Source of the DNA: Mya arenaria
Lineage: Eukaryota; Mollusca; Bivalvia; Myida; Myidae
Direction: 5' to 3'
NCBI RefSeq assembly: GCF_026914265.1
Contig: NC_069126.1
Span: forward strand, 41,265,237 to 41,329,236
Length of the DNA: 64,000 nucleotides
Part shown: positions 1-64,000 of the stretch, one piece after another
How positions within the stretch are numbered: the stretch's first letter is position 1
How the letters are laid out: each line of letters opens with the position of its first letter
The notes under the pieces: generated by a model
What the model saw: only the letters and a program-made list of their open reading frames with translations
What the model was told of the DNA's origin: nothing
Databases searched by the model: none
Program-made: the position numbers and the translations under genes

Positions 1-480
1 AGCCTATCGGCTTCCAATGATTACCACTTCTAATCGCTAAGACTAGCAGTTTTACAATTTAACAGATATGACGTCATTATTTGGTTCCCTGCTTGCAGAG
101 AGTACGTTGCAATTTAACTCAGCAAAAACATACTGTGTACAATGATAAAAAGGAATCGCTCGCTTTGCTAGATCCGCCAATCATTTTAATCATTAAGAGT
201 TAACACAATATGTTCTAACTATAACGTAAAGAAATAATGGAAACATTTTGATTAATTTTGTACCGATATTTAGTACTTAATACAGGTGTTGTAGCGTTGC
301 TCTCCTAAGGATATATAAACACATCTTAACTAAATTGTCTCTCAAGAGGCGATAATCGAATGTGCAATATATGTCTAAGAGTTTAATCAGTAAACTCCTT
401 AAGGTTTCAATTGCATAACAAACTGAATGCCCTTCTTCTTCTTATCTATCTAAAGGAATACTTTCATTTGTACAAGTCAC
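1..480. other. No gene recognised; 5' flank of Ig pseudogene
   Basis: AT-rich sequence with no exon, RNA gene or repeat that I can recognise. It lies just upstream of the plus-strand Ig-receptor relic. Confidence 0.4.
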
Positions 481-1606
481 ATGCTATTACCTAGAATGTT
501 ATGTATACTCGGAATCATTTTCATTCTTTTCCCTTTTGTTAACCACAACTATTTCTGCTCTGTTTGGGTACATCTGTGGAGCCAGGAACCAGAATGGAAC
601 AATATCAGTGATAGGACCAGCGTTTATGAACAGAGAGATGACAGTGAAAGCAACACCGTTCTACCCTTGGTGTTGTGACGTAGAATGGAGACACAAAAAG
701 TAAGACACACATTTTCAAACAATGAATGGGCTACATGTTAAAATATATTTTAGGATGGGTCATTCTTTTTTTAAATTGAACGCGCTAGTTGAATAAAACA
801 GATCTGAGTTCTACGCCGGATGTTCAACACTAAGAACAGACATAATATCATTAATTATGAAAGGTAAATATCGAAGCCAATGTCAAGGTGTTAATTTAAT
901 ATCATTTTTCACACTTATTTCTATCAAAAATAAATTAGTGGATTTTTGTTTCCTCTTTGTTTTTTTATTTGGGTTTCTCCTAATTCAAATGAAGGTATTT
1001 TAATTTGGCCTAACGCTTTGTTAGAACTGAACATGCATTTTGATATCAATAAAAATAAAGTAGATAAACCTGTTGTTGTAATAATAACTGTTATTTCACT
1101 TGTTCCTTATAATTTACATACATATGGATATGTCGTTATAAGCCCTGTTATTCGCGGCGCGGACGTCAAACTTGGATATTTTCCGTCTGATTATTCTATA
1201 CGACATCAAACAATAACTAGACGAACATGGAAGAAAAAACATCTATGACATACAGCTACGAGAATGTTCTTGCGAAGAGTAAATGGTTGCTGAACATTTT
1301 TAGATATTGACATTATTAAACTTTAACGGTCCAACGTCCGCTGACTTTAATACAACAAAATGTATTAAAGTTTATAGAGATTCCGACATATATTGCCAGA
1401 CTGAAAATGGAACAGAACCTGATCTAATATAACGTTTATTGTGACAGGATTCATTTGTTTTTAGTGAAAGCAAATGGAACAAAAGGATGTACCTTTTTAG
1501 AAACGTTTACTAACACATGACTGAACTGTCTAGACGGAATGTGACATGTCAGGTTTCTAATGCAGCCTTAACGAAATGCACGGTACTCTTTATAGCATAG
1601 GCAAAT
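481..1606 (+). pseudogene. Decayed Ig-receptor copy, exons D1-D3
   Basis: Plus-strand relic of the receptor family that fills the rest of the window. Around 481-690 a Met/Leu-rich leader is followed, after a frame shift, by LFGYICGAR and GTISVIGPAF. This matches the start of D1 in genes A, B and C. D1 resumes near 790-869 (RSEFYAG) and ends in an AAAG|GTAAAT donor. About 1126-1330 holds D2 (IRGADVKLGYFPSDYSI), which is fused directly into D3 (SADFNTTKCI, then DIYCQTENGTEP) through about 1606. The 3' end of D2, the intron and the 5' end of D3 are deleted. Several stops and shifts interrupt all three domains, and no D4, TM or tail follows. It is opposite in orientation to the main genes, so it marks an inversion or an independently placed copy. 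It is clearly dead. Confidence 0.85.
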
Positions 1607-1799
1607 AGTAGACACATCTTGACATGCCAAAATTCGTTATTCTGTGGGGGGTCAATATTTAATTTGATCGTGTTTAATATTGAATGTTAAACCGTTGTGC
1701 TTCAATTCAAGAGGAATGTAGCACACCTTTGCTTACAGTTCCAGTATTAAAGTAAATCTCATAGAAATAGTGAAGTATTTGATTTTAGTCGGGAAATTA

Positions 1800-1876
1800 G
1801 TCTAGTTGATTGATCGATCGATTAATTGATTGATTGATTGATTAATTAATTGATCGATTAATCAATCGATGTATTG
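1800..1876. repeat. TGAT/TTAA-type simple repeat
   Basis: Run of TGAT, CGAT and TTAAT units, readable directly in the sequence. Confidence 0.9.
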
Positions 1877-2194
1877 ATAGATAGAGCGTTTTTCAGTAGG
1901 CCCTGGGTCGTTTTGGACAACATTCTGGCTTAAATCAAGGCAACGTAAAGTTTCTGAAAGATAGAGGGAAATTGCCGGGTTTCAACTTCCTAAACCATGT
2001 TTAGATGCATTCGACCATCATGATTTTGACCAACTCACATGAAAAAATCTTAACTTGCTTAATCCTCTGAGTTTCCCCATTCCCCAGACGCCTTCTGGTG
2101 GAGTTAAATTGTAAACTGATATATCTTTTATGACTTGCGTTGCTGAAAATGCAATTTGTATTACTTCAGTTTCGTTTCTTATAATCACGTACTT

Positions 2195-2366
2195 ATGGTT
2201 TATAAGTCCGTGATAGTATGCCGCATTTGCAATTTTTGAATAACACTCCTTGACACACAAGGTGCATACAGGTATGTCACTGTCTTTAGGATCAAATAGT
2301 AGCACAATATAACATGTGCACAGTGACCAAAATGAGAATATTTTTCATATTTGAATATATCTCAAG
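2195..2366 (+). promoter_or_regulatory. Duplicated 5' flank of metallopeptidase-like gene
   Basis: This stretch reads AATAACACTCCTTGACACAC, then a conserved TAGTAGCACAATAT and CACAGTGACC, up to the ATG at 2367. The same blocks in the same order precede the first exons at 10794 and 62729. Conservation in three copies upstream of the same signal-peptide exon suggests promoter or 5' UTR. No TATA box was identified with certainty. Confidence 0.4.
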
Positions 2367-3544
2367 ATGGCAACAACACTTTTCGATATAATTCTCGTTG
2401 CTGTTATTTTCAGTGGTGAGTTGTAACTAGTTTACTGAACTTATCTGTATTATGTCTCTTACACACAAAAAAACATGATGACCATTGCTGTTGTTGATAT
2501 TTGTTTTGGGCAGATGTTGGATGTATTCCACCGCCGGTGCCAGAAAGACTTGAGTGGGACCCCGTCAGTGTTGTGATTTCAGTCAATTCGTAAGCACCTC
2601 TTCGTACACATACCTATTTAGCTGTTACATTTACTGGTAATAGACACCTTTTCGCCCTGGAAATGGAGGTTCTTCTTGAAAACTTGAGAGATACAAAATA
2701 TTTTCGAATGAAAATTAATCAGAATAAAGTAAGACCACTGATCTATGTTTTATAATGGATTTTTTTTTATAATATGTGCTTACTTTTAGAGCAAATTCAC
2801 GTGTCAAACTTCTAAGTAAATTCCAGTGTATAACATCAATAAATCTCCCACTTAAGAAATTTGAAAAAAAAAAACACTTTTAAATAAATATGTGAAAAAA
2901 GAGAAAATATATGCCAGTCATAGGTCGTAATTTAATTATATTAAAGATTTTGATATAATTATGTTATTTAAAGTCTCCATGTCGGACATAACTATATCGT
3001 TGTCAAATGATATTTTAGCGGGCTTAAAATATCTGTTTTTTACACTAAATAAATTGTTTATTCTGTCTTGAAAATCTTATATAAAAAGCAATAGTTTGAT
3101 TATAAAAGTTTGTCAGTGTGAAAAATTAGTGAATAAAAGACCAATTGCTTGTGAACTGTTTTTATGCTAGAGTAAGATTATTGTAGGTCCACATTTAAAC
3201 ACCGCAGGTCAGAAGTATGGCTAGTGAGAATGATGGTTTTAAAGACCTTCTTATCATCGTACTTATCCTTAGGTCACATTTTAGGTTTAAAATATCTGTT
3301 TCTAGACGTGGTCAATTAAGATAAAGTTCATTTGATTTTGTTCGTCAAAAAATTATATCATTTTGTGACACTCATTCTTGACCTTCCTGTTTTTTTTTCA
3401 TACATTCGTATAAAACAATATATTAGGGAAAAATTGAGTTGTATACCATCTTCCGGCGACGATTACATGGGCCACAATCTCTGACGTTTTAGACTCAGAC
3501 TAAAAAGGCGAATTATAAAGTAAGCCACTCGTGAAATGTGACTT

Positions 3545-3850
3545 TTGGTGCTCACTCGGTGAAAATATAAAGGATAATTGTTTTTTTCTTAATGTTATAT
3601 CGTGATATATATCACCGAGTGAGCTACAAAAGCTGTTCTTCAGGTTAAATATATTGCAATCTTACACTGAAACAAACATTAATTTTGGTTTATTATATGC
3701 CTTAAAAGGATAATAAATGAAAATTAATTGCAGTTTTTCAAAAATGCGAACAAATTTGTATGCGAACGAAGCGTTATTTCGGAAATGACATCGTTTAAAT
3801 TGTTTCCCTGCCCCGTGCTCGCTGACGTTTGATTTGAAAACTAGCACGTC
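3545..3850. repeat. Dispersed repeat with hairpin, in intron 2 of pseudogene
   Basis: GCTCACTCGGTGA and TCACCGAGTGAGC form an inverted repeat at about 3550-3625. The following 190 bp (from TTACACTGAAACAAACATTA) recur in diverged form at 6135-6330 and weakly near 8395-8470. The class is probably a non-autonomous DNA element, but ends and target duplication are not resolved. Confidence 0.45.
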
Positions 3851-4379
3851 TATAATAAACTAATACCTTAACTCAAAACAAATAAAATTATCCTCTAAAT
3901 ATCATCCTCTCAGGTTTGTGTTAATTTGTAGCTTTGGTAAGACATTAAAACAAAACATCAATTGAACTGAAAGTGTCATTTAATGATTACAATGACGATA
4001 ATTAAACATCTGAATAAACTTGCAGGAAAACATCAAAGTAGTGTATAATTGAAACAAAGTTCCTGGTATTATTAATTTGCTGGCATCAACGTTTTGTTAC
4101 GAATGCATTATACTGCACCCATTAGGAAAAGTTGTGTGCACTGGAATTCGTTTAAGCTTTTATTTGGTGTCTCCAATCCAGGACAGACGAACATCCTACC
4201 CTACAACGGCTGTTACGTGCCTCCTACAAGACCCGGTATGTGAGCAAGAATGCCGTCAACTATAACGACCCTGGGGGCTACAGGATCAGGGTAGACGCCA
4301 CAACCCATGTCAGCGACCATGCCCTAGATACGGTATGACTAAAGTAATGTAAGTGTTTATGTCCAATATCCTGCGAAAG

Positions 4380-4790
4380 AATCGATCACCAATATGGCAA
4401 TCAATTAAGTAATCAATCAACCAAGCAATTTGTCAATCAGTCATACGTTTTCCATTCAAACAATCATTCACTCCCTCTTTTTACCAACTAACAAATCATG
4501 ACTAAAGTAAAGTGAGTGTTTGTCTCCCATATCCTGCAAAATAATGAATTTCAATAATTCATTTTTCATTCAATCAATCATTCATTCACTTATTGAACCA
4601 ACCAATTAATCAAGAAATAAATCAACAAATCAATTTATTGATCAATCAACTAATCATTTGTTTATCAATCATTCATGCATCCATTTATTAAATCAAGAAC
4701 TCACTCATTCTGCCGACACATAAGCCAACAAATATCAATTAACCAACACATCAATAAATTAACAACATTCATTAACCAACTAACCAATCA
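4380..4790. repeat. CAAT/CAAC-rich degenerate simple repeat
   Basis: Dense degenerate repeats of AATCAATCAACC and CATTCATTCA type fill the intron between exons 3 and 4 of the metallopeptidase pseudogene. Confidence 0.75.
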
Positions 4791-5670
4791 CTCTACTCCA
4801 GGGCGCTGAGATAATCCATCGTATGACGAGTCACATGTCGAGCGCCACATTCAACCGCCTAGCCTCCCATGCTACTGTCGGTATTTTCACATCCTGGGAG
4901 CATATAACTATCTTCACCGAGTATTACAGCGTCGACAACCCGGCCGGATGCTGTGAACAAGACTATACGTGTATATCCTGTATATTGTTTTAAACTATAA
5001 CCAAAAATATATACTAATACCCCGTACTAAATTTGATTTTGTGTCAGATTATGTAATCCCTCTATCCGCTATTTCAAGGTGGTTTATCGCTGAGAAACAC
5101 GAGTCTCATTCACACTCACTTGTTTTCATCATAATATAATCGATTTCCACTTTATGTAATACGTATGGCACATTATAACTCACGTAATTTTAAACTGTCA
5201 GGAATTGCATGTCTGAAACACGTGGCTTTAGTAAGAATCTCTTCTACGTGTAAACCCTCCCCGGCAGGTTGTGCAGGGCAGTGCAGGACGTCCTGTACGT
5301 TTGACTGCCGTAAGTTCTTCAAACTGGCTGGTGCCGGGGGCCAGTGGACCGGGATCCTTGATGACAACATTCTGTGTAACAGCGCGGATCCTTACTACGG
5401 CAAATCTAATATTCTCGTCCACGAGTTTGCTCACACGATTGATAAATATAGATCAGAGAAAACTAATTTTTCAATTATCCTCCAGTTTGTGGGGAAAATT
5501 TTAAGTTTAAAATTCGGTACTATTTCCGAGTTTTTTCGCCATTTCTCACCGATTTAAAAACCCATTTAAAATGAAATTTGGGCAGGACGTTTTATACAGG
5601 GAATAGTGCGTGAATATTTGCTCGATTATGAAGTCTGATATAAATCTCGCTCTTGTTTGATTATTGCGTA

Positions 5671-5775
5671 GGGACAACATGGGTGCTCTTTTGGGGCCGT
5701 GTTGGGAGTCGATCCCATGACATCATGAATAGAAGACGTTTACCTATTCCACTAGATCATTCTGGCCCATGTTGT
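5671..5775 (-). mobile_element. tRNA-like SINE head with short inverted flanks
   Basis: On the minus strand 5768-5693 starts GGGCC and ends GGCCC, like an acceptor stem. It has an A-box-like TCTAGTGGAATAGG and a B-box-like GGGATCGACTCCC. GACAACATGGG on the left and CCCATGTTGTC on the right form an inverted repeat around it. It sits in the intron before exon 6 of the decayed metallopeptidase. It is more likely a tRNA-derived SINE head than a working tRNA, because the T-arm is imperfect. Confidence 0.5.
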
Positions 5776-6134
5776 CAACGGGTTATCTCCCTTCTTTCAG
5801 ATAACAAACGCGTTTAACGCCGCTAAGGGAACCCATGTCTCTGCTCCAGGACAATACGCCATGCAGACGGAAGAGGAGTAGTTCGCCGTCGGAAGCAGCG
5901 TCTTCATGAACGCTGATCGCCTCGGGCCCGACACTAATGTGCACGGGGGATTGCAGATAAACACGTGCGTGCATGCTCTTACCATTTCAATTATACTTAT
6001 TCATGCCTGCTATACAAATTATGATATTTCATACATGCTGGATGTATACCTTTGGCAGTACTGTCGGTGCTTTGATTCGTACTAGACATCAGGTCCTATC
6101 AATCAGGCATGAATAATTAATATAATTGCGATGT

Positions 6135-6330
6135 TATACCGAAACAAACATTTTTTTCTTTTTAATATATGCTTAAAAAGGAAACAAAATGACAGTAAAT
6201 GATAGTTTGTGCAGAAAAGCCCACCAAATTGTATGCGAACGTCGTTTCGAAAATGACGTTTTTGAAATTGTGACCAAGCCCTGTGAGACGTTTGATTTTG
6301 AAGTGAGAGCGGGTTTAAATTTCTTAACAG
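6135..6330. repeat. Second copy of dispersed repeat (see 3545-3850)
   Basis: The segment from TATACCGAAACAAACATTTT through TGAGACGTTTGATTTTGAAG aligns with 3655-3845, with many substitutions. This places a second, older copy in the intron before the last exon of the pseudogene. Confidence 0.5.
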
Positions 6331-6765
6331 TAAAAATACATATGATAAGATATTTAATATTATCCCTCGCTCTACCGAATCGAAAAATTCGGTCTGGGGT
6401 TGTATTCACTATCGGCCTTAATTGAATCTAAGAACGATGTAGCTAATCGGATTGCTCTATATAAATAACGGTCCCATAGAGTGAATAGTGTCAATGATGT
6501 GTGACCATAAGATTGACTTAAGTTGTATATTGAATACGACCTAAGACCCAAAATACTGCATTGTTCTATGTGAGATGATATTTTATTTTATTTTGTACAT
6601 TCAATCGTTCAGCTAAATGTTAGCCGTTTATTTTTCACGCTTCGCTCGTTGGACAGCCATATAATTATGAGAAAGAACAATGTGAAAAATACTAATTCAA
6701 GGTACATCTCAGACTAATATTTTTAACGAGCTGCAGTTTAACACAATAGTTAAGAGTTATAGCCA

Positions 6766-7225
6766 CGTGCAACACGAAGTATGCCGGAAAGATGACCGCG
6801 ACATCACGCTGTAGTCTGTATTATATTCAGGTGCGAATCTACGGCGTGCAGCACGAAGTTCGTGAGTAAAACCAACATATATAACCACGGCATCACTATA
6901 TTCTATAGTACACGCACATGCGGTTCTTCGGCGTACAGCACTGAGTACGCCAGCAAGACCAACATATAAAACCACGGCATCACTATATTCTATAGTACAC
7001 GCAGATGCGGTTCTTCGGCGTGCAGCACTGGGTACGCAGCAAGACCAACATCTTTAATCACGACATCGTTATATTCTGTATGATATTCAGGTGCGGTTCA
7101 ACGGCGTGCAGCACGGAGTTAAAATTTAACGCCGGTAAGACCAACATCTATAACCACGACATTATTATATTCTGTATTATATTCAGGTGCGGTTCTACGG
7201 CGTGCAGCACGGAGACATAACCTAC
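6766..7225 (+). repeat. Tandem repeat built on the last metallopeptidase exon
   Basis: About four to five units of roughly 115 bp, each containing a version of TTCTACGGCGTGCAGCAC then AAGACCAACAT and ACCACG.CATCA.TATATTC. The GTGCGGTTCTACGGCGTGCA core is the 5' part of exon 7 (CGSTACSTE) of the metallopeptidase. The exon edge and adjoining intron were therefore multiplied in tandem. Units differ by substitutions and by an insertion near 7122. Confidence 0.8.
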
Positions 7226-7259
7226 AACCTATCACCGTGCGTCCGGATTTAACCCTTTA

Positions 7260-7750
7260 ACTAAGCACACTTATGAATTTGTTTGGAATTTAACAATGTG
7301 TTGTATTACAGTCATATGGTTCATTTTGTTTATGAACCCGTCAATTAAATTTAAATTTCGTCTGATTAAACGTTGCTGTTATTGCTGCTGCTCTTCGTGG
7401 TACGTATGCTGCTGCTGTTGTTCTTGTCTTCTTAGTATTGTGATAGCTGATTGTGTTTGGTTGTGTTAGATATAGTAAAATTGAAATAAACAGATTTGAG
7501 AGGAAGACTTCAGCATTAACACCGAATCATATCAAGTTCAATGAAGGCCATATATGTATGAATACCGATTTCAATCAAACATGTATTTCACTTGTGTACC
7601 ATTGTTAGGTGAAAAACAAGACTTATCTCTGACAGTGAATGTGGTTAACGTCCATTTATCATAAAACAAACTTTACAACTTGAACAATTATTTTCCTTCG
7701 ATGTTAATCCACATTTGTTTTGTTTTCACTTCAAACGATTCAAATATACA
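7260..7750. other. No gene recognised
   Basis: AT-rich sequence with a short GCTGCTG-rich patch near 7376-7425. No exon or RNA gene is supported. Confidence 0.4.
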
Positions 7751-8073
7751 TTCAGTAAATGGCGACAAGTGTTATTTGGTCAATGCATTCAGTAAATGGC
7801 GACAAGTGTTATTTGGTCAAAGCATGCAGTAAATGGCGACAAGTGTTATTTGGTCAAAGCATTCAGTAAATGGCGACAAGTGTAATTTGATCAATGCATT
7901 CAGTAAATGGCGACAAGTGTAATTTGGCCAATGCATTCAGTAAATGGCGACAAGTGTTATTTGGCCAATGCATTCAGTAAATGGCGACAAGTGCAATTTG
8001 GTCAATGCATTCAGTAAATGGCGACAAGTGTAATTTGGCCAATGCATTATGTAAATGGCGACAAGTGTAACAA
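7751..8073. repeat. 37-bp minisatellite, about 8.7 copies
   Basis: Units begin TTCAGTAAATGGCGACAAGT and recur every 37 bp (7751, 7788, 7825 and onward to about 8070), with small variants such as GTTATTTGGTC, GTAATTTGGCC and GTGCAATTTGG. Copies are very similar, so expansion is recent. Confidence 0.95.
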
Positions 8074-9030
8074 GAGATGTGTTTAATTCAGTTTCAGATC
8101 GTTATTTATTTCACGAGTAGCGAAACTGAAATCCACAAATATTTTTTTTTTTAATACTTGTCGGTGAATTATCATTTATTTTCACTGCTGTTGTTTTGCT
8201 CTTACAGAAGAAATGTAGCGTTCAATGATCAAAGCTGACATTTTTTTAAAATTATCATTATCACGATATCTACCACTCGTTTTTCCAATTAACGACAAAA
8301 ACAGTGACATATCTCTTATGTTGCAGTATAAAGAAAAAGACAATGGGTTCAAATTTCGGTGTAATATTAAAACCAATTCATTCGTAATCCAAAAATATAT
8401 TGTTTTTGTAATCACTCAGTGAAATAAATTTCGATCCTACACCGAAATAGAACAAATATGCTCTATTTATCATATGCTTTCCACAGTGTTTATTGAAATA
8501 TATGAAATTTAAGCCGTTGTGCTATCCAATCCAAACATCAACGCGCACACATTCTTATTCATCAGAGGTTTGATAATAATAAATCTATGGTACGCATGGC
8601 ACCATCACTCTGGTGTACGAGAATGCGCGCACATGGCAAGGTCCACAATACCTGTCGTAATACCCAAAGGATTTTTTGTAGTACTGACAGCTTGGTGCGA
8701 TTTTCTAATAAAACGCAGTTGAATTTCTTCTAATACCACGTTTAGGCATATGATAAAAAGGAAAATTGTTTGTACGTCGTGAACACCAAACGCGAACAAT
8801 AATATTCTCTCTATACATGAATGCAAAATTTAACGCACATGCTACAAGTCCATGCTGATACCTGTGTTGATGCCTTCCACCTCAGGATTTTGACAATGCT
8901 CCCTGAAAATAAATACGGTTTGCCTAGATTCACTGAGTATGCCTATATTCGACCCCGCCTTCTGGTGGAGTTCCATTGTAAACCGATATTTTTCACATGA
9001 CTTGTGTTACGGAAAATGACATTTGCAATA

Positions 9031-9911
9031 CAGTAAAACTGCGGTCGAACGAACAGGCGGTCGTTCGAGAACCGCCGTCCCTCGAGGTCGGAGCTTGGTC
9101 CCGAACATTTTCTCTTCTATTTTCATATAAAATATACTGACGCTGCATCGAAACCAAAATAAGTCAAAGAGTCGAGCACAATATCCGGTCCCAAATACAC
9201 AAATCATGCACAAAACCTTATGGCTCCCTTACTTATTATAAATTATGACTTCTAGTTTCATATAAAATATACTGACGCTGCATCGAAACCGAAATAAGTC
9301 GAGGAGTCGAGCACAAAATCCGGTCCCAAATACACAAATCATGCACAAAACCTTATGGCCCCCTTACTTATTATAAATTATGACTTCTAGTTTCATATAA
9401 AATATACTGACGCTGCATCGAAACCGAAATAAGTCGAGGAGTCGAGCACAATATCCGGTCCCAAATACACAAATCATGCACAAAACCTTATGGCTCCCTT
9501 ACTTATTATAAATTATGACTTTAAACAGTTTCGCGAGACAGACAAGATGCGCCAATCATCAATCCTTAATTTTGCGAAACTTAAATCTGACCAATGCCGT
9601 AATATGTACTGTCATACTTAAATGTTGCTTGTTTAGAAAATGTGCTCTTTGTAAAAATAAACGTAACTATTTATTTCTTTATAATTGTTTTTTTTTACAT
9701 TTAGTATAATACAGCCTTTGAACATATCAGCGATTTCCACTACGCAAACACATAATTGGTGTCGTAGTAAACATTCGGTTTGACGACTTCAAACTTAGAA
9801 TACACTAGTTCATAACAGACTGGAAAATTGAAACTCGGGTCGTTCGAAACATCGGTTCCCTCGAGGTTTCAGCTCGGACCCCGGCGTCCTCGAGAGATCG
9901 CAGTTTTACTG
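9031..9911. mobile_element. pogo/Tigger-like MITE, TA target duplication
   Basis: The termini CAGTAAAACTGCGGTC and GATCGCAGTTTTACTG are inverted repeats flanked by TA on both sides (9029-9030 and 9912-9913). CAGTAAAAC ends with a TA duplication are typical of pogo/Tigger elements of the Tc1/mariner group. Subterminal segments carry GTCGTTCGA and CCCTCGAGG motifs at both ends. No transposase frame is present, so it is non-autonomous. The paralogous sequence near 2150-2170 shows the unoccupied site. Confidence 0.75.
9121..9525. repeat. Three tandem 135-bp units inside the MITE
   Basis: Units at 9121-9255, 9256-9390 and 9391-9525 each start TTTCATATAAAATATACTGA and end in ATTATGACTT. They are nearly identical, which indicates local duplication within the element. 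Confidence 0.95.
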
Positions 9912-10308
9912 TATTTCAGTTTTGCTACATACATATATCGCAGCATCGTCGGATACCCCCGATACACACTACGCTATGCTTCATTGTGTACCGTGGGCAA
10001 TTTGGCTTGGAAAATCTCGTAATCATGAATAAATAATGAGGCAGTTACATTGGTACCAGATGCTTTACGGTTGAAAATATTTTGGCGATTGCCGATGTTG
10101 AACCGGGTCCGCCTTCTCAGTACAATAATATTTGACAGTAGTCAAGACCACATGGTCATGGATGATACTGACAATATAAAGTTATTGAACAATATTTAAG
10201 TGTAACATGCAAATTCATTGGAAAAAAGACTTGTCTATCCTGCCTAATGCATATTCATTTAAACGAGATTCTGTCGGTCAATTGTCCCACGGTATGTATG
10301 GAGTGTAA

Positions 10309-10589
10309 TGCACCAGTCAATTGTAACCACGCCCACCCCCACCCCCCCAGGTCCGGGAAATGGCGGGGACTTTGACTTTCGGTCCAGCCAACCCCGGGTA
10401 AAATCTCCGCCCTGCAGGGAAGGGAGTCCTAGGTAAGGCAAATTCCCCGCTATATTGTGCGCGAAGACAAAACCACCGCATTCACCCGGCACTGCGGGGC
10501 GACCTGGAAGGTCAAAACACGACCCATTTCCCCGGCTATCCCCGGTATACCCCCGGACCTGGGGGGCGTGGCTACAATTGACTGGTGCA
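10309..10589. mobile_element. GC-rich MITE with 25-bp TIRs, TAA duplication
   Basis: TGCACCAGTCAATTGTAACC at the left end and its near-exact inverted complement at the right end bound a 281-bp GC-rich core. TAA flanks both sides (10306-10308, 10590-10592), which suits the 3-bp target preference of PIF/Harbinger-type elements, although the superfamily is not proven. A partial relative lies at about 62354-62480. There is no coding capacity. Confidence 0.7.
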
Positions 10590-10793
10590 TAACAGAAGGA
10601 AGTACCGACGATGATATCTCAATTTAGAATAACACTCCTTGACAAACAAGGGGCAGACAGTGCACGTTCAAAATGTATGACAATGTGTGAAGGAGCATAT
10701 AGTAGCACAAGATAAAATGAAGTACACAGTGACCGAAATGATATTTATTATTCAAATTCATACTTCTCTCTTACATGAGTCGCGCCCTGCAAG

Positions 10794-10842
10794 ATGGCAA
10801 CAACACTTTTCGGTATCATTCTCGTTGCTGTTATTTTCAGTG
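10794..10842 (+). pseudogene. Orphan signal-peptide exon of metallopeptidase family
   Basis: MATTLF then GIILVAVIFS, nearly identical to exon 1 at 2367 and 62729, and preceded by the same 5' flank. The donor has become GTGTAT, and a dispersed repeat starts within about 10 bp. No exon 2 follows, so this is a dead 5' fragment. Confidence 0.85.
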
Positions 10843-10852
10843 GTGTATAAAT

Positions 10853-11462
10853 GACACAACAGAAATAACCAGGGCATTACCTGTAGCCTTGAAGTAACCA
10901 ATAACCTGTTAAGGAATCATGAAACTTAGTCGCTGTTTAAATTCCCAAATTCTACGTCAATCATGTAATACTTGGTTTGATGATGCTTAGATTTCAATAT
11001 TGTAATTGGGAAAAGTGTGAGGTCCCATAAACCCCCCGGTAGACTCGTGTTCCAGTGAAATAGTGTTCCACTGATCGGTCAAAGGCGGTAATCCCTTTAT
11101 TTATTGGTCAAGTAATTTGATGAGTGTGTGGTATGTATATGGTGTTTGTTTAACGTTTGTGCTATTTATATGTTAGTGTTTCTAGTTATTGGTCGATTTG
11201 GCCCTTGTCATGTGCCTCTAAAAAGGGTTTATTTTCTTAACGTGAAAACGTGAAAACACACACCGTTAATTTATTTGGTTAATATCTGGTCTGTCTGTGT
11301 TATTTGTGTTTGTGGTTTTTATAAATTTGTGTCTAGAGTTAACTGTCGTTTTGGCCCTTGCTTTGTGTCTCTAAAAAGGGTCTAGTTTTAAAATTTCGAA
11401 AGAAATGTTCATATTTAACAATATATCGCGAGTTATGTTTTCAACGTTTCTGCTTCTTAGGC
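10853..11462 (+). repeat. Dispersed repeat of unknown class, copy 1
   Basis: From ACACAACAGAAATAACCAGG to AACGTTTCTGCTTCT this region is the reverse complement of about 40497-41020, with moderate divergence. Inside is a partial tandem duplication: GGCCCTTG, then GTGCCTCTAAAAAGGGT near 11200 and GTGTCTCTAAAAAGGGT near 11370. There are no clear TIRs or coding frame. The 5' end abuts the broken exon at 10794. Confidence 0.65.
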
Positions 11463-11464
11463 AT

Positions 11465-12285
11465 GCAAATTCGCAGGAGGTAAGAAATAAACATTGGTGC
11501 TTACAATCTATGTAATGATTACATAAGTGCAAATAGTAACAATGATTGATTAAACACGTGAAAGTTTTGCCATTTTTTCACCATTTTACTTTTTTTACAA
11601 ATTTAGCAGCATTTCATGCCATTATCAATATTTAAATCACACGCGTTATATGCGAAACTCTTAACATGTGCAAGCTATGATCGCTGGTTAAAAAGGCGGC
11701 CACCGTAATAAGTAACAACACTTTTTTAAAAACAATGTCTGTTTTTTTTTTTTCGAGGCAAAAGAGAGCCTTCTTGAACTTTTCCCGTTCAGGCATAAGT
11801 ATTTATACGTGCATTAAGCATACAACATTCAAAATATATGTTTACTTATTGCCTTTAAAACTGATTAACACGACCAGTAGATTACTGCAGTCATGCATTT
11901 CTTTACTAATGGCGTTCAGTTTATGGCTCCGCATTCAATTAAAACAAAGGTAACTGTCATAGTATTTCAAAAACATTTATAGAGACATACTTGGTAGCTA
12001 AAGCACAATGTGTTTAAATACAATAATGAAAGAAATAATAAATCGAGCACAGCACAAGCGTCCAAGGTGTAGGTTATTAAAATGTAAATATATAAGAAAG
12101 GAAAACCAGTCACTCATACCATTCAGGAAATAATATATTTCAATATTCCATAAAGTGGTTTTGATTATGTTTTCATTGGTTTAAACATTATTTATTTGGG
12201 TATAGAATACAAAAGAACACGTACACATACCGAACATAATCATGAGGAATAAAATATAGACACTCTACGATTGTTTTTGTACTTT
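11465..12285. other. No gene recognised; 3' flank of gene A
   Basis: AT-rich DNA downstream of the gene A stop codon. No convincing exon was seen. A minus-strand 3' UTR may extend into it. Confidence 0.4.
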
Positions 12286-12288
12286 GAT

Positions 12289-12477
12289 CTAGCTCAACAT
12301 TGATGCATTGTGGGATATAGGATCTTCTAAAGCTGGTTCCAGTTTTGAGGGGATCTCAATATCAGCATACTCCGTCGGCGTATTTGTTCTCCTTGCTGGA
12401 ACTCTGGCGTTAGCTTCCTGTAGGAACGCGATGTCCAACACGGCGTATGCTAGGCCGTCGCCATTACGTTGTTGCTG
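12289..12477 (-). CDS. Terminal exon with ITIM and ITSM-like motifs (gene A)
   Basis: Begins after a TATATATAG acceptor in phase 0 and encodes 62 residues to TAG. It reads QQQRNGDG, then LAYAVL (L-x-Y-x-x-L, a canonical ITIM), ARVPARRTNTP, TEYADI (T-x-Y-x-x-I, ITSM-like), and ends in DPISHNASMLS. ITIM and ITSM motifs recruit SH2 phosphatases or adaptors in known receptors. A paralogous exon at 39370-39555 conserves both tyrosines (LAYAKL, TEYTDI) despite other changes. It joins in frame to the 17-nt microexon. Confidence 0.75.
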   Translation of the reverse strand, partial: QQQRNGDGLAYAVLDIAFLQEANARVPARRTNTPTEYADIEIPSKLEPALEDPISHNASMLS

Positions 12478-15400
12478 CTATATATAGCATTGTACTGCGT
12501 TACCGAATGACATGATTCGTGAATATTAGTATTATCGAATACGGATAACATTTGAAAAGGATGGTTATATTTTTAAACTTGCATGGCATCATATCTGGTA
12601 AATCATCATGTGTATTCGTCGTTATCTTTGAATGCATGCATGTTCAATTAATTATAAAATATTGCATACCCTCCTTACTGTTTTAAATAAGTGTTCTCCA
12701 TATTCTGACATTGAAATTTTGTTGGCTATCCTTCAAGTCTTACATTTATGTTCAGGGTACTTTGTACTTTTATATGATATCTGCATCACATGAAAAATCT
12801 CGAAGATTACCTCGAAGGGTGAAGAGTGACTCACCTGCAGTTCAATCCCCTGTGAGGCCGCCTGCCTCTGCACAACTGCGTACTGGACTCCTTCCGTTTC
12901 CATGTGTACCACACAATTTTCCGACGCCGTGTCTGTTTTATTCCGATATCATTAATTGCATTTATTTATAAAAGTTTATTTGGAGGGGAAAAAATAATAA
13001 TACTAGTATGCAGAGAACCAGAGCGAAAAGTATGAAACTGGATATAATTCCAAATGACAGACTGCATATTTATGTGACTTTTATATGATTATAACTATTT
13101 TATCAATAATAGACAATACATAAACGTTTAATTATTTTGATTAAGACCTCGAATTCGGATACAAGTGAAGTCGTAAGAGTCATATTTCACAGGTGTATTC
13201 ACTCACATTTCTCCACTTATTTAACTGATCATTTGAACACGTTATAAAATAAAATTCAATTTGCTGTTCAATTTATTGTATCGTCCAGCCAGGCAGTGAT
13301 TAACAGGTCTTTTTGACAGGCCCAAGGCTTAATTTTAATGCTAATGCATTTTTAAGTGGCTAACACTAACTCGGTTAGAATTTATTAAGATTTTTCTTTA
13401 TGAAAAAAAGAAGCCACTGTCACTTCGCTGCGTTCCCCTCCCTTAGGCTACTTTTAAGAAAGAAAAAACTGTAACCTATACTTAGAACATGATGGGTTGG
13501 AAGGATGGAAAGGATTCATACATGCACGTATAGTACCCTAAAAGATAGAAACTTACCGCTGTGATTTTCAACACTGAAAATAGAACGCAACAAGTATGTC
13601 AACTTTTATGACAAGAATAATTATACATGTATGCTTTGTTTAAGCTCTTACTTTGCAACTTTTACAGATATGTCAAATTTTCAAATTGTTAATCACTTAT
13701 ATAAACTAACAATTGATACATACATCTCTAGTGTGTTTACTGCGATGTCCTTTCGTCGTTTAAGAAATATACATCCTATAAAAGATATGTGTTGATATGA
13801 AACAAAACCAAATTTAGTTCTTAATATTGTGTTTGAGGAGTTTTATTGTAGTTTGCAACTAGATACGTTGTAATACGATACATAACATCAACATTAACAA
13901 CAAAGAAAGTAGAATGTTTAAAAAAGATTTCAAAATTGTAAACTCATACTTGATGAATTTTCACAAAAAATATTTATATACATATTCTGTCCCTTATTCT
14001 ATCGGTAATTCAGTCTTAAAACCTACCTTAAAATATATTGCATTGTCAAACTAAAACGAAACAGATAACAGGAAAAATATCATACGGACTGTTCTTATTA
14101 TTCTAACTATAACCATCATTAATCAATGCAGCAGTTTAAAAAGAACGTTTTCTCTAGTGGACCCTTTCAAAACTGACCGTTTTGCGTATTGTGCAAAAAA
14201 GTACCTTTTACTCGCTAAAGAATCTTAATCATTTTGAACTTAAAACCACTTGCGCTAACAAATATACGATGGTGAAATATGTGCATCTTATATTTATTGT
14301 TTAAAAGTTGTATTATGTTTCTTAGCTTTATTTCTATATTTGATAATTGGCTTGTTCGCAGTATAACGTATGGTTTCATTAATCACTGTCCATAATGTAC
14401 TTAAGTACCTAAATCTATTGTGTGTAATGGAAAATAGCGGTTATGATATTTGCTAATTAATTCGTGTCAAACAGAGTGCTCAACTTTACAAAATCATGGA
14501 CCTATGAAAAATAAAAAAAGAGGCAAAACAGCGTATCGGTGGTCAGTGCTCAATAGTTAAATATCTAAATGTAACGAGCGTTTGGATTTCGTTGACAAAG
14601 CTATCAGGAAAATGATCTATTCATAGTTTTGCTCTTGATTTGCAGCAATTGAATCAAAGGTTTGATTTATCATTATCGAACCACTAATGACTGCGAATGT
14701 AGTTAAATTGATGAGAGCATTAAGGAAATATACACAATCCTTACCTCCGATTGCAAACAATATGCAAAGTCCACAGAAAACGGCTGCCCCAATAAGTACA
14801 TTGTTAACTGGGAATCGGAATGTTGAAAACAATGTCTGAACGTCCTTTTCAAGGGATTGACTACCTACAATATTTTGTTTCCAATAAGATTGCAATATCA
14901 TTGAAAGAAACTAAACAAAGACATTTCATTCATTATAAGTTAAAAAATATATCTGAATAGTTGATTACTTTCAATGCTTTTTCTTTGAATTCAATTTTTT
15001 GCAAACAAATATCATTTCAAAATCGCCTGAATTATTAAGTGTTAATATGTATTCGTCTGTTTTGTTACAAATCTTTATAACAGTGCTATATTCATCTTCC
15101 CACCAAAAGGTATACTGCCCGTTAGCATTGAAATCATGCAACACAGTACCTTTTATGACCACTGTTGTATTTGGAGGTAAATCAACTGGTGACGTCGTGT
15201 TTAAAGACAGAGTCGGATCCCCTAAAGCGTAGTTTTGAGAACAGAACAAAATTTAAAGAAAACACTACACATAAATAATAAAGATTAAATAATAGTTATT
15301 ATTCGTTTCTGAAAAGTACTCCTTCCTGTAAGGTAAATGATTAAAAAACTATTTAGAACAAATGGTAAACTATAAAAACACACCCCAATGGCAGTTTGAC

Positions 15401-18400
15401 CGACAGTCGACAATATAAATAAGATTGAGTACGTACCTTAAAAGGATACATATTTTTTTTAGTTAAATCGGTTGCGAAATGACTGCATCTTATGGAACAC
15501 GTAATGGTTCCCCCAGCCATGTATTTAGTCACTTGGTAAATCATGTTGGGGACACAACTGTTACCCCCGTGTTCACCATAAGTCCAATTGCCACTATTAA
15601 TATATCTTGTGGCTTTCAATGATACAAACATATACCACGAGACAGATAGGTAAATTATGTATCTTAATTCTTATCTCAATCTCCTTTTTAACGTCTTTGA
15701 GTACGCATATGTTATACAATAAATAGAGGTTTATACAAGGAGTAGCCGGGTTTTTGAGTGATAATTGGCCCGTGTGATTCATAATGGCCCGAGACTTAGT
15801 CGACGGACATTATGAGCACGAGGGCCAATTATCACTCAAAAGCCCGGCTACGCTTTGTATTAACCTCATTAATACATTTGTTTGTTTTTCTTATTTTGTA
15901 AGTTTAACGGCTTCTGTTTAAAGTTTACCTGCAACCCAGTTGTGCATTCTTATTTCCTTCTAGCTTGATACGATGAGGAAACTCACTCTCAAATTAAATT
16001 TAGTTTTTGAGAGTAAGCCAAAAAAAATAAATAACATTTTGTTGTCATTTCATGTTCCAATTAATTTCAATTGTTCACCTAGGAAATTCCACAACATGTC
16101 TATCCGAATGTTTTTTTCCGAAACATTGACATCTGTCCTTTTATGTCTTAAATGTTACAATTAAATTACATAAACATTATCACGTAGCAAGTTGAACGAC
16201 TGTATGTACTTATATAACATGTACCTTGTAGTATTGATGTATACATGTATGTACAGTTTTTTTTAAGTAAATTCAATTTTGTTTTGTTTTTAAAATGACA
16301 AAGCTGAATAATAAAACGCCGCCCTAATAGTCCACACTGCTAAGGAAACACTAACATATTTTCCTTAACTGCTTTCGCGTTTGCCTCCCTTAAGGATTCT
16401 AATAATTAATGTGTTCAAACCGATAAATAAATTGTGCTTATTTAGTTAGGACTTTATTTCACAGTCGCCAAATTTGATTTTAAAGAAAAAATGAATTCAC
16501 GTGCCAACGTTCTACGAGCCGCAACATGATAATCGATAATTGGCCCGGGCCGCAAAACTGATAGTCGCTTAGTCATGCAAATAATTGCGGAAACCCTGCA
16601 CAAATGTGTTACTATATAGAGTCACATATGTATTAAGCTAGTTAAACTTACATTTGATACTGATGTTTTTGCATATGGAATGATCTGCTATTCCAAAGTC
16701 ATCAATACGTTTACAGGTGCAACACATTTCTTTTCCATTCCACAGTTTGTTAGTCTTTGTCACCTTAGATGTGCTTGTAAAAGTATGAGAAGATCCATTA
16801 AATAAATCAGTTTGCGGAACATCAGATATCAAAATATTGCCAACATGAATTTCTATTACCGGAGCCGGTAAAGCATTGCGCACTTCACAGATTATTGTCG
16901 AGCTTTCACCATCAAGAAATTCAGGAACTGTTAGAACGGGTGGGCTACCTTTCTCTGGAATTAAAACAAGGATTAAACAACATCCAATTTATTCACGATC
17001 CAACAATATTAATCTCAACCAAATTACTATTCATAGCTTTGCATTATGTATATTCTGCTTGCATACCAACGTTACATACAATGCCGTGCACTTCGAATGG
17101 TTTTTCAATGGCTGCATTTGAAACCTGACATGTCACATCCGATCTCGACAGTCCAGCCATTTGTTGATAAATGTTACTGAATAGGTAAAGCCCATTATCC
17201 AATTTGCTTTCAGCAAGAACATATGAATCCTGTCCCAGTAAAAGTGCCACTTGTACAGGTTCTGTTCCATTTTCAGTCTGGCAATATATGTCGGAATCTC
17301 CATAAACATAAATACAGTCTGTTGTTTTAAAGTCAACGGACTTTGGACCGAGGACTGGGTAACTCGGTGGTTCTGAAAAAAAACACACAAGCCATTTAAA
17401 TCACTAGGAATACCATAAAACCATGAAAATTGAAGGTTTATCACATTGCTGCTCATGTATTTATTATCTGTATTATTTATTATTTCTGTACTTATACGAC
17501 TCCTTTCTATTCCGAGCTAACATATCAAAACAAAACCAAAATTTAAAAGTCAGAATGCTTGGTGAAGTAAAATCAAGGTACCTGAAATATGAAGCTGCAC
17601 AGAATCCGTGTGTCCATCTGAATTACAACATAAAATATACGTTCCTTCATCTCTGTCTTCAAAGTTAAATATAGTCAATATGTACAAATATTCAGAAACT
17701 ATTTCCTCTTCGTAAGAATTTTCTCGTAGCTCTATGTCCTGGATATTTGCCTTCCATGTTCGTGTTTGCTGAATAGAATGGTCAGACGGAAAATATCCAA
17801 GTTTTACGTCCGCGCCGCGAACAATCGGGCTTAGTATCACCAGGGCTCCACATTTGCCAAGAATTTCTGTAAATAAGCGGGATTATCACATTAAAATCAT
17901 GTTTTTGCTTTGTATTTATTAAAAAGCATAGACAGGGCTTACAGTTAATTTAGAAAGCACACACATTCATTTATGTTAGGAGGCTTTAAAGGATAAAATC
18001 CACACTCCAAACGGAGAGGAAACAAAGACCAATCACACTCTTCATATCTTTATCATTTAATATGTATCAATACATATTTGGTTTACATCTTTGAGTGGAC
18101 GCCGATATATACCTTTCACATTTAAAGATAATAAGCGTGATCGTATGGCTGGGTTCTTTGAACATCCGGCGTAAAAATCAGATCTGTTATATTCAATAGA
18201 AGCTTTCCATTCCAAAAAGAAAGACCCATTCTCCGAATATCTGATAGCTTTTGGCCCATCCATTGTTTGAAATTGTGTGGTGCCTTGCATTATGTATTTC
18301 CATTCTACGTCACATTCCCAAGGATAGAACGGTGTCGCTTTCAGTGTAACCTCCCTGTTCACAAACGCTGGCCCTACCACTGATATGGTTCCGTAGTGGT

Positions 18401-18485
18401 TCCTGGCTACACAGATATACCCGAACAGAGCTGAAAATTGTTGCAAACGAAAAAAGTGCAAAATGACTGCGAGTACACATATCAT
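12289..18485 (-). CDS. Ig-receptor gene A with ITIM/ITSM-type tail
   Basis: Minus-strand exons: D1 18430-18113, D2 17866-17582, D3 17372-17067, D4 16954-16652, D5 remnant about 15608-15437, D6 15221-14969, TM 14864-14745, microexon 13573-13557, tail 12477-12289. An in-frame ATG at 18485 reads straight into D1 and could supply a signal peptide (MICVLAVILHFF to ICVA). A TTTCAG just before D1 may instead be an acceptor. Exons D1-D4 are open and phase 1. D2 has the Ig V-type DEGTYILCC; D3 has DIYCQTENGTEP. D5 has lost its first half and is one nt out of frame. D6 has lost a Cys and meets TGA before its donor. D1-D4 spliced straight to TM, microexon and tail would stay in frame. Otherwise this is a truncated or dead gene. 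A receptor role is inferred from architecture. Confidence 0.65.
13557..13573 (-). CDS. 17-nt microexon joining TM and tail (gene A)
   Basis: Bounded by TTTTCAG and GTAAG. It takes one nt from the TM exon (phase 1) and ends in phase 0, giving VLKITA. The same 17-nt length and the same six residues occur at 38308-38324 in the plus-strand relic, where the flanking splice sites are also conserved. Confidence 0.7.
14745..14864 (-). CDS. Transmembrane exon, A-type
   Basis: The 120-nt exon between ATTGTAG and GTAAGG is phase 1 at both ends. It reads GSQSLEKDVQ, then a hydrophobic helix NVLIGAAVFCGLCILFAIGG. It is unlike the C/E-type TM exon, so the family has at least two TM-tail types. A stop-bearing homologue is at 37838-37945 on the other strand. 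An upstream acceptor at 14911-14912 would add 46 nt but breaks the phase pattern. Confidence 0.65.
15724..15869. mobile_element. Short palindromic MITE in gene A intron
   Basis: GTAGCCGGGTTTTTGAGTGA then TAATTGGCCC on the left is mirrored by GGGCCAATTATCACTCAAAA then GCCCGGCTAC on the right, with a centre of about 50 bp. The symmetry extends outward to GAGGTT and AACCTC. It lies immediately 5' of the truncated D5 exon. Confidence 0.75.
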
Positions 18486-18929
18486 TCTTGAAAAAAGTTT
18501 TTGACTCGTAAAACTGAAATTAAGTATCCTTATGGATAAATTTGAGTGGCGATCTGTTTAAGTTGCAAATCAATCCATAAGAAAAAAACTGTAAGATTTT
18601 TATTATTCATTCTGATGTCTCTACATTTATATGGCATCTGATTCAATTATGAAATACATTTATAAACCCTCAGGGTAGGAACGTTACAGTAACTATATTT
18701 AGTATTTGAAAACGATGTAATTCTAATTAATTATTTCCATTAGTCTAATTTTTACATTATTTTAGAACATGAGTATTTCTGGCATATTGATTCATTATAA
18801 AAATAATTTTAAAAAACGAATATTCCAAAGTTTATGAAGTAAGGGAACATTTCATGGTGAGGTCTACTTAAGTTGACTAATAAATAATATTATTAAAATA
18901 TTATATTATTAAGTTATTTATAAAATAAT

Positions 18930-19025
18930 ACATGATTGACCATGGCTTTTGGTTGATAATTGCCCAAGTGCGAATAATAATTCCCCGAGGGGAATTATTT
19001 TTTTCTGGTTCATTTATCAACCATG
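18930..19025. repeat. Imperfect palindrome around AATTCCCC
   Basis: GGTTGATAATTGCCC on the left, the core AATAATTCCCC/GGGGAATTATT, and TTTATCAACCATG on the right form an inverted repeat. It is probably a decayed short MITE. Confidence 0.45.
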
Positions 19026-19287
19026 TCTTATCCTGTATGATACATTTGTTTTGTCATTTGGACAAATTTGTCAATGACTTGAAGTCTCTTGAACCGGTTT
19101 TGAAAATTAAAATGAAAAAAATGAGAAATAATAAATTGGTATTGGATTAGCATCAGCTATTAGAAATAACGAGTAATTGGAAATTAAAATAGCAAAACTT
19201 TTCTCACGTGTTTTCGGAGTTGGACGGCAAACATTTCCGTTCTTCAAATATTTCTTGTTTTTACATCGACTGATCTTGACGTTCATT

Positions 19288-19375
19288 TCAATATGTGAGC
19301 ACAGCTGGGGGTCGATCTAGCCTAGTTTCATAAGAATCTGGGCTTGAATGACCCTAACCATTTCGCTGGAATAGT
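19288..19375 (-). mobile_element. tRNA-SINE-like fragment
   Basis: On the minus strand GCGAAATGGTTAGGGTC resembles an A box. GATCGACCCCCAGCTGTGCT resembles the B box and its downstream consensus in tRNA-derived mollusc SINEs. It is truncated and diverged. Confidence 0.35.
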
Positions 19376-20279
19376 TTGCACTTTTCCAGCACCTATACGA
19401 CCGATTACCAGGGTAATCAAATATTTTGAGATCGATGTTTCCCTGACCGCCTGCCATCATTAGCGATTTGAACGCAAAGAAAAACTAAATGAAAGTACTG
19501 ATAAAACTCAAACAGGCGGTTACTTCCCTTAGCATTAAGTTACTGCGCTTTATAAAGTTGGAAATTTACTAGTTTCAAGAAAACTTTTTTCGATAATTCA
19601 ATTATGGAACGATGAGGTCGCCGATCGCCGAGTTACGAATGTCTGCCGATATAATCAATTATCGGCGATTATCGGCCCATCACTATCATTTTGTACTACA
19701 CTTGGTTTAGAACATTGAGTTAGAACAAGGTTCGTATCATCTCCAAAAGTGGTTAGATTTTCACTTATACTCCTTACTAAATATTCTATCGTGGCGACCC
19801 ATAATTGTTGTATATAGAGCAATTATTATGCATGTCAAAGATTCGTTACCGGACTATGTCTGATTTCTTTCAGCAGTTAAAGGGAAATCTATATCAGCGT
19901 GATTAATTACATTGGTCAAATGAGAGAGTTGGACTGTTATTATAATTGCTAAAGTATGAAATATATTGAGTATCAATGAATACCAAAATGAACAAGCTTT
20001 ATAATTTATAGATATTGATCAATTAGAAAATGATATGATAAGTTATAGAATGTCGATCATCTTTTAAAATAATGAAATAAGGAATATATCTTTTTCACAA
20101 AAAAAGTCATCATAGTAATAGACACACAAACAGTCATCTCAGTAGTAACAATTTACACCAGATATGTTGTTTTGTTGTAGTTGTTGAAAAGAAAATGTAC
20201 ATGAAGCTACTAATGGCATTAAGCGGGAAATGAGTCAATGATCAATTTGACTTAAGAAAAAGTCTGCTTTAGCAATCAG

Positions 20280-20560
20280 TGTGAACTACAGCATGTTTGC
20301 ACTTTCGTGTTTTGGCATTTAGTTTGTAGTAGTAGAATATAATGTTGTAGCCGTAGCAGTAGCAGCAATAGTAGTAGCAGCACCTGCGCCAGCAGCACAG
20401 ACCTCAGTAGCAGAAGAAATAGCAGTAAAAGAAATTGTTGTAATAACACTGACTGAAATTGACATCTAAAACAAAAACGAGCAATTGTCATGTTACTTAC
20501 GTACCAGTTAATCGCACGGCGAAATGAACTCTCTTTATTATCCATTGTGGTAGCATTGCT
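20280..20560 (-). other. Conserved upstream block of gene A with GYA-repeat
   Basis: On the minus strand it starts ACCACAATGG at 20549-20540 and runs 45 nt (20545-20501, MDNKESSFRRAINWY) to a perfect GTAAGT donor. A (CTG/CTA)n run follows and translates as polyleucine in one frame. The block recurs at 49255-49540 ahead of gene B with the ATG context and donor kept. It may be a first exon (5' UTR). The 45-nt reading has no signal peptide and would join D1 in the wrong phase, so coding function is doubtful. Confidence 0.4.
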
Positions 20561-21006
20561 CGCGCAACAAATGTTATTTATATTAATAACTACTGTGGCT
20601 GACTTTGTTGAACATTTCTTTACAGTGGATATTTACCATTTCATAAAAGAGAAACAGACAGTCCCTGATTTCTTCATGCGGGAAGATAAGTATTCTTCGC
20701 CCTTTCGGTTCACAATTGTTGAGCTGAAGCTCCGGAAACTCTGTTTTACAGCAATAAGTTAAGTCTTACTTTAATATTAATAATACAGGTTTCCTTGACA
20801 GACAGTCGACACAAATAGCAAAAAACTTAAAACACTTAAAATAGAAACGATACCAATTAAAGACTCCATCCTTCATAATGTTCAAAAAACATTAGAAATC
20901 ATTACACAAATGGCCTTAATTCCGTGTCTACAACACACAAAAAAACGTATAAAATAAATGCTGGATGCTTGTATTTAATAAACAAAACGTATACTCATTG
21001 ACATTA

Positions 21007-21190
21007 GTTTTGAATAGGTTTCAATGTTGCACCATGGAGGGTCACGTGATCAAAATGGACCAGACAATATTATTATTGTAAAAAGAACTATAAAATATGT
21101 TTTGAATAGGTTTTAATGTTGTACCATGGAGGGTCACGTGATTAAAATGGACCAGCCAACATCATTATTGCAAAATAAAACTATAAAATA
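21007..21190. repeat. Two tandem 92-bp units
   Basis: GTTTTGAATAGGTTTCAATG at 21007 and GTTTTGAATAGGTTTTAATG at 21099 start two similar units, each with CCATGGAGGGTCACGTGA. CACGTG is an E-box, but no gene start is nearby. Confidence 0.85.
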
Positions 21191-22435
21191 TGTTTGATAA
21201 AAAACAACCTTCATGAACAAAGTATTGTATAGACTGTTCAAAGAAAAAAGAAACACCAAGATACAAAACACGTAATTTATGTCTTATACCGCTATTACAA
21301 ACCTTTGGGCATATATAATGGGTATTGAATAACTTGTCCCCAAAACTCGTAGGCTACGTTTTTTAAAGCTTGGTTTACGACCCGAATCATGAAAGCTCAA
21401 AAAGAAAGTTTCGCAGGATATCTTGCATATTTAAAAGATTCTGATTTGTAATAAATGGGTAAACTTGAAAATTCAATGGGATTTCATTACATATAACAGT
21501 ATGATTGATATAATGTAGGAACTGTATGTAACCCAACTATGCAATAATCATGGCCGTATCATTGTCTTATGACCTCATTTTTTTAATGAATTACTACTTA
21601 GTTTATTGTTCAAATTTAGATAAATAGATAAATAGATGAATATTACTATTATTTCTATGCTAAATCAATTCAAACATCTTGAAGTTCTAATATTATTTTG
21701 GAAATATATCATTTTTTGTAATTAATTGAAAATATTTAAAATTTACTTAAAATGCTTCTGTAATTCGGGCCCTGTTGTACTTCTACCATTCCTCTAAATA
21801 CGTATAGTTTGTTCATTCAGACCATTGTATTCTTGCTAATTTTCGAATAAAACAATCATGTGAACTTTATTTTAAATATCACCATTACTCAATTTTTATA
21901 ATAAATACCATTTAACTGACTGGATAGTGCTGTAAATTATCAATACGCTAGTTATTAACAGTTAAGCTCCGCCTACATGCAACCGCTCCCATATTGAAGT
22001 TATTGTATATACGAAAACAACACAATCAAAGATGATACAAGAAGTTGGTAAAGCGGTTTTGATTGTTCGCCCCATTTCGGTTCAAATCATTTTCTAAAAT
22101 GACAATATATTGGCATGCCTGTGGTTAGTCTACTGAATAGGCAGTTTACTGCGACAAAAATAGTTCAAGTGTCATTATATTGTGTGGTTACACTTACCAT
22201 TGTCCATACTTTGATACAATGGACCATTATGTTTAATGAAACAGTAAGAACATGATCTTGCAGAATAAACAATCCCATTATTAATGCATTATCTGTTTAA
22301 AGTGAGAGATGTTGGCGAGCGCAGCCTTCCACGAACCTAACCTACAGATTTAAGACGTATTTTCAAAGTTTCCGGTTCATTTTTGTCCTTAATAGGGTGC
22401 GACACTTTCAGAAACTCTCACAGACTTTTAGAAAA
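21191..22435. other. No gene recognised
   Basis: AT-rich intergenic DNA with no supported exon, RNA gene or repeat. Confidence 0.4.
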
Positions 22436-22439
22436 TGGT

Positions 22440-24660
22440 GCCATTGATAAAGTATTTCTGACGGTCCAATTATTTTGATGGTTACCTTTTCTGGCCAGGC
22501 TACTTTGTTTTAATATGATATTTGCACCACATCTCGAAGAATACCTCGCACCTGTGGCGAGTGGCGATGATTTTAAGGACCCACTCCGTTGTCACGAACG
22601 ATCTGATCAGATGGACAGGATGACCCGAGATTAGAAATCAAAAGGGGCTGTTTTACCCATACGTTGGGTGCAGCAAAGTCAGGCCGCAAGGGACCACCAC
22701 TGCCAAAGTTGTCATCATTGACTGCGTTCAGGCCTCCACTGCAGTCAGTTGCGAATGTGCCAAACTTTCAGGCCGTCCCCCTTAACGAGCAACACTTTTC
22801 CGGCAACGAGGGTCATTGCCTGATATCTACTGGTCAGGTCGATGGTGGGATACCTTGCACAAGTCTCATGGTTCCTTATGGGGCAGACAATACTTTCCGA
22901 TCAACCCAAACCAAGAATCCAATCGCCGTTACCTAAGATTGATTATTTCAAACCGCCGCAGACATTCCTCGTAATCCAGTGGTGCAGCCAGATGTGCCGC
23001 TGAGGGTGACGCCAACCCTTACAAACCCGAAAAACAAACGAAAGTGAAAGGCAGACGACCCAGCACCCACCCCTTGCCTTGATGAGAGGTCTCCTGAGCT
23101 GGTAACGTAATGCCAACCCTTCAGGACCTTACTGGCCCGCATTTCCTTGGAAAAACATTAAAATGCGATGAAAAACCATGAGGTAAACCTGAGAAGCCTA
23201 CCCAACTGAATGAGGCTTACCCGACCAGACCTCTATGGAAAGCAGCATTACTTTCTAGGTTTGGTAGAATTTGCAAGGCATAACACGTAAACAACGAATT
23301 GTACAGGATTGAGCGGAAGGTCAATCATTTGAAACAAGGCATTACGGAAAAGGAAACTCTAGACGTGAGGATGATAGTAAAAGACCAATGAAGACCATGG
23401 TCAACAAGAATAAGTAAAGGAAAAAGGAAAATCGCCTTTATAAGGGGGGACCAATGTTGTGTCCAGATCTTTTGACACTTCATGAAGATACCTAAATTTC
23501 AAGCTAATATTTTTATTGTTATTAAAGTTAATGTTTATCGGCCTGAAAATTATAAATATTGACATATTTTATTGAAAGTGATTTAATTCTTTACTTACCC
23601 CATTCCATTTAAAGCATGTGGACATTCGGAGGGGTGAATTATCATTCACTGACTCTTGATTCGCATATGTCAAAAGTGCAGGTAGACTTTAACCCACCTG
23701 GTAATTACACGCATTTAGTGAACTTCATTCAAGATAAACATGCTTTAAGATTTAAAACGTTCAATTATAGCTACCTTCGATATGTTGGTATAAAAATGCA
23801 TTTGTTTTCCCCACTGCGACGTTATCCTTATTTCTTGCATTTATTGATTGTAATTTTTCTGTACTCGCACAATATTTATGTTTACATTCCGAGAGTTCAG
23901 GGCCTTTCTTTGCATCAGTAGCAAACTTATGCAAGATGACTGCCATTAATTTCTGAAAACGTTCTTTTTTTTGTGGCGGTCACATGACTGTCAATTTGTT
24001 GGCATTGCAATCATTTTGGTATAAAAACGTCACGATTGTCGTTGGCAGTCAGTCAGAGTCAGGCATTTGTTTAAAGCAGAACCACGTTATGTTTGATAAA
24101 GTAATAAGGCTAAGTTTTAACTGAAATAATAACGATAGTATCATTATTGTACTGCTTAATATATAGTTACTCAGCAGGCATAAAACTTAAGTGGCCTTGT
24201 ATAATTTAAACATTTATTCGTGTGTGTTTTAAAACGTTCAATAACATTTATATAGCATTAACACAGCATACATGTATTGAATGTAACAAGTACATAAACT
24301 GTAGTGAGCAAGTAAGGTGACTTGTGTTTGTTATCGCGCTTAAATTGACACACCAGAACAATCTGAAAATTATGTTATAGTGCAGAAATAACATCGCGAC
24401 GGATTCATGGTTAATATGACTAATATATTATATTACATACCATAAATACGGTATTACGGAACTTGCGCACAAGCGAAAGACGTAGTGTTGAGTGACCCTT
24501 TATACATATTTTGATAAAAAAACATATAATTACTGTATGAACAATTGTACTCAGTTCGAGTGTTGTTTAACCTTATATAATAAAACTGTCAAACTGTCGG
24601 TCACCTGAGAGCAAAACATAGCTTGTTAGCAGAGCTCAGAAGAAGTTGAAACTGAATATT
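22440..24660 (+). mobile_element. Possible LTR-retrotransposon fossil (fragment)
   Basis: About 22500-23440 is less AT-rich than its surroundings and does not resemble the host genes. It ends in a purine run, AAGGGGGG, followed by TGTTGTG. Further on are a TATAAAAA near 24020 and an AATAAA near 24584, an order that would fit a polypurine tract and a single LTR. The 12745-12830 region shares a short stretch with 22500-22555. No second LTR or recognisable polymerase was found. If it is such an element it is an incomplete and broken old copy. The family is unassigned, and age cannot be judged from one end. Confidence 0.25.
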
Positions 24661-25850
24661 GTGTAATAGCTGGTGTCCACAAATATTTGTGTCAAGAACA
24701 TTTCACTAGCGTGAAACAAGCGTAAGCCCGCTGCAATATATCACTGCACAACTGTACTGTTTGATTAACACAACATATGCACATTAAATAGATCATGCTA
24801 AAGAATTTTAATTGAAATATTTGAAGACACATTTCTGTCACATTTCTGTAGCTTAAATGTCACACTTCATCCACAGTTTTAATGGCAAACGTTCTTTGAA
24901 TGCTTTGTACATTGTACACAACTTATTCGTTACATGGCTAATTTATTTCAAAGCGAATGGTGAATCGGGAATATGGTGATTGTTCTATTCAAACTGTTGA
25001 CAAATTGACCAAAATCCCTGTCAAAATGTAAAATGGAATAGAAACCAAAACCGTGACCAATGTCCTAACTAGTACCACTCATGTAAAATACTAACTTGTA
25101 TCTGTTTAAGTGTTAAGGCTCGTTATGATAACTTTTGGGGGTAATATTTTATTGTTTTGATTTAAATTAATATTTGCTAGGATTAAAACTCATTTTATCA
25201 TTAACTTGTTAAGTGTTAATATGCATACATATGATAACACTGTATTTAGAATGAATTTATCAAATGTTTACCATTTGTGATATATCTCTACTAAGATTTT
25301 GATTATTGTTATTTTACGTCATATATTTTTTACGCCGATAATTCTAATTTTTTTGCAATCATCGTTTGCTCTATGTTCAATGACTATCATCCTTTGACAT
25401 TAGGCCGATATTTTTCATCGTTTGTCGCATATAAGGCATAATAAGGGTGTACCCCAAAAAATGAAACTCGCCTTCGCCATCTCCTACATTTAAAAATGGA
25501 TAGTTGTAGTATTTGTTTTATTTTGAGCTATCGCTCCAATCTATTTCGGCCAATATCCGGAGGGTAAAAAAGAACCTGTGGGCTCACGTCGTTGAAGAAA
25601 TAAAATTTATAATTTTTGAATAAAGAGTCATATATGGTTGCATTTAACTCTATATAATAATATCTGCAATTGTTGAAAAAATGTTATGTGCGTTTTCCAA
25701 TACAATCGTAATAAAACAAAGAACACTCTTAACAAGATTTTCTGTTACATTCGGTTATTATTATATGAACATCAAAGAAACAAACACTCAAAATATGTTC
25801 ATTATTTCGTTCTTTTGTTAATATTTAAACAAAAAGGAAACAAACACTCA
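24661..25850. other. No gene recognised
   Basis: Very AT-rich sequence. No exon, RNA gene or clear repeat is seen before the signal-peptide frame at 25855. Confidence 0.4.
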
Positions 25851-25854
25851 TAAC

Positions 25855-26360
25855 ATGTTTATTATAATTTTCATAGTGGTTAATTTGCCTCATGTCGGTA
25901 GTTGCGATATCGAATCTAATAATCACGCTAATCAGTTGCACCATGATAATACAAATGTGAACAATATGGACAAAAAAAAGCCAAATATTTATTTACTGTT
26001 ATACGACTGAAGGTAAACGGATCCAAGCCTGACAAAACAACAACTACAAGATTTCAACATTAATTTGTCCAAACATTAAACCGTTATGCCTATCGAAAGC
26101 CTAAAACAAGTTAAAAACAATAAAGCAAGTAAAGAAAATATAAACTTAAATTAAACATTAAGTACTCAACGCCAAGATACAATCAATATCAATGAATGAA
26201 TGCAGACGGAGTAACAGTTGTAACTACGCCAAGTTACTATTCAATACGACTAGACACTAATGCAGTATATAGTACACACGTTAGGAAAAGGACGGGAATT
26301 TTGCCCAAATTTGAGCGCCTGGAGTTAAAAGCTAAAATGCGTTTCGGTAAATGCTATCAA
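25855..26360 (+). pseudogene. Small signal-peptide frame beyond gene E (copy 1)
   Basis: At 25855 MFIIIFIVVNLPHVGSC reads as a signal peptide and is followed by DIESNNHANQ and NTNVNNMDK before a stop. At 26196 a second conserved frame reads MNADGVTVVTTPSYYSI. Both segments recur in order beyond gene B (41910, 42358) and gene C (50853, 51298). They are opposite in strand to the receptor tails. It may be a two-exon remnant of a small secreted or receptor gene. Function is unknown, and this copy lacks the splice donor seen in copy 3. Confidence 0.35.
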
Positions 26361-29169
26361 TACAATTGACATTAACATATGATTGGGATGATAGATAAGG
26401 ATACATTTTTAGTGATACGTCAATATTTTGATCAGTTACTAAATCGGTTATATAGCACGGATATAATTTGCATCCGGTGCGTTTGTTCGACGGTCTCTGT
26501 CGGCGGATGGGGTATCCACATAGTCGTAGTGGCTGACATTCTCGTTTGAACGGACTTTGTTATCTTCCATATCCAATAGTGGTGGTTCGTCTTTGTTCTC
26601 TATGGCTTTTGCAGAAACTCCTCTCCTCAAATGTAAATAAAGCTGTTTTTAATAAATATCATACACATGAAACGATACAAACACTTCTATGGTTTACTAA
26701 AATTATATCCATGAAAAGGGAATTGATGACAATAGTGTTTGAACAAATTGTGAGTAACATGATATTATTATTACGAGGCACAAACAAAACCTAATTATCT
26801 TGGCAAATTGCCATATAAATGTTATAGTTATGCTGATGTTGTACGGTACCTCGCACAATCACATGCAACCCTCGGTTGTTTCTAACAACACGATATCACA
26901 ATTGGTGTATGAAACCGCTTCGCTCTCGAGTGGTATGAAGCCACTGAAGGTTTTAGCTACGAAATGTGTATATAGTGTATCTCATCCTGATCATGTAAAC
27001 GCTCCACACCAATGGTAAAACGTCATTCAAGGACATGGTCAAATGAATTTGAATACGTGTGATACAAGAATACAAGAATCAATTGCAGGTTCAATAATTA
27101 TAACGTAATATTAAACGACAAACAACATCGATATGAAATTGAATTAGGAACCCTGAGGTAGAACGATAGAGTGTTCTTAGTCAAGAAGACATACTATTTG
27201 GATGGTTATACTTTACAGAACTCTTACTAGATTGTGTAGCGCAGTTGTCTCTAAATTAGACTGAACATCATCGTACACATGTGCACCTCGCTCTTTACCT
27301 GCAGTTCTTCTTCGGCGTAGAAGCGTTTCATAAACTGTGTCAAAGAATTGAAAAGAAACAAATGTTCCGAAAGACTCGACGTCATTCTTTCACTCATCAT
27401 AATTTCAATTCAATTATGTAAACGTGAACAATTCATGTATTTCCTTTTTAGCGGACATGATAAGCTTAATTAAGCGATGTTACCAATTTTAAGAAATATG
27501 TGGAGCTCGTTACTCTAAATACATTTTTCACATAAGAATATATACAATAATGATCGGTCCAAGATTCACTGAAAAGCATCAACGTTATATACATGTTAGG
27601 TGTGTGTACGTTTGTGCATTTTTTGTACTTCCGATCCATATGCCATTGAGAGATTACAGAAATTGCATTGTGTGTTGAACATGATTCCGTAGCTTCCATT
27701 GTACTATTGGTAAAGTGAAATTAATTTTGCAATATCGATTAAACAATTTTCACTTCCCTTCAATTGAGATTGTTCGTATGTAGAGACAGGTTGTGCTCAT
27801 TTTAGCAGTGAGGTTATATACATATATGACCCTAGTTAGACCAACATAATTAAATTTGTGAGTGGACACTTGAGTTCACTTGAATTGGCATCCCTATCCG
27901 TCACAGATAAGTGAAAACGAGTTCACCTTCAGTTTTGATGAATTAATTAGATGATATTTCTTAATAAATTATTGTGACCAATGACCGAGGAAAATATATG
28001 CATCGATTTAATTATGTTTTCAAAGTCTAATTTTCAGTTAAAGAACCTGCACAATTACCATGATGTTTGCATCGCCTACATAGAGGTCCGGTTAACGTTG
28101 CTAGTGTTAAACCTGCAATTGTTCCCGATACGGCGTAAATGACCGGCTTATACCACTGTTGGGTAACATCTTGTGCAGGGTTGGCTGTTACTTCTGGAAT
28201 CAGACAAGTACTCCATTTTGACAAGAACGATAATGTTATTATATTGTTTTGTTCATTATTAATAATTGTATTTATTGCAATTTTATGGATTACAAGTAAT
28301 ACCAATTACCGTACCTTGAAAAGGTACAATTCATTGTGTATGTTTATAATACACCATCAAGAATATAACATCAATCAAATTAGGTAAACTTCATTCAAAT
28401 TTGTATTTGCAGTGTTTACCTAAAACAATCTTAATTACCATTTGGAGTTATCTTATTTATTTCTTGGACCTTGATGTTATCATCGGAGGGTAGAAACACT
28501 GTAAAACATCTCACTATCTTGGCATTCGATACATAAAAGATACATTAAGGTTCCAATTATCTCATATTTGTATATAAATAATCACAATAACCGGTGTTTC
28601 AGACGTTCACTGTGTGGATTTTACTACTCTACTAATTTTAAAGAATTGACTGTCTCAATCAGAAATAATGTTAAAATTGAAAACAAAAATAGAAAAAAAA
28701 ACTAACAAAAGGTAAAGAATGGAATGTACAACTCAGATTTTAGTTCAAGTGACATTTGCAAGAAGTATTGATGCGATGCTTTGTTGTGGTAGCATTTAAA
28801 TGTATATTTGAAACGTTATGTACAAACCCTTTGCCAATGAGTTAAAAACTGTCAATACATGTCTTAAAAGCTCGTCTGATTTCCATGCGCTGCAAATGTA
28901 TATCTTCTTTTCATTTCCCGTATAATTCAGTGTCAACAGGCATTCCTCTGTTTGTTTACAAGTCTTTATTTCAGTTTTAATTTCATCTTCCCACCGAAGC
29001 GTCCATAGTCCTGTAACATTGCAGTCATCAACAAAACATTTGACGGTTACCTTCATATGTGGATGTAAATCAAGAGGTGATGTCGTGTTCAAAAACAGAG
29101 TCGGACAACCTGAAATAAAGTGTTGAAATTTTAAGAAGGTAACATAAAAGAATAAAATACCGAGTGAAG

Positions 29170-29296
29170 AAAAAAACACTACTTATCATTCTATAAAGAC
29201 GAACAGTAAGTTCTATCAGTAATAAAACTACAATTGTTTCCGATACTGCCTTAATGACCGACGTACGCCACTCTAGGATAATAACTAGTGCTTCTG
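29170..29296 (-). pseudogene. Decayed upstream TM exon in gene E
   Basis: After TTTGCAG it reads EALVIILEWRTSVIKAVSET and resembles the active TM exon (QQWYKPVIYAVSGT), but the donor GT has become AT (ATG then ATAAGT). It lies between D6a and D6b. A homologous decayed exon with stops is in gene C at about 54568-54437. Confidence 0.65.
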
Positions 29297-31401
29297 CAAA
29301 AATATAACATTTGCTGTGCAAGTACTCCAGTTTAGAAAGTTTGGTTTTGTAACTATCCTGTTTGGTAACTTTATAATTTTATTTATTGCATTGTATTTCT
29401 TATATTCAAAATAATACCAACTAACGTACCTTGTAAAGGTCAAAGAAATTGTGTAAGCTTCATGAACACAGTTAAAAACTACCAACAATCAAATTAGGTT
29501 AAACTGCATTCAAATTAGCATTCACAGTCTCGTAAATTGCTTAAGGCAACTGTATTAAACACAGTAAATAAAAATGATCTCAATTATATCATGAACCTTC
29601 ATATTACCTGCCGAAGGTGGTGGCTTCTTAAATAAACTCTTGATATATTGCCATTCGTAACGGACATTTTGTTGTCAGTTGTCTCCAGTTTGGATACATA
29701 TTCAATAACAATAATTGCAATAACTGAAGCTACAGCCCTTAACTATGTGGATTTTTACACTGCTGTCAAAAAACTGTCTCTCTCAGTCAGAATAAATTTT
29801 AAAATATGATGAATATTAAAAAAGGAATCAATGAAAAAAGATATGAAGTAAAATATTCTTTTCATTTATCGTGCCATTGGCGCAAAATGATTGACGCCTG
29901 GTGTTGGTATCATTTAAAATATATTTTAAATCGTTTCTAACAAACCCTCTGTCCTTGTGTATAAATTGTCAATGAATTTCTCAGAAGCTCGTTTAATTGC
30001 CATGTGCTGCAAATGTATATCTTCTCTTCATTTCCCGTATAATTCAGTGTCAACAAGCATTCCTGTGTTTGTTTACAAGTCGTTATTTCAGTCTTATTTT
30101 CATCTTCCCACCGAAGCGTCCATTGCCCTTTAATATTGCATTCATCAACAAAACATTTGACGGTCACTGAATTATTCGGATACAAGGTAATAGGTGATGT
30201 CGTGTTCAAATTAAGAGTCGGTCTACCTGAGATGTGGTGTTATATAGTGGAAATACCCAGTCAAAAGAAAACAATAATTATCACACATATGAAGATAACT
30301 TTTAGTGTATTCCTGTTCCTGATGCACATTTTTTTAAAGGAAAAGACATAAGCCTTATGAAATAGTTTGATGAATTGTATTCTGAGGGGCAATTGGCATA
30401 AAGACATGAGACAGTCTTTTTTTGAACTGCTTTTGCAGTTTATAAATATAGATTGTATAAGAATACGATCAGATCAGAAAAAATTCGATTCCCAATGTTA
30501 TTTAAAACGACAATTGGCAGAATTGTGTTTTAAAATAGATTTCTGAATGAACGATGGCTTTCTTAAAATATTGATCATTAAAAAGATGATATTTGATGGT
30601 TTCAGTGTAACATCGTATTCTATTTCACAATTGGCATACACACATATTGTCACGAGTGGCGAAGTCACCTGTGAACATTTAGTTTTCAATATGATCACGA
30701 GTCAAATACAATACGATCTTACGCTGAAGTCAAGAAATGTTCTGTTTCTCTTTTGCTTATTTTATGAGATGTATTAGTTTTTTGTTTGTTTGTTGTTGTT
30801 TTTTAAAACCTTTTTTAAAAAGGAGTGCTTTCTATGACGCTACCCGTGGGACGCCCCTAACGTAAAACTAAAGCTGATGACGTAGCTGTCCATTTTCTAT
30901 TTCTTAATCGTTAAGATAAGTTCATCGACCATTTGTTTATAGTTGGTGAAAATTAAAAGGTCGAACCTGTTAGCAAAACAATTGCAGATACTCATTGGGT
31001 AAATTACTTTCAGTTTTAGAGTTTGTTTCATGATACATAGGTAGTCAGTCACCCCACACTGTCAGAAAGCAGTCTGATTCGCTTGAAGACAGGTCGTTTA
31101 CCAGGTAAAGAGTGATGACCGTGCTGCTAAGTTGTTAACTATTGAGGCATGCATGTGTGGGGTAAAATATTCATCAGTTAACATTTTAATTGCTGTGTCA
31201 ATTTTAGGAAAGTTCGTTTCACGTATTGCAACGACAAACAGGTCAACAAGATATTAGAACGATGTTGTTCTCGTCTGTGGTTTATTTTCTATAAAAACAA
31301 ATATTCGAACTTTAAGCTTCAAAGTTCAATAAAACTTTTGAAAAAAAACACCATTTTTTTAATAAACGGTAAGTTGTCTATTTCCAAATATATCTTTATT
31401 T

Positions 31402-34241
31402 AAACTCATGCAACCTTTTTTTAAATTTCAAATTATTTGGGGGGAGCATTTTTAATTCAAAAGTTACGTGTTAAGTTTTCATGAAGGGGAAGTTACTACA
31501 ATGGATTTTATTTTATAAAAGAATCGGTAATACAGATTTTAAGATATATTTGTTCTAACTATTGTTAGGAGAAGGTAAAACACCTGAAATGAAAAAAAAA
31601 ATATGATAATACATCAGTACAATACGGAAGACGGACACTTTGGGAGATGATTGTACATTAGAAAAGACGTCACGGTTCGATTGGTTGTGTGAACGAAATT
31701 CGACAAATAAGTCAGATTCAGATTAAGTACGTTCCTGTAAAAGATACTGTGTCAATTATATTGAAATGAGATGAAAAATGATCGCATCTTGTGGAACATG
31801 TTATTGTTCCCGCGGCCATGTCTTTTGTCACTTTGTAAAGCACGTTGGAAAAAGAACGGCTACCCTCACTGTCACCATTCGTCCAATTGTTACTCTGAAT
31901 GTATCTCAAATTATCGTTGTCGCTTGACCATTTAATCGTGCAAGGTTGATCTGATTCATTTGTTTGACAAGACATATCTAAGAAATAGGCAGAAATATTG
32001 TTGTTGTAGTCATGTGCTTTGTTTACGGACATCGAAATACCAGTTGGGGGAACTGAAATGGAAAAAGAGAAAATACGGTTCATAAATGTTTTGTAGTATC
32101 AGATGTCTGAAACCTAAGTGTATTTCCTATGCTATTTAACACAAGCGTCGGCAGATATCTGTACTGAAATCATATGATATATGAAACCCATTCTTTTAAG
32201 GGAGTAATGTTACTTCATACATATTGGTAGTGATTAGTATTCAATATTATAGACTAAATATTGTGGATTGATATCGTCATCTGCTAAATATTTAAAGCAT
32301 GTAAAATATAACATATGGAAGTATATTTCTATAGTACAGTTTTTCGACTTGAGTTATACTTAGATTATATGAACGCAGGTGCATTTTATAAAAGTACGAT
32401 GTTCATCTATTTAAAAGTAGGTACAATTCATAATAACACACTGAGTACCAATTCGAATGTAGATGCATGCTACCGATTGAACCGTCTTGGTGTATTTGAT
32501 TGTTGAGTTGTACATACTATTCAGTTGCATCGAATGCATGTTCAACAAAGCTATAAAGACAGAATGCAACAAATTCTTACAATTAAACACTGTATTCAAA
32601 CTTGATATCAATCCCATTAGACTTACATTCCATATTAATCGTATGGCATACTGCCACATTTTAAATACCAAAATCGTATTTGCTTTTCCTGGTGAAGCAC
32701 ATATCCTTTCCATTCCATAGTTTGTTAGTCTTTGTCGTCGATGCTGTGCTGGTAAACGTATGAGAAGATCCATTAAATAAATCGATGTGTTGAACATTTG
32801 CTAGCAAAACTTCGCCAATGCGTAGTTCTATTGCCGGAGCAGGGACAGCATTTCACACTTCACATATTGATGAAGAGCTTTCTCCAAAAAGAAATTCAGG
32901 AACAGTTAGTACGGGCTTACCTTTCTCTGCGATTAACTTAATGAGTTTTAACAAAATCGAAAATAATGCGCGCTCCAATGATATTAAACTCCTTAAAATA
33001 ACAATTCATAGCAATACACTATGTATCTTCTTCTAGCTAACCTACGTTACATAGAATGCCGTGCACCACGTATGGTGTTTCAAGGGCTGCATTTGAAACT
33101 AGGCATGTCACATTCCGTCTCGACAATCCATCCATTAGTTGATGAACGTTTTGGAAACGGTATAAGCCTGTGTTACATTCACTTTCAGCAAGAACAAATG
33201 AATCCTGGCCAAATAAAAGTACTACTTGTACGGGTTCTGTTCCATTTTCAGTTTTGCAACATAAATGCATCCTGTTGTATTAAAGGCAACAGATTTTGGA
33301 CCGATGACTTGATGACTCGGTGGCTCTGAAAAAAATATTTAAATCACTTTGCTGTTCATGTCTTTATTACCTGGCGACATTAATTATCCTTCTTGTATTT
33401 ATATAACTCCTTTTTATTCCAAACTATTCCAAAACAAAACCATTATTTAAAAGTCAAAATACTCATCTCTTTCTTCGAAGTTAAAAAATGTCAATATGTA
33501 AAAATATTCAGAACCTATTTTCTGTTCCCAAGGAACTTCTCGTAGCTGTATGGAATGGAAAAGGAATGTGTTGCACCAGGACAAGAAACGATGACATTGG
33601 TGCAGCAGATGATTCCATTTGCAAAAACATCAGTATAAAATGTAAGTTTCATTAGCGTATTTTGCATATAAAATACTATTAATTTGGTTTATGACAATCG
33701 TTTCAAAATGAAACGTATGATCAAATCATTTTTGTCGTATGCTCATTGATAAGATGTAGGTGGAAACATAAACATTATTGATGATTGTCAAGTATTTGTA
33801 CATGTGTTCAGTTATAGAAGATTTAAAAGTATTTTGTAACTACACTTTAAGACTACTCCATACAAATGATGTATTTTGTTCTATCGAAGGATCCTTCTTC
33901 CAGAATCTAGTTCTAGCTCGTCTGTTCAAAGAGTAAGGAGGCTATTCCACTCGCCCGGCGTCTACGTAACCGGTTAAAGTTGAAGGGCAAGTTTACCTTC
34001 CTTTAATTCGCATCACACATTACATAACTCCATATTACTAGTATCCTAAATACAAATTATGACCCCAGATTGACTTATGAACTGAGTTTAACGTTTTAGG
34101 GCACATTGTGTCTAAAAATAGAAAAAAAAATGATGAGTATTTAAGAACTTAAGTTAGGGTTGAAAATTGTGATAAAACTTGATCTATATGAAGAGTTTAT
34201 GGAGATCTTTCCTTGGAGTGCGTTTTCGGATCCCTAGGGTC
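31402..34241. repeat. Recent 2.84-kb tandem duplication, unit 1
   Basis: Unit 1 (31402-34241) and unit 2 (34242-37060) run head to tail and are almost identical. They share the D3, D4 and D5 exons, introns, a D2 scrap and a plus-strand D4 fragment. The unit starts AAACT.ATGCAACC and ends in GGGTCAA or TGGTCAA. Differences are scattered single bases and short indels. Confidence 0.95.
33551..33641 (+). pseudogene. Inverted D4 half-exon at an inversion junction (unit 1)
   Basis: Reads WNGKGMCCTRTRNDDIGA, then ADDSICKNISIK and a GTAAGTTT donor: the 3' half of a D4 exon on the plus strand. It abuts, head to head, a scrap of D2 on the minus strand (33463-33538). The same junction is at 36378. Confidence 0.85.
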
Positions 34242-37060
34242 AAACTTATGCAACCTTTTTTTAAATTTCAAATTATTTGGGGGCAGCATTTTTAATTCAA
34301 AAGTTACGTGTTTAGTTTTCATGAAGGGGAAGTTACTACAATGGATTTTATTTTATAAAAGAATCGGTAATACAGATTTTAAGATATATTTGTTCTAACT
34401 ATTGTTAGGAGAAGGTAAAACACCTGAAATAAAAAAAATATGATAATACATCAGTACAATACGGAAGACGGACACTTCGGGAGATAATTGTACATTAGAA
34501 AAGACGTCAAGGTTCGATTGGTTGTGTGAACAAAAGTCGACAAATAAGTCAGATTCAGATTAAGTACGTTCCTGTAAAAGATACTGTGTCAATTATATTG
34601 AAATGAGATGAAAAATGATCGCATCTTGTGGAACATGTTATTATTCCCGCGGCCATGTCTTTTGTCACTTTGTAAAGCACGTTGGAAAAAGAACGGCTAC
34701 CCTCACTGTCACCATTCGTCCAATTGTTACTCTGAATGTATCTCAAATTATCGTTGTCGCTTGACCATTTAATCGTGCAAGGTTGATCTGATTCATTTGT
34801 TTGACAAGACACATCTAAGAAATAGGCAGAAATATTGTTGTTGTAGTCATGTGCTTTGTTTACGGACATCGAAATACCAGTTGGGGGAACTGAAATGGAA
34901 AAAGAGAAAATACGGTTCATAAATGTTTTGTAGTATCAGATGTCTGAAACCTAAGTGTATTTCCTATGCTATTTAACACAAGCGTCGGCAGATATCTGTA
35001 CTAAAATCATATGATATACGAAACCCATTCTTTTAAGGGAGTAATGTTACTTCATACATATTGGTAGTGATTAGTATTCAATATTATAGACTAAATATTG
35101 TGGATTGATATCGTCATCTGCTAAATATTTAAAGCATGTAAAATATAACATATGGAAGTATATTTCTATAGTACAGTTTTTCGACTTGAGTTATACTTAG
35201 ATTATATGAACGCAGGTGCATTTTATAAAAGTACGATGTTCATCTATTTAAAAGTAGGTACAATTCATAATAACACACTGAGTACCAATTCGAATGTAGA
35301 TGCATGCTACCGATTGAACCGTCTTGGTGTATTTGATTGTTGAGTTGTACATACTATTCAGTTGCATCGAATGCATGTTCAACAAAGTTATAAAGACAGA
35401 ATGCAACAAATTCTTACAATTAAACACTGTATTCAAACTTGATATCAATCCCATTAGACTTACATTCCATATTAATCGTATGGCATACTGCCACATTTTA
35501 AATACCAAAATCGTATTTGCTTTTCCTGGTGCAGCACATATCCTTTCCATTCCATAGTTTGTTAGTCTTTGTCGTCGATGCTGTGCTGGTAAACGTATGA
35601 GAAGATCCATTAAATAAATCGATGTGTTGAACATTTGCTAGCAAAACTTCGCCAATGCGTAGTTCTATTGCCGGAGCAGGGACAGCATTTCGCACTACAC
35701 ATATTGATGAAGAGCTTTCTCCAAAAAGAAATTCAGGAACAGTTAGTACGGGCTTACCTTTCTCTGCGATTAACTTAATGAGTTTTAACAAAATCGAAAA
35801 TAATGCGCGCTCCAATGATATTAAACTCCTTAAAATAACAATTCATAGCAATACACTATGTATCTTCTTCTAGCTAACCTACGTTACATAGAATGCCGTG
35901 CACCACGTATGGTGTTTCAAGGGCTGCATTTGAAACTAGGCATGTCACATTCCGTCTCGACAATCCATCCATTAGTTGATGAACGTTTTGGAAACGGTAT
36001 AAGCCTGTGTTACATTCACTTTCAGCAAGAACAAATGAATCCTGGCCAAATAAAAGTACTACTTGTACGGGTTCTGTTCCATTTTCAGTTTTGCAACATA
36101 AATGCATCCTGTTGTATTAAAGGCAACAGATTTTGGACCGATGACTTGATGACTCGGTGGCTCTGAAAAAAATATTTAAATCACTTTGCTGTTCATGTCT
36201 TTATTACCTGGCGACATTAATTATCCTTCTTGTTCTTATATGACTCCTTTTTATTCCAAAACAAAACCATTATTTAAAAGTCAAAATACTCATCTCTTTC
36301 TTCGAAGTTAAAAAATGTCAATATGTAAAAATATTCAGAACCTATTTTCTGTTCCCAAGGAACTTCTCGTAGCTGTATGGAATGGAAAAGGAATGTGTTG
36401 CACCAGGACAAGAAACGATGACATTGGTGCAGCAGATGATTCCATTTGCAAAAACATCAGTATAAAATGTAAGTTTCATTAGCGTATTTTGCATGTAAAA
36501 TACTATTAATTTGGTTTGTGACAATCGTTTCAAAATGAAACGTATGATCAAATCATTTTTGTCGTATGCTCATTGATAAGATGTAGGTGGAAACGTAAAC
36601 ATTATTGATGATTGTCAAGTATTTGTACATGTGTTCAGTTATAGAAGATTTAAAAGTATTTTGTAACTACACTTTAAGACTACTCCATACATATGATGTA
36701 TTTTGTTCTATCGAAGGATCCTTCTTCCAGAATCTAGTTCTAACTCGTCTGTTCAAAGAGTAAGGAGGCTATTCCACTCGCCCGGCGTCTACGTAACCGG
36801 TTAAAGTTGAAGGGCAAGTTTACCTTCCTTTAATTCGCATCACACATTACATAACTCCATATTACTAGTATCCTAAATACAAATTATGACCCCAGATTGA
36901 CTTATGAACTGAGTTTAACGTTTTAGGGCACATTGTGTCTAAAAATAGAAAAAATGATGAGTATTTAAGAACTTAGGTTAGGGTTGAAAATTGTGATAAA
37001 ACTTGATCTATATGAAGAGTTTATGGAGATCTTTCCTGCGTTTTCGGCTCCCTATGGTCA
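34242..37060. repeat. Recent 2.84-kb tandem duplication, unit 2
   Basis: Second unit of the tandem pair. A D4 TGC codon is TTC in unit 1, and unit 1 also has an extra D4 stop (CGA to TGA). Unit 2 is therefore closer to the ancestral state. Confidence 0.95.
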
Positions 37061-39555
37061 AGGTCGCTATTACTAAAAGTAGGGAAAAGGTTGGTACTGA
37101 ATACCTTTAGTTAGTGTTGTCATATTGCGACCCCAATTAGTATATAGGAAGTGTTTATTGAGACTTTTTTTTGGATTACGTTACATCGAGTGTAAATGTC
37201 CAGGTCACTGTAGCTATAATAGAAGAAAAATAAAAAGTATAAACTGAATCTCAAAGCAAAGGCTGGAGTTCTTCTGTCAATTATAGGAAACATGGGTTCG
37301 TCGCAATCTTGTTTACTTTTTATTTGAATTTTTATCGGTTTTGACAGGCACATTTAACATCATTATTGTATTCCTTTCTACGAACAATTGGTATATTCGA
37401 GCTTGCTGTCTAACGACAGCTCTTGTTATATAATACTTTTTTTGTTTACCAATTTACCAAAAAGGAAGCAGAAGACTTGGTAACTATTATTTCCTCTTAA
37501 GCATTTATCAGTTTTACTATTTTTTTTGTTTTTAACAATGCCTGTACTAAGTTTCAGGGGGTCCGACTCTGTATTTGAACACGAAGTTAATTCAAATTCA
37601 TAGACTTGTAACACAACAAACGAGTAAACACTGCATTATGCAGGCGATGGTATAAGGATATACAAATGCATCAATTTGAAATTGGTCATTGAAAGTTTTA
37701 AGATAAGTTACAAATGGTTTTTAAGTTACTAATCAGATATTCATTAAACTTTTAATGCATGAAATGTCCTTGATGAGCTTCTTTATGTCAAATATATGTC
37801 TTTCAAATATATACCTTATTGGAACATACTATTATAGTTGGTCAATCCCATCAGGACATTTTTTCAACATTCCGATTTCCTGTCAACAATATACTTATTT
37901 GAACAGCCGTTTTCTGTGGACTCTGCACCTTGTTTTCAATGGGAAGTAAGGTAGGTATTTTAAGGTAAGTTTTAAGATTAAATTATAAATAGGAGAAGGG
38001 ACATGATAGGAATACAAATGTTTTGTGTGAAATAAAATCGTTTAGTATGAATCAATTTTGATATCTTTTTTAATTGTTCCACTTTCTTTGATCATTTTCA
38101 TGTTTTGTACTGAAGTATAACGTATCTTGTTGCAAAAGACAATTACATACGTAGACTCCTCAAACACGTTTGATATATTGTGCAATTAACTCAGGACATT
38201 TTATCCGATACAGCAGTTCTTCAGCATCTGAGCGTCAACAAGTCATACTCGTTTAAGTACTTTGTGTAATAAAATGTAATGAAATACTTGTTGCTTTATA
38301 TGTTCAGTGCTGAAAATTACAGCGGTAAGTTTCTATCTTTTAGGTTACTACACGCACATGGGTAAATCCTTTTCATGCCCTTTGAAAATCCCATCATTAA
38401 CCTAGCATATGTTAGAGTTTATTAAGTAATTTCTATTTGAATACAAAACTTTAGGGAGCGGAGCGCAGCTATCCGACTAAGTGTTAGCTCGTCCATAATT
38501 GCTTCAACTTAAATGCAAATAGTCGGCTTGGCTTTATGCGCATTCGCAATTATAGCAGTTTACTTAATCATGAAGAGCCATCTTCAGCAATAAGTTACGA
38601 TTCTTCACAAGAAAGAAACTAAATATTTTCAAAATCTTATTCCTCTGATTGGCTAAATATGTATAGCAAACACTAAGGTTGATATATATGATGATTTTCT
38701 TGATTTGTTTTGTTAAACAATTGTTATTTACAGTGTAGTATATAAAAATTATTCATCCTGTAAAAGCCTAGGGTAAAATCATTAATTTTCAAATTGATTA
38801 AATAAACATGTCCAACATTATTATGAAGCATTTTCAAACAAATGTTATGAATTTTGATCAAAATAATAAAACATGTATTTATTGTCTATTATTGATAAGT
38901 AGTTATAAAAGTCACATTCATATACAAAGATTGTCATTGGGAATTATATTCAGTATTATACTATACGTTCTGGTTCTATATATAATAGTTTAATTTACTA
39001 TTTCCCTCCAATATAACTTTTACAAATAAATGCAATTGATAATATCTAAGAAAACAGACACGGCGTCGGACAATGGCGTGCTACACATTGCATCGGTAGA
39101 AGTCTAGTACGCTGTCGTGCAGAGGCAGGCGAAAAATGGAGAACACCCTATTTGAAATCAATAAGGCGGCTATGCAATATTTCATAATAAACTGAACATA
39201 CATGCATTCAAAGATAACGACTACACATGATATTTTACCAAATATAATGCAATGTAAGTTTAAAAATATAAACATCGTTTCCCAATGTCATGCATATCCG
39301 GTTACAATAATACACTAATACGCACTAATTATGTTATTTGGTAACGTAGAACAATGTTATATATTCCAGCAACCACGTGGTGACGACAGCCTAGCGTACG
39401 CCAAGTTGGCCATCACATTCCTACAGGATGCTAACACCAGAGTTCCGGCAAGGAGAACGAATACGCCGACGGAGTATACTGACATTGAGTTTTCTTCAAC
39501 ACAGAAACCTGCTTTAGAAGATCCTGTGTCCCACAATGCATCAACGTTGTGCTAG
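36378..39555 (+). pseudogene. Plus-strand relic F: D4/D6 pieces and ITIM tail
   Basis: In order: D4 half-exon 36378-36468; the first about 45 nt of a D6 exon after TTTCAG at 37558 (GGPTLYLNT); an A-type TM exon 37838-37945 with a TGA in the helix and a 12-nt deletion; microexon 38308-38324 (VLKITA); and terminal exon 39370-39555. The terminal exon is fully open: QPRGDDS, LAYAKL (ITIM), PARRTNTP, TEYTDI, DPVSHNAS. D5 and the N-terminal domains are missing. It is the only other A-type tail and lies inverted within the array. The tail exon alone looks under constraint, or only recently freed from it. Confidence 0.8.
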
Positions 39556-39559
39556 ATCA

Positions 39560-40490
39560 AAGACCAAAAATTAAAACCCAAATATACCGTAGTATTGTAT
39601 TGTTTCTTCATTGTATTCACACTGATAATGTTTGATATGAGTATGTCCTCTTTTGTGTTCTATATTGAAAATATTGTTTATATGAAAGACAAAATAATCT
39701 AAACCACTATTAGAGATATAAAAATGTATTATTCCCTGAATGTTATTAGTGACTGATGAAAAGCTTTTACTTCCTTATATATTTATACTATTAAGTCATT
39801 TTAATGTCATTAACCTTAGACACTTGCGCTGTGATTGTTTTATTATTTCTTTCATCATTGAAACTAAACACTAAACAGTGTGCTTTAGTTACCCAGTATG
39901 TCACTATAAATGTAAACTATGTGCGTGAAGTGAGCGGCATGGCGGCCTAGCGGATTACTTTTTTTAAATACTATAGCAATAGCAATTGCATTTGTGTTTA
40001 CTGAATAAGGAGCGTTTTATTCATGAAGGTGTTCTTTGTCATTTATTTTGATTATAAGGTTGCTTGATAGGCCGAACTTAACGCCATAAATAAATTGAAG
40101 AATTGCACAACTGCAGTGATCTGCTGGTTGTGTGAATGGTTTTGAAAGGCATTTAGAAAAATACGTTTTCAATGTTGTATGCTGAAAGCACGTGCATATA
40201 TTCATGATATCATGTTTATGATGAGAGAGGTTCAAGAAGGTTCTCTTTTGGCATCGAAAATACTAAAAAAGCCATTGTGTTTCTTTTAAACAGTGGCCGT
40301 CTCTTTAACAAATAATCAAACTTTGCCCATGTTAAGCGTTTCGCATGTATGTTTTAAATATTGCTTATGGTAAGAAATGCTGCCCAATTGATATTTTTTT
40401 CCTTTTAAATCACGTAAAATGGCAAACAAATGGCACTGTTTAATCAAGCATTGTATATATTTGCTTATATTTTCTTATTTTTGGCTAATT
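39560..40490. other. No gene recognised
   Basis: AT-rich DNA. A short tRNA A-box-like GGCGGCCTAGCGGATTA near 39942 has no matching B box. Confidence 0.4.
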
Positions 40491-40496
40491 ATGAAG

Positions 40497-41020
40497 GCTG
40501 AGAAGCAGAAACGTTAAAAACATAACTTTTTAGAACTCTCAATATATTGAAGTTTTGGATAACACTGAAATATGAAGGATTCTTTCGAAGTACACACTCA
40601 CGTTTAAGCCTTTCAAAATGCTAATTAGGAGTAAAAATTAAACCCTTTTCAGGCACAAGGCAAGGGCCCTAACGACAAATTACTAGAGACACAAACATGT
40701 AAACACTATACACACAAATACAAACACCACACACTCATCATATAAGTTTAAAAATAAATGATTGGATTACCTCCTAACGGTCAGTGAAACACAATATAAA
40801 TGGAACACAAGTCTACTGTTGGATTTAACTAATTTTATGGCAATGACTTCACTTATCAAATCTCAAAATTAAAAAACAAACCTTATCAGAGCAAGCATCA
40901 TATAATTGACTTTGATTTTTGCGATTTTTTACACCGACTGAGGTTTGGGTTATCTTCAACAGGTTATTGATAACTTTAAGGCAGCTTATCCTGGTTATTT
41001 CCATTGTGTTATTAATAGTA
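40497..41020 (-). repeat. Dispersed repeat of unknown class, copy 2 (inverted)
   Basis: Reverse complement of 10853-11462. GAGAAGCAGAAACGTT is at the left end, and CCTGGTTATTTCCATTGTGT at the right. It is shorter than copy 1 because it carries only one of the two internal GGCCCT units. Confidence 0.65.
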
Positions 41021-41905
41021 AAACAATAGTTTGGGTCAATGACTTACCGATCTGTTGGGTACGCAACGCTCTAAACCATATGTATTCTTTCGAAGGCAAA
41101 ATACAATGTTAAATTGTTGTAAAATTGCACTGTTCAAAATCCAGCTCGTGTGTAAACGCAATGTAACGCAGAGGTCTTCAAGTATATATGTCAGTTTATT
41201 TCCCCCAAACATAACCGTGTTAAATATATATCTAATAAATGTCTCATCCCGTGTTAAAGCTTTACTCTCACATATATACCACTTTTACAATTTTTTTTTT
41301 TTTGTATTGAAAAGAGCAAATGTTTGTGTATATATCTGCAAACCAATGATATAAGATTGCTGACAAGAAATCAGATCGTTGATTTTCATATTTCCGTTCG
41401 AATATTAATGTTTTATAGCTTAAACCGCTACTTTCGGTTTAAGAAAAATGTATAAAACATCAAAACACTGGCTCGTTCCAAGACAAAAAATAAAAATGTT
41501 GTCAAAACGTTCAATCTGTGAGAGTGAAGCTTTTATTGTGAATTAAAAGTATTTTATATTGATATCATGTGTTCAAATGAAACTAACATGCTGGCTGCTT
41601 CAAACCGATATTTAATCCACCGCAATAAAAACAATATACCAAGACCATACGCTCCTATAATGTTATATCGTCACAGGTGTGATAAAATGACAATAATGTA
41701 TAACTTGACTTCTAATTGTACAGGAAGAATTACAAACAGCAAAATAAACAGTGTTATTTATACAAACAAAAACAAAAAACATTCATTACAAATTTGTTAT
41801 TTCATTTGTTTGTTATTTTATAAATATCAAATAAGTAAACACTCATAGCTCGTTTTGTATTTCATTCATTTGTTATTTTATAAACAAAAATGAAACAAGC
41901 ACTCA
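41021..41905. other. No gene recognised
   Basis: AT-rich sequence. Near 41820-41905 are repeated AAACACTCATA motifs that precede the small signal-peptide frame, as in the other units. Confidence 0.4.
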
Positions 41906-41909
41906 TAAC

Positions 41910-42530
41910 ATGTTTGTTATTATATTCATAGTGGTCATTTTGCTTCACGTTGGTTGTTGGGATTACAGATATGGTTATCGTTAAATCATTTACACAATGA
42001 TTATACAAAACGTGAACTACATGGACGAGCACAACAGCCAAACATTTATGAACTGTTTATGGTATAAGGTAAACGAATCAAAGTCCTTATAAACAATCAT
42101 TCATGTATACAAAATACAACAAGGATATACATATTAGTTCCAGTGTATTATCAATACCAATTTATCGCTTATAAAAATATTCAGCGAATGACAGCAAAAA
42201 CCTGCGTTACCTTTCGAAAAGGGGTTACCCGAGTTCCTAGATCTCAACATCAAACATTGTCCAAACAATGCACAATTAAACATATAGGCCTATTAAAACA
42301 TTCAAAATTATTGCACCTTTTTAGTACTTAACGAACAGATACAAACAGTTGCTTTAAATGAATACAGACGGGGTAACATTGGTTACTGCTCAAAGGTACG
42401 GTTCAACCAGACTAGACACCAATGCCCTCTTCTAAAGCATTGAGGATTTTTGCCCAAATTTAAGTGCCTGGAGTAGAAAGCTAAACTGCGTTTTCGGTAA
42501 ACACTATAAATAACATTGACAGATTAACGT
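41910..42530 (+). pseudogene. Small signal-peptide frame beyond gene B (copy 2)
   Basis: MFVIIFIVVILLHVGCWDY at 41910 soon meets a stop. The second segment at 42358 (MNTDGVTLVTAQRYG) is also degenerate. It sits at the same place relative to the gene B tail as copies 1 and 3 relative to genes E and C. Confidence 0.35.
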
Positions 42531-42831
42531 ATTTTATAATGGGCTGATAAATAAAGAATGAATGATACGCAACGATTCGAAAATAGCAAATAATTTACAA
42601 ATGATTTCAACGTACTTTTTAGTTGTTATCAAATATAAAATAGGTCAATATATTACAAGCAAGAAGTACATATTAAAAACACTCACTTAATACCAATACC
42701 AATACATTTTTTAATAAAAAAACGTTCAATGTACTGCCTTGAAACGGTTAGCGAAATTATGATGATAATATGATTTCAAAATGACACAAATCCATCTACA
42801 TCGTAAATTGTTTGATCAGTAACTAATTCGG

Positions 42832-45800
42832 TTATATTGGATGTATATAATTCGCTTCCGGTACGTTTGTCCGACGGTTACTTTGGGCGGATGGGGTATC
42901 CACATAGTCGTAAGAGTTTACACACTCGTTTGAACGGACTGGGTTTCCTTCCATATCACATAGTTGTGGTGCGTCTTTGTTCTCGATTGCACTTGCAGAG
43001 ACTCTTGTCTTCAAATGTAAATAGTGCTTAATTTAATAAATATTATATTCATTAAACAAAAAAAAAACATAACTTTCAAATTTAGTAATTCTTGTTTAGT
43101 AATTTTAGAAATCAGATTATCAAGTATTTTAGGTGTTTAATTATCAATTTGCCATATATACGAGTAGTACGCTGATTGTAGCTGAGGATATAGAATACCT
43201 TGCACAAGCACATGCTACTCTCAGAGGCTTCTTACAACACGATACCACAAGGGTTGTATGAAACCGACTTGATCTCGAGTGGTATGAAACCTCTGAAGGT
43301 TTCATCTACAAACAGAGTATGGAGTGTTCCTCACCGCTCTACATCATTGAATTAAAATTTCAAGCATTTAACTGTTGTTTTGTTCAAACGTTATCTTACA
43401 CGGCTAGCAACATCGAAAAACAAATGAGGTGAAACAATATATGATTGTTTGGTATGGAACATTTTAAAATTGATGATTATAATAGAAAACTTACCAGATT
43501 GTGAAGTGCAGTTGTCTCAATATTAGACTGAACATCATCGTACACATGTGTACTTCGCTTTCTTACTGCTGGTCTCCTTAGGCGTATAAGCGTTTCATAA
43601 GCTGTGTCAAATATATCAATATTGTCATTAATCATGATGTAACAGACTTCTTCGGATTAAAAACAGAATAAAATGTAAATTTGGAAAGACACGATGACGT
43701 TTTTTTAATCATTGCGATGCCATTGCACTCATTTGAACGTCAACTATTCATATATTTCCTTATTGGTGGACAAGATATACGAAATTAACCGATGCCACCA
43801 ATATTCAAGTTTGATATTAAAACATATGTAAATACTCTATCTCATTTCTCTTATTTCATTCATGATCGATCCAAGATTCATCGATATACATTAACGTTAT
43901 ATTTATGTAAGGTTTATGAATGTGCAGATATATATTTACTTTCGATCCTTATGCACTTCAAAATTTTACAGTATATGTTTTAGGTGCTGAACATGTTTCT
44001 GCAGCTTCCATTAAATTATCGATTTACTGACACTGGTTTTGCAATGTTTCGATTCCATTTCATCTAGTGATATTCTGATGAACCCGAAATATATATTCAA
44101 ACTCGTTGTACTGTCTCAAGCTTCAAATATGATTTTTCGTATGCATAGATAAGTTGTGCTGATTTTATCAGTGAGGTACCACACGATTAACGTCCCTAGA
44201 TATACTAACATGATCAAAATTTTAAGTTTTTCAAAGTTGGCACTTGATTACCAAAGGCACGTCTTCTGTCACAGATACGTTTACATTAATCTACCTTTGG
44301 TTAACTGAGTAAAACATTGTCAACAGGGTAATCGACGTTCACAAGTAGCTTACCTTGAGTTTGAAGCAGAATATCTGGATGTGTCAACAGATAATTTAAA
44401 TTCTGATCAGTAATCCAGTTATGCATAGATAGAACATACTTAGTTTTCTCATTTTCAATTTAGAGTATTTGCACAATTACCATGATGTTTGCATCGCCTA
44501 CATAGAAGCACTGTAAACGTTGTTACAAGTAAAAATTTAACTGTTCCCGACACGGCGTAAAGGACCGATATATGCAACATTTTGGACACAACTAGTACAG
44601 GGTTGGTTGTTGCTTCTGCAATTAGATAATATTTGCCTGTTTCATGCACACAATGAGAGAAATACCAACATTCAGATAAGGTTGAACTTCATTCAAATTT
44701 GCATATGCAGTGTTGTAGTTTGCTTAAGACAATTTTATTAACGCAATAAAATCAGTGATCCCTCTCATGAACCTTCACGTTATCATTGCAGTGGCAACGT
44801 TAAACATCTCAATATATTTTCATTCGTAAGAGACATTTTATTATCAAATGTCTCGTATTTGGAAAAATAAATTGATAAATCCGAGGCTACATACGTTAAC
44901 TGTATGGATCTTACCACTAATACCGTACAACTGTCTCTCTCAATGAAATCGAATGCTAAAAAATATCAAAGAATAAAATACAAAATAAGGAAAGAAACTG
45001 TTCAGTTGACATCGGTGTCTGATTGATTGATTGTTTGCTGGTTTAAGTATCATTTAAAATGCATATTTAAATTGTTTTATACAAACCCTGTGTCACTGAG
45101 TTAAAAACTGTCAATGAATTTCTCAGAAACTCCTCTGAATTCCATGCCCTGCAAACGTATGTATTTTCGCCATCTCCCGTATAATTCAGTGTTAACAGGT
45201 CTTTATTTCAGTGTTATTTTCTGCTTCCCAGCGAAGCGTCCATTTCTCTTTAGCATTGCAGTCATAAACACGACATTTAACGGTCAGTGTATTCTTCGGA
45301 TATAATTCAACAGATGATGTCATGTTCAAATACAGAGTTGGATCACCTGAAATGTATTGTGAAAATTGTTAAGAGAGTAAAAACGTAACATAAATACCTA
45401 GTGTAGAAAAAAAAGTAATCATACATTTCATATGTATTTAATTAAATTCATATAAGAAGTGAGTACACATGTAATTCTTATGAAAGATACAACAATATAT
45501 AAGTACATTCCGAAAGAAGTATATCTTTGTAAGAAGAAATATCATGAAACTAGCAGTCACGGTTAAATGAATTATAGATAATTTAACATTGTTCTGTACA
45601 AAACGGAATATACTTGGACTCAAATACAGCTTGGAAATCTATAGAAGACTCGCCTAGCGGCTCGTCCAATATGACTTTCCAAGCTGTGTACTGGTCCAAA
45701 TATATATATCCGTATTGTATAGAACAATGTAAGATAACCTATAATTACACTTAATGAGATATCTACTACTTCCTGTTAGGTAAATGGGTAAAATGCTATG

Positions 45801-48298
45801 TATACCAATTAGTGTAATATAAAAATACATTCTGAAAGACAGAGTTTTCAGCAAAACAAATGCATCATAAGTATGGAGATAGGAGTCTCGGTTTAATCGA
45901 TAGTGTGGCCGAACGTCGACAACATAAATAAGATCGAGTACGTACCTGAAAAGGATACAACATAATTTTCGGTTAAATGAGATGAAAAATGATTGCATCT
46001 AGTGGAACATGTGATGATTCCCCCAACCATGTCTTTAGTCACTTTGTAAATTACATTGGAAACAAAACTCCCATGTTCACCATAAGTCCAATTGCCACTA
46101 TTAATATATCTTAAATCATCTCTGTTGCTTGCCCATTCAATGACGCAAGGCGGATTTGATTCATTCGTTTCACAAGAAAGGTTCATGAAATAGGCAGAAA
46201 CACTGTCGCTATATTCGGGTTTTTTGCTCACCGACATCGAAATGTCCGAAGGCGGATCTGAAAGCAGAACACGAAAAACCTTTATATAACTTTTTTGTTT
46301 ACACTTCAGAAACGCTAAGAAAATAACAAATAATAAATTATGTATCTTCCCATGCTACAAACATTTACCACGAGAAGGATAGGTATATCAAGTGTGTTAG
46401 GCCTTATCTCAATTTCCAGTTTTAACGTCATCAAGTACGCACATTTTATACAATAAATACGCTAGTGAAACTTACATTTGATACTGATGTTATTGCATAT
46501 GGAATGATCTGCTATTCCAAAGTCGTCAATACTTTTCCTTGTGCAGCACATTTCTTTTCCATTCCACAGTTTGTGAGTCTTTGTCACCTTAGCTGTGCTT
46601 GCATAAGTATGAGAAGATCCATTAAATAAATCAGTTTGTTGAACATCAGATAGCAAAACATTGCCAATATGTATATCTCTTACCGGAGCTGGGAAAGCAT
46701 TCCGCACTTCACATGTTGTTGAAGAGTTTGCACCATCAAGATATTCAGGAACTGTTTGATCGGGTTGGCTACCTTTCTCTGGAATTAAAACAATGATTTT
46801 ATAACATCCTATATTATACACGATCCAACAATATTTATCTCCACAAAATTACGAATCATATACATTATGTTTATTCTACTTGCTTACCTACGTTACATAG
46901 AATGTCTTGCACTTCGTAAGGTGTTTCAATGGCTGCATTAGAAACCTGACATGTCACATTCCGATTCGACAGTCCTGCCATGTGTTGATGAACGTTACTG
47001 AATAGATAAAACCCATTGTTCTGTTCGCTTTCAGCAAGAACAAATAAATCCTGTCCCAGTAAAAGCGCCACTTGTACAGGTTCTGTTCCATTTTCAGTCT
47101 GGCAATATATGTCGGAATCTTCATAAACATAAATACATTTTGTTGTATTAAAGTCAGCGATTTTTGGACCGAGGATTGGGTAACTCGGTGGCTCTGAAAC
47201 AAATCATTTATATTACTTGAAATAACAATTACCCATGAAAACTGAAGATTAATCACGTTGCTGCTCATGTATTTATTATCTGTAGACATCATTATCCTTT
47301 TTGTACTTATACGATTCCTTTTTATTCCGAGCTAACATATCAAAACAAAACCAATATTTAAAAGTCAGAATGCTCGGTGAATTAAAAGCAATGTACCTGG
47401 AATATGAAGCTGCACAGAATCCGTGTGGCCACCTGAATAACAATATAAAGTATACGTTCCTTCATCTCTGTCTTCTAAGTTAAATATAGTCAATATGTAC
47501 AAATATTCAGAAACAATTTCCTCATCGTAAGAACCTTTTCGTAGCTCTATGTCCTGGATATTTGTCTTCCATGTTCGTGTAGTGTTTATTTGCTGTATAG
47601 AATAGTCAGATGGAAAATATCCTAGTTTAACGTCCCCGCCACGAACAACCGGGCTTAGAATCACGAGGGCTCCACACTGTCCAACAATTTCTGTAAATAA
47701 GCGGGATTATCACATTAAAACCATGTTTTTGCTTTGTATTCATTAAAAAAACATGGACAAGCCTTATAGTAAATTGAAAAAAAAACACGCTCATTTATGT
47801 TAGGAGGCTTTAAAGAATAAAATCCAAATACCAAACAGAGAAGACCAATCACATTCTTTATACCCATATCAGTTAGTGTGTATCAATACATATTTGGTTT
47901 ACATGTTTGAGTGGACGCCGATATTAACCTTTCACATTTAAAGCTATTAAGCTTGATACTATTGTTGTGTTTGTTGAACATCCGGCGTAAAAGTCAGATC
48001 TGTTGTATTCAATAGAAGCTTTCCATTTCAAAAAGAAGGACCCATCCTCCGAATATCTTTTAACGTTTGTCCCGTTCATTGTTTGAAAATATGTGCTGCC
48101 TTCCATTATGTATTTCCATTCAACCTCGCATCCCCATGGGTAAGAGGGTGTTGCTTTCAAAGTAACCTCCCTGTTCAAAAACGCTGGCCCTACCACTGAT
48201 ATGGTTCCGTAGTGCTTCCTTGCTACACAGATCAGCCCGAACAAAGCTGAAAAAAAAATAGTAAATGAAAAAAGTGCAAAAAGATTGCGAGTACACAT
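42832..48298 (-). CDS. Ig-receptor gene B, six Ig exons, one deletion
   Basis: Minus-strand exons: D1 48246-47929, D2 47690-47397, D3 47193-46888, D4 46778-46476, D5 46257-45946, D6 45346-45087, TM 44615-44481, tail 43601-43495 and 43008-42832. An ATG at 48298 reads into D1 as a hydrophobic leader (MCTRNLFALFSFTIFF to ICVA); a TTTCAG before D1 may instead be an acceptor. D2 is V-like (DRDEGTYTLYC); D3 has DIYCQTENGTEP; D5 has GGIITCSTRC. TM reads ISVLYAVSGTVKFLLVTTFT. Tail motifs are AYETLI, THVYDDV, NSYDYVDTP and EANYIHPI. D6 is 260 nt, not 282; the 22-nt deletion puts a stop right after KTC. The intact product would be secreted or truncated. Skipping D6 would restore a five-domain membrane receptor. 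All domain exons are phase 1. Confidence 0.75.
45613..45700. mobile_element. Small hairpin MITE in gene B intron
   Basis: TACAGCTTGGAAA and TTTCCAAGCTGTGTA form an inverted repeat, with TTGGAC and GTCCAA at the outer ends. It lies between the D5 and D6 exons. Confidence 0.55.
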
Positions 48299-49250
48299 AA
48301 CATTCTTGATAAAAGTATCTGACTCGTAAAACTGAAATTATGGATAAATTTGAGTAGCGATCAGTTTTAGTTGCAACTTAATCCATAAGAGCTTTGCCGA
48401 AAAACTCTAAGATAACTGCCATTCATTCTGATGTTGCTTCATTTAGTATCTATCAGACGATATGGCATTGTATTCAATTATGAATTACATTTAAAAACCT
48501 TAGCAATTAATTGTGGTACTTACTGGACGCCGATAGGCTATTCCACTTCTTGCAATGAGTGTTATAATCTAATAGGTATAACGCGTTGTCATTGTCTGTA
48601 TTATTAAAATGTTTACTCCTTAAACCGTCGTAGTGTAAAGAATATTTTGACTCATATTTAAAATAGAATATCACGTTGCTACTTTATTAACGATTGCTAA
48701 CGTCGATGACTAAAATGTTGTGTTCAATAGTTGAAAAATGTCTGCCTTATTTTGTAGTACACTTGGTTTAGAACATTGACAGGTTCGCATCATCTTCAAA
48801 TGTGGTTAGAATTTCACTAATATTCCATAACTATTGTACAAACAGCATATTATGCATGTCAAAGATTCGTTACCGGACTATAGTTGATTGGTTTCAGCTA
48901 TTAAAAGGAAATTTTTATGAGCAGCTAAAATACAATGGTCAAATAAGAAAGCTGGACTGTTATTATAATTGCTAAATATGAAAGATATTGTGCATCAATG
49001 AATAGCAGAGTGATCAAGATTAATATCTTATTTATATTGATCAAATAGAAAGCGATATGATAATTTTATGGAAATCACGTCAATCATCTTTTTAAGTCAT
49101 GAAACACCAAGGATGATCTCAGTATTATCAATTAACGCCAGATATGTTGTTTTGGTATAGTTATTGAAAAGAAAATGTACAATAAAATACTGATGGTATT
49201 TAGCAGGAAATTGGTCAATGGTGAATGTGACATAAAAAGTCTGCTCAAGC
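48299..49250. other. 5' flank of gene B; no exon recognised
   Basis: Homologous in patches to the flank of gene A (for example CATGTCAAAGATTCGTTACC). No coding exon is supported. Confidence 0.5.
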
Positions 49251-49254
49251 ATAC

Positions 49255-49540
49255 AATGTGAACAATAAAAAATTTGCACTTTCGTGTTTTGGCATTTTGT
49301 TTGTAGTAGTAGCAGATATTGTTGTAGAAGTAGCAGTAGTAGCAATAGTAGTAGCAGCACCTGCTCCAGCAGAACAGACCTCAGTAGCAGAAGAAGTAGC
49401 AGTAAAAGAAAGTGTTGTAGTAATAACACTTACTGAAGTTTAAACCAAAAACGAACAATTGTCATGTAACTTACGTACCAGTTAATCGCACGGCAAATCG
49501 AACACCCTTTATTATCCATGGTGGTAGCATTGCTCGAGCA
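49255..49540 (-). other. Conserved upstream block of gene B with GYA-repeat
   Basis: Counterpart of 20280-20560. The 45-nt minus-strand reading 49519-49475 (MDNKGCSICRAINWY) ends at a GTAAGT donor, followed by the (CTG/CTA)n run. Conservation of the ATG context and donor suggests a first exon, perhaps 5' UTR. The plus-strand frame through the repeat (AlaVal-rich) is interrupted in the gene A copy, so I do not call it a gene. Confidence 0.4.
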
Positions 49541-49799
49541 TCAAATATTATTTATCCTGATGAATATGACTGCTGTAGTTTGTTTGAACATGTTTAACAT
49601 TTCTTTACAACGGATAATTAACATTACAGAAAAAAGAGACCGACAGTCCTTCATTTCTTCATGGAGGAAGATAAGTATTGTTTCTCTATTCGATTCACAA
49701 TTGTTCAGCTGAAGTGCTGGACTCTCTGTCTATTCATATTTTCTGTTCAACAATACGTTTCACGTTACTTTAATATTAATTATACAAGTTCCCATTGAC

Positions 49800-50850
49800 A
49801 GACAGTCGATACGTATATTTTTGCAACAGGAAAAAAAACTTAAACCAGACCCTCTGACAATGAACTTAAAAGTAATAGTTGTGCCCTTGTTTGGATCTAT
49901 AAGGCATGCCACATTACCTTAGTTAGTTTAGTTTAAACATATATATATAACTAAGCTGTATATTACTTGATCACATTGTTCTGATCCACCCGACCTCTTT
50001 TAGCATAATGTCACAGTTGTGTGTTTAGCTGATTGCATTTTCAGACCATTTCGTACCGGTCAGACCTACTTCTAATACACGTTTATCATGTTTTCTTACG
50101 AGTAATTTTATCATAGTCAACTAAATTGTATAAAGGTGTTCTTATTATTAATGATATGGCTGATATGTAAATGTACTTCCAAACCAACATAACATGTCCA
50201 GTTAATTGTGAACATACTTAGTTAGTTCCGCCGTTTGTATGTGCGTGCGTGTGTTTGTTCGTGTGTGCGTGCGTGTGTATGCTTAGTATACCGGCGATCG
50301 AACGAATTCGTTTAGCCACATGTAATCATACAATAATGATTGCATTTAAAAACGCATTGATTGGATTGACTCAATCATCGCCAAATGAAAGTGACAGAAT
50401 CCACGACTCGCTCCGGAAACTGATATGCGCGCCGTAATCAGCGTTTATATATTCATGCATAAAGCATAATGATCAAGTTGAGTCAATAATGTCGGACAAT
50501 AAATATGTTTGAATGTTTTTAATTGCATTACTAACAGTAAAGAACTCAATAAAATGTACCCACAACATATGACCTTCCTTCGATTTTCAGAAAATAGTTA
50601 TGCTATAATGATCAGTTTGACAAAAAATCATGTATTAATTTTTTTTATAACTCATACTTTTCGTAAGATAATTGCAAACACCAACAAAAACAGTGTTATT
50701 TTATACACAATAAAGCAACGAATAGTCTTAACACGATATTATATTGCATTTGGTTCTTATTTAATGATCATCAAAGAAACAAACACTCAAAACATGTATT
50801 TATTTCATAATCTTGTTAATAGTTATACAAAAAGGAAACAAACACTCATA
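49800..50850. other. No gene recognised; TG-rich patch
   Basis: AT-rich spacer with a short TGCGTGCGTGTG run near 50239-50280. The AAACAAACACTCA motif repeats at about 50775 and 50838 just before the signal-peptide frame. Confidence 0.4.
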
Positions 50851-50852
50851 AC

Positions 50853-51486
50853 ATGTTTGTTATAATATTCATAGTGGTCAATTTGCTTCAGGTCGGTAGT
50901 TGCGATATCGAATCTAGTAATCAAGCTAATCATTTACACCATTTGAATACAAACGTGAACAACATGGACAAAAGCAGTCAAAGGTAAAAGGATCAACGTC
51001 TGACGAAATAATCAACAATGTGCACAACTTGCATAAACACATATTTCATAGTTACAGGGATTTACAACTACCCATCTTTGTTATAAAAAAAATTCAATGA
51101 ATAGCAGATGAGTAGGTTTTGGAATGGGGATAAACCGGTTTACAAGATTTTAACATTAAACTTGTCAAAACATTTCACCCTTAACCGTCATGCCGTTAAA
51201 GCTTACACCAACTTAAAAACAATAAAGCAATTAAACAAAATATAAACTTAAAGCAAACTTTAAGTTCTCAACGACAAGATACAAACAATCTCATTGAATG
51301 AATACAGACGGAGTAACAGTTGTTACTCCTCCAAGTTACGATTCAATCATACTAGACACTAATCCACTCTATGGAACACAAGTTATCAAAATGACTGGGG
51401 AAATTTGCTCAAATTTGAGCGCCTGGAGTAAAAAGCTAAAACGCGATTCGGTAAATACTATAAATACAATTGACGTTAACATATGA
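50853..51486 (+). CDS. Small signal-peptide gene candidate beyond gene C (copy 3)
   Basis: Exon candidate 50853-50983 reads MFVIIFIVVNLLQVGSC (signal peptide), DIESSNQANHLHHLNTNV and NNMDKSSQ, then a GTAAAAGG donor. A second open segment starts at 51298: MNTDGVTVVTPPSYDSIILD, then TNPLYGTQV. It carries YDSI and YGTQ tyrosines like a receptor tail. An acceptor-like AATACAG sits inside it, but the phases of the two pieces do not join simply. It is best preserved of three copies and lies on the strand opposite the neighbouring receptor tail. It could be a tiny secreted protein or a relic of another receptor type. Low certainty. Confidence 0.35.
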
Positions 51487-51785
51487 TTGGGATGATAGAT
51501 AAAGGAGATAGTTTGAATAATACGCAGCAAATCAGAAATTGAGAATGATTTACAAATAATTTGCACCTTTTATTGCTATCTAAAAATAAATGCACACGTG
51601 TTAAATGTATAACAAGCAAAAAGTGCATAACAGAATACTAACGTAAAACAATATCAATACATTTACTAACAATAAATTATCAAATTACGGCTTTGAAAGG
51701 ATCAGCGAAATTATAAAGGTTATATTATTTTCAAATCACACAAATCCGTATCCATAAATATTATTTTGATAAGTTGCTTAATCGG

Positions 51786-54700
51786 TTATATAGCATGGAT
51801 ATAATTTTCATTTGGTGCGTCTGTTCGACGGTCTCTGTCAGCGGATGGGGTATCCACATAGTCGTAGTGACTGACAGTCTCGTTTGAACGGGCTTGGTCA
51901 CCTTCCATATCCAATTGTGGTGGTGCGTCTTTGTTCTCGATGGCTCGTGCAGACACTCCTCTCTTTAAATATAAATAAAGCTGATTTTAATAAATAAAAA
52001 TCATTACATGGCACAATCAAAATCGTCTTATCTTAGAAAATTGCCATATATATAATAGTTACGCTGATGGTTACTGAGGATGTACAATACCTCTCACAAT
52101 CGCATGCATGCTTCAGTGGCTTCTAACCACACGATATCATGATATAAGTGTTGTATGAAGCCAGTAAAGGTTTCACCTAAGAAAAGTGTATAGAGTGTAC
52201 CTCACCCTGATCATGTGAACGCTCCACACCAATGGTAAAACGTCATTCATGGTCAAAGTCAAATTGATTTCAATACATGCTATATACAAGAATCAATTGC
52301 AAGTTCAATCATTTAAGCGTTTTTAATAACGTAATATTACACGAATAGCAACATCGATATGAAATTGAATCGAAAACCCTGAGGTAGAACGATATAGTGT
52401 TCTTAGTCAAGAAGACAGGCTGTTCTGATGGTTATACTTTACAGAACTCTTACTAGATTGTGAAGCGCAGTTGTCTCTACATTAGACTGAACATCATCGT
52501 ACACATGTGCACTTCGCTCTTTGCCTGCAGTTCTTCTTCGACGTAGAAGAGTTTCATAAACTGTGTCAAAGAATTGAAAAGAAAAAAAAGTTTGTAAACT
52601 CCGAGAGACTTGACGTCATTTTGTCACTCATCATAATGTCAATTCAATTTTGGTGAACGTCAATAATTCATGCATTTCCTTTTTAGTGGACACGATAAGC
52701 TTAATTAAGCGATGTTACCATTTTTTACCAAATATGTGGAGCTCATTTTTTTCTAAATACATTAATGATCGGTCCAAGATTCACTGAACAACATCAACGT
52801 TATATTCATGTTAGGTGTGTGTACGTTTGTGCATTTTTGCACCTCGATCCTCGTGCCATTAAGAGATTACAGAAAAAGTATTGCGTGCTGAACAAGTTTC
52901 CGTAGCTTTGTATTATCAATAAAGTGAAAATCTATTTTGCAATATCGTTTAAACAGTTTTTTCTTCCCTTCATTTAAGGTTGTTCGAATGCAGAGACAAG
53001 TTGTGCTCATTTCAGCAGTGAGGTAGTATACATATATGTCCCTAGATAGACTTATATAATCAAATTATATATAAATTTGTAAGAGGACACTTGAGGTGAC
53101 TTGAATTGGCATGCCTATCTGTCACAGATAAGTGGAAACGAGTTCACTTAAGATTTACTGAGTGAAACATTGTCATCGGGAAACAGACGATCACAAATGC
53201 CTTACCTTTTGTTTTGATGAATTAATTAGATGGTATTTCTTAATAAATTATTGTGACCAATGACCGAGGAAAAAATATGCATCGATTTAATATTGTTTTC
53301 AAAGTCTAATGTTCAATTAAAGAACCTGCACAATTACCATGATGTTTGCATCGCCAACATAGTAGTCCGGTAGGCGTTGCTAGTGTTAAAACTACAATTG
53401 TTCCCGACACGGCGTAAATGACCGGCGTATACCACTGTTGGGTAACATCTTGTGCAGGGTTGGTTGTTACATCTGCAATTAGACAAGTACTCCATCTTGG
53501 CAAGAACGATTTTGTATTTGTATTGTTTTGTTCATGAATAATTGTATTTATTGCAATTTCATGGATTAAAAGTAATACCAACTACCGTACCTTGAAAAGG
53601 TACAATACATTGTGTATGTTTATAATACACCATCAAGAAAATATCAACGATCAAATTAGGTAAACTTCATTCAAATTTGCATATGCAGTGTTTACTAAAG
53701 ACAATCTTACTTAACACAGTTATTGCAGTTGTCATATTTATTTCTTGGACCTTGATGTTATCTGCGGAGGGAAGAAGACTGTAAAACATCTCACTGTCTT
53801 GGCATTCGATACATAAAAGATACATTTAGTTTCCAACTGTCTCGTATTTGGATATAAACAATTACAATAACCGATGTTTCAGTAGTCTACTGTGTAGATT
53901 TTACCACTAATATCAAAGAATTGTCTTTCTCTAACAATCAGAAAGAATGTTAAAATTTAATAAAAAATAGAAAAAGTAACAGAAAGTAAAGGATAAATTG
54001 TACAGCTCAGATTTTAATTGAAGTGCCATTTGCTATATAACTATTGATGCGATGCTTTGGTGTGGTGCCATTTAAAATGTATATATCAATAATTATATAC
54101 GAACCTTCTGTTATTGTGTTTAAAACTGTCAATGAAAGGCTCAGAAGCTCGTCTGATTTCCATGCGATACAAATGTATATCATCTCTTCATCTCCCGTAT
54201 AATTCAGTGTAAACAGGCATTCCTTTGTTTGTTTACAAGACGTTATTTCAGTCTTATTTTCATCTTCCCATCGAAACGTCCATTGCCCTGTTACATGGCA
54301 GTCATCAACAAAACATTTGACGATCAACTTCATTTTTGGATGTAAATCAACAGGTGATGTCGCGTTCAAATACAGAGTCGGACAACCTGAAATGTAGTGT
54401 AGAAATTGTTAGAAAGTAACAAAGAAGAATAAATACCGAGTTTGGAGAAAACAAATCTTAACATTCTATAAAGACGAACAGTAAATTATATTAGTCATTA
54501 AACTACAATTGTTTCCGATACTGGGTATAGGACCGGCGTATACCACTCTAGGATTATAACTAGTGCTTCTGCAGAAATATAACATTTGCTGTGCAAGTAC
54601 TCCAGTTTGGAAAGTTTGGTTCTGTAACTATTCTGTTTGGTCAATTTATTATTGTTTTTATTGCATTATATTTCTTATATTCAAAATAATACCAACTAAC

Positions 54701-57700
54701 GTACCTTGTTAAGGTTGAAAATAAATTGTGTAAGCTTCATGAACACAATTAAAAAATACCAACAATCAGATTAGGATAAATTACATTCAGATTAGCATAT
54801 GCAGTGACGTATTTTGCTTAAGGTAACCTTATTAAACACAGTGAATAAAAGTGATTTCAATTATTTCATGAACCTTCATGTTATCTGCGGAATGTGGTGG
54901 CACCATAAAACCTCACAATATATTGCATTTCGTTGTCAGTTGTCTTCAATTTGGATATATAATAAATCACAATAACTGAAGCTACAGAACTTTACCATGT
55001 GGATTTTAACATTGCTATCAAAAAACTGTCTCTATCAATTAAAATAAATGTTAAAAGATAATGAACAGTAACAAATTATTGAACTGGAACAAAAATAATA
55101 ATAATAAATAAGGCGCAAATAAGGCACAAAAATCCTTTCAGTTACATTGGGGCAAAATGATTGACACCTGGTTTTGGTATCTCGCAAAATGTATATTTGA
55201 ACGTTAAATACAAACCTTCTGTCAATGAGTTTAAAACTGTCAAGGAGTTTCTCAGAAGCTCTTCTAATTTCCATGCGCTGCAAATGTATGTCATCACTTC
55301 ATCTCCCGTATAATTCAGTGTCAAAAGGCATTCCTCTGTTTTTTTACAAGTCTTTATTTCAGTCTTATTTTCAGTTTCCCATCGAAACGTCCATTGCCCT
55401 TTTACATTGCAATCATCAACAAAACATTTGACTGTCACTGTAGTATTCGGATATAAGTTAATAGGTGATGTCGTGTTCAAATGCAATGTCGGGTCACCTG
55501 AAATGCAGTATTATATTCTGGTTAAACCCAGTAATAAGAAAACAGTAAATATCACACATGTAAAGATAAATTGTATTGTATTCCTGTTCCTATTTTACAT
55601 TTTTTAAAGAAAAAACATTATCATTTTTATTTATTGTATTCTGATTGGCTATTGGCATAAAGACATGAGAAAATCTTTTGCAGTTTATCAATATATTATA
55701 TAGGAATGCGATCAGGACAGAATACAAAATCGATTCCCAATGTTATTTAAAACCACAATTGGCATAATTGTGTTTTAATATAGATTTTTGAATGTACGAA
55801 AGCTTTCATAAAATATTGAATATTAAATATATGATATATATTGTTGGTTTCAGTGTCACATCGTGTTCTATTCCACAAGTGGCATAAAAGTGACATATTG
55901 TCACGAGTGGTGAAGCCACCTGTAAACATATAGCTTTTAATATGATCACGAGTCAAATGAAATACAATCTTACGCTGAAGTCGTCAAGAAATGGTGTTTC
56001 TCTTATGCTAATTTTGTGAGATTTACTAGTGTGTTTTTTTTTCGAAAGGAGTGCTGCTTTCTACGCCGCTTACAGTGGGACGCCCTTCACGTAAAATTAA
56101 AGCTGATGACGTAGCTGTTCATTTTCTATTTCCTAATCGTTACGAAAAGTTCATCGACAATTTTAGCAAAACAATTGCAGATAATCATTGGGTAAAACAC
56201 TTTCAGTTTTAGAGTTTGTTTTATGATACCTAGGTATTCAATCACCCCTCACTGTAAAAGACCAGTCTGATTCGCTTGAAGACAGGTAGTTTCCCAGGTA
56301 AAGAGTGAAGACAATGCTGCTAAGTTGTTAAACTTCGAGGCTTGTGGGGGGGGGGGGTAAAAAATTAATCAGTTAACCTTTTAATTGTTGTGTTAATTTC
56401 GGGAAGTTCGTTTTACGTATTGCAACGACAAACAGGTCAAAAATATATTTGAACGATGTTGTTTTCGTCTTTGATTTATTTTGTATGAACGCAAATGTTC
56501 GAACATTAGGCTTCAAAGTTCAAGAAAACGTTTGAAAAAAACAATATTTTTTAATAAACGGTAAGCTGTGTTTATTCCCAAATATTTCTTTAGTTAAACT
56601 AATGCAACGTTCTTAAATTTCAAATTATTTTTGGGCAAAATTTTCTAATTCAAAAGTAACGTGTTTAGTTTTGATCAAGGGGAAACTACTACAATGGATT
56701 TTAAAAGAAGTTATTAAATTCTCAAAGTTGATCCTTTCACTGTTGTTACTGTATTTCACTGATTAAACTCCATATTTAAACAAAAAGCATGAAAAAAGGG
56801 AATTATCGCGTTGAAAGATAGATTGGTTATTACTAATGTTAGGAGTGGGAAAACACTTTGAATAAAACAAATATGATAATACATAAGCACGATGCGGAAG
56901 ACGGACCCCTTTAGGAGATGAATGTACATGAGAAATACGTCACGATTGGTGGTGTAAGTCATTAAATAAGTAAAATTGAGTACGTACCTTTAAAAGACAA
57001 TGAGTCATTTATATTGAAATGAGATGGGAAATGATCGCATCTTGTTGAACATGTTATTGTTCCCCCAGCCATGTTTTTTGTCATTTTGTAAAGTACGTTT
57101 GAAAATGAACGGTAACCCTCACTGTCACCATTCGACCAGTTGTTTCTCTGAATGTATCTCAAATTATTGTTGTCGCTTGACCATTCAATCGTGCAAGGTG
57201 GATTTGATTCATTTGTTTGACAAGACACATGTAGGAAACATGCAGAAATATTGTTGTTGTAGTCATGTGTTTTGTTTACGGACATCGAAATGCCAGTAGG
57301 GGGAACTGAAATGGAAAAAGAGAAAATGCATTTCATAAATGTTTTGTAATATCAGATGTCTGAAACCTTAGTGCATTTCTTATGTCATTTAAAACGACCG
57401 TTGGCAGATACATGTACTAAAATTCATTTGATATACGAAAGCTTACTTTTAAAAGGGGAATTCTCTTACTTCATACTGATTGGTAGTAATTAGTATTCGA
57501 GCTTATAGACTAAATAGTGTGCATTGATATCGTCATCTGCTAAGCATGCAATTAATAATAACACACTGATAACCAATTCGAATGTAGGTGCATTTTACCG
57601 ATTGACCGTCTTGGTGTATTTGATTATTGAGAAGCACATATTATTCAGTTGCATCGAATGCATGTTTGACAAAAGTAATAGAGACGGAATGCCAACAACT

Positions 57701-60423
57701 TCTAACAATTAAACACTGTATTCAAACTCGAAATCAATCCTATTAGACTTACATTTCATATTAATCGTTTTGCATACTGCAACATTTTTAATACCAAAAT
57801 CGTATTTGCTTTTCCTGGTGCAGCACATATCTTTTCCATTCCACAGTTTGTTAGTCTTTGTCGTCGTTGCTGTGCTAGTAAACGTATGAGAAGATCCATT
57901 AAATAAATCGATTTGTTGAACATATGCTAGCAAAATTTCGCCAATGCGTAGTTCTATTGCCGGAGCAGGGACAGCATTGCGCACTTCACATATTGGTGAA
58001 GAGCTTTCTCCAAAAAGAAATTCAGGAACAGTAAGTATGGGCTGGCTTCCATTCTCTGCAATTAAATAAATGCTGATAACAACATCGAAAATTATGTTCG
58101 ATTCAATAATAAGAAAACCCACAAAAAATGTATCATAGCTTGTCACTTAGTCGCTTCTTTTATCCTGTCACTTGCATACAAATCGGTCCAATAACAAGGT
58201 GCTGTGTAAATTTTAGTTATTAGGATAGTAGATCGCTTGTTTTTTATCTACAGTCAGTTGGTCATGTGACCACGAAAACGGATTTTTTTATGAAAAGTCA
58301 GAGGAAAAGCACAAATAATGTTTCAGTATCTTATCGACAGTCCGCTAACAACCGACTTCAAATATCATTCGCCCATAAAGTCCCATCTCTCTGCATACTA
58401 AGGATACTGGCAAAACAATCGACCAGAAAATCTATATGTGATGTGAAAGTCTTACCACACCCGCAAATACTTGAAACAGTGCAGCATTCAACGATAGTTA
58501 ATTCCATTTATGTGGTGAATGACAAATTCTCACTTAAAACATAAATGAGTTATCTCTTTGTCGGTGCAATTCTGAACATTCAACACTATCAACATTATTT
58601 AAATCCATTTCACATGTGGCGATTGTTTGTAAACACTCGTGATCTTGAACCATGGCATGTGTACTCTGTGACTTGCGAAATAATTGTTACATCATCAGAT
58701 AATGTTTTGTAACTGGTCCAAGTCTATGCACTTTTAAAAGCTTTTGAACTGATATTGACGTATTAAAATGCAATTACTTTGACTATAAGCATATTGAAAA
58801 AGTATAACAGTTTTGAGAACTATTGTGTGGGCACTTGACCGAGTGTGCTGACGTCAACAGGGGAGAAAGTTGTCCCCCTTATTTTTAAAAAGCTAAATAT
58901 TTTTAAGATTAAATATAGTGTTTAAATACAAAATATAACATGATAAATAGAATAGTAGATCTGGGCCGTGGATGAAGAAAGTTTATCTGGCTCGGCTGCG
59001 GAATTCCTCCGCCTTGTCAGATAAACTTCCTCCATCCACGGCACTAACCTAGTATTCTCTACCTAGCTTACCTACGTTACATAGAATGCCGTGTACTTCG
59101 TATGGCGTTACAGTGGCTGCATTTGAAACTAGGCATGTCACATTCCGTCTCGACAGTCCATCCATTTGTTGAGAAACGTTTTGGAAACGGTACACTCCTT
59201 TGTTCCATTTGCTTTCAGCAAAAATAAACAAATCATGGCCAAATAAAAGTTCTACTTGTACAGGTTCTGTTCCATTTTCAGTTTTGCAATACAAGTCGGA
59301 GCCCTGATCAACATATATGCATCCTGTTGTATTAAAGTCAGCCGATTTTGGACCGATAACTGGATAACTTGGTGGCTCTGAAATAAATATTGAAATGACT
59401 TGCTGCTCATGCGATTATTACCTAGCAACATTAATAATCCTTCTTGTACTTATATGACTCCTTTTTATTCCAAGCTCTTCCAAAACAAAACCATTTATTA
59501 AAAGTCAGAATACTCGCAGGGGTAAAAGCAATGTACCTTGAATATGAAGCTGCATAGATTCCGTGTTGCCACCTTGACTGCAACTTAAAGTATATGTTCC
59601 TTCATCTCTTTCTTCGAAGTTAAATAATGTCAATATGTACAAATATTCAGAAACCATTTCCTCTTCGCAAAAACCTTCTTGTAGCTGTATGTCATGGATG
59701 TTTTTCTTCCATGTTCGTCTGGTTTTTGTTTGAAGCCGTATAAAATAGTCAGACGGAAAATATCCAAGTTTGACGTCCGCGCGCCGAACAACCGGGCTTA
59801 GTAAGAAAAGAGCTCCACAATTTCCAACAATATCTAAATAAATTATAATACAAATAAGCTTAATTATCACAACTAAACCATTTTTGCTTTGTATTTTTGA
59901 AGATGAAAACAAACAGTAGGAACCACATGGACAGGCCAAATAGTAAAATAAAAACACATTCATTTATGTAAGAAGGCTCTAAATATTAAATCCAAATAAC
60001 AAACGAAGAAGAAACAAAGATCAACTCACACACTTTCTATTAATATAGATTGGTGTGTATAATTACAAGATTGGTTTTCACCTTGGAATGGACTTTAATA
60101 TTTACCTTTCAGATTTAAAGATATTAAGCGTGTTCTTATCGTTGTGTTTGTTGAACATCCGGCGTAGAAGTCGGATCTGTTGTATTCAATTGAAGCCCAC
60201 CATTTCAGAAAGAATGACCCATCCTCCGAATATGTTATAACATGTGACCCTTTTATTGTTTGTAATAGTGTGCCATTTTCCATTAAGTATCTCCATACTA
60301 CGTCACACCCCCAAGGACTGAACGGTGTTGCTTTCAGTGTTACTTCCCTGTTCACAAACGCAGGCCCTACCACTGATATTGTTCCATACTGCTCTCTGGC
60401 AGAACATATGTAACTTAAAAGAG
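51786..60423 (-). CDS. Ig-receptor gene C, seven Ig domains, intact
   Basis: Minus-strand exons: D1 60423-60106, D2 59833-59537, D3 59377-59072, D4 58055-57753, D5 57305-56988, D6a 55497-55216, D6b 54386-54105, TM 53472-53338, tail 52560-52454 and 51962-51786. They sum to 2525 nt. With one carried-in base that is 842 codons and no stop until TAA. Key features: D1 GTISVVGPAF and FYAGC; D2 ERDEGTYTLSC; D3 LYCKTENGTEP; D4 ICEVRNAVPAPA; D5 GGTITCSTRC; D6 VTVKCFVDDCNVKGQW. TM is VIYAVSGTIVVLTLATPTGL, then CWRCKHH. Tail tyrosines are VYETLL, HVYDDV, SHYDYVDTP and ENYIHAI. There are many NxS/T sites. No in-frame ATG directly precedes D1, so the signal-peptide exon must lie upstream and was not located. 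A receptor function is inferred; ligand and partners are unknown. Confidence 0.85.
54437..54568 (-). pseudogene. Decayed upstream TM exon in gene C
   Basis: After TTTCTGCAG it reads EALVIILEWYTPVLYPVSET, then IVV and in-frame stops. It lies between D6a and D6b like its counterpart in gene E. A D6-plus-TM module was therefore duplicated before genes C and E separated, and the inner TM exon was silenced. D6a to D6b splicing skips it in frame. Confidence 0.7.
58930..59060. mobile_element. Palindromic MITE in gene C intron 3
   Basis: GCCGTGGATGAAGAAAGTTT and ATCTG on the left are mirrored by CAGATAAACTTCCTCCATCC and ACGGC on the right. Symmetry extends outward to AGAATA and TATTCT. It ends only about 12 bp from the D3 donor. 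Confidence 0.7.
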
Positions 60424-60494
60424 CTGAAATAGTGATTGTGAACCACAATGTACCAACGCAGATTAATATAATATACGTATTTTATATTAAGCAA

Positions 60495-61789
60495 TTACAC
60501 TCTACGAGTAGGGAGGGTTTGGAATTTGAACAAAGCTCAGTACTGGAAATCCAACGTTATATTAAAATAATTGAAACGGCAACTATTATTTTTACAAAAT
60601 ATTATGTCACAAGGCCAAAGCCGGGCTTGTTGAGTATTGTTTCTATACAGATTGATGCTGAAGGGTAATATTGAACTAGCTCATCATTCAGCTCGTCCTT
60701 CCTTTTGACCTTCATGTCCGACTGTTGTTTTAGTTAGTCATTCAGGTTCTAAGATGACTTCTAAAAATAAGTTATCAAGTCCAACTTCTACCTCTTATTA
60801 CAATAAAGTTCTAGTATTTGTACACCTTACACAAATATTACCAAATATCCTAATCCTAGTTCTGAAACACGCGTCGACTTTAAAATTGACACAACTACTC
60901 TTACATCAGCTGTAAGAAAAAAAAGAACGGAACAACTTACCAAATCCAGACATCAAAATATACCGACAACACTTATCCATTTCACCTGCGCGTTAATGTA
61001 CGTCAATGCAATGATCAACGGACATCAGAAATAAGAATGGTGGTAGCCTGGCAAGAGTCACGAGCTAGTTGTATCAATGGAGGATTTGTTTCCACTCTGT
61101 CTCATTGAAATATAATGCTCTGAAGGTCGACATTGTTTCAAAATGTTTACAATAGTTTATGTAACCACACAATAAGATGACATCTGAAACATGTTTATCG
61201 CTGTTTTTATAATAAGCGGTTAATGAACGGAAATGTAAAGAAAAACTTCGGAAAACAATGCACGTAAGAAATAAAACATTTGATTAATCACGGAAACTAA
61301 TGCAACATGAACTTCATGAGTGACACCAGGATTAAACAGCATCTATATTAATATTCACACCGATAAAAGACAAAACTGGCACTCATCGAACGAGACAAAC
61401 AACTCCACAGGGCAATAGACAAAGGTTCCATAATCATTAAAAGTCATGATAAAAATATTGAAACGGTTTTTATGTAACCGTCTTGGATGTTCAGTTAGTA
61501 ACACTATTGACTAGGGATGCAGTTAAACCGGTTAACATGATCATAACTCAATACATTTCGCCCATACACTTACTTCTATATCGGCCCGGTTAAAAATAGG
61601 CGGGACTGAACTGTTGAATATTTATGCCTGCGGATCAATTACAGCGCTATTCAGCTATAACCCAAGCTAGCTTTTGAAAGTTGTACTTGACACCATGGTT
61701 CGAATCAGTTACCTCACCCATTACGCACTTAATTAAAATAATGCTCTCTCGCGAAACGCTCGTATTTAGTTTCAATAACTTGTTTCTTG
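60495..61789. other. 5' flank of gene C; no exon recognised
   Basis: The missing start exon of gene C may lie here, but no signal-peptide exon with a donor could be picked out on the minus strand. No repeats stand out. Confidence 0.4.
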
Positions 61790-62235
61790 GTCCTTCGGTG
61801 TCCGGATCTGGTAATCTGACTCTTTGCATCAATGTAATACCATGGAGTGTACCTCGGAAGTTGGGTGTTTAGATCTACTAATCTGGGTATTTGCAGCGTG
61901 ATGATATAATGGACTACCTTGGTACTTGAATGGCCGGGTCTGGTAATATGACCGTTTGCATCAATGTAATGCCATGGACTTTGGGACTTGGGTCCTTGGA
62001 TTAGGTAATCAGGTTATATGCAGCGCGATAATATAGTGGACTATACCTTGGTACTTGGAGGCCGGTACTGGTAATTTGACTGTTTGCATCAAGGTAATAC
62101 AATGGTCTGTACCTTGATACTTTGATCAGGTAATCTGGCCGTTTGCATCATAATTTTACCATGGACTGTACCTTGGTTTTTGGTGTCCGGATCTGGTAAT
62201 CTGGCAGATTGTATCATGGTTATACAAATGGTTAC
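61790..62235. repeat. Degenerate tandem repeat, units of about 65-75 bp
   Basis: TCCGGATCTGGTAATCTG, TTTGCATCAA.GTAAT and CCATGGA.TGTACCT recur about six times with substitutions and length changes. Confidence 0.75.
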
Positions 62236-62301
62236 TACAAGGACAAGCCCAAAGAAAAATATTTGAGAGAAAAGGTAGATTTCATAATGTAAACATATAG
62301 A

Positions 62302-62302
<1 letters not shown>

Positions 62303-62338
<36 letters not shown>
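62303..62338. repeat. (TA)n microsatellite
   Basis: Uninterrupted TA dinucleotides. Confidence 0.95.
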
Positions 62339-62341
<3 letters not shown>

Positions 62342-62353
62342 TTTTATCAATAA

Positions 62354-62480
62354 TGCACCAGTCATTTGTAACCACGGCCTCCCATGTCTGGGGGTATACC
62401 GGTAATACCGGTAATAGCTGTGATAATGGGACGTGTTTTTACCTTTCAGGTGGCTCCGCAGTGCTAGGTAAATGCGTCGG
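62354..62480. mobile_element. Partial copy of the GC-rich MITE
   Basis: AATGCACCAGTCATTTGTAA then CCACG matches the left TIR of 10309-10589 and is followed by related CCGG-rich DNA. The right TIR is missing. It lies upstream of the metallopeptidase gene, as the full copy does at 10309. Confidence 0.55.
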
Positions 62481-62524
62481 TTAATAATAATGTCCAATGT
62501 CGTATGTTTAGCTAACTTCACACA

Positions 62525-62728
62525 GCTTTATAAGTCCGTGATATTATGCTGTATTGGCAATTTTTGAATAACACTCCATGACACACAAAGTGCATAAAGG
62601 TCACGTTCAAAGATTATGTCACTATCTTTAGGATCAAATAGTAGCACAATATCAAATGTACACAGTGACCGAAATGAGAATAATAACAGATTGAGACTTC
62701 TGTCTTTAAATGAGTGTCGACCGCAAAG
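62525..62728 (+). promoter_or_regulatory. Conserved 5' flank of metallopeptidase-like gene
   Basis: TATAAGTCCGTGATA, AATAACACTCCATGACACAC, TAGTAGCACAATAT and CACAGTGACCGAAATGAGAA occur in the same order as at 2200-2366 and 10620-10793. This is probable promoter and 5' UTR; the transcription start is unknown. Confidence 0.45.
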
Positions 62729-64000
62729 ATGGCAACAATACGTTTCGGTCTCATTCTCGTTGCTGTTGTTTTCAGTGGTGAGTTGAAACTATTTTACTGA
62801 ACTTATCTATAATGTGTCTATTACACACAAAAATACATGATGACCATTGCTGTTGTTGTTATTGTTTTGGGCAGATGTTGGATGTATTCCGCCGCCGGTG
62901 CCAGAAGGCTTGGAGTGGGACCCCGTCAGCGTTGTGATTCCACTCAATTCGTAAGCACCTCTACGTAAACATACCTATTAAGCTGTTACATTTACTGGTA
63001 ATGGACACCTTTTCGCCCCGAAAATTGAGGTTCTTCTTTGAAAACTTGAGAGATACGAAATATTTTGAATGTAAAAATTATTCAGGATAAAGTAAGACCA
63101 CTGATCTAAAAATTATAATGACAAAAATTACAATACAGGCTTACTTTAAGAAGAAACTCACGTGACAAACCTACTTAGTAAATTCTACTAAAACGGCAGT
63201 GTACTGTACTAATAGATATCCCACTTAAGAAAATTTAAATTAATTATTTAAAAAAAATGATTTGAAACAAATGAGAAAATATATACCTACTAATTAATAA
63301 TATATTAAATACCGCGATAAAATTATGTTTCATTAACTTCCTTTTTAAAGACTCCATGTCGGACATAACTACATGTATATTGTTGTCAAACGATATTTTA
63401 GTGGGCTTGATGTATCTATTTTCTGACATTAACAGAATTCTTTTTCCTTTCTTTAAAATGATATATAAAAAGGCGATAGTTTGATTATAAATGTTGGTCA
63501 GTGCAAAAGATCAGTGAAAGCAAAGATCAATAGCTTATTAATTGTGTTTATGATGCTAGAGTTATAATTATTGTAGGTCCACATTAGGTCACACCGCAGT
63601 TTATCAGTATTCATAGTGAAAATGATGGTTTTAAACTTAAAAGCATACATGGGGCCTTCTTATCATCGTACTTATCGTAAGGTCACTTTTCAATAATGCA
63701 AAATCTGTTTCAAAACTTGGTCAGTTAGGCAAAGTTCATTTAATTTTATTTGTCAAAAGTTCAATTCATTTTGTGGCACTCATTTTATGAGCTTACTATT
63801 TTGTCGAACACTCGTTGATAAGATGATACTAGGGAAACTTTAAGTTGTATACCACATTCTGGCGACGATTATAAATGGGCCCACAGTCAGTGCCGTAGCT
63901 ACATATAGCCGTTGTAGCCTTGGGCCTACAACTTTTATGAAAAATGACAAAATTTAAATAACCCAAGTATGCATTTAAAATTAATAGCTACTCAAACACT
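62729..64000 (+). CDS. Secreted HExxH metallopeptidase-like gene, 5' part
   Basis: Exon 1 (62729-62777) encodes a signal peptide, MATIRF then GLILVAVVFS, and ends in G|GTGAGT (phase 1). Exon 2 (62875-62950) reads VGCIPPPVPEGLEWDPVSVV and ends TC|GTAAGC (phase 2), exactly as in the decayed copy at 2367. The long intron 2 is homologous to 2590-3700. By that paralogue exon 3 should fall near 64.5 kb, outside the window. No lesion is visible so far. The catalytic HExxH exon cannot be checked here. The role as a secreted peptidase is inferred from the paralogue; its substrate is unknown. Confidence 0.7.

Follow-up and report, generated by a model that had tools for sequence, protein, structure and literature searches.

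Vertebrates control innate lymphoid and myeloid cells through paired inhibitory and activating receptors, a hallmark with few known parallels among invertebrates. Activating members of the KIR, LILR and FcR families carry a charged transmembrane (TM) residue and work with an ITAM adaptor, and Siglecs show an ITIM plus ITSM order.

Several described systems approach this scheme. The Xenopus XFL family is described as comprising at least 75 genes shaped by birth and death and by exon recombination, with similar extracellular regions and distinct TM regions (PMC2413239). In fish, the putative inhibitory receptor IpLITR 1.1b, which has been connected with actin-dependent phagocytosis, is described as associating with Nck, proposedly through a Nck-type motif, HIYDEV (PMC4810170); a YDxV motif binds Nck in nephrin (PMC12203975). 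The Botryllus FcoRs combine an IgV, a sushi and two IgC2 domains with an ITIM or a hemITAM, and some loci can swap these motifs, partly by alternative splicing (PMC12065747). In oyster, a review describes CgIgIT2 as one gene with five Ig domains, a TM segment and an ITAM, and cites a title according to which signalling by IgIT is inhibitory for the antimicrobial response (PMC11999971); the oyster, too, may on this basis possess opposing Ig receptors, or a paired system. CgSiglec-1, also from oyster, is an Ig-type lectin with two I-set domains, described in the accessible sections without tail pairing (PMC5877582), unlike the clam family presented here. A search of one open-access library found no molluscan family of this kind.

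Here we describe a receptor array of the clam Mya arenaria. The window, which is the whole 64,000-nucleotide stretch that was analysed (contig C5:41,265,237-41,329,236), was compared with itself and with the genome (1,216,080,610 bases in 18 contigs). From its sequence, we place the array within a family of type I membrane receptors that is spread over several chromosomes and whose members probably act as paired receptors, and would put the probability of this reading at about two in three.

Self-comparison and tblastn searches with the exons of gene C place six copies in the window: four of them, genes A, B and C and copy E, lie on the minus strand, and the other two, both relics, on the plus strand (Table 1). 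Most Ig-type exons match between copies at tblastn E < 1e-20, far above chance. The original prediction had proposed the same six copies, including relics at 0.5-1.6 kb and 36.4-39.6 kb, and had ranked C as intact and E as dead; all of this agrees with our results, C being the sole complete copy of the window and E being broken. It had also assigned the domains D1 to D6 in the same order to A, E, B and C. This order is found in A, B and C, but not in E, which has no D1, a fragment of D2, a split D3 and stops in D4. Copy E further contains a tandem duplicate (31402-34243 versus 34242-37061, 98% identical) that carries the D2-D5 block, the D2 fragment being present in two copies.

Table 1. Positions of the receptor copies and their exons in the window (position 1 is the first letter of the stretch).
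Feature	Start	End	Strand	Content
Relic copy	581	1570	+	fragments of D1, D2 and D3 with stops
Gene A (class II)	12292	18407	-	D1 18111-18407; D2 17580-17852; D3 17065-17373; D4 16647-16955; D5 15440-15607 (truncated); D6 14980-15222; TM 14719-14805; Y 12835-12930 (VQYAVV); T2 12292-12477 (LAYAVL, TEYADI)
Copy E (class I, dead)	26451	36384	-	without D1; D2-D4 broken; D2-D5 block duplicated; two D6; TM 28045-28194; X 27228-27344; T1 26451-26624
Relic copy (class II)	36375	39552	+	fragments of D4 and D6; TM and Y broken; T2 open, 39367-39552 (LAYAKL, TEYTDI)
Gene B (class I)	42835	48223	-	D1 47927-48223; D2 47395-47676; D3 46883-47194; D4 46471-46779; D5 45944-46255; D6 45085-45347 (frameshift); TM 44470-44616 (lysine inside); X 43495-43611; T1 42835-43002
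Gene C exon 11	51786	51962	-	T1 exon of the class I tail, with SHYDYVDTP, NYIHAI at the C-terminus and the stop
Gene C exon 10	52454	52560	-	class I tail exon X (VYETLL, HVYDDV)
Gene C exon 9	53338	53472	-	stalk and transmembrane segment, without charged residue in the TM
Gene C exon 8	54105	54386	-	second D6-type domain
TM-like exon omitted from the gene C model	54501	54566	-	between the two D6 exons; in-frame stops just past its end
Gene C exon 7	55216	55497	-	D6, V-set_CD47/Ig_2-like
Gene C exon 6	56988	57305	-	D5, C2-set_2 (E 2.3e-7)
Gene C exon 5	57753	58055	-	D4; C2-set_2/C1-set matches in relatives, none for the exon of gene C
Gene C exon 4	59072	59377	-	D3, Ig-type by weak matches only
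Gene C exon 3	59537	59833	-	D2, weakly I-set-like
Gene C exon 2	60106	60423	-	last part of the signal peptide, then D1, the most distinctive domain; Pfam gives no Ig match
Gene C exon 1	60941	60980	-	opening half of the signal peptide including the start codon (MDKCCRYILMSGF), then a phase-1 donor; in-frame join

Gene C can be modelled as 11 exons forming a single open frame of 854 amino acids, with a signal peptide, seven Ig-type domain exons, a TM segment and a tail. All introns are GT-AG, those after each exon up to the TM exon are in phase 1, and every Ig-type exon is flanked by phase-1 introns, as had been predicted. The start of the gene lies further upstream than originally given, in the signal-peptide exon. 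The block holding this exon is kept upstream of D1 at five other loci (L018, 86%; L015, 80%; L042, upstream of L036, 77%; L040, 73%; and a short piece at L024), and ATG exons that resemble it, with a phase-1 donor, occur in L037 and L026 as well. A search for a signal-peptide exon in genes A and B found none.

The Ig-domain matches in Pfam and PDB are generic only. D5 of gene C is assigned to C2-set_2, and its D6 matches V-set_CD47 and Ig_2 weakly. Among 25 family members, D4 matches C2-set_2 in 18 and C1-set in 14 (best E 1e-4), D2 matches I-set in 13 (best E 0.0013), and D3 gives weak matches to C2-set_2 in 3 (best E 0.044). None of 29 D1 members matches a Pfam Ig family, including the V-set, the domain that stands N-terminal in Siglecs and binds sialic acid there. 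The low-confidence fold model for D1, which is a poor one, has seven strands, and we regard D1 as a family-specific domain that is presumed to be Ig-type. Two known families were considered and rejected. Pfam searches of the gene C exons gave no fibrinogen domain match, and a TM segment and a tail stand on the C-terminal side instead, unlike in FREPs with their C-terminal fibrinogen domain; nor did they give an FNIII match as would be expected of a Dscam, and in the clam the receptors are individual genes in tandem, in which no more than D5 or D6 is doubled, unlike the arrays of alternative Ig exons within a single Dscam gene.

The original prediction had described TM exons followed by tails with tyrosine motifs. 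Both are present after the Ig-type exons, but it had overlooked that two different tails exist. We read 32 copies, consisting of the six in the window and 26 gene loci picked from the list of D1 matches (20 from C5 41-42 Mb, 6 from elsewhere). Their ectodomain is encoded by about six Ig-type exons, D1 to D6 (some copies have one more D6 or D5), and is followed by one TM and one tail. The tail is of class I (TM-X-T1) in 17 copies and of class II (TM-Y-T2) in 14; one relic has neither. Within the window, gene A and the relic at 36-39 kb have class II tails, and B, C and E the other.

The class II motifs are named here by consensus, VxYxxV and LxYxxL being what we take to be of ITIM type and the near-invariant TEYADI of ITSM type. 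In vertebrates, tails of this kind turn immune cells off. The Y exon (VQYAVV type) has a tyrosine with V at -2 in 14/14 copies and a strict ITIM in 12/14, both counts including the window relic, in which a stop falls inside the motif. In the T2 exon, LxYxx[LV] and TxYxxI (TEYADI type) are each readable in all 14 copies, with a frameshift between the two motifs in L019 and L039 and a stop behind them in L023 and L028. Class I tails have a VYETL element near the membrane, with its tyrosine in 15/17 copies, followed by motifs resembling those that bind Nck, YDx[VI] (16/17) and Y[DE]Y[VI] (15/17), and a C-terminal motif of YIHAI type (14/17). Their HVYDDV motif is closely similar to the HIYDEV of IpLITR 1.1b (PMC4810170). 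Unlike vertebrate activating receptors, class I receptors have tyrosines of their own, and 14 of the 15 TM exons read have no charged residue inside the membrane span, gene B having one lysine. They are therefore not of the adaptor-coupled activating type known from vertebrates, and an activating role for class I is a guess on our part. The possibility that one gene encodes both tails by alternative splicing was rejected, as no copy read has both tail sets, although the fetched stretches could cut some off. Among the copies read, each clam gene has a single tail, unlike the Botryllus FcoRs.

The window array is a small part of a larger multi-chromosomal family of well over a hundred related receptors. 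A first D1 query matched at least 150 exons, and two divergent D1 queries added 12 and 7, giving about 169 among the matches listed, a union compiled by eye; among the matches listed in the same genome there were also at least 150 D5, 126 T1 and 87 T2 exons. The paralogue count proposed with the original prediction thus returns a multi-copy family, and a reading as a single-copy adhesion protein such as a nectin was rejected on these numbers. The D1 exons lie mostly on C5 and C9. Tail classes were assigned for 162 of the 169, which form clusters at C9 74.8-75.9 Mb (49), C5 41.0-42.0 Mb (27), C5 22.5-23.1 Mb (16), C16 52.0-52.5 Mb (16), C5 68 Mb (11), C5 50 Mb (9), C5 10.6-10.8 Mb (6) and C11 4.2-4.3 Mb (6), plus smaller sites. 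The tail after the D1 exon is T1 (class I) in 75 cases and T2 (class II) in 67, with neither assigned in 20, and the two classes are intermixed on C5 and C9.

The condition of the copies varies. Every expected exon type is open in 7 of the 32 copies read, one is absent or broken in 11 and more than one in 14, in a count that does not demand the signal-peptide exon and accepts any D5- or D6-type exon. The birth-and-death pattern that had been predicted is visible in this split. The Ig-type exons are in phase 1, so that the loss of one need not break the frame and copies missing one Ig exon may still work.

A largely inert graveyard inflated by the assembly, in which a few working genes stand among many dead copies and unpurged haplotypes, would also account for so few complete copies. 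In fact, near-identical blocks link C9 with C11, and C5 10.6-10.8 Mb with the window at C5 41.3 Mb, so the figure of about 169 D1 exons may include unpurged haplotype duplicates; about 15 of the 150 rows of the first D1 list share score and identity with another row, as judged by eye. We nevertheless consider this explanation very improbable. Complete copies are found on both C5 and C16, 146 of the 162 tabulated D1 exons have no stop, and the one C-like copy of the window faces three at 10.6-10.8 Mb, which are therefore not simple alleles. Furthermore, the proteins of the family are under constraint, as is seen from purifying selection on stop-free exons. Computed on stop-free, near-full-length exons, a set that favours functional copies, pooled dN/dS for D1 to D6 is 0.44, 0.52, 0.42, 0.41, 0.45 and 0.59; it is 0.97 for the class I TM and 0.39 for the class II TM, 0.63 for X, 0.53 for T1, 0.36 for Y and 0.61 for T2. 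No domain has an overall dN/dS above 1, which argues against simple runaway diversification. Among the Ig-type exons, conservation is highest in D1 and D3 (mean identity 0.68 and 0.70). Locally, and as descriptive values, dN/dS reaches about 0.9-1.4 in the windows D1 46-57 and D2 25-36, and 1.5 by local dS in D3 52-60; the lowest windows of D1 and D2 are at about 0.1.

TEYADI is the most constrained six-codon window of T2 (rank 1/56); HVYDDV (4/34), SHYDYVD (3/52) and NYIHAI (3/53) are among the lowest of their exons, VQYAVV (6/27) is fairly low, and LAYAVL (13/56 windows as low) and VYETL (15/35) show no unusual constraint as whole windows. These proteins could be adhesion or scavenging receptors whose tail tyrosines serve mainly as YxxPhi sorting signals, the two tails then marking different trafficking routes and not opposing signals. 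The ITIM-type, ITSM-type, VYETL and YDxV motifs all fit YxxPhi too, VYETL lies close behind the TM, and the LAYAVL window is free of special constraint. A YxxPhi signal, however, needs neither the kept T at -2 of TEYADI, nor the V or L at -2 of the ITIM-type motifs, nor the D at +1 of YDx[VI] (16/17), and we think that sorting is improbable as their main role.

The two tails do not follow the history of D1-D4. On a codon tree of D1-D4, built from the 25 of 32 copies with at least three of four D1-D4 exons free of stops, tail class changes 9 times against a shuffled mean of 8.6, as at random, and well-supported branches force at least 6 changes. Trees of single exons give 11 changes versus a shuffled mean of 9.8 for D1, 9 versus 8.4 for D2, 9 versus 8.6 for D3 and 8 versus 8.6 for D4. 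The D5 tree is intermediate (5 versus 6.7; 38 of 300 shuffles as low), and the D6 tree, from 20 copies, tracks tail class (4 versus 7.0; 3 of 300 shuffles as low).

Pairwise comparisons locate the breaks. The closest pair, gene A (class II) and its neighbour L021 (class I), shares 92% identity over a 2.1 kb stretch that begins upstream of D1 and stops where D4 ends; beyond it only D6 matches (74%), and the tails differ. L028 (class II) and L033 (class I) resemble each other at 84-90% up to a point within the intron that follows D4 and thereafter only in D6 (79%), L024 (class I) and L026 (class II) are 75% alike through D5 and divergent after it, and L019 (class II) and L022 (class I) are alike into the intron behind a class II-type TM exon and then diverge. 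A class II-type TM is joined to a class I tail in both L022 and L030. These breaks indicate that the ectodomain has come to be linked with either tail, and they put the joints at D4 or beyond it, after D5, or within the intron behind the TM exon. Tail exchange has thus occurred repeatedly, presumably by recombination between tandem neighbours, the D1-D4 module being joined time and again to a class I or a class II membrane-proximal module.

One ectodomain family on two tail classes, one of them with ITIM-type motifs, is the arrangement of paired receptors. The family looks like an independently evolved counterpart of vertebrate paired immune receptors, convergent with KIR, LILR, Siglec and LITR, and we claim no membership in any named vertebrate family. 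The earlier comparison with LILR, KIR and SIGLEC clusters gains strength from the ITIM/ITSM-type tails and from tail exchange, as an analogy and not as homology. Like the vertebrate FcR, KIR, LILR and Siglec families and XFL, the clam family would combine birth and death, exon recombination and similar ectodomains on distinct TM regions, and its class II tail resembles the ITIM plus ITSM order of Siglecs. With teleost IpLITR it shares multi-Ig receptors with tyrosine-motif tails, a likeness in domain and tail plan to a vertebrate family; unlike there, the clam YDxV and ITIM-type motifs sit in separate, exchangeable tail classes. Compared by description, it is like oyster CgIgIT2 in being a molluscan receptor with several Ig domains, a TM and a tyrosine motif, and it resembles Botryllus FcoR and Hydractinia Alr, which are likewise Ig-family receptors of invertebrates and carry an ITIM or a hemITAM.

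The main functional rival, compatible with the same molecular scheme, is allorecognition, in which the receptors would detect polymorphic self ligands on other clams' cells, gametes or transmissible cancer cells, and not microbes, like Botryllus FcoR/fester or Hydractinia Alr. The large, fast-turnover clusters with ITIM-type tails resemble the Botryllus FcoRs with ITIM or hemITAM tails (PMC12065747), and the strong conservation of D1 and D3 would fit one family of self ligands. A conserved D1 would fit a structural or dimerisation role too, and we consider allorecognition unlikely, if worth keeping in mind.

Under the paired-receptor reading, D1-D4 would bind ligands that microbes or other cells carry. 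Class II receptors would recruit SH2 phosphatases and damp haemocyte responses, and class I receptors would recruit Nck-type adaptors and drive actin-based uptake or adhesion. Tail exchange would then allow a recognition specificity to gain or lose inhibition.

Taken further, and more tentatively, at somewhat less than even odds, a bivalve may have evolved its own chromosome-scale paired system, in which recombination shuffles D1-D4 between two tails, an inhibitory one of ITIM/ITSM kind and one that drives actin through a Nck-type YDxV motif. Evolution could then switch the sign with which a given ligand is answered, and in a clam with transmissible cancer the choice between attacking and tolerating foreign cells may be made at this layer. 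If true, the size of the family and the two tails swapped on one ectodomain would make it a strong case of convergence. The family offers concrete candidates for the receptors with which bivalve haemocytes distinguish friend from foe, and these candidates, speculatively, might also bear on the tolerance of transmissible cancer cells.

Among the D1 matches listed, D1 being the first-domain exon that marks copies of the multi-Ig receptor family, tail class and strand are associated in the cluster at C9:74.84-75.86 Mb (Fisher p 3e-5; strands counted by eye). Genes of class II, whose tails carry ITIM/ITSM-type motifs, lie on the minus and plus strands in a ratio of 13:1 there, and those of class I, with YDxV-type motifs, on the plus and minus strands in a ratio of 22:7. 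With the two classes biased to opposite strands, duplication in this cluster may have copied a unit made up of one class I and one class II gene in inverted orientation. Among the same matches, the cluster at C16:51.99-52.50 Mb holds 16 genes, and all 14 that could be assigned are class II.

Equal-scoring copies in inverted order were listed among the D1 matches at C9:75.71-75.77 Mb and C11:4.24-4.32 Mb, as were three near-copies of gene C, the complete copy in the window, at C5:10.61-10.82 Mb (97-99% over D1). The C9/C11 copies and those shared by C5 10.6-10.8 Mb and the window would be either recent segmental duplications or unpurged haplotypes.

Two exons of the family are unusual. The D1 exon at C9:75555748-75556044 (-) lies within an open frame of 1777 aa; frames of family exons are usually short. 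The transmembrane exon of gene B (window 44470-44616, -) encodes a lysine within the membrane span, the only one of 15 class I transmembrane exons read to do so.

The window also contains tandem repeats and an open frame (Table) whose HEFAHTIDKY motif we take to resemble a zinc-metalloprotease signature.

Table. Window features and sampled places on C5
Feature	Location	Strand	Remark
Open frame, 140 aa, with HEFAHTIDKY	window 5135-5554	+	Peptidase_M90 match E 0.024, below cut-off
Tandem repeat array	window 6838-7214		period ~87-96 bases
Tandem repeat array	window 7749-8070		period ~37 bases
Tandem repeat array	window 9114-9521		period ~135 bases
L043	C5 58.5 Mb		sampled place, Ig exons
L044	C5 70.5 Mb		sampled place, Ig exons
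L045	C5 34.3 Mb		sampled place, Ig exons
L046	C5 17.2 Mb		sampled place, Ig exons

C5, 80.8 of the 1216 Mb of the host genome, holds 65 of the 150 Pfam Ig_3 exons that were scored (counted by eye). Two further kinds of Ig exon, which look unlike the multi-Ig receptor family, occur at the four sampled places (L043-L046), and C5 therefore seems to be rich in several families of Ig receptors.
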